A DNA stretch of 64,000 bases, from contig NC_068974.1 of the NCBI RefSeq assembly GCF_016808095.1, forward strand, positions 3,968,001 to 4,032,000, written 5' to 3'. How positions within the stretch are numbered: position 1 is the first letter of the stretch; each line of letters opens with the position of its first letter. Source of the DNA: Vigna angularis. Taxonomy: Eukaryota > Streptophyta > Magnoliopsida > Fabales > Fabaceae. This document shows positions 1-64,000 of the stretch, piece after piece. The notes beneath the pieces were generated by a model that ran no database searches, was not told where the DNA came from, and worked only from the letters and a program-made list of their open reading frames with translations. The translations under genes were made by a program, and so were the position numbers.

Positions 1-1
1 G

Positions 2-265
2 GCATCTTCTTCTCAGCAACCGATTGCAGAGGACATTCTTAACCTCCACACACGAGTATCAACCCATGATGACCAACTTCGACAGATGAACTCTCAATTG
101 CAAGGCTTTATTGGTGTCATGATGCAGTATCTTCCACCTCCTGCAGCCGCAATTGCACAACAATTTCTTCAATCCCAGAATCAGCCACAAGCTAATGTTC
201 AACCACAACAACCACAGCAACCAACAGATCAAGCACAAGATGATACTGTTTATGGAGATTACTAG
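2..265 (+). CDS. C-terminal fragment of a CACTA transposon protein (transposase_24-like)
   Basis: An open frame enters from the left edge and stops at TAG 263-265, giving the last 87 residues of a larger protein. The visible part has a short heptad-like stretch (HTRVSTHDDQLRQMNSQLQ) followed by a proline/alanine patch and a Gln-rich tail ending VYGDY. This resembles the C-terminus of plant Ptta/En/Spm proteins (transposase_24 type), which usually end in a coiled coil plus a Q/P-rich tail. The family call rests on this tail and on the CACTA terminus about 620 bp downstream; no catalytic part is in the window. The start, and any introns, lie off the left edge. Confidence 0.6.
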   Translation, partial: ASSSQQPIAEDILNLHTRVSTHDDQLRQMNSQLQGFIGVMMQYLPPPAAAIAQQFLQSQNQPQANVQPQQPQQPTDQAQDDTVYGDY

Positions 266-540
266 TTATGTTTTTAGAAGTAGGACATGTATGACTCACT
301 TATTCCCTCAATGACTTTTTTCATGTTATTTGAACTTATTATGATTAACAATTATGTAAACTTTCTTATTATGATTAATGTGAAATGCATGTTTGTAGGT
401 TTTAAGACTTAATTTATTTATCAAATTTGTGAATGGATATAATGTGCAGGTCTTGTGAATTGTCTGTGTGGTATGGGCAGGTTTTGTAAATTGTCTCTTT
501 TTGGATGTTGGGTGACCAGGTCTGCTATTCACGTCAAGCC

Positions 541-870
541 GTATGTAAATTATATACGGATATTTCGTATCTAAATTATATACGGATATTCCGTATATAA
601 GTTATATACGAATATTCCGTATATAAATTATATACGGATAATTTGTATATAAATTATATACGGATATTCCGTATATAATTTATATACGGATAATCCGTAT
701 ATAATTTATATACGGATTATCCGTATGTAACTTACATATACGGATTATCCGTATATAATGTTATCTACGCCCTTTTTATATATGGATTTTTGACCGTATA
801 TAATCCGTATATAACACCACTTTTTATATGGATTTTGGATGTTATATACGGATTTCGGCCGTATATAAAT
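541..870. repeat. Subterminal palindromic repeat array of the CACTA element
   Basis: About ten imperfect copies of a 25-30 bp unit built on TATACGGATATTCCGTATA, nearly all of them inverted palindromes (ACGGATAT/ATATCCGT half sites). CACTA transposases bind subterminal repeats of this kind, so this is the likely transposase-binding region. The last copies are more diverged (TATATGGATTTT, CGGATTTCGGCCG). Confidence 0.8.
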
Positions 871-888
871 GCGATTTTTCTTGTAGTG

Positions 889-2690
889 TACAGTATGCTG
901 TAACAATTTCTTTATTTTCTTCTAATTCACCTTTTGGATTAAAACACTTCATCAACGCTACCAAACTTAGCTCATTATTAACTACATATTAAACACCAAA
1001 TTCCACACTTGTAATTTCAATTCTTAATAAGTTATTTAATTGGTAATAATTAAAATAACACCAATAAACAACATTTTAATTCTACAAAAAATTTAGAAAA
1101 TAAGAGTGAAGAACGCGTAGAAACAAAGGCAACCTTTAACGTTATAAATCTACAAAATCTATGCCAATAAATAGCATTTTAATTCTTCGTAACGTTATCT
1201 TTCAATATCTAATAATCATTACTTTGTTACATCACACACACGCACACTTGAGAATTGCAATCATTGATAGCAAACTGTTTCATCAACATGGGTTATGACA
1301 GACACTGGTTTAGTTTCATGTTGGGTTATTTCTGTCATGTGCTGTGAATGTTTTGCTTGCTCAAAATTTGCCTTACAAAACTATGAATATAGGAAACTGG
1401 TTGGTTGCAGAGGGGTGGATGCAAGAACCCTCTCTCTTTGATGGAATTATCAACAAAGATCTCTTGGTATAATTTTAATTTATGATCCCACAGAAGAACC
1501 CCATCATGTTCTTTCCTAGATCATTTTGCATAAACAATCTTCTTTCCTAGATCATTTTGCATAAACAATCTTCAAGTTTGCAGATTATGGTACCATCGCT
1601 TCGCACTACACAAATTCAGTATCCCACTCTAAACATCTTCTTTCACTCTCACATATCTCCATACCTTATTATTGCCTTTGCCACTAGGGGAGAGAACCAC
1701 CCTATGCAATTATTACATTGGTAGTTTCACACAATAACTCAACAAAAATTTACCAATTTATTATCTATGATATACCTGAAGATGCAATAAAGTTCAGCAT
1801 ATTCCTCATAACAAGAATTTCAATGGTCTTATCTACATTAGAATAGAGCATGTAGATGAATTTCAATAACTGAATGAATTTACTAACTTGCCATAAAACT
1901 AAATAAATGAAAAAGTTAATTTAATGCATTAACAGTGTAAAATACTTTTGCAGTTGCTATATTGGACTTGTAAATAAACATTGGATGCTATTATATGCAA
2001 GGTATTGAATTGCAGTTGTAATTTGGAGAATTTATGCAGCAAATATGAACTAAATAGTGACGACAGAGAAGAAGTAGAATGGTTGTCACTTTTTTCAGAT
2101 GTAAGAAAAGACTTAATATCAAAATAACTATATGTCAGTAGTTCCAACAATATTATTATAAAATCAAGTTTGGTAGCTGAAGCTCTATTTAAGAGTTCTC
2201 TTCACTTTTAATTTTGTGATATTGTTGAATAGGTTAAAGTTTTATATTCATGTTACCTGTTTCTTTAAGGATATCAATTACATAAATTTTCATGTTTTTT
2301 CTCAAATTTTTTATTCACAAATTTATTACCAGCATAGACATACTCCATTGTAGAGGTTCATTCGTACTAAATCCACTGACATAGTTTAATAAACTCAAGG
2401 AGTGAAATCAAACCGTGGAAAAAAATAATATGAATTAATTTAGTCTTTGAAGTAGGAAAGTGAAAATGGGGCTTCAGATCCACTACACCACGTTGGTTAG
2501 GATTTCATCAAATTGAAGCTAAGTTTAGGTAGAGATTGCATAGTGTGTCTTACCCACCATGTGATATATATTATGTTTATATATCACCAACATGAAGAAA
2601 CCGAACCAAGGAAAAACAATTACAAACCCTAAATTTTTGTGTCTCTTTTTACTCAAGTTCCTAATATGTATTTACAGCACAACAAAACCA
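889..2690. other. Gene-free AT-rich stretch
   Basis: No coding region or recognisable RNA gene was found. The one clear structure is a perfect 31-bp direct tandem duplication at 1510-1540 and 1541-1571 (TCTTTCCTAGATCATTTTGC...), a recent slippage event. Short open frames here lack family features. Confidence 0.5.
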
Positions 2691-3157
2691 ACAAAAGATC
2701 CAACCAAATCAAGAGTTGCGTATTCTGATTTCATTTACTTTTCAAGATAATTCTTTCGACAAGAAGTTAACACACTCGAAATCTAAGACGCGGCATGGCA
2801 ACCAGAGCATGCCTTTCTGCTCGTACATCGCGGATTCATCGAGTTTTTGCTCAAAGACAAGGTGGTTGAGGAGCGGAGATGGAGGGAGAGGGGACGGTCC
2901 GGCGATGAAGAGAGTTCGGAGAATGATGGAGATGAATAAAGGAGGGAGAGAATCCTCAGTGTGAAGATGTAGAAAGCAAGGATCGTTTTGGATAAAAGGA
3001 AAAGTGATGTGGCACACCGTTAGCCAATTCAGCCAAAATTTAACGGTCATTGCTTTTGGAGGATTAAAAATCATAGAGAAGGATTAAAGTGAACTTGGAA
3101 ACAGGGACGAAATCCAAAAACCCTTAATAGTTGAAGGACTAAAAACATATTTAACCC
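2690..3157. mobile_element. Single end of a Mutator-like element of the same family as 9151-11179
   Basis: The segment ends AACATATTTAACCC at 3157. It carries the diverged blocks GTGGCACACCGTTAGCCA, a 'TTTTGGAGGATTAAAA' block and 'GGAAACAGGGACGAAA' in the same order as the right terminal repeat of the Pack-MULE at 10825-11179. The interior is GC- and purine-rich, like the inner part of that terminal repeat. No matching left end (GGGTTAAATATG) occurs nearby, so this is a one-ended remnant. Confidence 0.6.
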
Positions 3158-3723
3158 TAGAAGATAATTAAATATTAATAATAAATTACACCAAAAAATT
3201 TGTTTTTGTTAATTTTAAAAATCATAAATAATAATTTTTTATGTTTTATTTATTATATTTCACCCAAATAATTCTCTTATCTATATATGTCTTCTTTGCT
3301 TTCCTTGTTTTTTCACTCCATTTTTTTTCAATAAAACATCATATTTCTAATATTTTTTATTTTATTTATTTTCTCTATACATGGATTATTGAATTTTTCA
3401 ATGCACCAATCGAATTAAATGCTATTTTTGAACTCTTTCATTATTTGGTCATAATACCCATCTAAATTCAGGAAAAAAAGAAGAAGCAAGAAGACTCTAC
3501 ATGTTCTTTCTCGTTCAACACTTACTTTCCCCATTAGTTCTACTGTTAGACGTTTTATGCTTAGAAATCATTGGCTAAGTACATTTCTATTACTTCCTCA
3601 AAGACTAAAATATAGATATACTACACCAAAGCTTCAACTGTTAATAATATAGAGTAACAGCAGAAATCATTTTATTTTCTTATTATTGCGTATTCCAAAT
3701 TGAACATTATAGTACATGTCCTT

Positions 3724-4689
3724 CTAACGAGAACAATCGTATACACAAACACATTTATAATTTTGAGGATATTCAACGTAATATCCAATTCCGTGATATT
3801 GATCCTGACAATTCGCATTACAACTGTATATGCATGCATATGGATCCAATACTAGCATACATTTTTTTCCTGGCATTGCTCCACTTGTTCTTGAAATAGC
3901 TATCAAAATGTAAAAGGAAATGAAAGAAAAGACAATTTCTCATTAAAAATCACATACAGGTTAAGTTTCAGATATAAAAAATGTAGAATCAGGTACAAGG
4001 CTTTGTTTTGACTTCATATGCTGGCCAGTCAAAGGATATAATAACAGAAGAATGTCTCTTTAAAACTCATACAAATTTACTCAGTTGCGTTTATCTGAAA
4101 CTATATAATAACATAGAAAGTAAAATTAAATAAATACTTTATAAACTTTTTCTCAGTGTAATCTTTTAATACAGTACAAGTGGTAATATCTTTAAAGAAC
4201 TCAAGGAAGTGTAATGTTTTCTAAATAATTAAAGGAGATACGTAGAAATAGAAATAATTAAAGGAAATACGTACAAATAGAAATAAAGAGAATGCTCAAG
4301 TAATATCAGTAAAACTTCAAATATGAATAGTTTAATTTACTCTACGATAAATACTTCAAAAAGAATTTACTTATTATTAATATTTTTAGATTATGAAGAT
4401 ATTATTTTTTGAGTTAGCTAGTGGTAATTGATGTTGAATTTTCTAGATGTATCCACTCAAGTAGTTTGAATTCGTATATTTCAATTTTTTTGTTAAATTG
4501 AAGTATTTTTATATCCAAACTAATACACTGGAGATAATCACATGCCTAAATAAAACTATGATTAGGGTAATAAAAAAAATGGTTATATAGAATTTGGATG
4601 ATAATAAAAATATATATAGAAAAATGGTTATATATACCTGTAATGATTAAGGTAAGAGTGAAAATCAAAGTGAAGGAAATCTTAGCCAT
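3724..4689 (-). CDS. Defensin-like secreted cysteine-rich peptide, copy 1 (one cysteine missing)
   Basis: Exon 1 is 4638-4689 (52 bp, ATG at 4689) and encodes a hydrophobic signal peptide beginning MAKISFTLIFTLTLI. The donor reads ACAG|GTATAT. Exon 2 is 3724-3899 (176 bp), after the acceptor TTTTGATAG, and encodes the mature peptide. The intron is 738 bp and the product 75 aa. The mature part has the LCR / SLR1-BP-like scaffold: C-x8-C-x3-C-x3-C-x9-[C]-x8-C-x-C-x3-C, with the CxxxC and CxC of a CS-alpha-beta fold. In this copy the fifth cysteine, which all four paralogues have, is Tyr (HGIGYYVEY), leaving seven. That should leave one cysteine unpaired. The frame is otherwise intact. The family is secreted and acts as signalling or antimicrobial peptides; the role here is unknown. 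Closest paralogue: copy 2 at 17173-18104. Confidence 0.85.
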
Positions 4690-4759
4690 CACCGAAACAA
4701 AACAGCAATATGAATAAGGATAAATTGTTGTTGATATTGTGATTGAATATGAGGCGAAA

Positions 4760-4772
4760 GGTTTATATAAAC
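4760..4772 (-). promoter_or_regulatory. TATA box of defensin-like copy 1
   Basis: On the minus strand the sequence is TTGTTTATATAAACC, a palindromic TATA element about 75 bp upstream of the ATG at 4689. The same motif lies at the same distance upstream of all five defensin-like copies (about 18176-18187, 23540-23551, 32218-32229 and 41610-41622), which supports both the motif and the chosen start codons. Confidence 0.65.
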
Positions 4773-6330
4773 AAAATAGTTGGTGTGAAATCATTTATAA
4801 GAATACGTTCCCTTATTAATTTTTGTAAACATGTATTGAAACTCTTATTTAAAGAATTTATTCTATACTTAGAGCGGTTAATTGATCCTATTTCCATTTA
4901 AATATAGAAAAACACTGAAGAGTGTACAGTAGTAATATTTATCATCACGAAAACATTAATCACAATTTTCAAATATTCCAAATAATTTTATTTTATATTT
5001 TTTACATTAATATATTTAGAGCAACTAAGCATATAACTCTTTTTTTCTTCGTGTTCTCATCGTGGAATCTTGAATTCACTCAAGTGCTTGGTTGTCATTT
5101 AATTTAGTTCTTTCATTTAATGGCTAATGAAGGAAAAACATTGTCGATCCTCTAATTTAGAATCTCTTTATTTCGAAAAATATTTTTTTTAAATAGATAA
5201 AACGTACTTACACCGTTACCATTCATTTTTAACCATATAATAAGGTGATTTTAAATAGACAATGCTTTTCATATTTCAATCAAAAAATATATTTTTTATT
5301 ACGAATTTATGCTCAAATCAATTACTCATTTTAAAAACTAGGTTATTTTAAGAAATTTGTATCAACAAATGGTCTATTCTTCTCTAAATATTCCAAAAGC
5401 CTTTAAACTGAGAAGAGAAAGTGCAATTTATGGTACTTTAATTGTTACGAAAACATTTTATGTTTAGTAGAAAACCTTGTGATCTTTCCTCCGCATGCAC
5501 GTCTCTCTCTCTTTCTTTATCTACATATTTAATTATTTTAAATTTTAAATATTCTATTAGGGAATTATAATTTTTAAATTGTGGGTTGTGTGTAATATAT
5601 TCTTATTTATCATTCAAAAATTTAATACAAGTGCTATGAGATTTTTCTTTTATTAATATGGATTTTTTTTTTACATATATAAATAAATAAAGATAAAACA
5701 GTTAAGTAAAAATAATTGACTACGAATTCTATTTAACTAAAATAGTTTGGTGAAGATCTTAATTTCTGGTCCTCTTTATAATAACGTTCAAATGTTAATG
5801 ACTATAAAAATAATTAATGACAAAGTTGCTTGTAAGGTGATTTTAAATGGACAATTATTTTCATATTTCAATAAAATATAAATTTTTTATTACGAATTGA
5901 TCCTCAAATGTATTATTCCTTTTATGACAAAATTATATTATTTTAATAAATTTGTTTCAAAAAATGGTAGATTCTTTTTTAAATATTCAAAGCCCTTAGG
6001 CTGTGCTCATATTAAAAAATGAATATATGATAGATAGGTAGCGGATGGATTTGAGATTTAAGATTAATTTGATTTTTTTTTTCAAAGAATTTAGATGTGA
6101 GTGAGAGTGAATTTGAAAGTAAAGTTTATAAAAATTAGTCTATAATTTAACTAATGTGATAGATAACAAAAATGTTTTAATTGATAGAAATGAAATATTA
6201 CCAAAATGGGATAAAAGTAATATAAAATATTAATTTTTAATAATATATTTAATTGTATAAATTATTAAAAGAGGAAAAAAAATCAAAATTATTGTTTGAA
6301 TGAAGTAATTAAAACAATATATTTTTTTAG
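4773..6330. repeat. Upstream flank of defensin-like unit 1, with an internal duplication
   Basis: There is no gene. The flank is shared by all five units. It contains a duplicated block: a first copy near 5221-5510 and a shorter second copy near 5835-6000. Both run from GGTGATTTTAAAT through TTCATATTTCAAT to an AAATATTC(C)AAAGCCCTT-like motif. The first copy ends in TCCGCATGCACGTCTCTCTC. Since the other units show the same doubling, it predates the array expansion. Confidence 0.55.
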
Positions 6331-6392
6331 GATTATTATTATTATTACTTTTTTTATTATTATTATTTATTATTATGATGATGATTATTGCA

Positions 6393-6444
<52 letters not shown>

Positions 6445-6449
6445 GGTCC
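6331..6449. repeat. (TTA)n microsatellite, left part
   Basis: A run of TTA/ATT trinucleotides with minor interruptions. The tract belongs to the unit (compare 19515-19735, 27908-28130 and 44220-44343/45284-45490). In unit 1 it was split by two later insertions, so its remaining pieces are 9071-9150 and 11180-11427. Confidence 0.9.
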
Positions 6450-9065
6450 TGTAACATCCCAAAATTATACAGTCAGCAACTATATACTTAGAATAATTAC
6501 ATGTATCAATAACCCAAAACAGTTTAAAAGTAAAGGGAACAGATTTAAATAAATGGCCGAACGGCCTTACTTATACACAATTCAACGAGCGTTCACAAAA
6601 TAATAAGGACGAACGGTTTACAAAACCATGACCGAACGTCCAACTATTTACAATCAACAAAAGAGCCCTTACTGTTCGGCCCTCACCTCAACTTCTACTA
6701 AGTTATCTTCAGCAATAACTTCCTCTTCAAGTGTTTGCTCAAGAGACACATCTCCCTCTGCTCACATCCAAGACGGATGTACATAACCAGACAACACAAT
6801 GGAAATGCAAGGGTAAGCTTATTGAATTTAATTCAAGTCAAAACCGATATTTCATACTTATCAAATTTAGCAAGTAAATTCACAACATATACATTCAATT
6901 CATACATAAATTTCATCCAAAACCCTGATACTAGACCGACTGTCCGGACTGTATGAATCCTGTGTAGCTAAGGCGTCCGTGCACTCAGGTGGGGTAACTG
7001 GAATGCTCATCAGTAGCCACCTAAGGTTAGTCTGTTCTGTCCAAGTTACAGTTATGGACTAGACCTCCTGCCATTCCCACGCATGACATACTCCTCTCTA
7101 CTTGAGAACGAGCACTCACGGAATATCAGGATGAATCACCATCTAAGCTTACCACGTTCATACTTACAAATCTCAATATCCATTCAAGAGTCGTTCCACC
7201 CTGGAACGCTCGTTCAAATCCACAATCACAATTTCAGTTCTCATAGTGTTCGCACATCTTAATTCATCCTCTTAAATACATTTTCATTCTATGTTCCACT
7301 TTCTTAAAAAGACGAACGTTCACTCCTCTTCATAACGAGGACGAACGTCGAGAGCGAGACTGAGAAAGACTTCTTTGAATCAGTTAAATGAACTGACTCT
7401 AGTACGATCGGGAAAATACTTATAATAATTTAAGTTCAATGACTCTGGAACGAATCCAATGGATAGATACATCACAAACTTGTTTAGATAAATAAACCGA
7501 ACACGATTTAATTCAGGAGACAAACCGCCAGTCAATGACCGAGCGCGAAAGTAGGTGTTTTTAATGAATTTTTGGACGAACGTCACTGAAGACTTAGACG
7601 AACGTCACTAGATCTATTGGACGAACGCTATTTAAATTTATGGACGAACGCTATTACCGCTCGTTAATAATTTCGGAAGGAACGAACGTTCGGTATAGGA
7701 CCGAGCGTTCTTTACCACATACACATTTGGACGAGCGTTCGGTATAAGACCGAGCGCTACTTAGGACGTACGCTTTGGGTCGAGACCCATAGCTATTCAA
7801 TAAATTTTGAAATAAGATTTTTCATAAGTTATAATGTTGGAGTTACATTTGGACAATATGACTAAGTGTTTGAATATATTCACTGGCTTCTCAAATTTCT
7901 CACAAACACTCAGGGTATTTACGTTTGGCCGAACGCGCAAACGTAAGGCTAATATAAGAGAGCGTTCGTCCTCAAAGAGAATCCTTTCCAAATGAAAGGG
8001 TTCAACTACTTCAAAGAATTTACCAAGACTACCGAAAGGTCAAAGACCGTTTCGATAACGAACGTTCATTTTCATAGGATTTTCATATTTACATTCCACA
8101 TACAGTAACCATATTTTCCAGTATAAACTTTCATGCATTTAATCACTCATATCATGGCACAAATTCGTTCTTCTTCATACATCATCTCATCATACAACTC
8201 ATTTTTCAATTTAATCCAATCATAGAACATTTCATCATTTACATGCATCATTCCAGAATCATATTCGCATACCAAAATACAATAACATGAATCAGACTTC
8301 AAGCAACACTTAAACGTACATGCAGTACAGCACAATCACATGAATTAAATCTAATAAGCTTCCCTTACCTGGATTCAGGAGTGATCGCACGCTCTTCAGA
8401 CAGAAATCAACTTTCAGTAAAACTCTTCTCTACCCTTAACGCTCAACCCAAAACTATTCAAGCTAAAATTACAGAAAACCAAGATTGGTTCAGATAAGAT
8501 GCATGCAAATCCAGAGTTTGCATGTTGATAAGGAAGAACAGTTAAGAACGTGAAACTTACCCGTTTCAGAATCCAAAACTGTTCGGTTCAATTTGAAGCT
8601 TATGACGTCGGGAGCACTTCTATGGTGTCTGAACGGAGAAAGGAGAAGGGAAAGAATGAATTTCAGTAGAGAGAAGGAAGAGTTTTCTAGAGAGAAGGAG
8701 GAGAAAAAGGATTTTCTCAGAATCGTGAAAGCGGTGCGCGCAGAGAGAGAGAGTGGGCGTTTTTCTGAGAATTTCAGTTTTACTTGCCAGCGCTGAACGA
8801 ACGTCCTCTCTTCGACGGACACACGCTTTCCACTATCGATTCGCGACTCCCCTTGGCATGACACATGGCGTTCGTTAATGAAGTGTCGCGCTCTCCGAGT
8901 GACACGCGGACTGCACTGCGCTCATCACTCCAGACTCCATGCAGCGTGACACCTGGCGTCCGTTGGTGAAGTGTCTTTCTCTATGGTCACCACGTGCGTT
9001 GTTGAGGTGTCTCGTTCTCCGGCTGCCACGCGTACTCCAACGTACGTTATTTCCAGGGTCTGACA
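6450..9065 (-). mobile_element. Solo LTR (2616 bp) of a large, probably Ty3/gypsy retrotransposon
   Basis: The element has TG...CA termini (TGTAACATCCC at 6450, GGGTCTGACA ending 9065) and is flanked by a perfect 5-bp target duplication GGTCC (6445-6449 and 9066-9070). There is no second LTR or internal coding region between the ends, as expected after LTR-LTR recombination. The strand is inferred: read in reverse it starts TGTCAGACCC and ends TTTTGGGATGTTACA, a common plant LTR pattern. The interior is marked by many repeats of a GAACGTTCG / GGACGAACG motif. Short open frames inside have no recognisable domain. A diverged relative occurs at about 43440-44215. Confidence 0.85.
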
Positions 9066-9070
9066 GGTCC

Positions 9071-9150
9071 TATTACAGTTATTATTATTATTAATTTTAT
9101 TGTTGTTATTATTATTGTTATTATCCCTGTTATTGTTGTTGTTATTATTA
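9071..9150. repeat. (TTA)n microsatellite, middle part
   Basis: Continuation of the microsatellite between the solo LTR and the Pack-MULE. Bases 9142-9150 (TTATTATTA) form the left copy of the Pack-MULE's 9-bp duplication. Confidence 0.85.
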
Positions 9151-9548
9151 GGGTTAAATATGTTATTAGTCCCTCAACTATCAAGCGATTTTATTTTTCG
9201 TCCCTGTTTCAAACTTTGTACGATTTGATCCCTCTCCTTAAGGAAACCATAATTTTTGGTCCTCCAAAACAAACGGCGTTAAAATTCAAGTGAAGTGGCT
9301 AACGGTGGTGTGCCACGTAATATTTTCATGTTTACTCAGCCGCTCAACATCCAGAATGATTAAACACTCATCCAGAACGTCCCTCTGATCTCTTTCCTTG
9401 CATCTTCGTCTCCGTCCACCGCCGCAACCTCCGTCCCCATTCCCAACCACTGTCTTCCACGTCGAAGATCGCTCTCCATTGTTCTGTCACTTCATCTTCA
9501 GTCAGGGGAGGGGCTGGAGCCAGAGCTGGTGGCAAGAGAGATTTATCC

Positions 9549-10222
9549 ATGTTCTTGTTGGGGATGATTTTGGGTTTGTTGATTTGCATTAGAGAGTGGT
9601 TTGTGTGTGATAGGATCAATGCCCATTTTCTTGAGCTTTTTCTTTATGTGGGTGTTCCAGTGGTTTTTTATCTCATTATCAGTTCTTCGAGGAAGATGAG
9701 AAGCAATCTTGGACCATCTGAAAAGGAAAATGACAAATCAGTAAAACAATAATATGCAAACATATATATTTTTATTACAAAAATAAAACACGCTAAAGAA
9801 AGTTTCCTTTTTAGTCAATCACACCCAATTTTAGTCAATCACACCCAGTTTTAGTCAATTTTAACTGCAATCATGAGCAGATCCTTTTTACTTTTTTTAG
9901 TACTGAAAAAAAAAATGAAAGAATGAAAAGAAAAGAGCTTGGTCTACAAGCTTTGTACGCCTCCTTCCCCTGGAAGGTGCGAGCCATTATAGGACCACGT
10001 CTTTTGCCTAAGATGAATAAAGAAATTACAACTTGAGGCGTATGAATTATAGAATAATAAACTCAATTTGGTTGGTGCGTTTGGTGATACTTAAGATATC
10101 TTTGGATGGTTTAATCATTTCCCGAGATAAGCCTAGTATAATTTTTCAAATGAGCAGTGTAGCAATCATTTTTTTTTAATCATTAGTATGGTTCTTTAAG
10201 AAAAAATACACATGCAGAAAAG
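9549..10222. other. Pack-MULE interior without an identified gene
   Basis: A 67-residue open frame at 9549-9752 (+) has two hydrophobic stretches, but I recognise no family and it may be chance. It lies within the element and could derive from captured DNA. Directly repeated TTTTAGTCAATCACACCCA lies at about 9810-9855. Confidence 0.3.
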
Positions 10223-10256
10223 TTAAACAAGGGAAAATGGTGGGGGTGGAAATAAC

Positions 10257-10386
10257 CTATTGCTGAGTTGAGCATGAAGATCAATGACCATTTTCTCTTC
10301 GTATTCTGAAAGAAGGCCTCTCTTTAAGTCTGGTCTAAGGTAATTCGTCCACCTCAGCCTGCAACTCTTCCCACACCTTAATAATC
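10257..10386 (-). pseudogene. Captured exon 2 of an R2R3-MYB transcription factor gene
   Basis: Exactly 130 bp, bounded by an acceptor (ATGCAG) and a donor (AATAG|GTTATT). Translation gives [20 protein letters not shown] followed by [20 protein letters not shown] and SN: the end of MYB repeat R2 (Cys, the W of CRLRW, NYLRP) and the start of R3. The position and phase of both boundaries match the standard exon 2 of plant R2R3-MYB genes, which is 130 bp and ends just before the R3 Trp codon. The flanking introns look retained, so genomic DNA was captured rather than cDNA. Exons 1 and 3 are absent, so no functional MYB protein can be made. The reading frame has no stop. SEYEEK and QLSN differ slightly from the commoner SESEEK and QLGN. 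Confidence 0.9.
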
Positions 10387-10513
10387 CTGCATGGAACCAC
10401 ACCCCAATCGTTAGTCTGAACTCATTGAAGTCAGTCAAGGGGATCTCTTTCCTCAAATGAAACACCAGCTATGGCTCCAGCCCCTCCCCTGACTGAAGAT
10501 GAAGTGACAGAAC

Positions 10514-10824
10514 CCCTTTGCCTCCACTTTCTAAAATTTCCCCATCAAGCCCTATTTCTGGACCAGGAGCACCACCACCGCGAAATGCACAGGCTAAGGT
10601 CACTGTCTGCATCTTTTTATCCACTCGGACATTGCTTGTAGCTTCTCTTATGCTTTAGGTGATGCTGCATGCTTCCTGATTCCCCGTGAAAAAAAAAACA
10701 AAATAGAAATAAAATTTGAAAGAATGAAGCTTTTGTTTTCAGACAATGAGGTTTGCGAGTTTTACAAGATCTGCGAGATGAGAACCGAAAAAAAACTATA
10801 CTTATGAAATTCCAGCGGAAGAAC
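10514..10824. other. Segment interrupting the right arm of the Pack-MULE, possible second capture
   Basis: This 311-bp segment separates two parts of the right inverted repeat that are contiguous in the left arm (junction 9480/9481). On the minus strand a stretch near 10515-10615 is open and reads like coding sequence (TLACAFRGGGAPGPEIGLDG...). I cannot name the protein. It may be a second captured gene fragment. Confidence 0.4.
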
Positions 10825-11179
10825 CATGGAGAGCGATCTTCGACGTGGAAGACAGTGGTCGGGAATGGGGACGGAGGTTGCGGCGGTGGACGGAGACGAA
10901 GATGCAAGGAAAGAGACGGAGGGAGGGAGAGAAGCAGAGGTTCAGAGGGACACTCTGGATGAGTGTTTAATCATTCTGGATGTTGAGCGGCTGAGTAAAC
11001 ATGAAAATATTACGTGGCACACCACTGTTAGTCACCTCACCTGAATTTTAACGCCGTTTGTTTTGGAGGACCAAAAATTATGGTTTCCTTAAGGAGAGGG
11101 ATCAAATCGTACAAAGTTTGAAACAGGGACGAAAAATAAAATCGCTTGATAGTTGAGGGACTAATAACATATTTAACCC

Positions 11180-11427
11180 TTATTATTATTGTTATTATTA
11201 TTATTATTAGTGTTGTTGTTATTGCTATTATTATTCTTATTGTTATTATTAATATTATATTGTCATTGTTATTATTGTTGTTATTATTATTGTTGTTATT
11301 ATTATTGTTATTGTTGTTGTTATTATTATTATTATTATTAGTATTAGTGTTGTTGTTATTGCTATTATTATTCTTATTGTTATTATTAATATTATGTTGT
11401 CCTTGTTATTATTGTTGTTATTAATAT
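11180..11427. repeat. (TTA)n microsatellite, right part
   Basis: TTA/TTG-rich tract following the Pack-MULE. It contains a near-duplicate pair of about 120 bp (ATTATTAGTGTTGTTGTTAT near 11203 and ATTAGTATTAGTGTTGTTGT near 11335). The long poly-Leu and poly-Asn/Ile open frames across it are translation artefacts. Confidence 0.9.
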
Positions 11428-12880
11428 TGTTGGATTCGGTATCACGTAGTGGAGTATTTAAGAGCATGTTTAGGCAAAACCATTAGGAGAAGGGTGAATT
11501 GGTTCGAATTAAAAAAAAAATTGAATTCTTTTAAAAATTTCATTGGTGGAAATAAATAAAATAGAGTAAGGATGAGAGGATTCACACAAGTAATTTTTAT
11601 ATTGGTTCAAATCAAAAGATTCTACGTTTAGTTGTTAATCCCTCTAAAAAGAGTGATTAACATTTCACTAAAACGTAGTTCAAAATACAATAGGGAATGA
11701 ATACAAGATGGATTAGAAAACACCTTTCTTAACCGGTAAGAGATGACAAAACACCTTCTTCAACACGCGAGAGAATGAAAGACTTGATTCTGCTTAGTAG
11801 AGAACCACTTCCAACTCAAACACACCGAGTAAAGCTTCTCCTTCTTCAAGCACCGAACCTCAAGCTTTCTTAAACACTTAGAGTTTCCTCAAACTATTCT
11901 CTGTGCTCTATAATGTTTTAAGTAACCTTTTAAGAATTTGGACAAACACTATATATAGCCCAATGTTCGAGCTATGTCAAAAACTGAAAAGATAGCTCAC
12001 AACTTTCAGTGATAATCAATTATGACATTATAAATGGTTTCATTGTAGTGATAATCAATTATCCCATGTATTAAAGGATTATTTGTGAACCTTGGTCAAT
12101 TAAACTTTTCAGTGATAATCGATTATCCTGAGAGATAATCAATTATTGCCGAATTGAAGTGTTTTCTTATTTTTCACATGATAATCGATTATCCTTCGAG
12201 ATAATCGATTATTGCCACAATATAACTATGTTAAACATCAAACTACAATACCTCTTTTGGTTTAAAAATGAGAGCTAAGCCTATTACAAAGCATCTACAA
12301 CAAAAATGTTTTAACCCTTCAAAGCTTTAAGTTCATCATCATCAAAATCTTTTCAAAGCTTCAATGTTTTCTATTGGTAACAGTTATTCTATATTTTGAA
12401 TTGTATGCTATGTTATATTCCTAGTTACTCACCCTTTATTGTTGTGGTTGTGGTTCCACCTGCAATGATCGTACTTGTGTGGAAGTAGATCGTGTTGCAG
12501 ATTAGGAAGGGTTGAAGTAGGACGACAAGAAAAATGAGAATTATTTACTACTGGGATTTTATTACGTTTTAAAGTTATTTTATATTTTGAAGAATGGATT
12601 TCAATAATTGTAAGGCTTGAACTTTATGTTATAAAACGTTTGAACATTTGAGGTTTTCGTTTCTACGACTTTATATCAATGAAAAAAAAAATTGGTGAAA
12701 TTTTCAGATTTTATTAATTAACTCGTGGCACTCTGTTAGAGGTGTTACATTCCTCATGGACGAAAATGGTCTGGTCTTGTGTTCTGGTGCATGGCGATTT
12801 TGATTTAGGGTTTCAAATTGGGGTTTTCCACAAGGAATTGCGATTCACGAAAGTGTGTGGTTTAAGCGAATTGGTTTCCC
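11428..12880. repeat. LTR-like dispersed repeat, copy 1 (unit 1)
   Basis: It begins TGTTGGATTCGGTATCACG and the LTR-like part ends GTTAGAGGTGTTACA at 12749 (TG...CA, about 1.3 kb). It contains a TATA-like CTATATATAG near 11951 and several GATAATCGATTATC palindromes (12004-12210). Copies 2 (19739-21720) and 3 (45495-47640) are colinear. No 5-bp duplication flanks it, because the copies multiplied with the array rather than by separate transposition. The shared sequence after 12749 is cut off at 12880 by the CACTA-like block. Confidence 0.6.
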
Positions 12881-13514
12881 GCACTACAGGAAAACACATG
12901 ATTTCCCGCAGAATATTACCGACGGCCTCTAGGTCGTCAGTATTGGCTTGGTGAATTAATTTACCAAAGGATATATGACCGTCGGTAAGATGCTCGATTA
13001 ATAAACCCCAAAACTTGGGTTTCCCTCACCCATCTTTCATTTTTCAAACCAAAGAATTTCGCTTTCTTCTTCGAGCCATCGAACCCTTGCCAACTTTCCC
13101 CTAAATTGGTTGCTTCGAACCTCCTTGGCAAACTTTCATTCACGGACGCCATCTCCATCCTTCACACAACCATTCGCAGAAGCCGTCTTTGGTGGCGCTT
13201 CATTGGAGGGTTTGTTCAAGACCAAGGGTTTGTTGGCGACTATTAGCAGAGCATCCATCTCCTTCCCTCATGTGCAGAGGTAGAGCCATTCACTCGTAGA
13301 GGATCCTTCGTAGAGTTGGTAAGTGTCTCATTCTAGCACTTCGCAAATGGGTATTGTCGTGATGCCTTGTACGTCACATTTTGTAGGCCATTGTAGTGGT
13401 GCGTCGAAGGTCGAGTGAAGCGCACTCTAGGGCAAAGGTGTGGACATTATTCCCTTCTTCCCTTGTAATGGTCTTGGGAGGCTGTCTTCATCCAGGGGGC
13501 TGTAACATGGAGGT

Positions 13515-14260
13515 ACTGGGCTGAAGGAAATTATGTACAAATATGGAGTTTTCCACTGGTAATCGATTACGACAGTGGTGTAATCGATTACAATGGGTAA
13601 GCACAACTGTTTCCAGAGCCCAGTACCCAAAATGTCATCCTTAGCCCACACTTAAGGTGGCTTGACCCACACATAGCTGGGCACATGCACGTTCTCAACT
13701 AACACCCTCTCCCAATAACCCCAATGTCCAATCAAACATAAAAAGTGCACATAGGCCTTTGGAGGTTAATCCAAAACAGCGTTGGGGAGCGCAGTGTCCA
13801 GGGCTGGGGAGCCTTGAAGGAAATTATGTACAAATATGGAGTTTTCCACTGGTAATCGATTACGACAATGGTGTAATCGATTACAATGGGTAAACACAAC
13901 TGTTTCCAAAGCCCAATACCCAAAATGTCATCCTCAGCCCACACTTAGGGTGGCTTGACCCACACATAGCTGGGCACATGTTCTCAACTAACACCCTCTC
14001 CCAATAACCCCAGTGTCCAATCAAACATAAAAAGTGCACATAGGCCTTTGGAGGTTAATCCAAAACAGCGTTGGGGAGCGCAGTGTCCAGGGCCGGGGAG
14101 CCCTGAAGGAAATTATGTACAAATATGGAGTTTTCCACTGGTAATCGATTACGACAGTGGTGTAATCGATTACAATGGACTGTCAGCTGCTAATCATGCC
14201 CAGGACCCCACTATCATCCTCAACCCACACTTAGGGTGGTTTTTCCCACACATACTTGGG
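13515..14260. repeat. Tandem repeat, about 2.5 units of 290 bp
   Basis: The phrase AAGGAAATTATGTACAAATA recurs at 13524, 13817 and 14106 (spacing 293 and 289 bp). Each copy contains the motif pair TAATCGATTACGACA(G/A)TGG and TGTAATCGATTACAATGG. Copies 1 and 2 continue through CCCACACATAGCTGGGCACA and TAGGCCTTTGGAGGTTAATC; copy 3 is truncated. Similarity is very high, so the duplication is recent. Open frames on both strands here are by-products of the repeat. Confidence 0.9.
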
Positions 14261-14443
14261 CACATGCACAAATTCAATTTCTTCATCAATAACAATGAAA
14301 AAGGGAAAATCAAATCAATATCACAATCACAATTGCATTAAACAATGTCTTCATTCACATTCAATGAAAGTATTATGCTAATCCATACATTTACATATAC
14401 CAATAATGCATAATCCATAATTTTACATATAAAATTACATAAA

Positions 14444-15754
14444 TCACTCGAGTTTGGGACTATATCCTGTGTACGGGGTTCTACAAACTCTACTTTTGTA
14501 ACGCTTACGACGTCGTCCTTCCTTTATAACACTTTCGTTGTTGTATATTCCTCCCTGCCTTGCAAAGTCATTGAAAGTGTCGTGTTGTTCACAAGGCGTA
14601 CTGTAACCACCATCATGTCTGTACCCACCCTCATCTTCATTCATCTCTGACACCAACTCAGCCTGCAATTCACTTAACTCTTCTTCAAGTTCTTCAATTA
14701 AAGTGTCTTGATCATCTAAAGCTGCCATAATAGCTTCTCTGTGTTTGCTCCTATGTTTTCTCTTATTTTGATCGTTCAAATCATCTCCATTTTTATTAAC
14801 TGATGCCTCCACGATCAACTCACTGATTTCTTTACTTGATGCACCATAATCATCAACCATCTGAAATTTAAACATAATTAACATTGTAAAAAATAAATCA
14901 CTCAAAACTAATTTAATATGGATAAGAAGACACATACAACACCCCTCTCCATAACACTTTTAATGAAATTGTCTCCCACATTTATATTCATCCAATGCAA
15001 AAGTCTTAGGTATTTCTCTACACGAACATTTGATGGGATGAAACGATCACAAAACCAAACCTGAAATACATCACACGGTATATAATTAGTCATCCAAATT
15101 GATGACCAACAAAACAAGTACAAGTACTACTACAACAATTACCTGCAACACGTACACACAACCATTCACATACACACTACTGGCACCATCTCCTTTCTTC
15201 CACGATATAAAAGCTTTCGATAAACCACTGACTAGATATTGGTACACTATACGAGCCCAACAATAAGTACCCAAATCACTTAATGTATCAACAATTTCAA
15301 ACAAAATAGGGAAGATTGTTCGACTGCGATTAGGAATCAAGAATTCAGAAATTCCAACCAAAATGTACAAGCTACAAAAATGTGCTGAAGACAACTTCTT
15401 ATGCTTTTTCATAAGAAAATCATATATCATTTGCAAATCTTGCTTTCCATCACCAAAGAACTTACGAAAAGGACTCTTTCTAAGTTGCTTCTCCTTTAAT
15501 TTAATATTCTCGCCAACTACACTCAACCCTAAGCTCAAACAAACATCTATGGCCTTCAATTCCACTACTCTTTCACCAAAACGAAAACAACCACTCTCAT
15601 CAACCCATCTAATCAATAATTCGTTCAAAACATTCCTACTAATTTTAACATTTTCTTTCAATTCTAAAAACCAGCAAAATGGTGTATTCGAAATCATAGA
15701 CTTCTGCTCCATGCTTAATACTTCATTCAATGTACCAACAAACTTGCTTTTCAT
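14444..15754 (-). CDS. Transposon-associated protein of plant-mobile-domain / DUF1985-like type
   Basis: Three exons join in phase: 15143-15772 (ATG of choice at 15754), 14938-15060 and 14444-14860, each with GT-AG borders. The product is about 383 aa. The N-terminal two thirds contains a pattern typical of plant transposon-associated domains (RWVDESGCFRFG..VVEL..ID, CLSLGLSVVGENI, then FILFEIVD-like and GCVYVLQVWFCDRF segments). The C-terminus is charged, with a short coiled coil (LIEELEEELSELQAEL) and a basic patch (RRRKRYKSR). An in-phase upstream exon ending at 15849 (GGASNK) may exist, but a TGA lies just 5' of it, so the true N-terminus is unsettled. It is probably a passenger of the CACTA-like block rather than a host gene. 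Domain naming is from memory of the pattern and is uncertain; the exon structure is better supported than the function. Confidence 0.55.
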
Positions 15755-16195
15755 TGAATGACGAACAAATAACTGCAGAAAAATAAATATACTTATTGTC
15801 AATAACCAAACTCAAATTAGGAAAACTGGAACGCATTCAAGTTATTACCTTGTTCGAAGCACCACCGTCAACAGAGGAATCTATTGCACACAAATCTCAG
15901 ATATTGATTCCTCAAATGTAGACAACAACGACGCAATGTAAAATCAACCATGAAGGAGTTGGAGAACGTCGACGACGATGTCCACAAAGATGAGAGAGAA
16001 GGAGTAAAAATCATAACCCTAAAACAAAGACACCGCTTAACGTACAAGGGTAGTTCCGGAATAAAACCATTTTACAGCATCAGACGTTTTTCTAATCTTT
16101 TTTCTTTTAAAAAATTATTTTCAAATTTAACCAATTAAAAGATGACACTTGTCGTTGTCAAAACGTTGGCATCATTTTGTTGTCAATATATCGCG

Positions 16196-16336
16196 GTCCT
16201 AAAATATAATAATGTTAATATATAATTTTGGGAATGTGCCCATATATCTCAAGATCCACTTTTAGAAGTGTTGAATACTTTGTATAAGTTAGTTTTGACT
16301 CCAAGTATTAGTCTACGACGTAGAAATCTCCTCAAA

Positions 16337-16384
<48 letters not shown>

Positions 16385-17172
16385 AGAAATTCCAATATAT
16401 ATTGTTATACATATTCACTATATCCTTTAAACGTGATTCTTTTTATTAGGATAGTAGTAAAAAAATAAATGATAATAATATTAATATTATTGTGAATAAA
16501 AACAAATAAAATAAAATGACAAAAAAACTGTTAGTAATAAAAAATAATTACATATTAACACCAAATTACATTCACAAAAAATAATAATATTTATTTTTAT
16601 TAGTTTTAAAAATCATAAATAGTAGTTTTTATTTTAGTATTTAGTTATTTTATTTCAACCAAATAATCCTCTTATATCTATTTCTCTTCTTTTCTTTTCT
16701 TTCTTTTTTTCACTCCATTTTTTTCTATAAAACATGATATTTCGATTTTTTTTTCTATTTTATTTATTTTCTCTCTCTAAATGGATTATTAAAATGATCT
16801 GGTGTTCGCAAATTTGAATTGATTATTTACATTTTCAATGCACCAATTGAATTAAATGATTGAACTCTTTCATTATTTGGTCATAATACTCATCTGAATT
16901 TACAAAAGAAAAAATAGTAAGCAAGAAGATTCTACATGTCCTTTCTCGTTCTCAAATCTTATTTTCTCCATTAATTATACTGTTAGACGATTTATGCCTA
17001 GAAATCATTGGCTAAGTACATTTCTATTACTTCCTCAAAGACTAAAATATAGAGTAAAATATAGATACACTACTCCAAAGCTTCAACTGTTAACAATATA
17101 GAGTAACAGCAGAAATTATTTTATTTTCTTATTATTGCGTATTTCAAATTGAACATTATAGGACATGTCCTT
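16196..17172. other. Downstream flank of defensin-like unit 2
   Basis: There is no gene. A perfect (AT)n run lies at about 16339-16380. The segment is colinear with 40140-41058 and 22260-22995, starting with TATAATTTTGG and then ATCCTTTAAACGTGATTCTT, and forms the 3' flank of the defensin-like gene. Confidence 0.6.
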
Positions 17173-18104
17173 CTAACTAGGACAATCGTATACACAAACA
17201 CATTTATAATTTTGAGGATATTCAACGCAATATCCAATTCCGTGATATTGATCCTGACAATCCCCATTACAACTGTACATGCATGCATATGGATTCAATA
17301 TTCTCGTACATTTTTTTCCTGGCATTGCTCCACTTGTTCTTGAAATAGCTATCAAAATGTAAAAGGAAGAGAAAGAAAAGACAATTTCTCATTAAAAATC
17401 ACATACAGGTTAAGTTTCAGATATAAAAAATATAGAATCAAGTAGAAGGTTTTGTTCTGATTTCATATGCTGGCAAGTCAAATGATATAATAACAGAAGA
17501 ATGTGTCTTTAAAACTCATACAAATTTACTCAGTTGCGTTTATATGAAACTATATAATAACATAGAAAGTAAAATTAAATAAATACTTTATAAACTTTTT
17601 CTCAGTGTAATCTTCTAATACAGTACAAGTGGTAATATCTTTAAAGAACTCAAGGAAGTGTAATGTTTTCTAAATAATTAAAGGAGATACGTAGAAATAG
17701 AAATAAAGAGAATGCTCAAGTAATATCAGTAAAACTTCATATATGAATATTGTAATTTACTCTACGATAAATATGGTTACAATTTCTAAGATTAATAACT
17801 TTTTCTTTTATATAGATGTTCAAAAAGAATTTACTTATTATTAATATTTTTGGATTAAAGATGAAGATATTATCTTTTGAGTTAGCTAGTGGTACATTGA
17901 TGTTGAATTTTCTAGATGTGTCCACTCAGGAATTCAACAATTAAGTAGTTTGAATTCGTATATTTCATTTTTTTTAATTGAAGTATTTTTTACAACACAA
18001 CTAGAATTTGGATGATAATAAAAGAAATATATAGAAAAATTGTTATATATACCTGAAATGATTAGGGTAAGAGTGAAAATCAACATGAAAGAAATCTTAG
18101 CCAT
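17173..18104 (-). CDS. Defensin-like secreted cysteine-rich peptide, copy 2
   Basis: Exon 1 is 18053-18104 (ATG 18104, signal peptide MAKISFMLIFTLTLIIS). Exon 2 is 17173-17348. The intron is 704 bp. Splice sites match copy 1 (donor TTCAG|GTATAT, acceptor TTTTGATAG). The product is 75 aa. It has all eight cysteines in the pattern C-x8-C-x3-C-x3-C-x9-C-x8-C-x-C-x3-C; the glycine before cysteine 5 (GIGYC) and the CVC pair fit the gamma-core and CS-alpha-beta motif of LCR / SLR1-BP-like defensin-like proteins. It differs from copy 1 mainly between cysteines 1 and 4 (CTRILNPYACMYSCNGDC) and at the C-terminus. A TATA box lies at about 18176-18187. The function is not known: secretion and a disulfide-stabilised fold can be inferred, target and tissue cannot. 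Confidence 0.88.
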
Positions 18105-18189
18105 CACCGAAACAAAACAGCAATATGAATAAGGATAAATTGTTGTTGATATTCTGATTGAATATGAGGCGAAGGGTTTATATAAACAA

Positions 18190-19514
18190 AATAGTTGGTG
18201 TGAAATCATTTAATATTATAAGAATACTTCCCTTATTAATTTTTTTTGTAAACTGTTATTTAAAGCTGTTATAATATACTTAGAGCAGTTAATTGATCCT
18301 ATTTCCTTTTTAATATAGAAAAACACTGAAGAGTATTTATCATCGCGAAAACATTAATCACAATTTTTAAATATTCCAAATAATTTTATTTTATATTTTT
18401 TACATTAATATATTTAGAGCAACTAAGCATATAACTCTTTTTCTCTTCGTGTTCACATCGTGGAATCTTGAATTCACTCAAGTGCTTGGTTGTCTTTCAT
18501 TTAATAGAATTTTGTGGCTAATGAAGGAAAAACATTATGATCCTCTAATTTAGAATCTCTTTATTTCGAAAAATATTTTTTTAAAATAGATAAAACGTAC
18601 TTACACCGTTACCATTCATTTTTAACCATATAATGAGGTGATTTTAAATTGACAATTCTTTTCATATTTCGATCAAAAGTTATTTTTTTTATTACGAATT
18701 TATGCTAAAATCAATTACTCCTTTTATCTCAATTCAAATAATGCATTTAATGACAAAAACTAGGTTATTTTAAGAAATTTGTATCAAAAAATGGTTTATT
18801 CTTTTCTAAATATTCCAAAGCCCTTAAACTGAGAAGAGAAAGTGCAATTTATGGTACTTTAATTGTTACGAAAACTTTTTATGTTTAGTAGAAAACCATG
18901 TGATCATTCCTCCGCATGCATGTCTCTCTCTCTCTCTCTCTTTATTTATCTATATATTTAATTATTTTAAATTTTAAACATCCTATCAGGGAATTATAAT
19001 TTTAAAATTGTGGGTTGTGTGTAATATATTCTTATTTATCATTCAAAAATTTAATACAAGTGCTATTAGATTTTTCTTTTATTAATATGGGTTAGTTTTT
19101 TTTCATATATAGAAATAAATATAGATATAACAGTTAAGTAAAAATAATTGACTACGAATTCTATTTAACTAAAATCTTTTTTTTAAGATCTTAATTTCTG
19201 CTCCTCTTTATAATAACGTGCAAATGTTAATGACTATAAAAACAATTAATGACAAAATTCCTTATAAGGTAATTTTAAATGGACAATTATTTTCATTTTT
19301 CAACAAAATATAATTTTTTTTATTACGAATTGATCCTCAAATCTATTACTCCTTTTATCTCTATCCAACTAATGGATTTAATGACAAAATTATATTATTT
19401 TAATAAATTTGTTTCAAAAACTGGTAGATTCTTTTTTAAATATTCAAAACCCTGTTCTGCTCCTATTTAAAATTATTTTTTGAATGAAATAATTAAAACA
19501 ATATATTTTTTTAG
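18190..19514. repeat. Upstream flank of defensin-like unit 2
   Basis: There is no gene. It is colinear with 4773-6330, including the doubled GGTGATTTTAAAT block and the CTCCGCATGCATGTCTCTC motif at about 18912. The second block copy at about 19260-19450 is open by chance. Confidence 0.55.
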
Positions 19515-19645
19515 GATTATTATTATTATTACTTTTATTATTATTATTATCATTATTTATTATTATTATTATTGTTTTTATTATTATTATTATTATTATT
19601 ATTGTTAATGTTATTGTCATTGTTGTTATTATTGTTATTAATGTG

Positions 19646-19678
<33 letters not shown>

Positions 19679-19738
19679 GTTGTTATTGTTATTTATTACT
19701 GTAATATTATTATTGTTATTAATATTGTTGTTGTTATT
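19515..19738. repeat. (TTA)n microsatellite of unit 2, uninterrupted
   Basis: This is the only nearly full-length copy of the tract still directly joined to the LTR-like repeat. It shows the ancestral arrangement into which the unit 1 and unit 5 insertions occurred. Confidence 0.9.
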
Positions 19739-22259
19739 TTTGGAATCGGCATCACGTAGCTGAATGTTTAAGAGTATGTTCAGGCAAAAACTAGGAGGTG
19801 AAGGGTGAATTGGTTCTAATTAAAAAAATAATTTTTTTTAATTCTTCGGTGGAAATAAATAAAATAGAATAAGGATGAGAAGATTCACACAAATAATTTT
19901 TATACTTGTTCAAATCAAAATATTTTACGTTTAGTAAAATGTAGTTCAAAATACAATATGGAATGAATACAAGATGGATTAGAAAACACCTCTCGATAAA
20001 ACACCTTTCTTTACATATGAACAACTTGATTATGCTTAGTAGAGAACCACTTCCAACTTAGACACACTAAGTAAAGCTTCTCCTTCTTCAAGCTCCAAAC
20101 CTCAAGCTTTCTTAAACACTTAAAGTTTCCTCAAACTATTCTTTGTGCTCTATAATGATTTAAGTAACCTTTTAAGAATGGTGAATAACACTATATATAG
20201 CTCAAGGTTCGAGCTAGATCAGAAGCTGAAAAGACAGCTCGCAACTTCTAGTGATAATTGATTATTTTAGGCCGTTATAAAGAGTTTCATTTTGGTGATA
20301 ATCATTTATCCCAAGTAGTAAACAATTATTTGTGAACCTTAGTCAATTATATTTTTTGGTGATAATCGATAATCCTGAGAGATAATCAATTATTATCGAA
20401 TTGAAGTGTTTTCTTATTTTTCACATGATAATTGATTATCCTTCAAGGTAATCGATTATTATCACAAGATAACTATATTAAACAACAAACTATAAGACCT
20501 CTTTTGGTTTACAATTGACAGTTAAGCCTACTACAAAGTATCTACAACAAAAATGCTTTAACATAGTTTGTAATTAATCCTTTAAAGCTTCAAGTTCATC
20601 ATCATCAAAATCTCTTCAAAACTTCAATGCTTCTCAGATTGTAACAATTATTTTATATTTTGAATTGTATGCTATGTTATATTCTTAGTTACTCACCCTT
20701 TCTTGTTGTGACTGTGGTTTTACCTACATACATATATGAGAATAGATGATATTACAGATTAGGCAGGGCTAGAATAGACAAAGAAATGTAAATTATTTGC
20801 TCTGGGGATTTTATTATGTTTTAAATTTATTTTATATTTTAAATAATGGATTTCAATAATTTGAAGGTTTGAAGTTTATGTGTTATAAGACGTTTCGAGG
20901 TTTTCGTTTCCGATATATAAATGGAAAAAAAATTTGGCGAAATTTTTGAATTTTATTAATTAACTCATGGCACTCCGTTAGAGGTGTTACAGGCCTCATG
21001 GACGAAGATGGTTTGGCCTTGTGTTCTAGTGAATCACGATTTTTGATTTAGGATTTCGAATTGGGGTCCAAGGAAAATATATTCACGGAAGTTTGTGGTT
21101 TAAGCGAATTGGTTTCGCAATTTTGGGGCTTTGGGCTGGTGGCATATCTATGACTTCGTGGTTTATAGTTTCTGGAGGTGTGGTGGAGAAATGGTGGTTA
21201 TTCGATGAAGATGAACAAGTTCGTGGTGGTTGCTTGATCTGTGCATGGGTTCTACTATTTTGGGAGTCTGATTTTATAGGTTGCGAGGAGAAGGAACGAA
21301 CCTGAAGTACTCGCAGTGGTTGCGATGGTGAATGTCGTGGAAGATGACGCGTGAGGATTGGGTTCGAACAGGGGTTGAGATTGTGGTGGCATGATGAAAT
21401 GTGGTGGCTCTTGGTGGCCAAGTTGTGGTGAACGAAATTGGAAGGTGCAGGGATGGAAAATCACTTGCGACGCTTGTTAACGGCGGCTGACGGCATTGTT
21501 ACTTATGGTGGTTGGATGATTAAAATTTCTGGTTTGGTAATGGAGAAGATGATGATGTGGTAGCCTCTGGTTGGCCAGTTTGTTTAGTTGAGGATTATTC
21601 CATGTTTCGGCTGAGTGAGTTTGATTTTATGAGTGGTAGGAGGGGTGTGGAATAGGAAAATCAGGGGGTGTAGCAGTAAAGATTAATTTTGTGGTCCAAA
21701 GCTGAAAAATGTGAGTATAAATGAAAACAAGGGTTGCATTTAACTCCTTGTATATTCCTTTTTAGAATAAACTAATTTTAGACTTATTTTGTAACTGAGA
21801 CCATTAAATTTCATATGAATAAAATTTTAATTTCAATTGCATCAATAAACACTAGAATATCCAAAAATAATTTATGTAACTAAAAATCACTTTTTAATTC
21901 TTAAACTTAATAAGTTTAATTGTCACATCTTATTTAAATCAATCATTTAAACACACAAAAACTTGAATCAAAATTTTTAAATTAAACCTAAAATGTAAAC
22001 ATAAATATGTATTCACCACTTGGCTAAATGATTTTCCATCACTCGCCTATTTACATGTTGTGATTCATGGATAAGTGACACCTCACGCGTTATATGCTTT
22101 TACGCGTAATGTGCTCGACACCAGATGTTATAGAAGGATGGTTAGTCTCTTGTACACAAGTTGATAGCTCGACAATCAAAGTGGAGCTTGGCAGCCCGAC
22201 AATATGGATCTTGGTAGCAACTCAATCAACTCTACATGAATCATGAGAACTCGTCACAC
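19739..22259. repeat. LTR-like dispersed repeat, copy 2, and following shared segment
   Basis: The LTR-like part ends GTTAGAGGTGTTACA at 20991. The following G-rich segment (20992-21720) and the AT-rich segment to 22259 are colinear with 46878-48100. The minus-strand open frames in 21083-21464 recur in degraded form at 47022-47345, but shift frame between copies and have low-complexity composition, so I do not call genes. No recognisable domain was seen. Confidence 0.55.
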
Positions 22260-22995
22260 AATTAGATGTGCATTGTATCCTTTAAACGCGATTCTTTTAA
22301 TTAAGATAGTAGTACAAAATAAATGATAATAATATTAATATTTGTGAATAATGAAACATATAAAATAAAATGACAAAATACTGTTAGTAATAAAAAATAA
22401 TTAAATGTTAATAATAAATTACATTTGCAAAAAATAATAATATTTATTTTTATTAATTGAAAAATCATAAATATTAATGTTTATTTTAGTACTTATTTAT
22501 TTTATTTCAACCACATAATCTTCTTATCTATTTCCCTTCTTTTATTTTTTTTTCACTTCATTTTTTTTTCAATTCAAAAATCTCATTTCGACTAGTTTCT
22601 CTACTTTATTTATTTCCTCTCTACTAAATGGATTATAAAAATGATGGTGTTCTCAAATTTGAATTGATTATGTATCCAATGTACCAGTTAAATCAAATCT
22701 ATTTTTGTTAAACTCTTTTATTATTATGTCTTAATACCGATCTCAATTCAGGAAAAAAGGTAGGAAGAAGGAAGACTATGTCCTTTCTCGTTGTGAACAC
22801 TTATTTTAGCCATTAATTCTACAGTTCGACGTTGTATGCTTAGAAATCATTGGCTAAGTACTTTTCTATATCTTGGTCGAAGAATAAAATATAAACATAC
22901 TACACCAACTTCAACTGTCAATAGTATAAAGTAACATTAGAAAACATTTTATATTCTTCTTTCGTATTCCAAATTAAACATCAGGACATGTCCTT

Positions 22996-23461
22996 TTAAC
23001 GAGAGCAAACGTATACACAAACGCATTTGTGAGGATATTTGTCAACGCAATACCCAGTTCCGTGATATTGTTCCTCGCAATCCTTACGACACGTACTGAG
23101 GTTGCAGTAATTTGGATTCAATACTAGCATACACGGTTTTTCTGGCATTGCTCCACTTGTTCTTGAAATGGCTATGAAAATGTAAAAGGAAATGAAAGAA
23201 AAATAAGTGTAAGGAATATTACAAATATGTTCTTTACACATATACAGATACATAGAGATCATCACAGGCCTTAATAAAACTATGTTGATAGAACCATTAG
23301 TTTACTGCATTTGTACGACGTATAACGGCTGCTAAAAGAGGATATATGAATGGCACTATAGAACTTGGATAATAATAAAAAAATATACAAAAAATTGTTA
23401 TATATATACCTGTAATGATCAGGGTTAAAGTGAAGATCAAAAAGAAAGAAATCTTAGCCAT
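22996..23461 (-). CDS. Defensin-like secreted cysteine-rich peptide, copy 3
   Basis: Exon 1 is 23410-23461 (ATG 23461, signal peptide MAKISFFLIFTLTLIIT). Exon 2 is 22996-23171. The intron is only 238 bp. The product is 75 aa, stop TAA. It has eight cysteines spaced C-x8-C-x4-C-x3-C-x9-C-x7-C-x-C-x3-C. This spacing (x4 and x7) and the short intron separate copies 3, 4 and 5 from copies 1 and 2 (x3 and x8, long intron). The mature part begins ISRTSGAMPEKPCMLVLNPN and ends CVCVYVCSR. It is an LCR / SLR1-BP-like member of the defensin-like family, predicted extracellular. A TATA box lies at about 23540-23551. Just upstream the unit is interrupted at 24122 by an LTR retrotransposon, about 660 bp from the ATG, which may have altered its promoter. 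Confidence 0.88.
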
Positions 23462-24121
23462 CACCGAAAGAGAAGAGCAACACCAATAACGATAAATTTA
23501 GGTTTGTTGTTGATATTATGATTAAATATGAGGCGAAGGGTTTATATAAACAAAATAATTGGTATGAAATCATTTATAGGAATACGTTGCCTCATTAATT
23601 TTTGTACTCATGTATCGAAACTGTAAAGATTGTCGATCCTCTAATTTAGAATCTCTTTTATTAGAAAAACATTTTTTTAAGTAGATAAAACGTACTTACA
23701 CCGTTACCATTCATTTTTAACCATATAATAGGGTGATTTTAAATTGACGATTCTTTTCATATTTCAATCCAAAATTAATTTTTTTATTATGAATTTATGC
23801 TCAAATCAGTTACTCCTTTTATCTCAATCCAAATAATGCATTAATGCCAAAAAATAGGTTATTTTAATAAATTTGTTTCAAAAAATGGTATATTCTTTTC
23901 GAAATATTCCAAAGCCCTTAAACTGAGAAGAGGAAACGCAATTTATGATACTTTAATTGTTACGAAAACTTTAGAAAACCATGTGATCTTTTCCTCCGCA
24001 TGCACGTCTCTCCCTCTTTCGTTATCTACATATTTAATTATTTTAAATTTTAAATATCCTATCAGAGAATTATAATTTTTAAATTGTGGGTTGTGTGTAA
24101 TATATTCTTTTTTATCATTCA

Positions 24122-24205
24122 TGTACTATAGGATACCTAATCCACCATCCACCAATGGTCGACCGGTAACTCGGGGGCATGTACTATGCAATGCAGAGCC
24201 TTCTC
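24122..24205 (+). repeat. Truncated 5' LTR (first 84 bp)
   Basis: It matches 26460-26544 almost base for base (one G fewer in the G run), up to GCAGAGCCTTCTC. Then it diverges at the deletion junction into antisense-ORF sequence. Confidence 0.9.
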
Positions 24206-26028
24206 AGAGCCTCTAACTCCTCAGTCGACACCTTGAATAAGTGGCCGACCTGCCTCAGAGCCTTCTGAAAATCCCTAGTGTGTTCAACCATTATCGCATC
24301 CTTCAGCTCTTCGACTAGCTCGTTCCTTTCCACGGCCTCCGCCCGCAAGTCGTTCCTCTCTTTGGCCAATGCCACCATTGCCCTCTTGGCCTGTTCCAGC
24401 TCGTTCGACATTTGATTGCGCTCCTTTTTGAGGGTCCGACCAGAATCTCGAGCGTCGCTCAGCAGACCTTCAGCCTCTTTCAGCAGTTGCTCTGATCGCT
24501 TCTGTTTTGACTCACAGGCAGCATGAGCCTCAGTCAGATCTTTAAGTTGAGCCCGCGTCTTATCTAGCTCAGCCTGGAGAGCACCTCTGTCAGAAGCATA
24601 GGCCATGTGCCAAGCCAGCATTTGCGCCCGTGTCGTCATTTCCAGCATGGCGTCGGCAATTTCTCGCTCGGTCATATTCTCGACAACCTTCTTCTCCGAG
24701 TTGTCCATATTCAGTTCAACCTTATGACCCAACGTAAAGGCGGGATCCCACACGCCCAAGGGGAGGGGACGATCTATCTCCTCAGCTACCTCCTTTCTCT
24801 TCTTCGGCACAGTACCACTAGTGTCGACCGCTTTCGCTTTTCTTTTCCTCACCAGCTGCTCTTCCACAGTTGTCGTTTCGTCGGTCGGCACCGACAATAC
24901 AATTGGACCTGTTGGTGGCACTTGTATATGTGGTTGACCAACGGCATGTCCGGAGGATGACCCGGGGTGACTAACTTCCACCCTCTCATTGCCGATGGAC
25001 TGGAACCAATTTCTGCCACTGCCTTTTCTCCCCATTATCTCTGCGAAACAAAGGTCAACCAAGAACAATCAGCAACAACAAAGAAATTTACAAAAACAAT
25101 GAGCAAAGACACATACCAAACACCCTCGCCTCCGCGTCATCGAACTCGAGGCAATTTATAAGCTGACGGGAAGAAAAGGGGCGTGGTAACGAGGTCAACA
25201 CACTCAGAGCCTCTAACTCTTCAGTCGTCATCTTATCTTCAGACCAAGAGGTGAACCTCAGCGGATCCTGCGTCCAATATAAGGGGAATTTGGGGTTCCC
25301 CTCACCATCGAAAAAGTACCTCCACCCCGCATCGGTATCGACACCTTAAAGAACTTCTCTTTAAAACCCCTATACGACTGTAAGTAAAGTTCTAAAAGCG
25401 CATTACCCGGCTCCGAGATCAGCGACACCCATCCCTTCTTCGCGACCGGTCAACATCTAAAGAAAAACAGAAACAATCCTACGGTGGGCCTAATCGCTAA
25501 CGCCCGACACAGCACCGCAAACGCCTGCACATACCCCCAACTATTGGGATGCAACTGACTAGGCGCGACATTCAGGGTGCGCAGCACATCCATTTGAAAG
25601 GTTGTGAACGGGAATCTCAGGTACAAGTCGTAGAACGGCGAAGCATAATAGTAGAAAAAATCACTAGAAGCATTCTCCCTACTGTAACATACCCTCTCAT
25701 CATCCCGGCAAGCTATTAACTTAATACATGTTCGATACCCTAAGGTCCTCAGAATGCAACTATTCTCAATCCAGTTGGCTATAACTGCCCTACTCCTGAA
25801 CTGACTTCTAAGTTCCTTCACCTCACGCACCGCCCAAGCGTACTCATCCCCGCTAATCGGCGACATTACACGTCCCTCTGGACCCTCACCACATACATTT
25901 CCATACACAAAAGCGTCATCACCATAAGGTATAGTGATAACTTCAGGGCATTCCGCCGTTGATGACGGCCCCGACATATCGTCACCGGTGTTATGCCCCT
26001 TTTCTTCCATTGCCAGCAGTAAACACAC
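24184..26028 (-). pseudogene. Antisense extra ORF of the gypsy element (transposase_28 / 'putative gypsy type transposon' type)
   Basis: The first exon is 26028-25117, with a GTATGTGTC donor; the second is 25040-24184. Exon 1 contains FPFTTFQMDVLRTLNVAPSQ followed by LHPNSWGYVQAF, the hallmark of the transposase_28 domain, then GWVSLISEPGNALLELYLQS and, in another frame, LYWTQDPLRF. Exon 2 encodes a basic patch (RKRKAKAVD, KKRKE) and a long coiled coil ending at the LTR. Defects: an in-frame TGA at 25450-25452, a frameshift downstream of it (between about 25330 and 25400), and a C-terminus cut by the deletion so that the last residues (LCIA-stop) are encoded by LTR sequence. Extra antisense ORFs between pol and the 3' LTR are known in Tat-group elements; their function is unknown. 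It does not encode a DNA-cutting transposase despite the domain name. Confidence 0.75.
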
Positions 26029-26204
26029 TAAGACGAAGGAGATATAAGGGTTACCTGGTAAATTCTTGTAGCAGCGTAAGCGATGACAACGAAGACGAGA
26101 CGATTTCGTTCACAGTACACGCTATCAACTTCTGTTCTTCCGCAAAAATGAAAAACTCCTTTCTGAATCGTATTGAAGAAGGAAAGAAGTTTAATCGCCA
26201 GCCG

Positions 26205-26352
26205 CCGTAGGATCCTCTTTAATCCAACGGCTGCCAATTCGCGTCTCTTCATTTCCCCCAAACAAGCGAGAAAACCCTAGGATCCTTTTTAATCCAACGG
26301 CTGCCAATTCGTGTCTCTTCGTTTCCCCAAACAAGCGGGAAAACCCTAAAAA
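26205..26352. repeat. 66-bp tandem duplication upstream of the antisense ORF
   Basis: TAATCCAACGGCTGCCAATT occurs at about 26220 and 26290, each followed by TCTCTTC(A/G)TTTCCCC and AAACAAGCG(A/G)GAAAACCCTA. It lies just 5' of the antisense ORF, where its promoter would be. Confidence 0.75.
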
Positions 26353-26443
26353 TCGTAAGTCAAAACGGTGCGCATCGTCCCCCCAATAAAACAACATTCA
26401 ACGTCCTTTAGTAAAATCGCCAGCCAAAGCTATGCTCATTTAC

Positions 26444-26459
26444 TCGGACTCGGGGGGCA
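26444..26459 (+). other. Polypurine tract of the gypsy element
   Basis: GACTCGGGGGGCA directly precedes the TG of the right LTR. Reverse transcription primes plus-strand synthesis at such tracts next to the 3' LTR. Read in the opposite orientation, this position should hold a tRNA primer site, and TGCCCCCCGAGTCC resembles none of the usual plant ones. Confidence 0.6.
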
Positions 26460-27159
26460 TGTACTATAGGATACCTAATCCACCATCCACCAATGGTCGA
26501 CCGGTAACTCGGGGGGCATGTACTATGCAATGCAGAGCCTTCTCACGGTCGGAATGTCACGCGATTACAGGTTGATGTCGACCACTTGGTGATCGACATC
26601 CAAACAGTGATGATCGACATCCAAACAGTGATGTCGCGACATATAGCGTTCGCGCGACAGTTGCCTAGTTATGTCGATACACAAGACGATCAACATACAG
26701 AGCGCGATATCGTAGTTTACGGTTTTAGCAGTTAAGAATAAGCAGCTACGAATAGTTAGTTAACGCCACGAATCACGGAAGTAGTTGACTTAGTGTCAAA
26801 CACGATCTAGCAGTTATAACTTCCAAATAGTCAATTTCAGTAACTGACCGGATTTTCAGGTAAACGGTTTATTTTACTGTTTTAAATATGTAAAGCACAC
26901 CAGAAAAAAGGTATGTTTTTCCCTTACGAGAAATTAAGAGAGAGAAAATTATTTTTCTTCTTCTTGATCACTTTAGCTTGAAAACACTTAGAGAATTCCT
27001 TTTCTGACTTGAGCGTCAGAGTGCCTTTGCAGGTACCCAGCCCATTTTCCCTGGGAGAACATAACACAGGAAGAGAGTCACCTCAATAACGGCATCACAG
27101 GAAGGAGCAGTTCAGAGTTGTTCGGTTTATATCTCGGCCTCCACATCCATACAGAAACA
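26460..27159 (+). repeat. Complete 3' LTR
   Basis: 700 bp with TG...CA ends, containing TCTGACTTGAGCGTCAGAGT near 27003 and an upstream AT-rich promoter-like part. It ends ACAGAAACA at 27159 next to the ATTCA duplication. Confidence 0.85.
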
Positions 27160-28135
27160 ATTCAAAAATTTAATACAAGTGCTATGATATTTTCTTTTAT
27201 TAATATGGGTTAGTTTTTCTTTTTCATACATAAATAAATAAAGATAAAACAATTAAGTAAAAATAATTGACTACGAATTCTATTTAACTAAAATAGTTTT
27301 GTGAAGATCTTAATTTCTGCTCCTCTTTATAATAACGTACAAATGTTAATCATTATAAAAATAATTAAAGACAAAATTGCTTATAGGGTGATTTTAAATG
27401 GACAATTATTTTCATATTTCAATAAAATATAATTTTTTTTATTACGAATTGATCCTCAAATCTATTACTCCTTTTGATCTCAATCCAAATAATGCATTTA
27501 ATGACAAAATTATATTATTTTAATAATTTTTTTTTTCAAAAACTGGTAGATTCTTTTTTAAATATTCAAAGCTCTTAGGCTGTGCTCATACTAAAGAATG
27601 AATTTGATAGACAAGAAGCGGATGAGTTTGAAATTTAAGAGTAAGGTAATTCTTTTTTTCAAATAATTTAGAGATAAAATTAAAAGTAAAGTTTGTGAAA
27701 ATTAATCTAATAACTTAGAGATGAAATTAAAAGTAAAGTTTGTGAAAATTAATCTATGATTTAATCAATGTAACTTTTTAGTGGTAAAAGTAATATAAAA
27801 TAATAATTGTTAATAATATATTTGATTGTAAAAATTATTACAAGGAAGAAAAAAAATCAAAATTATTTTTTGAATGAAATAATTAAAACAATATATATTT
27901 TTAGGATTATTATTGTTATTATTATTATTATTGTTATATTATTATTATTATTATTATTATTGTTATTGTAATTGTAATTATAATTTTTATTATTAATATT
28001 GTTTTCATTGTTATTATTGTTATTGTTACTTCTGTTATCATTATTGTTGTTGTTATTACTATTATTATTATTATTATTCTTATTGGTATTATTATTGTTA
28101 TTGTTGTTGTTATTATTCTTATTGGTGTTATTCAC
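27160..28135. repeat. Upstream flank of unit 3 (right part) and its (TTA)n tract
   Basis: Unit sequence resumes after the retrotransposon (AAAAATTTAATACAAGTGCT) and runs into a (TTA)n tract at about 27908-28130. The poly-Asn open frame on the minus strand is a microsatellite artefact. No gene. Confidence 0.7.
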
Positions 28136-28615
28136 ATAAGTTTTTTTTATATTGGTTCGAATCAAAAGATTCTACATTCAGTTGTTAATTCCTCTAAAAA
28201 GAATGATTAACAGTTCTTAATAAGTTCAATTGTCACACATCTTATTTAAATAAATCATTTAAACACAAAAATTTGATCAAATTTTTAAATTAAACCTAAA
28301 ATGCAGACATAAGTATGCATTCATTAGTTGGCTAAATGATTTCCATCACCCACCTATTTACATGTTGTGATTCATTGAACAATGGACAAGTGACACCTCA
28401 TGCTTATATGCTTTTACCCATGTGCATAATGTGTTAAACGTCAAATGTTATAGAAGGATGGTCGGTCTCTTGTACACACTTGATAGCTGGACAATCAATA
28501 TGGAGCTTGGAAAGCCCGAAAATCAATATGGAGCTTGGAAACCCTGACAATCAATATAGAGTTTGGTAGCAGGACAATCAGCTCTACATGAAGCATGAGA
28601 ACGTCACACAAAAAG
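28136..28615. repeat. Deleted copy of the LTR-like repeat and shared segment
   Basis: A short remnant of the LTR-like repeat (GGTTCGAATCAAAAGATTCT) ends at about 28210. It is joined directly to the AACTTAATAAGTTCAATTGT-type segment that lies about 2.1 kb further along in unit 5 (47820). No gene. Confidence 0.65.
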
Positions 28616-28930
28616 GGAGCTCATTATGTTGGTCATGGGAGCTCAGATGGAACAAGGGACCACGTTGGCATGTGAGCTCAAATAGAACAAGAGAGCTCGG
28701 CTAGAAGTAGAGGATCTCAATTGGAAGCAAGAGACCCAGATGGAAGAGAGGGAGCTACACTAGAAGTTGAGAAACCTAATTAGAAGTATGGGAGCTCAAT
28801 TGGAAGCAGGGAAGCCCGATTAAAAGTAGGGAAGCCCAACGAGAAGTAAGGAGCCCGATTTGAAGTAGGGGAACCTAGTTGGAAGTAGGGGAGTACGATT
28901 GGAAGTAGGGGAGCTCAAATAAGAGCATAA
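28616..28930. repeat. About 20-bp minisatellite, copy A
   Basis: Imperfect tandem copies of GGAAGTAGGGGAGCTCGATT and variants (GGAAGCAGGGAAGCCCGATT and similar), about 12-15 units. Colinear with copy B at 48180-48485. Copy C at about 36600-36646 is the short remainder next to a solo LTR. Confidence 0.8.
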
Positions 28931-31200
28931 GGTCTCGATTGATAGCATAACTAGCTTGACATGCAGCTTGGTCCACAAATACAAGACCTAAAAAATGTGC
29001 AAGAAAAACCTATACAATTCTATATTATTTTTATATTAGAAATAAGGAAACTAAAATTGGGCCTAACCATGGACCAATGATGTAAGCCCTTAAAATGATT
29101 GTCATCACAATAGGTCCAATAGTCAAAGTCTAGTAAAATAATCAAAGTTGGTCAAACAAGATGGACTAAAATGAAAATACTAATATATTAGGATTTCTCT
29201 GCAAATTTCAACTATGTGATTGATAAGGCTGAATTGGAAAATTGGAAAAAATTCAATTGTTGATAATTGCAAAGGCTTAATTATATTATAAGCTATCAAC
29301 ATAAAATATATGTCAAATATTCAAAACTGATCAAATCTATTAATTATTTTGGAGATATTACATTATCATAAAATAGGTTTTAGCAACAAAAAAGTCAAAA
29401 CCCAAGCCCAAATCAAGTTCTATATAATGAAACCAATGGGAATCATGAAAGGAAACCCTTATCCACTCTAATTTTGTACAACTGTCATCCACCATGTCTA
29501 CCACTTTATTTCCACTTTCTTCTCATCCATTCATTTTATCCATTGAAAGATAAACTTCTTGAGTTGACTTTGTTGTAATTTCATTATGGATTATGAGATT
29601 AGATTAAAATAATTTCTTTGTTCTTTTTACTATTGTTTTGGTTTTCATTTATCTATGTTTTTTATCTTTGAATATAAAAATTAGGTCTTTAAATCATTGC
29701 GAACTAGTGAGGTTTTTAATCTATATGCATATTAATTATATCTCATGGCTCTTAATTTTAGTTAAGAATGTACTTTGATTAAAGTTATAAGCTTTCATGA
29801 GTTTTTACCAATATTTTAGAATGCACTTTGATTAAAGGTAAAATTTTTAATAATAGTTAATCTAAGATTGTAGTTTAATTAATTACTCTTTTACTGGGTA
29901 AGGAGACAAAAGAATATACATGATTAGACATAGTAGAATTTATTAAGAATGTACTTTGATTGAATTTAATATATATAATCTAAAAAGTTTTTCCTTTTAA
30001 TTCAGAGTCTACTTTGATTGATCATGAGAACATTAACAAGTTAATCACGAAATAATGTGAATTAATTTGAAATCAAAATAATAATAAATTGAACAATAAT
30101 ATGTAGATATTAATTTTTTATTTTATTATCGTTATCAAACTCACTTTTATATTTTCGTATAACATTCTTATTTATTAATTTCATTATGTTATATTTATAC
30201 TTTTACATTTTATTATTTAGATTATGGTTTATTAACCCTTCATGCCGGATTTTATAAGAATCAATTGTTCAGAATCAATTTTGTATTCATTAAGATACGA
30301 TTCAAAGATAACTTAACTTTATCTAATTTGTTAATTATTAACTTGAAAATATTGATGTTTCCTTAATCAAGTAATGTTAGCCTTGCTTTGTAAACAACTA
30401 TATAAAATTTGCTTGGTAAACAACAAGTCCTATTGATAGCCTTGCTTAAAAGCGCTTAGATGTGGAATTACCATTTAAAATGGTTTTTGCCATTTCTTGC
30501 AAAGCCTTATTTTTGCTTTCCAAAACATCATTATGTTATTGAGTTCTTCGAGTGAATAATTATGATTAATTCCAAAGCTTTTAAACACTCCCCAAATATT
30601 TCTAGTTTGAAATTTCTACCAAGATCATTTCTAACAAAAACAATTGTTAAGGTCTTTTGTCATTTTGAACAGGTTTTATGAATATACTAAAGACCTTGCA
30701 AGACTCATCCTTATGTCTCAAGAATTTCACACATGTCCATCTGGTGTAGTAATTTATAATGACCCAATCATACCTTTTGCCAAGACTCAGTGCTAGACAT
30801 CCAACTTATATAAACGCTTATTAAACATATAAAACCATTTTTCCAAAATATATATTTTGATATGAAAAATATGTTTTTTAAGCAGAGAAAAAATATCTTT
30901 TATGTATCTACAAAATTTATCAACTTTTGAAAAATCAAGGAAACAAAAATCGATATCTTCATTAACTTATATGTATCAATTAAACATGTCCCTTGTTTCC
31001 CATCTAACTAAATATTTTCTTGTTTAGTAGTATATATATGAATGTTTTGTTATCATAAAATTCTTTTCAATTAATAGATTCATCCACTTCAACAGGTATA
31101 CACTCCTTGGATGTCAGGTTGCTAATGCAGAGTAATTTGAACCGAGCTTCACATGTGATTAAAGGAAATATTGTATAATACATAGAAGACTATTGAACCT
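28931..31200 (-). mobile_element. Decayed Ty1/copia-like retrotransposon segment, copy A
   Basis: A block shared with 37927-39960 (copy B) and in part with 48490-49205 (copy C). The left part has LTR-like features: TTCTATATAATGAAACCAAT as a TATA region and repeated GAATGTACTTTGATTAAAG phrases at about 29767-30010. The right part carries antisense integrase coding sequence (30425-30790). No intact frame. Confidence 0.55.
30425..30790 (-). pseudogene. Remnant of copia integrase (pol)
   Basis: Read on the minus strand, the frame gives YYTRWTCVKFLRHKDESCKV followed by FSIFIKPVQNDKR, a decayed copy of the integrase stretch DDYSR-TWV-FL-KDE. After frame changes it gives FGINHNYS and HNDVLESKNKALQEMAKTIL, the conserved NGVVERKN-R-LQEMART region. 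At least two frameshifts and stops are present. The paralogous remnant at about 39350-39625 shares the same block, so the integration predates the duplication. Confidence 0.8.
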
Positions 31201-31654
31201 AAAGATATCAAAACAGATAATAAGTAATAAAAAAATAATTAAATGTTGACAATAAATTACATTTGCAAAAAATAATAATATTTATTTTTATTATTTTTAA
31301 AAATCATAAATATTGGTATTTATTTATTTTATTTCAACCAAATAATCTTCATATCTATATCTCTTTTTTCTCTTTTTTTTCAATTCATTTTTTTTTTCAA
31401 TTCAAAGATCTCATATTTCCACTACTTTTTCTATTTTATTTATTTTCTCTATACTAAGTGGATTATTAAAATGTGGTGTTCTCAAATTTGAATTGATTAT
31501 GTATCCAATGTACCAGTTAAATCAAATCACATTTTGTTAAACTCTTTTACTATTATGTCTTAATACTGATCTGAACTCAGGAACAAAAGGAAGTAGAAAT
31601 CATTTTATTTTCTTCTTCTTTCGTATTCCAAATTAAACATTACGACATGTCCTT
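31201..31654. other. Downstream flank of defensin-like unit 4
   Basis: AT-rich and colinear with 22420-22995 and 40440-41058. No gene; the hydrophobic open frame at 31263-31457 is AT-rich noise that is not conserved between units. Confidence 0.5.
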
Positions 31655-32139
31655 CTAACGAGGGCAATCGTATACACAAACACATTTGTGAGGAGCTATG
31701 TCAACGCAATACCCAGTTCCCTGATATTGTTTCACACAATCGCTATGACACGAACTGCGGTTGCACTCATTTGGATCCAATACTAGCATACACTGATTTT
31801 CTGGCATTGCTCCACTTGTTCTTGAAATACCTATCAAAATGTAATAGGAAATGAAAGAAAAATAAGTGTAAGGAATATTATGAATATGTTCTTCACAAAG
31901 ATACAGAGACATAGAGATCATCACAGGCATTAATAAAACTATGCTGATAGAACCATTAGTTTACTGCATTTGTACGACGTAAACGGCTGCTAAAAGAGGG
32001 ATATATGAATGACACTAGATTGTTTTACAATACGACTACAACTTGGATAATAATAAAAAAATATACAAAAAATTGTTATATATATACCTGCAATGATCAG
32101 GGTTAAAGTGAACATCAAAGTGAAAGAAATCTTAGCCAT
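31655..32139 (-). CDS. Defensin-like secreted cysteine-rich peptide, copy 4
   Basis: Exon 1 is 32088-32139 (ATG 32139; donor TTGCAG|GTATAT). Exon 2 is 31655-31830 (acceptor TTTTGATAG). The intron is 257 bp and the product 75 aa. Eight cysteines are spaced C-x8-C-x4-C-x3-C-x9-C-x7-C-x-C-x3-C. The mature part begins ISRTSGAMPENQCMLVLDPN. It differs from copies 3 and 5 mostly between cysteines 2 and 5 (ECNRSSCHSDCVKQYQGTGY) while the region before cysteine 1 is nearly invariant, suggesting that the middle loop varies. The junction codon gives Gly where other copies have Ala. A TATA box lies at about 32218-32229. LCR / SLR1-BP-like member of the defensin-like family, predicted secreted; biological role unknown. 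Confidence 0.88.
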
Positions 32140-32229
32140 CACCGAAACAGAACAGCAATACCAATAACTATAAATTTAGGTTTGTTGTTGATATTATGAT
32201 TAAATATGAGGCCAAGGGTTTATATAAAC

Positions 32230-33721
32230 AAAATAATTGGTACGAAATCGTTTATAAGAATACGTTGCCTCATTAATTTTATATAAACAAAAGAATTTAT
32301 TCTATATTTAGAGGGGATAATTGTATCCTATTTCCTTTTAAATATACAAAATTTCTGAAGAGTGTATAGTAGTAATATTTTATTTCTAACATAAACTTCC
32401 AAATAAGTTTATTTTTATATTTTTTACATTAATATAACTCCTTTTCTCGTTATGTTCACATCGTCGAATCTTTAATAAAGGAGGAAAAACATTGTGGATC
32501 CTCTAATTTAGAATCTCTTTATCTCGAAAATTATATATTTTTTTTTTAAATAGATAAAACGTACTTACACCGTTACCATGCATTTTTAACCATATAAGGT
32601 GATTTTAAATTCACAATGCTTTTCATATTTCGATCAAATATTAATTTTAACCATATGCTCAAATCACTTACTCCTTTTATCTCCATCCAAATAATGCATT
32701 TAATGACAAAAATTATGTTATTTTAATAAATTCGTTTCAAAAAATGGTGTATTCTTTTCTAAATATTCCAAAGCCTTTAAACTGAGAAGAGAAAGTGCAA
32801 TTTATGGTACTTTAATTGTTACGAAAACTTTTTATGTTTAGTAGAAAACCACATGATCTTTCCTCCGCATGCACGTCTCTCTCTCTCTCTATTTATCTAC
32901 ATATTTAATTATTTTAAATTTTAAATATCCTATCAGGGAATTATATCATTTAAATTGAGGGTTGTGTCTAATATATTCTAATTTATTATTCAAAAATTTA
33001 GTACAAGTGATATGAGATTTTTCTTTTATTAATATGGGTTAGTTTTCTTTTTTACATATATAAATAAATAAAGATAAAACAGTTAAGTAAAAATAATTGA
33101 CTACGAATTTTATTTAACTAAAATAGTTTTGTGAAGATCTTAACTAAAATTTTAATTTTTTTTTACGAATTTACCCTCAAATCTAGTACTCCTTTTTATC
33201 TCAATCCAACTAATGCATTTAATGACAAAATTAGATTATTTTAATAAATTTGTTTCAAAAAGTGGTATATTCTTTTTGAAATATTCCAAAGCCCTTAAAC
33301 TGAGAAGAGGAAGTGCAATTCATGATACTTTAATTAATTGTTACGAAAATTTGATCTTTTCTCCGCATGCACGTCTCTCTCTCTCATGCACGTCTCTCTC
33401 TCTCATGCACGTCTCTCTCTGTACATATAAAATGTTTGTTAAAGTGTTGTGTTTTATACATATTTTTTATATTAACCAATTTACCTATATATTTTAATGT
33501 GTAAAAATAAGAAAAATAAAATTGGTTTTATCTACATATTTAATTATTTAAAATTTTAAATGTCAAGAAATTATAATTTTTAAATTCTGGGTTTGTGTAA
33601 TATATTATTATTTATCATTCAAAAACTTAATACAAAGGCTATGAGAATTTTCTTTTATTAATATTTGTTCGTTTGTTTTTATTACGTATATAAATTAATA
33701 ATGATAAAACACTTAACTAAA
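32230..33721. repeat. Upstream flank of defensin-like unit 4
   Basis: Colinear with the other unit flanks, with the doubled block at about 32590-32900 and 33170-33420. Within the second block the phrase CATGCACGTCTCTCTCTCT is repeated in tandem three times (33366-33421), where unit 5 has about two. Unit homology stops at 33721. No gene. Confidence 0.6.
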
Positions 33722-36594
33722 AGGTTTAATAATTTTTTATGTCCCTTTTTATGTAGATTTGTCTCAAATTAGTCCTTCAGTTAAATTTTAACTCAATTAG
33801 ATCATTATTTGTACAAAATTAAATCAATTGAACTCTTACCGCTAATTTGAATGAACGTCGTTATGTTTTGAGTCACGTGGCATACTGAGATAACAAATAT
33901 TAACCACATGACACTGACTTGGTGGCATTACTTCGAATTTAATTATTTTAACTTTTAAAAAAGTAAAACTTAATTAGAGAACCAACAACCGTTCCAGGAT
34001 TTTAACTATATAAAAAAGTAAAACTTATATATATAATCTATATAAACATTCTAAACCAAACAAGAATCATTAAATCACATAAAACATGCATTAACTTTGA
34101 AACAAGAGCGTTGAACGCTAGTCCTAGCGTCCAACGCCAAAACTCTTGCAAACACTTTAGCCTAGCGAGCCTAAACTTCTCACCCAACGAATTACAAAGA
34201 AAAGGTTCCAGACCTGCAAGGGAAGAAATGACACTTAGCGCTTAAAATAATCGCTCATCACCGCACTAGAAACCAGAAACTTCAAATGTTGCTTTGATTG
34301 CACTCAAGACCTATCCAAATTATCAAATGGTTATTCATGACACCGTGATTGAATTGAAAACAAGTTTAAACATCATATTGAATACCAATTTGCTTAATTA
34401 GCCAACGAATCAATCCATCAGATCAAACCAATATCAAAAAATGTTCAAACATCAATTCATCATGCCAAATGATAAAAAATTCAACATTACAAATAGCTAA
34501 CCAAGTCCTAAATTGCATAAACTCAGACCGCCAACACTAAAGTCATTCAACAAGCCATCACCATAGAATTTCACATGTTATACCACCAATTGTACATTAA
34601 AACAAGCACACATTCAACAGAATTCACACCAACAACTTTTAGAGAGAAGTCAAAGAACTCTAGAAAAGGAGTTTCTAGAGAGATTGTGTGTTTTAAAAAA
34701 ATAAAACTCGATCATAACGAAATAATTCTTATTAAAATTATTTAATATTAAAATAATCGAGTCTCTTTACTTTTAAACCATTATCACTTCCAAAATCCAT
34801 TTTCCAAGTCTTTACACACATTAATATTGTTTCCTTCTATAATAATTCCTTTATATAATAATAGTAGTCATTGTACGATTTTAAATAAAATAATAATATC
34901 AGTAGTCATGATACGATTTTAAATAAAATTGTAAAAAACTAATTAATATATTTTTTTCGCGTAAAAATGTATTACATAAGATTTAATTTGTAGGGTAAAT
35001 TTTGTTCTGGCTGGTAAACGGTTAGCCCAAACAAATACAAATATTTTTACCTTTACACTCACCGTTTCCTCTTCCTTTTTTCACTTGTCTCTTTAACTCC
35101 TTGTTAGTTCACCTTCTCCTGCAAACCATGAGCGTCCTGTGATGGACACAAAGGATCTCTTCTAGTTGCTCCATGCTTATGTCCTTCCTCATATTATATA
35201 ATTCTTTGTTAAGATAAGAATGTCTATAAGACAGGATCGTATAACACCTTCATGTTTTGAAGCTTAACAAACAAAGATAAACGAAATGAATATTAGACAA
35301 AGTATTATCTCTACGAAAATAATATCATTGAATGAAACACATCTTATGAAAAAATCATTATAGCATCTTAATAAACAAAGAAAAGTTTAAGTAAATATGT
35401 TAGGACCAAAGATCCTATTTTTCAGTAAACACACTACTCCTAGATGACTTATTATGAAATGGTTACTTCATGATATTTTAGTAAACGTACTATTAAATGA
35501 TATTTTAGTAAACGCACTATTATGATAGTAGACACACCATTAAATGATATTTTTGCAAACAAATCAATATGCTACATGATATATTTGCTAAATGTGCTCT
35601 ACTATATATTTGAAAACAATGCAATGATGTGATACATGATGTTTTTGACAAACATTCTAAACTACAAAAACAATATGTTGAGTAACACTTTCTTAAACGT
35701 GCTTTCGTATTAAAAAAAGATCATTAAACTATGCACTGTTAGTAAACGCCTTTAATAGCCTAAACGACACCTTTATATTAAACAACATTTTCATACAACG
35801 ATGAAACATTTATGAATCAGTACTTGATATCTTTTCAAAAATGCTTAAATGAGTTACATATATAGAAAAATTGACAAAGTTGTTTTGAACATGCAATGCA
35901 AAACATTACATGCACAATGTTTCAAACAACAAAAGTAATAAAACAAATGACATATCTGTCAACATAAATTTCTACTCTACTCTGTGCAGAAGCATATCAT
36001 GAACAAGTCAAAAGTGAACATTAGAAACAAAGAAGACATTCATGTTGAAGAGTTCGTACAACATACTTTGGTTAAAGTACTGCAAAAAGCATGCTTACTC
36101 TGACATGTTAACTTCAACCTATGGCTGTCACCTACGAAAAGGCTATGAAGATCTGAAGTTTGAAGATATGAATTGTCTAACAGATCCCTTCCTATGAAGC
36201 CTATAAATAGAAGATCTCTTGGAAAGAAGATAAGAAGGATAAGCACACAAACAACGAAAAGATCAACTAACATAAAGTGAAACTCATACTCGTGCAAGAA
36301 TAGAAACTATGAGAATATACTCTCAAGCTTCATAGAGTCATAAGCTTACATCTATAAGAAAAGAGAAAATCCTACAAGATCTATTAGATTGAGTTATATT
36401 GTAAACACATCCTATCTGTGAGAGTTAAACAATATGATTGATTATACATTCTGAAGAGAATTCAAACACTTGGTGGCTAGCTTAGTTGAGTTAAACGCCT
36501 ATTAGACAATTGTCTAGGGGAACCAGGAGTGGGTAAACTCAACTAGTCATCGTAAGAAGTGTTACCTGGATTGACTAAGTAACCATGAGTGGTG
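33722..36594. other. Foreign block in unit 4, probably retrotransposon-derived
   Basis: Not present in the other units. The last part (about 36200-36594) looks like the downstream half of a plus-strand LTR: TATA box CCTATAAATAGAAG at about 36200, then a long leader with GGGGAACCAGGAGTGGGTAA near 36519, a phrase type frequent in copia LTRs. Precise ends and target duplications were not found. No protein-coding region was recognised from 33722 to 36200; repeated 'TAAACGCACTA' / 'TGATATTTTAGTAAACG' phrases lie at about 35420-35560. Confidence 0.4.
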
Positions 36595-36651
36595 ACAATA
36601 TAATTAGAAGTAGAGGAGCTCGGATAAGAGCATAAGAACTCGGCTGATAGC

Positions 36652-37921
36652 TGATAACAATTGAAAAACTATTATTTTTATACTTAAAATTGACCTTAAA
36701 GACAACCTTTATGACTTAGAAACTAGCTTGGAATCATGCTTTTGTTTATGTTTTTGAAATAAGAGAGTTGGATGGGTTTTATGCTTGGTTTTCCTTGTTT
36801 TTGCAGGTTTTAAGATGAATTGGATGAAAGAAGTGAAGTAGGAAGAAGTTGGAATCAGAAAGGAAAGTGAAAAGTGCACAAAAAGAGAAGACACGAGTAC
36901 CGCCGCTGAGCGGTGTTCTTAAGGTCCCGTAGTTACCGCTGAGGGGTAGAAATGCAACTGAGCGTCAAATAGAAGAACGCGCACTTACCGCTGAGCGGTA
37001 TTTACCGTTGAGCGCCATTTTTGTGGGCCTTGGGCCACTTTTCTGTAATTTTTAGAATACTATATAAGGTTTTAGTTGACCTAGGTCAGTCATCTTTGGC
37101 TGGAACGAAGCAGAATACACTTTCTTCACCCCTTGGAGGAGGATTTTGGATGCTTAAGCTCCATTCTTCAAATTCTAGGGTTTTATCTTTCATTCTTTCA
37201 TTATTTTTCATCTAGTTTCACCATGATTATGGTGAACTAAACCTTCATTGTTGTTGGGGAACCATTGTAATTCTTTGAAGCTCTCATGTATTGAATTGAT
37301 TCTTTATAATATATGCTTTCTTTCATTAATTGTTAGGGTTTTTCTTATATACTCTATGCATGCTTTGTTTAACTCATTCAATTGCATGAGCATTGATTTT
37401 GTCGATATGGACACATACGGGGAATTCTAGACATGAAGAAATTCTCCCAATAGTAGTATAAACCTAGACATAGGAATATGATGGTAGGTTGCCTTTAAGC
37501 TTCTGTGCAAATGTAATGCATGAATAATTGCTAGGGAGACAAGACATTGTAAACTAGTGATTAGGAGTAGGCTTTCTTCACCAAGACATTGGGTTTAAGG
37601 TAATTTAGAAAGTGACATTAACATTAATGAAGAAAGATGAATTCTTGAATACATGAGAGTGGATAGGATGAATTGGTAAACCCCAACAACATAATCATTC
37701 ATATTATTCATCAACCTTTTTTGCATTGTTCAAGTCCATTAATCAAAACCTTGCATTCATGTTTATTTTTGCATAGTTCAACAACAATATTTTCGGTTAC
37801 AAGTCTAAGATAATCAACAAATCACATAGCTGTTTAAGCTGTGAGTTCTTTGGGAAATGATACTTGGTCTTACCAATTTTATTACTTGATACGATTCGGT
37901 TACACTTTCCGAGGGTTAACA
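36652..37921 (+). mobile_element. Solo LTR (1270 bp), Athila-like Ty3/gypsy
   Basis: It has TG...CA ends (TGATAACAATTGAAAAAC at 36652, CCGAGGGTTAACA ending 37921) and a perfect 5-bp duplication ATAGC (36647-36651 and 37922-37926). Unit 5 shows the empty site (CGGCTGATAGCATAACTAGC at about 48500). No internal region is present. The TGATAAC start and the GGTTACACTTTCCGAGGGTT end resemble Athila-group LTRs of legumes; that lineage call is from memory. Several TACCGCTGAGCGGT-type palindromic phrases lie at about 36900-37015. Confidence 0.85.
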
Positions 37922-37926
37922 ATAGC

Positions 37927-40252
37927 ATAACTAGCCTAACATGCAGCTTGGTACACAAATACAAGACCCAAAGAATGTGCAAGAAAAACCTATACAATTC
38001 TAGATTATTTTTATATTAGAAACAATGAATCTAAAATTGGGCCTAACCATGGACCCATGATGTAAGTCCTTAAAATGATTGTCATCACAACAGGTCCAAT
38101 AGTCAAAGTCTAGTAAAATAATCAAAGTTGGTTAAACAAGAGGGTATAATGAAAATACTGATATATTAGGATTTCTCAGCAAATTTCAACTGCGTGATTA
38201 CAAAAACTGAACTGGAAAGTTGGACAAAATTCAATTGTTGGTAATTTATTAAATATTTTTTATTTAATTATACTATAAATTTTCAACATAAAATATTAGC
38301 CAAATATTTAAAATCGATCAAATCTATTAATTATTTTGGAGATATTACATTATCATAAAATAGATTTTAGCAATAGAAAAGTAAAACCCAACCCAAATGA
38401 AGTTCTATATAAAGAAACCAATGGGAAGCATGAAAGGAAACTCTTATCCACTCTAATTGTGTACAATTGTAATCCACCATGTCTACCACTTTCTTTCCAC
38501 TTTTTTTCTCATCCATTCATTTTATCCATGGAGGGATAACCTTCTTGAGTTGATTTTGTTTTAATTTTATTATGGATTATGAGATTAGATTAAAATAATG
38601 TCTTTGTTCTTTTTATTATTATTTTGGTTTTCATTTTTCTATGTCTTTTATCTCTGAATCATATAAAAATTAGTGGTTTATATATCATAGCGAACTAGTA
38701 AGGTTTTTAATCTATATGCATATTGATCATATGAGTCTCAAGGTTTTTAATTTTAGTGGAGAATGTACTTTGATTAAAGTTATAAGCTTTCTTGAGTTTT
38801 TGTCAATATTTTAGAATGTAGTTTATAATTAAAGGTAAAATTTTGAACAATAGTTAACCTAAGATTGTACTTTAATTAATTAGTCTTTTATTTGGTAAGG
38901 AGACAAAAAAATATACATGATTAGACATAGTATAATTTATTAAGAATGTACTTTGCTTGAATTTACTATATATAATCTAAAAAAGTTTTTCTTTTTATTT
39001 CAGAGTCTACTTTAATTAATTTAAAATCAAAATAATAATAAATTGAACAATAATATGTAGATATTAATTTATTATTTTATTTATTGTTATCAATCTCACA
39101 TTTATATTTTTGTATAACATTGTTATTTATTAATTTTATTAGGTTATATTTTTACTTTTATATTTTATTATTTAGATTATGTTTTATTAACCCTTCATGT
39201 AGGATTTTATAAGAATCAATTGTTGAGAATCAATTTCGTATTCATTGATACGACTTAAACTTAACTTAACTCTATCTAATTTGTTAACTACTAACTTGGA
39301 AATATTGATGTTTTCTTAGCCAATTCAACAAAAACTAATGAGTTTTATTTAAACTTTGTTTTGTAAGCCTTTGTTTAAAAGCGCTTACATGTGAAATTAC
39401 CATTTAAGATGGTTCTTGTCATTTCCTTTCCACAACACCATTATGTTGTTTTCCAAAGCTTTTAAATACTTAGCAAAGATTTCCAGTTTGAAATTTCTCA
39501 CCAAGATCATTTCTAACAAAAAAAGTTGTTAAGGTCTTTTGTCATTTTGAACATGTTTTATGATTTTACAAAAGACCTTGCCAGACATCCGGTGTAGTCA
39601 TTTTCAATGACCCAACCATACCTCTAAGACTCGGTGCTAGATTTCCAACTTATATAAACATTATAAACCTCAAATGTCAAAGATTAAACATATAAAACCA
39701 TTTTTTCAAAATATAATTTGATATGCAAAACATGTTGATTAAGCATTTAAGTTGTATGTATCAATTAAACACATGTCCCTTGTTTCTCATTTAACTAAAG
39801 ACTTTCTTGTTTAGTAGTATATATGAATGTTTTTTTATCATCAAAATTCTTTCACCTAAGGGATTCATCCACTTCAACATGGCATACACTCGTTGAATAT
39901 CAGGTTGCTAATGTAGAGTAATTTGAATCGAGCTCCACGTGTGATTAGAGGAAAGAGGAAAGATCGACCCCACTTTTTGATACTTATATCAGTAAGAGAG
40001 TAAAAATATGTAAATAATTATGAATGTAATGAATATCAAAGTAAAAGTGATACTTCCCAAATATTTTATAATACATATAAGACTATTGAAAATAAAAATA
40101 TCAAAAAAGATAATAACTAATAAAAGATAATGATGTTAACATATAATTTTGGAAAATATGTTCTCGTGATCCATTTTTTAAAGAGTTGGGACACCAAAAA
40201 TTAGGCCAGACCTACAAATTTTGTAAAAGGCTATGTATATAAAATAAGAAAT

Positions 40253-40256
<4 letters not shown>
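37927..40256 (-). mobile_element. Decayed copia-like segment, copy B
   Basis: Colinear with 28931-31200: the TTCTATATAAAGAAACCAAT region at about 38403, the GAATGTACTTTGATTAAAG phrase, and the antisense integrase remnant at about 39350-39625 (ACCAAGATCATTTCTAACAA and neighbouring phrases shared). It is more deleted than copy A. No intact coding region. Confidence 0.55.
39350..39625 (-). pseudogene. Remnant of copia integrase, second copy
   Basis: Paralogous to 30425-30790, with the same order of phrases on the plus strand (CATTTAAGATGG, CCAAAGCTTTTAAAT, GGTCTTTTGTCATTTTGAAC, CCGGTGTAGTCATTTTCAAT). It has further small deletions and no open frame. Confidence 0.65.
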
Positions 40257-40291
<35 letters not shown>

Positions 40292-41058
40292 GAAATTTAA
40301 ATATATATTAATTGTTATATATGTGCACTGTATCCTTTAAACGTGATTCTTTTAATTAAGACAGTAGTACAAAATAAATGATAATAATATTAATGTTTGT
40401 GAATAATGAAAAACATAAAATAAAATGACAAAATACTGTTAGTAATAAAAAATAATTAAATGTTAATAATAAATTACATTTGCAAAACATAATAATATTT
40501 ATTTTTATTAATTTTAAAAATCATAAATATCAATATTTATTTTAGTATTTATTTATTTTATTTCAACCATATAATTTTCTTATCTATTTCTCTTCTTTTA
40601 TTTTCTTTTTCTTTTTTCACTTCATTTTGTTTTCAATTCAAAATCTCATATTTTCGACTACTTTTTCTATTTTATTTATTTTCTCTCTAGTAAATGGATT
40701 ATTAAAATGATGGTGTTGTCAAATTTGAATTGATTATGCAGTAAAATCAAATCTATTTTTGTTAAACTCTTTTATTATTAAGTCTTAATACTGATCAAAA
40801 TTCAGGAAAAAAGGTAGGAAGAAAGAAGACTATGCATGTCCTTTCTCGTTGTCAACACTTATTTTCCCCATTAATTCTACTGTTCAACGTTGTATGCTTA
40901 GAAATCATTGGCTAAGTACTTTTCTATATCTTCGTGGAAGAATAAAATATAGACATACTACACCAAAGCTTCAACTGTTAATAGTATAAAGTAACAGTAG
41001 AAATCATTTTATTTTCTTATTCTTTCGTATTCCAAATTAAACATTAGAACATGTCCTT
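40257..41058. other. Downstream flank of defensin-like unit 5
   Basis: (AT)n at 40257-40287, then AT-rich sequence colinear with 16380-17172 and 22260-22995. No gene. Confidence 0.5.
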
Positions 41059-41532
41059 CTAATGAGAGCAAGAGTATGCACAAACACATTTGTGAGGATA
41101 TACGTCAACGCAATATCCAGTTCCGTGATATTGTTCCTCACATTCCATACGACACGTACTGAGGTTGCAGTAATTTGGATTCAATAGTAGTATACACGGT
41201 TTTTCTGGCATTGCTCCACTTGTTCTTGAAAAAGCTATGATAATGTAAAAGGCAATGAAAGAAAAATAAGTGTAAGGAATATTATGAATATGTTCTTCAC
41301 AAAGATACAGAGACATAGAGATCATCACAGGCATTAATAAAACTATGCTGATAGAACCATTAGTTTACTGCATTTGTATGACGTAAACGAGGGATATATG
41401 AATGGCACTATATTGTTTTACAACACGACTACAACTTGGATAATAATAAAAAAATATACAAAAAATTGTTATATATATACCTGCAATGATCAGGGTTAAA
41501 GTGAACATCAAAGTGAAAGAAATCTTAGCCAT
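41059..41532 (-). CDS. Defensin-like secreted cysteine-rich peptide, copy 5
   Basis: Exon 1 is 41481-41532 (ATG 41532). Exon 2 is 41059-41234 (acceptor GATAATCATAG-type, ending TCATAG). The intron is 246 bp and the product 75 aa, stop TAG. Eight cysteines are spaced C-x8-C-x4-C-x3-C-x9-C-x7-C-x-C-x3-C. The mature part is close to copy 3 (CNLSTCRMECEEQYHGTGYC), with changes after cysteine 1 (CILLLNPN) and at the end (CVCAYSCSH). The residue after the junction is Phe instead of Ile. A TATA box lies at about 41610-41622. LCR / SLR1-BP-like defensin-like family; predicted secreted; function unknown. Its upstream flank is the least interrupted of the array. Confidence 0.88.
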
Positions 41533-41622
41533 CACCGAAACAGAACAGCAACACCAATAACTATAAATTTAGGTTTGTTGTTGATATTATGATTAAATAT
41601 GAGGCCAAGGGTTTATATAAAC

Positions 41623-43440
41623 AAAATAATTGGTACGAAATCATTTATAAGAATACGCTCCCTTGTTAATTTTTGTACACATGTATTGAAACTGTAAACA
41701 GTTGACACTATATTTAAAGAATTTATTCTATTTAGAGGGTTAATTCCTTTTAAATATAGAAAAACTCTTATGAGTGTAATATTTATCATCGCGAAAACAT
41801 TAATCACAATTTTCAAATATTCCAAATAATTTTATTTTTATACTTTTTACATTAATATATTTAGAGAACCTAAGCATGTAAGTCTTTTTCTCTTTGTGTT
41901 CACATCGTGGAATCTTGAATTCACTTCGGTGCTCAAGTGCTTGGTTGTTATTTAATTTAGTTCTTTTATTTAATACAATTTTGTGGCTTCAATGAAGGAA
42001 AAACATTGTGGATCCTCTAATTTAGAATCTCTTTAATTCGAAAAATGTATTTTTTTAAATAAAGAAAACGTACTTACACCGTTACCATGCATTTTGAACC
42101 ATATAAGGTGATTTTAAATTGACAATTCTTTTCATATTTCAATCAAATATTAATTTTATTACGAATTTATGCTCAAATCAATTACTCCTTTTATCTCAAT
42201 CCAAATAATGCATTTAATGACAAGCATTAGGTTATTTTAATAAATTTGTTTCAAAAAAGGGTGTATTCTTTTTTAAATATTCCAAAGCCCTTAAACTGAG
42301 AAGAGAAAGTGCAATTTATGTTACTTTAATTGTTACGAATTTTTTTTATGTTTAGTAGAAAACCATGTGATCTTTCCTCCGCATGCACGTCTCTCTCCCT
42401 CTTTTTATCTACATATTTAATTATTTTAAATTTTAATTATCCTATCAGGGAATTATATCTTTTAAATTGTGGGTTGTGTGTAATATATTCTTATTTATCA
42501 TTCAAAAATTTAATACAAGTGATATGAGATTTTTCTTTTATTAATATGGGTTAGTTTTCTTTTTTACATATCAATAAATAAAGATAAAACAGTTATATGT
42601 AAAATTAATTGATTACGAATTTTATTTAACTAAAATAGTTTTGTGAAGATCTTAATTTCTTCTCCTCTTTATAATAACTTACAAATGCTAATGACTATAA
42701 AAATAATTAATGACAAAATTGCTTATGTGATTTTTAATGGACAATTATTTTCATATTTCAATAAAATACTAATTTTTTATTACGAATTTACCCTCAAATA
42801 TCTCAATCCAACTAATGCATGTAATGACAAAATTAGATTATATTAATAAATTTGTTTCAAAATGTGGTATATTCTTTTTTAAATATTCCAAAGCCCTTAA
42901 ACTTAGAAAAGAAAGTGCAATTCATGGTACTTTAATTAATTGTTTCGAAAATTTGATCTTTTCTCCGCATGCACGTGTCTCTCTCTTTCATGCACGTCTT
43001 TCTCTATACATATATAATGTTTGTTAAATCGTGTTGTGTTTTATACATATTTTTTATATTAACCAACTTACCTATATATTTTAATGTGTAAAAATAAGAA
43101 AAATAAGATTGGTTTTATCTGCATATTTAAATATTAAAAATTTTAAATGTCCTATCAAAAAATTATAATTTTTAAATTCTGGGTTTGTGTAATATATTAT
43201 TATTTATCATTCATAAACTTAATACAAAGGCTATGAGAATTTTCTTTTATTCATATTAGTTCGCTTGTTTTTTTGTACATATATAAATTAATAATGATAA
43301 AAGAGTTAACTAAAAATAATGGAGTACGAATTTTATTTAACTAAAATAGTTTCGTAAGTATCTTAATTTCTACTCCTCTTTCTAATTATAATAATTTACA
43401 AATGCTTATGTTTATAAAAATAATTAATAAAACTGTAGAT
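41623..43440. repeat. Upstream flank of defensin-like unit 5
   Basis: Colinear with 32230-33721 and the other unit flanks, including the doubled block (about 42105-42400 and 42730-42990). No gene. Confidence 0.6.
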
Positions 43441-44215
43441 GGGGCTATTATAGTTATCTCACACATAACTATAACACTAAATATATACATGATCTTATAT
43501 TTCTAACAAAAGCGTATAATTGCTTATTTTTAACCTTCAGTACCGCTCCTACCTATACTTTATCAATTAGAATATCTCTATCTACTCACACCATTAGGTG
43601 ATCATCATAAACAAGAAAAAACACAAACAAATAAACAGAAATAAAGGGTAAGCTAACGTATCAAGAGTTGTTATATAACATTAATAAAGATGTTAACCCA
43701 TATATATAAACCAAATCCTATGATATACAACCATTTATTCTAGACCTGAGCATCCATTTAAATGTATTGATGTCAAACTCTAGCGAGTTTTGCACTTGTA
43801 GTGGTGAAACAACTTACCCACCCAAGATGCCACACAAGGTTATTTCGTCAACCACCTATGGCCAAGGAATAACTCATAGATTAGGACCTCCTACTACTCC
43901 TCATGACATAACCCACCCTTTTCTACTTGAAATTTGATGATTATTATAATATTAGGATAACCCCGAATACGGAATTTCTAGATCAATACAGACACTACTT
44001 TAATCAGATATCTTTAATTAATATCTTTTAATCATTCTACTTTTATTTTATCATCTACAGGATTATTAGCCCAATAATAACTTAAAAGCTGGCCCAATTA
44101 TGGCCCAACATCAATAAAATCATTTAACCATTTAACATGATCGACCATTGTTGATGTAGTGGATGGATCGAACGGTCCTGAGTGTTAATTGTTCGATCTA
44201 TACTATATACTCATA
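43441..44215. mobile_element. Diverged fragment related to the 6450-9065 LTR family
   Basis: At about 43795-43960 the order ACTTGTAGTGGTGAAACAAC, AGGACCTCCTACTACTCCTC, CATGACATAACCCACCC, TTTCTACTTGAAATTTGATG parallels 7000-7130 of the solo LTR (GGACTAGACCTCCTGCCATT, GCATGACATACTCCTCTC, TACTTGAGAAC). No termini were found and no coding region. Confidence 0.5.
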
Positions 44216-44219
44216 CAAT

Positions 44220-44224
44220 TATTA

Positions 44225-44262
<38 letters not shown>

Positions 44263-44343
44263 GTTATTGTATTTATTATTATTATTATTGTTATTATCAT
44301 TATTGTTGTTGTTATTATCATTATTATTCTTATTGGTGTTATT
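44220..44343. repeat. (TTA)n microsatellite of unit 5, left part
   Basis: The TTA tract is split by a hAT element. It ends with GTGTTATT (44336-44343), the left copy of the hAT target duplication. Confidence 0.9.
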
Positions 44344-45283
44344 TAGTGCCGTCAAAATGGGTTGAAACCCATGAGTCAACTCGGCTCACCACGGATTTGA
44401 GCCGGGTTAGGTTGGAAAAAAATACAAATTTTTTTATGCGAGCCAATTTTGATCCGGCTTACTAAGAACCCAGCTCACACGGGTTGAAACCGTGGTGGGT
44501 CGGGTTGGCTCACCAACCCACCTATTTTTTTTAATTAAATTAAATTAATTATTCAAATCCTATTTTTTTTATTGAAATCAAATTAATTAAATTAATTATT
44601 CAAAATGCACAACTTTTACTTAGCAATAGAGTCTTTCGCGCTGTTGTCTTTCCAAAAGGTTCCCTCTGCAAATAAAACCCTAAGATTATAAATTGGATAA
44701 TATTATAGATGGAGATAAAGAAAAAAAATGCTTCAAGAGAGCATGATACTATGGATTTATCCATTCAGGACTCCAATTTAATAGATGGATAATATTATAG
44801 ATTGGATAATTCAGGAATATATAATTTGTTTTATGTTGTTTTTAGACCTATCTACAAGCATGACAGTTTTATCTTGTGCTATATATTTTTGTTAACGGCT
44901 ATATGTAGTTTCTTGGTCAAACGGTTGTGTATGTCTCATTAAATTAAATTGACAAAATTTTATGTTTGATAGCTTAGAATATATATAACAATATATTTCT
45001 TTTGTTTCATTTTCTTTTATATCAATTGGTCCAATTATTACTGTTTCAATTTGATCCATAAAAGTAACATGTTATAAGAATCTTAGAAGAAGTGGGTGAA
45101 AAAAAAGTTAATTAAGTAAGCCAATGAGCCAACCCGTTTAACCCACCAACCCGTGGTGGGTCGAGTCAGGTTCGAATTTTTTTGGATCGCTAATAAATGA
45201 GCCGAGTTGGGTTGGCTCACTAAGTGGCCAACCCGTGGTAGGTCGGGTCGGGTCGGGCCGGGTTACCCGTTTTGACAGCTCTA
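44344..45283. mobile_element. Non-autonomous hAT transposon (940 bp)
   Basis: The termini are inverted: TAGTGCCGTCAAAATGGGT on the left, and the right end reverse-complements to TAGAGCTGTCAAAACGGGT. The target duplication is a perfect 8 bp, GTGTTATT (44336-44343 and 45284-45291), diagnostic of hAT. The subterminal regions are rich in inverted GGTTGGCTCACCAACCC / CAACCCGTGGTGGGTCGG motifs, likely transposase-binding sites. No transposase is encoded; the middle is AT-rich. Confidence 0.9.
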
Positions 45284-45410
45284 GTGTTATTGTTATTTAT
45301 TACTTTTATTATTATTGTTATTGTTGTTATTATTATTGTTATTATTATTTTTATTATTATTGTTGCTATTGATATTATAATTGTTTTTGTTATTGCTATT
45401 ATTATTCTTA

Positions 45411-45450
<40 letters not shown>

Positions 45451-45494
45451 GTTGTTATTGTTATTATTATTGTTACTAATACTGTTGTTGTTAT
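45284..45494. repeat. (TTA)n microsatellite of unit 5, right part
   Basis: TTA/TTG tract continuing to the LTR-like repeat at 45495. The poly-Ile/Leu frames are artefacts. Confidence 0.9.
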
Positions 45495-48179
45495 TGTTGG
45501 AATCATTATCACATAGCGAAATGTTTAAGAGCATGTTCTGGCCAAACCAAGAGGTGACAATGAATTGGTTCTAATTAAAAAGATTGATTTCCTTTAAAAA
45601 TTTCTTTGCTGGAAATAAATAAAATAGAGTAAGGATGAGAAGATTCACACAAGTAATTTTTGTATTGGTTCGAATAAAAAGATTTTACATTTAGTTGTTA
45701 ATCCTTCTAAAAAGAGTGATTAACATTTTACTAAAATGTAGTTCAAAATACAATATGGAATGAATACAAGATGGATTAGAAAACACCTCTCTTAACCAAT
45801 AAGAGATGAAAAAACACCTTCCTTCAACATGTGAGGTAATGAACAACTTGATTATGCTTGGTAGAGAACCATTTCCAACTTAGACACGTCAAGTAAAGCT
45901 TCTTAAACACTTAGAGTTTCATCATTCTTCCTCAAGCACCGAACCTCAAGCTTTCTTAAACACTTAGAGTTTCCTCAAACTATTCTCTGTGCTCTGTAAT
46001 GGTTTAAGTAACCTTTTAAGAATTTGGACGAACACTATATATAGCCCAAGGTTTGAGCTAGGTCAGAAGCTGAAAAGACAACTCACAACTTCTAGGATAA
46101 TCGATTGTCTAAAGTGATAATCAATTATTTTAGGTCGTTATAAAGGGTTTCATTTCAATGATAATCAATTATCCCAAGTAGTAAATGATTATCTGCGAAC
46201 ATTGGTCAATTATACTTTTCAGTGATAATCGATTATTCTGAGAGATAATCGATTATTGCCGAATTGAAGTGTTTTCTTATTTTTCACATGATAATTGATT
46301 ATCCTTCGAGGTAATCGATTATTGCCACAAGATAGCTATGTTAAACATCAAACTACAAGACCTCTTTTGGTTTACAAATTATGAGAGCTAAGCCTAATAC
46401 AGAGTATCTACAACAAAAATGCTTTAACTTAGTTTGTAATTAATCCTTCAAAGCTTTAACTTCATCATCATCAAAATCTCTTCAAAGCTTTAATGCTTCT
46501 CATTGGTAACAATTATTTTATATTTTGAATTGTATGTTATGTTATATTCCTAGTTACTCATGCTTTCTTGTTGTGGTTGTGATACCACTTGTAACGGTCC
46601 TACTTGTATGGGAGTAGATGACATTGTAGATTAAGCAGGACTGGAGTAGCGCGACAAGAGAAATGAGAATTATTTCCTGTTGGGATTTTATTACGTTTTA
46701 AAGTTATTTTATAGTTTGAATAATGGATTTCAATAATTGTAAGGTTTGAACTTATGTTATAAGACGTTTGAACATTTGAGGTTTTCGTTTCCACAATGTT
46801 ATATAAATGAAAAATAAAATTGGAAAATTTTTTGGATTTTATTAATTAATTTGTGGCACTCTGTTAGAGGTGTTACATGCCTTATGGAAGACGATGGTCT
46901 GGTCTTGTGTTCTGGTGCATCGCAATTTTGATTTAGGGTTTCAAATTGGGGTTTTTCTACAAGGAGTTGCGATTCACAGATGTTTGTGGTTTAAGAAAAT
47001 TGGTTTTGCAATTTTGGCGCTCTAGGCTGGTGGCAATTCTATTACTTCGTGGTTTCTAGTTTCTGCAAGTGTGGTGAAGCAATGGTGGTTTCTTGATCTG
47101 TGCGTGGGCTCTACTATTTTGGAATTATGATTTTGTAGATTGCGAGGAGAAGGAACGAACCTGAAGTGCTCGTAGTGGTTGCGAAGGTGAATGTTGTGAA
47201 AGATGAAGCCTGATGATTGGGTTCGAACAATGGGTGAGATTGTGTTGGCACGATGAAATGCGGTGGCTCTTGGTGGCCAAGTTGTGGTGGACAAAGATGG
47301 AAGGTGCAAGGATGGAAAATCATCGGCAACGGTGGTTGACGGCATCTGACAGTGCTGTTACTGATGGTGGTTTGATGATTAGGGTTTCTAGTTTGGGAAT
47401 GAAGAAGATGATGATGTGGTAGCCTCTGGTTGGCCAGTTTGTTTAGTCAAGGATTCTCCCAAATGTTAGCATCTCATTGGCTTGAGTCATAAGTTGGGGA
47501 TTATGCCATGTTTCATCATCTGAGTGAGTTTGATTTTATGAGTGGTAGAAGGGGTGTGGAATAGGGAAATCAGGGGTGTAGCAGTAAAGACTCATTTTTT
47601 GGCCTAATGCTGAAAAATGTGAGTATAAATGAAAACTAAGGTTGCATTTAACTCCTTGTATATTTCTTTCCAGAATAAACTACTTTTAGCCTTATTTTGT
47701 AACTCAGACTATTTAGTTTCAAGCTTTGAATGAATCAAATTTTAACTTCAGTTGCATCAACAAACATTAGAATATCCAGAAATAATTTATGCAACTAACA
47801 ATCACTTTTTAATTCCTAAACTTAATAAGTTCAATTGTCACACATCTTATTTAAATAAATTATTTGAACAGAAATTCAATCAAAAAAATTATATTAAACC
47901 TAAAATGTGGACATAAGTATGCATTCATTACTTAGCTAAATGATTTCCATCACCCGCCTATTTACATGTTGTGATTCATTGAATAATTGACAAGTGACAC
48001 ACCACGCGTTATATGCTTTTATCCATGTGCGTAATGTGCTAAACGTCAGATGTTATAAAAGGATGGTCAGTCTCTTGTACACAACTAGATAACTGGATAA
48101 TCATAATGGAGCTTAGCAGCCCGAAAATCAATATGGAGCTTGGTAGCAGGACAATTAGCTCTACATGAAGCATGAGAAC
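45495..48179. repeat. LTR-like dispersed repeat, copy 3, and following shared segment
   Basis: It begins TGTTGGAATCATTATCACA; the LTR-like part ends GTTAGAGGTGTTACA at 46877. A duplicated phrase TTAAACACTTAGAGTTTC lies at 45904 and 45956. GATAATCGATTAT palindromes lie at about 46098-46325. The G-rich part (46878-47640) and the AT-rich part to 48179 are colinear with copy 2. No gene. Confidence 0.6.
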
Positions 48180-48485
48180 TTGTGATGTAAAAAGGAGCTC
48201 ATTATGTTGGTCATGAGAGCTCGGATGGAACAAGGGAACACGTTGGCATGAGAGCTCAAATAGAAAATGAGAGCTCGATTGGAAGTAGAGGAGCTCAATT
48301 GGAAGCAAGAGACCCAGATGGAAGCAAGGGAGCCAGACTTGAAGCAAGGAAGCCTGATTAGAAGTAGGGAAGCTCGATTGGAAGTAAGGGAGCCTGATTA
48401 GAAGTAAGGGAGCCCAATTGAAAGCAGGGGAGCCCAACGAGAAGTAAGGGAGCCCGATTGGAAGTAGGGGAGCTCGAATAAGAGC
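48180..48485. repeat. About 20-bp minisatellite, copy B
   Basis: Tandem variants of GGAAGTAGGGGAGCTCGATT / GAAGTAAGGGAGCCCGATTG. The long minus-strand frame of repeated PTSNRAPLLLVGLPCF-type residues is its translation and not a gene. Confidence 0.85.
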
Positions 48486-49205
48486 ATAAGAACTCGGCTG
48501 ATAGCATAACTAGCCTGACATTCAATTTGGTCCATAAATACAAGACCCAAAGAATGTGCAAAGAAAACCTATACAATTCTAGATTATTTTTATATTAGAA
48601 ACAAGGAAACTAAAATTAAGCCTAACCATGGACCTTTATGTAAGCCCTTAAAATGATTGTCATCACAACATGTAGTCAAAGTTTAGTGAAATAATCAAAG
48701 TTGGTCAAACAAGAGGGACTAAAATGAAAATACTGATATATTAGGATTTCTCTACAAATTTCAACTGCGTGATTGCAAAGGTTGAATTAAAAATTGGACA
48801 AAATATTTTTTATTTAATTATAAATTATCAACATAAAATATGTTTTAAATATTTAAAATTGATCAAATCTATTAATTATTTTGGAGATATTACATTATCA
48901 TAAAATAGATTTTAGCAATAGAAATGTCAAAACTCAAGCCCAAATCAAATTCTATATAAAGAAACCAATGGGAAGCATGAAAGGAAACCTTTATCCACTC
49001 TAATTTTGTACAACTTTCATCCACCATGTCCACCACTTTCTTTCCACTTTTTTCTCATCCATTCATTTTATCCATGGAAGGCTTGAGTTGATTTTGTTAT
49101 AATTTCGTTATGGATTATGAGGTTAGATTAAAATAATTTCTTTGTTCTTTTTATTTTTTTTTTTGTTTTCATTTACCTATGTCTTTTATCTCTGAATCAT
49201 ATAAA
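48486..49205. repeat. Truncated copy C of the copia-like segment
   Basis: Colinear with 28931-29690 and 37927-38660 (TACAATTCTAGATTATTTTT, then the TTCTATATAAAGAAACCAAT region). Homology ends near 49205, the right-hand limit of the tandem array. Confidence 0.6.
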
Positions 49206-50130
49206 ACAGATTAAGATAAAGCAATTGTTATGCCATTTGTTATGTAAGAATTTATAAAACCTTTCTTTTGTTCATCATCGAAAACATAAATATAAAGGGT
49301 AGGTTTAGCTCCTCGTATCAACAACCTTGTCTTGACTTGTTTTCGTTTTTCGAGAGAATTAAATACCTAGTTCAGGTATCTTAAGCAATGAGTGTTTAAC
49401 TCAATTCTCTCTCAAACACTTTTAGACAAGACATCGTCTAGTCAAATATCTGGTTGTTCTAGCCTAGATGTTTTTCTAAATCTAGGACCTAAGTGTTTTG
49501 CTATGTTTTCTAATATTGGGTTTAGGTTATAGTTTTGTCTATTTGGGGTTTTTGGCTTTACGTTTTTATTCTAGATTGCTTTATGATCTTTTAACCCATT
49601 TTAATGTTATTTGATTAAACTTCAAAACATTAGATCGTTTGTTCATATACACGATTTTTTTTTAACAATCTCCCCCTTTTTTATGTTTAACAAATACACA
49701 TTTAAACAATGTATTCAGAAATGCCCTCCTCACACTATCCATGAAGCATGACCCCTGATGCCACAACCATAATCCAATCACGAACCTTAGCCGTAGAACC
49801 TCGAAACTAGTGTCAACGAACCCAGCCGTAGAACCACCAAACCAACCTCAACAAACCTAGGAACAGAACCCCCAAACTGCCATCTTCAAACCAAGCCAAA
49901 GAACCCCTAAACCGGCGTCAACCAACCAAACCCCACTTGGCCAATAATCACTCTTCAAACCGTTTGAGAAGGGAACACAATGGAGGACACCAATAGAATA
50001 GGGAAGGGAAGGGAAGGAGGAGGCTTGAGACGAGAAGAAAGGGGAGGAAAATTGGGGAAAGGTGTCAACGAATACCCCAATTTTCGAGCTTAAACAATCA
50101 CAAACATTATCTATGGCCACTGTCCGTTAG
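49206..50130. other. Unassigned stretch between the array and a CACTA-like end
   Basis: No gene is supported. 49720-50100 is rich in repeated AACC(A/C)AAACC... and GAACCCCC(T)AAAC phrases (for example CGTAGAACC at 49792 and 49828). The minus-strand 87-residue frame here is low-complexity and unrecognised. Confidence 0.35.
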
Positions 50131-50211
50131 TAAGTTATGTCACCAACGTATTACCAATGGAATTGGAGCCGTCGATAATTGTTCGTTGGTAATCAGTGCT
50201 TTTCTTATAGT
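50131..50211. mobile_element. CACTA-like terminus
   Basis: It ends GCTTTTCTTATAGTG at 50211 (reverse complement CACTATAAGAAAAGC), with subterminal CCGTCGATAATTG and TTGGTAAT repeats like those of the 12881 element. No partner end was found to the left. It abuts the leader of a minus-strand copia element and has probably replaced that element's interior. Confidence 0.5.
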
Positions 50212-50690
50212 GTAAAGCACTTAGTTTTTTCTTCATGGTGTTCGACTCTTTCCTCTCTTTTTTTTTTCTCTCGCTACTCAGATCATAAAGTTGTGATACC
50301 ACTTTGTAGAAAATAAATGTGACACTAAATAATTGAACTCTTCAATTCATTGTGATTATTTTCATTGAACCTTGTCACCCTTTAAATAGGTGCAAATAAG
50401 GTCTTCGGCCAAATACAAAATAATAAAAACTAAAAACAAAATATAATTGGCTCAAAATAAAAACAACTACTTAACTTTTTTCTATCTTATATCAACAAAA
50501 TAAAATAGTACTGCACCTAAATAAATGGAAAATCAAAACTACCTATTTTTACTTTATTTCTATCAAAATCAAACCAAATATTACTAGACTCAAACTAATA
50601 AAATAAGATTTAAACAAAATTATTAATAAAAATAAGATTTAAACAAAATTATTAATAGATGTACAAATTTAAATTTATTGCAAGAGAGTT
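50212..50690 (-). mobile_element. Ty1/copia LTR with primer site, minus orientation, truncated
   Basis: On the minus strand the LTR ends TTTTCTACA at 50305, followed by AAG and TGGTATCACAA (50291-50301), a tRNA-initiator-Met primer site. A GAGAGAAAAAAAAAGAGAGG leader follows. The LTR interior (TTGGCCGAAGACCTTATTTG, CCTATTTAAAGGGTGACAAG) is homologous to the plus-strand LTR at 62636-63041. The far LTR boundary is uncertain (about 50660-50690). Coding sequence after the leader is missing. Confidence 0.7.
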
Positions 50691-51390
50691 GGATGTCCTC
50701 TGGTATTCTTATGATGAATGATGAAAAATTGAGCCAAACCCTCCGAGATTTTATTCTGGAAGTGCTTTGCCTGAATCAGTGTCATCATTAAGATTGTGTA
50801 ATTTGTTATCCACTAATGAGATGTCCCTCAACTTTTGATGCAAGATAAGAATACGAAGACATAAAAATAATGTATAATGTTGATATAAGATTAGTACAGA
50901 AATTTTGAACAGAAATATCTCAAACTTTTGCTGGCATAATGATCCTGTACTATTACTACTGAAATAATGGTATCTAATTTTTCTAGCGCTTGTCGCTGTG
51001 ATGCCGTTTCTTGTGACACCTATATTACCTATACGTCCAAAACAGCCATATATACTGAGAAAATTTTCTCCTCATGTTCTGTGTCTCTTACTTCTCCATG
51101 GCCTTTTTCATGTGATAATCTCGGTCCCTTCATCAAAGCACAACTTCCTAACATGCTCCACCAGAACTAAACTTCATAATTCATAAAGTAGGCAAGAAAA
51201 GACAATCAACATCAAACTTCACTTTCCAATCCATCTCAGACAACTAAAGAACTTTGTGAAAGGAATCAATCACCAATTACTTTTTGTGAAAGGCACCCAA
51301 TGATTTCATGTGGAACCACGACTTCGTATTAGGTAAAAGTGCAAGCAAAGAATTTGCTAGTTTAGACTTCGAATTCTATAAAATGCTTGA
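50691..51390. other. 3' flank of the NLR gene
   Basis: No gene recognised. It presumably contains the NLR 3' UTR. The short plus-strand frames at about 50967-51186 show no family features. Confidence 0.4.
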
Positions 51391-54300
51391 TCATGTTTGG
51401 GGATCTGCATACGCAACAAAACATGATATAGGAATTGCAACCATAGATATAGGAATTGCAATTAAAAATCTAGAATTCTGATTAAAACTTGCGTACCTCT
51501 ATTGAAAAGCTTTCTTATAGTTGTATTAAGGTCACCTTGCCAGTACCACTGATCTCCTTTCCGAGTCAAATGTATTTTTCTAAGGATCGATGCCCTTAAA
51601 ATTCCCCGAGAGAAAGTCTCCATTCTTGGGCATTCAACAGCAAAAAATTGATTCAACAATGGAAATCTGAGGTTGTGATTTCCATCACAAAAGCATCGAA
51701 GGTCTGGCAAATTAAAAAATTTTATGGATACTAATTTTGGGAAAACAAACCCAAGAGCTGCCCCTATCCCTCCCTTATCACTTGCAATAATTTCCTCTAC
51801 ACCACAATCACTTATCTCAAGGAATTGGAGATGCAGAAGGTCTTTGGCCAGAGACAGTGGAAACACATATTCTAGACTTTGACATTTAGAAGCTTGTACC
51901 ATAAACAGGTTTTGAAATTTGATATTTCCTTGAGGATCCTTATTCCACAAATGCTTTAGCTTTGGTAAATTACCCAAAGATAATGTTCTCAGTGGAATGT
52001 CTAGCCCTTCTTGACTGCTACCTTCTTGCTCTGTGTTTATACCATCAATTTCATATACAACTTCCAATGCCATACACTTCCATACATTCAGTGATTCCAG
52101 GCTTTGTAATTTGTCTAGCACATGACATGGGAACACATTCAAGAGATTGTTGCAGGATGTGATTTCCATCTTTTTCAGTTTACAAAACGAATTTTGAGGG
52201 AGTAGGGCTGGCCATATTGCCTTCAAATTATCCATCTGAGAAATCACAAATGTCTCCAGGTTGGGGAAAATTGGAACCTATATCATACAGTTAATAACAT
52301 GCTTCAGGCTTCACAATTGAATGCTAAGAATAAGTCTAAGAATTAACCTAAAGAAAAACTTGAACCAATTTAAAATGCTCACCAATTCTGTTTGAGTGGA
52401 TTTTCTAAAATGATGAATGTGACCCAAGTTTTCATCCGGCACAAATATCTTTTCTACGAATTTGCATGAACTAAGTAAAAGATGTTGAAGCTTGACAAGT
52501 TTTACAGCCACAGGGTATGAGAAAATATATGTCAACCGTTCACATCCATCTACTGTCAAAGAGGTCAAGTTTTCAAAGTAAGAATGATGGTGATTAATCC
52601 ATATCATGTGGATATTGATTGAATACAGCTTCAGGGTCTCCAGGTTCGGAAATTCAACCTGCCAAGGTTATATATACCAGTTAGATTATCATTATAAAAG
52701 TGATCGACATTCTTTGTTCCATTAAAAAATTCATATATGTTCTTTTATTAGCACTGCTCCTCTCTTGAAAGTTAATGGTATCCATATCAGAAAGAAAAGT
52801 AGAAATATAAAAATTTCAAATGCATTAACCGCTATAAGTCTGGAAAATAAAGAACAAGTCGTATTTGTACCTTGTTACTAAAAAGTTGACTGGAGAAACC
52901 ATTGCCGTTTTCAGAAGCCTCAGTACTTGAGTCAGGAGAGAGACTAACAAGGGAAGGTAAGCATTGTAGAGTAAGTGAACGCAAGTTGATGAGCCTGATC
53001 ATGTTGGTTTGTCCAGCATCAGCATCCTCTTGTCTTTGCCCAGATAAGATATTGGTCATAGATTTGCATTCAGAAATCTCAATCTCAACAAGTTCAGAAA
53101 GGTGTTTAACCATGGAATGCGAGAAAACAAACTCCATCCTATCACAATCCTTTACTTTGATAACTTGTAGTTTCCTAAAGGCCTGTGCTGGAAGGGGGTC
53201 ACTGCATATCCTCTCCATGTTAATCAGATTGTGAAGGATCAATGATTCCAAGTTTGGGAAGGCATGATCACTATAAGCCCACTCCGTTGGTCCAATAATG
53301 CTCTCCATTTCAGCACAGTTTAGGATGCAGAGATGCTTCAATTGCGAAAACCCTTCATCATTCAATTCGTAGAGTACTTCTCGAACACCTTTGAGTTCAG
53401 CTAAATACAACTCTTCAGCCTTATTCATCAACATCTTTATCCCATAGTCCTTTAGAATGGTTGGGTCTGCACCCGAATTTAACTTCAGAAGTCTTGAAGT
53501 TTTGTAATTCTCAGACTCCACCGCAGACCATTTCCAACCATCCCCAATCAAAATCTTGTAGCTTTCTAGTCTCCCAAAGCTAAGCATGTCTCTTGGGAAA
53601 ACTGAAGTATCTTCTATCTGGACATTCAAAATTGTTACTTGGTTCAAATGCTTTAACTCACTTAGACTCGAATCATTGTTTTGGCTTTTGCTTTCCTTAG
53701 CCTCCAATTGAACATCACAGTTTCCCATGTAAAGCTCTTCCAAGCTTGTCAACCTCGAAATCACGTTGCCAGGAATTCCTCCTAGTGTTGGGCAATCGGT
53801 CAAATCTAGCAACCGAAGATTACTTAACCCGCCTATTTTTGCCGGAAGCTCTTTAAGCTCAGATTTTTCTAAGTTGAGAATCTCTAAACTTGTAATTTCC
53901 CCGACAGTAGCTATGTCTTCCAGCTTGCACTCACACAGATACAATGCTTGGAGGTCTGTCAAGAGGCTGAGAGACGGAGGGAGCGATGGAGTACAATTTA
54001 GTCCTCCTAAACTCAGCACCTTCAACTCTTTCATATGAACAAAGAACTCATCAGGGATTTTCAAATAGTTTCCTTTACTATTTATTTGGAGTATCTTCAA
54101 CTTGGGACATTCTAACACCTCAGGAAGTTCGCGGATATAACACCAATCTAAGAAAATATGATGACAACTTCTTAAGAAATCCATTCTGGGCCACTTAAAT
54201 TCCTTGTTTCTCTGCACAGTAAAGAAAGGTTTGACCCTTGTCGCAATAGAGTTAGCCACATGTCGAACCACCTCAAGCGCCACGACAGAATCTCTTTTCC

Positions 54301-55645
54301 CCTCATCAAGTAACAAACAAGCAGCTCTCAGGTTGTCTATCAATTTGTAGAGTCTGTTTCTCCCATCCGCCAATGAGTCAACTTGTTTGTGCAGTCCCAG
54401 GCACCAACCAAACACCAACAAATCTCTTGTGCTACAACCATTTCCCATGGAACCCAAAAGCAGGAAGAAAGTTTTTAGTTCCTGACTTTCCAAATGGTCG
54501 TAACTCAGCTCAATAGCAGAACGCAAAGGAGAATAAAGACACCCTTCAAGTTCAAAACTTGTTATCTGTTCCAGCGCATCCTTCCAAGCATATAAATCCT
54601 TGTTCTTCAATTCCTCCACCACTGTGACTATCAGAAGTGGCAATCCACCACAGCTCTTCGCTACTTTTTCGGCCACTGATTGAATGCTAGGGTCCCTAAC
54701 CGCATCCCCTGCCCTCTTCTCAAACAACTCCCAACTTTCATCATCAGACAAAACCTCAAGCCTACAAAACTTCCCTGACCCAAAATTAGAACTCAACACA
54801 TTACGATTCCTGGATGTGACCAACAACTGGCATCTGCAACCTTTGTTGTCCTCACCAAAAGGCACACCAATCTTTGTCAAATCAAGCTTCCCCCACAAAT
54901 CATCCAACACCACAAGAATTCTCTGCTCCTGCTGAATCCTCTGGCGCAACCGGCTCGCTCGCCCCAGCTCCGTCAGCTCATCAAACTTCAACCCCAACCC
55001 ATCAGCAATCTCATTGCGGATCCTTCCCACATCCAGCGAATCCGTCACGGTGGCCACCACCACCACATCAAACAAGCCATCCTTCTCAACCTGCCACGCC
55101 AATTCCTTCACCATTGCAGTTTTCCCCACGCCAGCCACTCCATACACTCCAACAATGTCCACCCCACCATCCTTCAGCATCTTCACAACATCATTCAACA
55201 TCACAGTTCTCGATTGAATAGCAACATACTCTCTTGCAGCTGGACCAACATTGCATCTTAAGGCACGCCTATAGGAAACACGATCAAACGTCTCTTTCCT
55301 TACCTCCCTCACAATCTCCACCAAGGTTCTCGCTCTCTGGCTGTTGGTGTACTTCGAGTACACGTCCATACATCCTACCCTTTCCCTCTCTTCCTCCTCA
55401 AGGAATGCCTGCCCCTGCTCCACAGCTGCACGCACTCTGTCGAACCAGTCACGCACAGTGTCCTCGATCTCTTCACCGCCCCTTTTGGCGGCTTCAACCG
55501 TGTGCCTCACTTCCTTCTCCTCACTCTGCAGCCTCTTAATCTCCGCTTCCAGCTCTGTCAGGTAAGTGCTGTACATCAACACGTAGGTGATGTTTCGCAG
55601 CAGGGGTGCAGCCACGCTTGATGCCACGCTCGCTATAGTATCCAT
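51391..55645 (-). CDS. CC-NBS-LRR immune receptor, RPS2-like class
   Basis: The coding exons are 52871-55645, 52383-52658, 51497-52277 and a 14-nt last exon at 51391-51404. All junctions are GT-AG and in phase, giving 1281 aa. Residues 1-130 form a coiled coil (EIKRLQSEEKEV; EDTVRDWFDRV). The NB-ARC has a P-loop GVAGVGKT at 169-176, kinase-2 ILVVLDDLW at 243-251, RNBS-B LLVTSRNRNVL at 274-284 and GLPL in CGGLPLL at 332-338. The MHD motif is degenerate: ALE at 456-458 in VVALEVVRHVA. From about 500 onward are LRRs (ELKVLSLGGLNCT, LEILNLEKSELKELP) and, from about 740, the longer degenerate 'F-L-V-C' repeats typical of this class. NLRs of this type act inside the cell as ATP-dependent switches that trigger cell death on sensing pathogen effectors. 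A 5' UTR intron is likely (donor at 55784, acceptor at 55661). No frame lesion was seen. Confidence 0.9.
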
Positions 55646-55784
55646 AGTTCTTTGAGTTTATCTGCTAAAACCCATGGAACAACAAAACTAAATTTTCTTC
55701 TACATTCTGATGTAAAGTCAAAGAGTTCAACAAAAAAAAAAGAGATTTTTATTGACGGGTGTGTGATTAGAGATCCTACTTACC
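55646..55784 (-). other. Probable 5' UTR intron of the NLR gene
   Basis: On the minus strand, CTGAAACAG|GTAAGTA at 55784/55783 is a near-perfect donor, and GTTTTAGCAG|ATAAACTC at 55662/55661 is a good acceptor 15 bp upstream of the ATG. A leader intron of 122 bp would result. Confidence 0.5.
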
Positions 55785-58700
55785 TGTTTCAGTCTGTGCT
55801 GAGGATGCTGAATAACAGTAGCCGAATGATGTTTATCTCTCTCAGTATAATAAAATTAACATGCTTAGGTTCATAATGGAGGGGAATATAAAAATGGGTA
55901 GGTAAACCCTTCTTTCAAATAGTTTTATCAAAATTATCAAGTGATTCTAAATTATCATAACACATGATATATAATTAAGTGTTATTATTTTTTATTAAAT
56001 TATAAAATCTGAATTTGTTGAGTAAAGATTGAATGAAACCATGACACTAGAAAATCTTATTCTATCTGATCCTTTGTCATTGTGAAACAGTAGCATTCAA
56101 CTCTGCTACTTTTGTTTGCATATATTATCATCGTTTTTTTCATGGAGAAGGAGGGACACAGACAAAAGAGAGATTGTAGAGCCACCAAATAATGGACTGT
56201 AGACTGTGGCAGAAACTTGCAACTCCATTATTGTCGTGATTATGACACGAGGAAATATGGGTGGCACAGTGAACTAAAACGTATACACAAATTTTAGTAG
56301 ATTTGAGAAAATTTAAAGATAAATTTTTTTATTATTTATTTGAGTGAATTTAAAAATAAATGAGAGTGAATTTAAAAATAAAATTTGTGAGAATTAATAT
56401 AAAATTATATTAACGTGACAAATTAAAAAAATTTATTTCCAAATTTACTCATGACAAAAAAATTTATTTTCAAATCCTCTCAAATCTACTCTACCAAATT
56501 CAAAAAAGAAGCCCTTTTTAAAGACTAACATATTTTGATAAACGTGTAATTTAATATTTATTCCATATTGGAAACTGGATTCAACTACAATAGCGTCAGG
56601 TTGCAGAAATTGTCAGCAAGGATTACCAGTGCTTTGTCGACAAACTACATTATTCAATTGTCCGTGTGATACTCGTTCAACCAAACAGGGACTATTTATT
56701 TCTCTTTCCATTGGATAAATTCTGGTTAATTATTCCGGCAATTTATTTTCGTATGTTTTTAGAAATTTTTGTTGTTTTCAAATTTTAGCACTAGGTAATT
56801 TTTTAACTGGATACTTTCTAAATTTATCTATTTTTTATTAAATTATATACTTGTCACAGAAAAGAAAATAATTTTTGAACATTTATTATTCTGAAAATAA
56901 ATAATATTCAATAAATTTTTTATAACCAATTTTACAAGGATAAAAAAATTATAATTACTATATTTAACAAGATCTAACGATTTTTCATGTAGAATAAATT
57001 ATCAAACACGATAATGTATCTAATTATCAATTATCACATGGTATTCAGCTTTATTCGAAAAAAATTATTAAAAAGTATTTTAGATAAAAAATAATAATTT
57101 TCCCATAAACTAAATTATTGTAGAATTTATTTGGTATTGACTTCTCCCACATTAAGTTGTATCTAAACTAACCTACTAAAAATGAAAAATAATAAATGGT
57201 GACCAAATTTTAGTGATAAAAGATATTAGTCACTGACTAAATTAGTGATCAATTCAGTCACTGAATTCTCAGTCATAAAAGATAAATAACTAAATCAATC
57301 ACTCTGTTATTAAAAAAGTGATAAATAGTGATCGAATTTAGAAAATAAAAAATATAATGTTATAGGTGACTAGATGAATGACAAATTTTTGTTTTTAATT
57401 TAATGATTGATTTAGTGACCAAATTTTTAGTTACTCAAATCGTCCCTAATTCAGTCTCTAAATTGGTAATTAATTTCAATCACTAATAACTAATTTTAGT
57501 CATTGGTTTTTAATTTATTTATATTTTTGACATATTGTTAGTAACTAGTAATCATAAAAATAATTTATTTATTTAGAGACAATTTTTTTTATTAATAACG
57601 TGTAATTAGAAATTTTTTAGTCCCTTTTAATCATTAAATTAATATTTTAATATTTAAAAGATTATATATATATATATATATATTAAAACTATTCTTAAGT
57701 ATAATTATTTACATAAAAAAAAGTGTCTAATACTTTAGAGTAGTGGGAGTTTTATAAAAAGAGAAGAGTGTAATATTAAATTTTTAGTAAAGAAAGTTTA
57801 TTTTTCTAATACTTTAGAGTAGTGGGAGTTTTATAAAAAGAGAAGAGTGTTATATTAAATTTTTGAAGTAAAGAAATAGCATTGGCCAAGTGAATTTCTT
57901 AGGAAGGATCAATCGATACCAATTGTTAATAGCACCTGGTCTAGGGATCTTCTTCAACAGATTCGCTTTTGGTACCATCCCAAAAGACTTCTTTTTAAGA
58001 AAAGTATCTTATATGTATATAAACCCATGTTTATATCTTGTTTTATTTGATGTGAGACTTTGTTTGTACCCAACACGAAGAACTAGGATAAAGAAGGGTG
58101 CGAGCAGAAAAGGTTCAGAGAATAGCGAAGAAAAGTAAGTTATAGACTTTAATATGTTTTTAGTCAGTAAACTTAAAAAAAATTGAAGTTTGTTCATGTA
58201 CCAAACTTAGATACTATTTGATTTTTAAACTTTAAAAATGAATAAATATAATCTTTCTAGTCCAATTGCATTAAATTTTTTTTATCTTACCTTGACACAT
58301 TCTTCAAATGTCAACTTAGAATGTCATTTAACACAAAAAAAAAATGCATTGTTGGGTAAGGAAAATGTATAAAAGTTTTGGACAAACACAAATCTCAATT
58401 TTAGATCCAAGTTTAGGAAGTAATTTAACCATATTTTCATATATAAACTATTTTGTACAATGCTTGTTTTTGTATTTATAGGTCACGATTGACTACTTAG
58501 CAGCCAAATCTTAACAGAATCGGGAAAAAAATCCATTAAGAACGATGTAACGTAAAACTTCTGACAATCACTTTCCTGCTGTGTGCGGAACAAAATGAGA
58601 AGGTTCTAAGTTGTTCAATCTTTACTCTTCTTCACACAATTAACAACTCTTGTGTTTGAAAATTCTTCGCTGATAACACATTTGTTTGGGTACATGGAAC

Positions 58701-58813
58701 AAAGAAAAAGCCGGAGCTGGAATAGCAATTTATATAATCATATTGCCTATGCTTAAATAATCAACATATTTCACATATGAAGGTGAAGGTTAACATTTTC
58801 GAGCTTTAATTTT
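55785..58813. other. Intergenic region between the NLR and the receptor kinase
   Basis: No supported gene. 57170-57540 is a MITE-like stretch of repeated and inverted TTAGTGA(C/T)(C/T)AA and TTAGTCACT phrases without clear ends. (AT)n at 57663-57682. An almost perfect 79-bp tandem duplication (TCTAATACTTTAGAGTAGTG at 57726 and 57805). An 82-residue open frame follows at 57890-58138 (+) with no family recognised. 58140-58813 is the 3' flank of the kinase gene. Confidence 0.45.
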
Positions 58814-61793
<2,980 letters not shown>

Positions 61794-62635
61794 TGTGACT
61801 TAATTTTTTTTTTCTTTCTGCCTCTCCCACTTGTACAAAAATTGAGGAGGAAGAACTACCATGAGGGTAGATAGCCAAAGCAAAGAATTAGAAGGAAGTC
61901 AACAAACTGTGGTTATAAATTGGCATAAGGATTGACCATGACAACGTCGCATCTTTGTAGAAAAAACTAAAGTAGAAGTTAGATGGTTTGACAAGAATGA
62001 AAATATTCAATGTCAAGTAATTCCATTAAAAAAATTGCACCCGTTGAAATTAAGAATGCACCGATGGAAATTGAAAAAAAAAAAAAAGAAGTTATTAATT
62101 ATATAATAATCCAATAAACACGATCTGAGGTGAAATATTTTTCCATTATTTACCATCCAAAGCTTTTTGTATTTCTCGATACGATTTTTATATAATATTT
62201 AGCCGAAATTTTCCTCACTTCTTTTCGTGGTTCCTAATTTTTTTAATCATGGCTTTGACTTCATTTATTTTCTGTTCACATGAGAAGTATAATGGTGTGC
62301 TTATGAAAACGTCGGGTTCAACGACGATGCCATCCAGGAACGTTCCGTTTTCAGCATCACGCTTACTAACGGCAAGCCAAATACATGCTAATTTCTTGTC
62401 TTTGGTCTCGCATTGAATTTAAAAAGACCGTTGTTTAACAAACACGCTACACACTATTGCGTAAGACTACATTCATTGAATTTACATGAGATTGCCATAA
62501 TTTTGGTTCGAGTTATATATAAATTTTGGCATATAGTTTTTGTTCTTACTAAAGAAGAGTGTGGATCTTCTGATATGGCATGAAGAGACAAGATAATTAA
62601 GTTAGAGAAATATTCACTTGGAGAAAATTCTTCAA
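61794..62635. other. 5' flank of the receptor kinase gene
   Basis: Likely contains the kinase promoter (minus strand). No coding region, RNA gene or clear repeat was recognised. Confidence 0.4.
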
Positions 62636-63044
62636 TGTTGAAATCAATAAAAACATAGAAAATTAATATAAAACATTATATGATATTGATCAGAATGCAT
62701 TAGATAAACTTAAATCTAAAAGGTTTATTAGTAATTTTGTGAGTCTTATTTTATTATTTTGGATCCAATAATATTAGTTTGATTTTTATAAAGATAAGAT
62801 AGAGATTGATAGTTTTAATTTTTCATTATTTAGGTGTAATATTATTTTATTTTGTTAATATAAGATAGAGATAGATTAAGAAGTTTTTTTTTTTACTTTT
62901 TGTTGATATTTTATTTCTAGTTTTACTTTTTGTTATTGGACCGAAGTCCTATTTGTAATTATTTAAAGGTAATTGAGATTCAATTAAAATAGCCACAATG
63001 AATTACAATGTAGATTATGTGTGTATCACTTTTTTATAACAAAG

Positions 63045-63055
63045 TGGTACCAGAG
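63045..63055 (+). other. tRNA-initiator-Met primer binding site of the copia element
   Basis: TGGTACCAGAG lies 3 nt after the LTR end. It differs from the usual TGGTATCAGAG by one base. Confidence 0.7.
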
Positions 63056-63160
63056 TTTTATGCGAGTTTTATGCTCTAAGTGCCGAGTGAGAGAAAAAAA
63101 AAAGAATGAAAGACAGAGTGCTTCAAAAAAAGTGAGAGTGCGTAAAAAAAAGTGAGAGAG

Positions 63161-64000
63161 ATGGCAAAAAATGTTAACATATCCTTGTGCCATAATTGTT
63201 GAAGAAGATCAATTATGATAATTGGTGTTTACAAATTAACATTCTTTTGGGATCCCAAGATGTATGTGATATAGTGGAGAGTGGGTACCAAGAACCCACA
63301 GAGGATGTAAATGAGACGATAGCACAGATTATCGTGTTGAAAAACACGAGTAAAAGATATATCAGCTTAGTACATTTTGTACAATGCAGTAGACAAATCC
63401 AGCTTTGACTAGCAAAAGCAACATCTTTAAAGGAAGCATGAGAGATTTTGGAGGTTGTATACAGAGGAGACAATCATATTAGCCAAGTCCGACTTCAAAC
63501 TCTTTGTAAGGAGTTTGAAAATTTGAAGATGAAAGACAGAGAACATGTGACTGAATACCGGATGGAGAAAGTGGCAAATCAACTAAGTAGGAATGGAGAA
63601 ACAATGCCTGCCAGATGGGTCGTGGAGAAGATTTTGAGATCATTGACGGATGATTTCTAAAACATTGTGTGCGCCACTAAAACATTGTGTGCACCATCGA
63701 GGAGTAAAAGGAATTGTCAGTTCTCTCATTGAAAGAGCTTCTTGGTTCACTTGAAGCCCACGAACAGTTGAAAAGGAAGAACTTTCAACCACTTGATCAA
63801 GCACAACATAAAGGGAAGGAAGATACTTGGAACAGTAAGGGATGATGTACTAGAGGACGTGGTAGAGATGATTTTGGAGATGATAGTGAAAAACAACCAG
63901 GTCAACAAAATTAGAATGACTAAAAGACAAGGGAAAGTTTGAGGAGGTGGGCCAGAAATGGAGTGTTTTAAGTGTGGTAAACATGACTAGTTTATGCAAA
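63161..64000 (+). pseudogene. Broken copia gag
   Basis: ATG at 63161, then a stop after 13 codons and a frame change. The recognisable gag pieces are INYDNWCLQINILLGSQDVC (63203 onward), EILEVVYRGDNHISQVRLQT followed by LCKEFENLKMKDREHVTEY, then MPARWVVEKILRSLTDDF with a TAA at 63658, and near the end ECFKCGKHD, the start of the CCHC zinc knuckle, followed at once by TAG. These match the order of the copia gag (UBN2-type) domain and nucleocapsid knuckle. At least four stops or frameshifts make it non-functional. Confidence 0.85.

What the first reader, a model, noticed from the sequence alone, without database searches (positions are those of the whole stretch)
3724..41532. Tandem array of five intact defensin-like (LCR / SLR1-BP-like) genes with invariant exon sizes
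Five minus-strand genes within 38 kb all have a 52-bp signal-peptide exon plus a 176-bp cysteine-rich exon, a TATA box at the same distance and no frame lesion, although the surrounding DNA is heavily decayed and interrupted. Survival of open frames in decaying flanks implies selection. The variation lies mainly in the loops between cysteines 2 and 5.
Basis: partly seen in the sequence, partly recalled or inferred. Interest (0 to 1): 0.75.

Follow-up and report, generated by a model that had tools for sequence, protein, structure and literature searches.

The report
Tandem defensin-like peptide genes, adzuki bean
Five duplicated plant genes for small, probably secreted, cysteine-rich peptides sit in a row in what is very likely the adzuki bean genome; parts of the peptides seem to change unusually fast, as in molecules that recognise partners or enemies, but what they do has not been tested.

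Summary
The window is very likely Vigna angularis chromosome 6: proteins of three of the five genes are identical to annotated VIGAN_06033300/400/500. All five models have 52- and 176-bp exons, GT-AG introns, open frames and a TATA box at -80 or -87. Four of five pass Pfam's SLR1-BP (PF07333) cut-off; the copy at 3724 has lost cysteine 5 and falls just below. The array arose by segmental duplication; where flanks align they are about 76-92% identical, not heavily decayed. A defensin-like fold is predicted. Gene-wide dN/dS is about 1, but site models favour constrained plus positively selected codons (M1a vs M2a p=0.0065; leave-one-out p 0.001-0.018; 0 of 89 null simulations as high). Likely reading: diversifying secreted recognition ligands, partner and tissue unknown. 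Worth following: the order defensin-like gene, leucine-rich gene, S-domain kinase genes also appears, by gene number, around the bean relative Phvul.011G150800, so the linkage may be conserved.

The parts
3724..3899 (-). gene 1, exon 2 (176 bp, mature peptide); cysteine 5 replaced by Tyr
   Evidence: model; PF07333 21.6 bits, cut-off 22.7
4638..4689 (-). gene 1, exon 1 (52 bp, signal-like segment)
4763..4769 (-). gene 1 TATA box (-80)
   Evidence: offset, context
17173..17348 (-). gene 2, exon 2; protein identical to VIGAN_06033300
18053..18104 (-). gene 2, exon 1
18178..18184 (-). gene 2 TATA box (-80)
   Evidence: offset, context
22996..23171 (-). gene 3, exon 2; protein identical to VIGAN_06033400
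23410..23461 (-). gene 3, exon 1
23542..23548 (-). gene 3 TATA box (-87)
   Evidence: offset, context
31655..31830 (-). gene 4, exon 2; protein identical to VIGAN_06033500
32088..32139 (-). gene 4, exon 1
32220..32226 (-). gene 4 TATA box (-87)
   Evidence: offset, context
41059..41234 (-). gene 5, exon 2; no identical protein returned by the three database searches
41481..41532 (-). gene 5, exon 1
41613..41619 (-). gene 5 TATA box (-87)
   Evidence: offset, context
51465..55657 (-). neighbour: NB-ARC / RPS2-type LRR resistance-type gene, in several open pieces
58817..61799 (-). neighbour: S-domain (G-type lectin) receptor kinase; B_lectin, S_locus_glycop and PAN_2 in one exon, kinase pieces in others, kinase motifs present; no full spliced model built

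Best explanation
A tandem array of SLR1-BP/PCP-A/LCR-type defensin-like genes, multiplied by segmental duplication (gene-to-gene spacing 5.8-13.4 kb). Shown or well supported: each gene encodes a 75-residue preprotein with a conserved hydrophobic N-terminal segment and a mature part of about 50 residues with eight cysteines (seven in gene 1), predicted to fold like a plant defensin. Inferred: the peptides are secreted, the cysteine framework is held by selection, and exposed residues of the helix and N-terminal part diversify because each peptide binds a changing extracellular partner. The mature peptides are near neutral (net charge -2 to +1), so I favour a partner-binding recognition ligand, reproductive or immune, over a membrane-lytic antimicrobial. 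Tissue and partner are not known. The confidence given is for the whole statement; the family assignment alone I put at about 0.95.
Confidence: 0.5

Rival explanations
1. Immune effectors: secreted defensin-like antimicrobial or anti-insect peptides, diversifying against pathogens or pests.
For: Defensin-like predicted fold. The bean relative Phvul.011G150800 lies in a Pv11 interval associated with resistance to anthracnose race 3481 (PMC13315937, passages and part 2 of section 15). Neighbours are resistance- and receptor-type genes. Positive selection fits an arms race.
Against: Mature net charge -2 to +1, whereas antifungal defensins are usually cationic (recalled). Classic defensin profile PF00304 scores 8.2-13.7 bits in the three window genes where it is listed, cut-off 25.1. 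The bean interval also holds leucine-rich and kinase genes that may explain the association, and the paper says it gives no functional validation.
Confidence: 0.3
2. Passenger duplicates: non-functional copies carried along by segmental duplication, with frames intact only because the duplications are recent.
For: Gene-wide omega 1.10, not different from 1; one copy lost a cysteine; two of five copies returned no database protein; no transcript evidence was available.
Against: All five frames survive in 0.57% of neutral simulations without indels and in none with them; a codon class with omega near 0; the cysteine framework is shared with relatives in three other named legume species.
Confidence: 0.13
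3. Ligand-receptor module: the array encodes ligands of the linked S-domain receptor kinase(s), in the manner of SCR-SRK or SLR1-BP-SLR1 pairs.
For: S-domain receptor kinase with open exons about 17 kb from gene 5. By gene number the order DEFL, leucine-rich gene, S-domain kinase genes also appears on Pv11. [quoted passage not shown]
Against: Both are large families often found in clusters (recalled), so linkage may be chance plus conserved synteny. No binding or co-expression data. Orthology of the neighbours was not tested. The bean paper calls several of its S-domain kinases inactive.
Confidence: 0.07

Closest known systems
SLR1-BP / PCP-A / LCR defensin-like family (Pfam PF07333)
   Same: Pfam match above cut-off in 4 of 5; cysteine pattern of genes 3-5
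   Different: Legume, tandem array; pollen-coat location and S-glycoprotein binding unknown; genes 1-2 have shorter C2-C3 spacing; gene 1 lacks C5
Phvul.011G150800 of Phaseolus vulgaris (P0005) and VNO80_25601 of P. coccineus (P0004)
   Same: About 65% identity to gene 3, same framework; the Pv11 gene also has leucine-rich and S-domain kinase genes at nearby gene numbers
   Different: One cluster per species was returned (search limited to shared words and to 90%-identity clusters), against five genes here
AtLURE1 cluster of Arabidopsis (PMC3525529; search listing and start of abstract only)
   Same: Species-specific cluster of defensin-like genes
   Different: Established as diffusible pollen-tube attractants; no direct comparison made here
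Classic plant defensins (gamma-thionins, PF00304)
   Same: Defensin-like predicted fold
   Different: Profile below cut-off; near-neutral charge

Membership tests
SLR1-BP / PCP-A / LCR (PF07333) | Pfam gathering score (22.7 bits) | tested here: met
   Genes 2-5: 28.0, 37.0, 38.9, 37.2 bits; gene 1: 21.6, just below
SLR1-BP / PCP-A / LCR (PF07333) | Eight-cysteine pattern CX(5-12)CX(4-8)CXXXCX(9-16)CX(3-14)CXCX(0-5)C as printed for A. thaliana in PMC9856046 | tested here: inconclusive
   Genes 3-5 fit; gene 2 fits apart from a C2-C3 spacing of 3; gene 1 has that and lacks C5 (pattern)
SLR1-BP / PCP-A / LCR (PF07333) | Secretion signal | tested here: inconclusive
   Hydrophobic N-terminal segment ending in SGA, judged by eye on the proteins; no signal-peptide program was available
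SLR1-BP / PCP-A / LCR (PF07333) | CS-alpha-beta (defensin) fold | tested here: met
SLR1-BP / PCP-A / LCR (PF07333) | Expression in anther or pollen coat | not testable with these tools
   No expression data
SLR1-BP / PCP-A / LCR (PF07333) | Binding to an S-domain glycoprotein | not testable with these tools
   No binding data
Classic plant defensin (PF00304) | Pfam gathering score (25.1 bits) | tested here: not met
   8.2 (gene 2), 13.6 (gene 3), 13.7 (gene 5); not listed for gene 1 (E up to 10) or gene 4 (E up to 0.1)
SCR/SP11 male determinant | Pfam match to an SCR family | tested here: not met
   Whole-Pfam scans listed none (genes 1-3 at E up to 10; genes 4-5 at E up to 0.1; filters drop weak matches)
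SCR-SRK-like ligand-receptor locus | Tight linkage to an S-domain receptor kinase | tested here: met
   About 17 kb from gene 5; linkage alone shows no pairing
SCR-SRK-like ligand-receptor locus | Direct ligand binding and linked polymorphism | not testable with these tools
   Needs binding assays and population data

The most novel reading that the evidence does not exclude
A legume module, kept since before Vigna and Phaseolus split, in which a diversifying array of SLR1-BP-type secreted peptides is linked to and signals through neighbouring S-domain receptor kinases: a counterpart outside the Brassicaceae of the pairing of S-domain receptor and cysteine-rich ligand, used in pollen recognition or immunity.
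Probability: 0.07. Interest if true: 0.8.

Novelty: new member of a known kind. Interest (0 to 1): 0.4.

Why it matters
Defensin-like genes are numerous and few have a known partner (general knowledge). Here a small, well-bounded array shows codon-level signs of diversifying selection and lies beside a candidate receptor class, with a similar order of gene classes printed for common bean. That makes a ligand-receptor hypothesis in legumes directly testable. Two of the five genes returned no database protein and may be missing from current annotation.

Tried and rejected
Naive pairwise omega above 1 for gene 4 vs gene 5 (7.5 for the whole coding sequence, 6.6 for the mature part) was not taken at face value: divergence along that pair is mosaic, so gene conversion is a caveat. 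The near 3' stretch on the other side of exon 2 is low again (3/63), which favours a focal excess in the mature exon, but no formal conversion test was run. The 15/63 count for 31655-22996 near 3' looks like a misalignment across a 3-bp gap (compare) and was not used in any test, though it did enter the pooled indel rate. The intron divergences of 0.50-0.77 between genes 1-2 and genes 3-5 compare introns of very different length and were not used.

A search for further broken copies found none in the window. Rfam at gathering thresholds found nothing. Sequence searches of solved structures gave only weak matches. A maximum-likelihood tree of 11 mature domains is poorly resolved (nodes with support 30, 50 and 56 among others at 73-98); it does not show whether the five copies form one Vigna clade. 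Nine paper searches listed no paper that I recognised as describing this array; beyond listings and abstract starts I read passages of six papers only (PMC3601123, PMC9856046, PMC5731061, PMC13315937, PMC4569411, PMC4500563). PMC4569411 (one passage) gives no gene number for its LCR; PMC4500563 (two passages) names another gene, Phvul.005G071400. PMC13315937 writes the race once as 384 and elsewhere as 3481.

Full report
What is there. The window is very likely from Vigna angularis (adzuki bean), chromosome 6: the proteins of genes at 17173, 22996 and 31655 are identical to VIGAN_06033300, VIGAN_06033400 and VIGAN_06033500; the chromosome is inferred from the locus tags. Five minus-strand gene models were built. 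In 5 of 5, exon 1 is 52 bp, exon 2 is 176 bp, the intron is phase 1 with GT-AG ends (238-738 bp) and the product is 75 residues. A TATATAA box begins 80 bp before the ATG in genes 1-2 and 87 bp in genes 3-5, in a near-identical context.

Origin of the array. The genes are spaced 13.4, 5.8, 8.7 and 9.4 kb apart. Self-comparison, restricted to alignments of at least 250 bp at E up to 1e-20, shows shared stretches at about 76-92% identity across the units, including flank-only stretches without a gene (27160-28025 and 33145-33722). The flanks are therefore duplicated DNA of moderate divergence, with indels and a gypsy-type ORF between genes 3 and 4 (25453-26109). No broken gene copy was found in the window, so 5 of 5 gene copies keep an open frame.

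Selection. Site and codon models were run with my own script, not PAML. Overall omega is 1.10 (p=0.76 against 1), 0.66 for the signal part (p=0.54) and 1.18 for the mature part (p=0.66). Within this average, codons differ: M2a beats M1a (2dL 10.07, p=0.0065 for all codons; 7.12, p=0.028 for the mature part), with 34% of codons near omega 0, 54% at 1 and 11% at about 6.8; codons 39, 42 and 47 in the mature part and 7 in the signal part have posterior above 0.7. Dropping each gene in turn leaves p between 0.001 and 0.018. With a fixed scaled tree the observed statistic is 9.05, and 0 of 89 null simulations reached it. Mature replacement divergence exceeds adjacent non-coding DNA for 31655-41059 (p 1e-7), 22996-31655 (p 0.002) and 17173-41059 (p 0.009 against 3' flank, 5e-7 against 5' flank), but not for 22996-41059 (p 0.67) or 3724-17173 (p 0.12); the signal part of 17173-41059 is not significantly slower than flank (p 0.07). 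Only these five of the ten pairs were tested; they are not independent, and no correction for multiple tests was made. Further caveats: five sequences, mosaic divergence along 31655-41059 and no formal recombination test.

Survival of frames. In 20,000 neutral simulations with hand-set branch lengths taken from flank divergence, all five frames stayed free of premature stop, start loss and stop loss in 0.57%, and in none when frameshifting indels at the pooled flank rate were included; at least 39 of 40 cysteines were kept in 8.2%. Survival of the frames is thus unlikely by chance; survival of the cysteines alone is not decisive.

Where the variation lies. Mean pairwise differences are highest between C3 and C4 (0.83), in the C-terminal tail (0.65), C2-C3 (0.64) and the mature N-terminus (0.60), then C1-C2 (0.47), C7-C8 (0.37), C4-C5 and C5-C6 (0.29 each), the signal part (0.11) and C6-C7 (one column, 0). 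Mature net charge is -2 to +1.

Neighbours and linkage. At higher window coordinates lie a resistance-type NB-ARC/LRR gene (51465-55657) and an S-domain receptor kinase (58817-61799): B_lectin, S_locus_glycop and PAN_2 domains in one exon, kinase pieces in further exons, with GEGGFGPVYK, HRDLKPSN and DFGLA motifs present. I did not build a full spliced model of either. In common bean, PMC13315937 (passages and part 2 of its section 15) names Phvul.011G150800 as defensin-like in a Pv11 interval at 42.3-43.2 Mb associated with resistance to anthracnose race 3481. At higher gene numbers it lists Phvul.011G151300 (leucine-rich) and S-domain / G-type lectin kinase genes from Phvul.011G151800 to 153000, several described as inactive, with other genes among them (kinase-domain genes 150950 and 152400, quinone reductases 152800 and 152900). 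I take Phvul.011G150800 to be the database protein PHAVU_011G150800 (P0005) from its identifier. The same order of gene classes therefore appears in both species, judged by gene number in bean. Orthology of the neighbours was not tested, so conserved synteny is likely but not shown.

Most likely mechanism. Secretion follows from the signal-like segment (judged by eye), a disulphide-held scaffold from the cysteines and the predicted fold, and partner recognition from the pattern of constraint and diversification. [quoted passage not shown] In Medicago about 60 defensin-like genes were expressed in reproductive tissue, 56 of them only in seeds, and most of the family in nodules (PMC3601123, passages). 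Without expression data I cannot choose between a reproductive and an immune role; the near-neutral charge makes a lytic antimicrobial less likely (general expectation, recalled).

Verdict. A known kind of plant gene cluster, correctly spotted, with one overstatement (gene 1 is not intact) and a weak argument for selection that a better one can replace. The linked S-domain kinase, and its possible conservation in bean, is the part worth a specialist's follow-up.

Noticed in passing
58817-61799 (-): S-domain (G-type lectin) receptor kinase with open exons and kinase motifs, about 17 kb from the array; similar gene classes have nearby gene numbers to the bean relative on Pv11.
   Followed up: partly
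51465-55657 (-): Resistance-type NB-ARC/LRR gene with further RPS2-type LRR pieces (52314-52667, 51465-52277) after stops; whether introns or lesions separate them was not settled.
   Followed up: partly
9144-9388 and 10942-11186: Inverted repeat, 245-bp arms, 97% complementary, 1.55 kb apart; possibly a mobile element, not identified.
   Followed up: no
15089-15811 (-): ORF with a plant mobile domain (PF10536) match, between genes 1 and 2.
   Followed up: no
25453-26109 (-): ORF with a gypsy-type transposon domain (PF04195), between genes 3 and 4.
   Followed up: no
about 11200-11480, 19490-19790, 27870-28170, 45220-45570: Long low-complexity, roughly 3-bp-periodic tracts recur in the duplicated units.
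   Followed up: no
13522-13980 and 13815-14266: Overlapping direct repeat with a period of about 293 bp, 91.5% identical.
   Followed up: no
3773-3792 (-): Gene 1 reads tyrosine where the other nine of the 10 aligned proteins have cysteine 5.
   Followed up: partly
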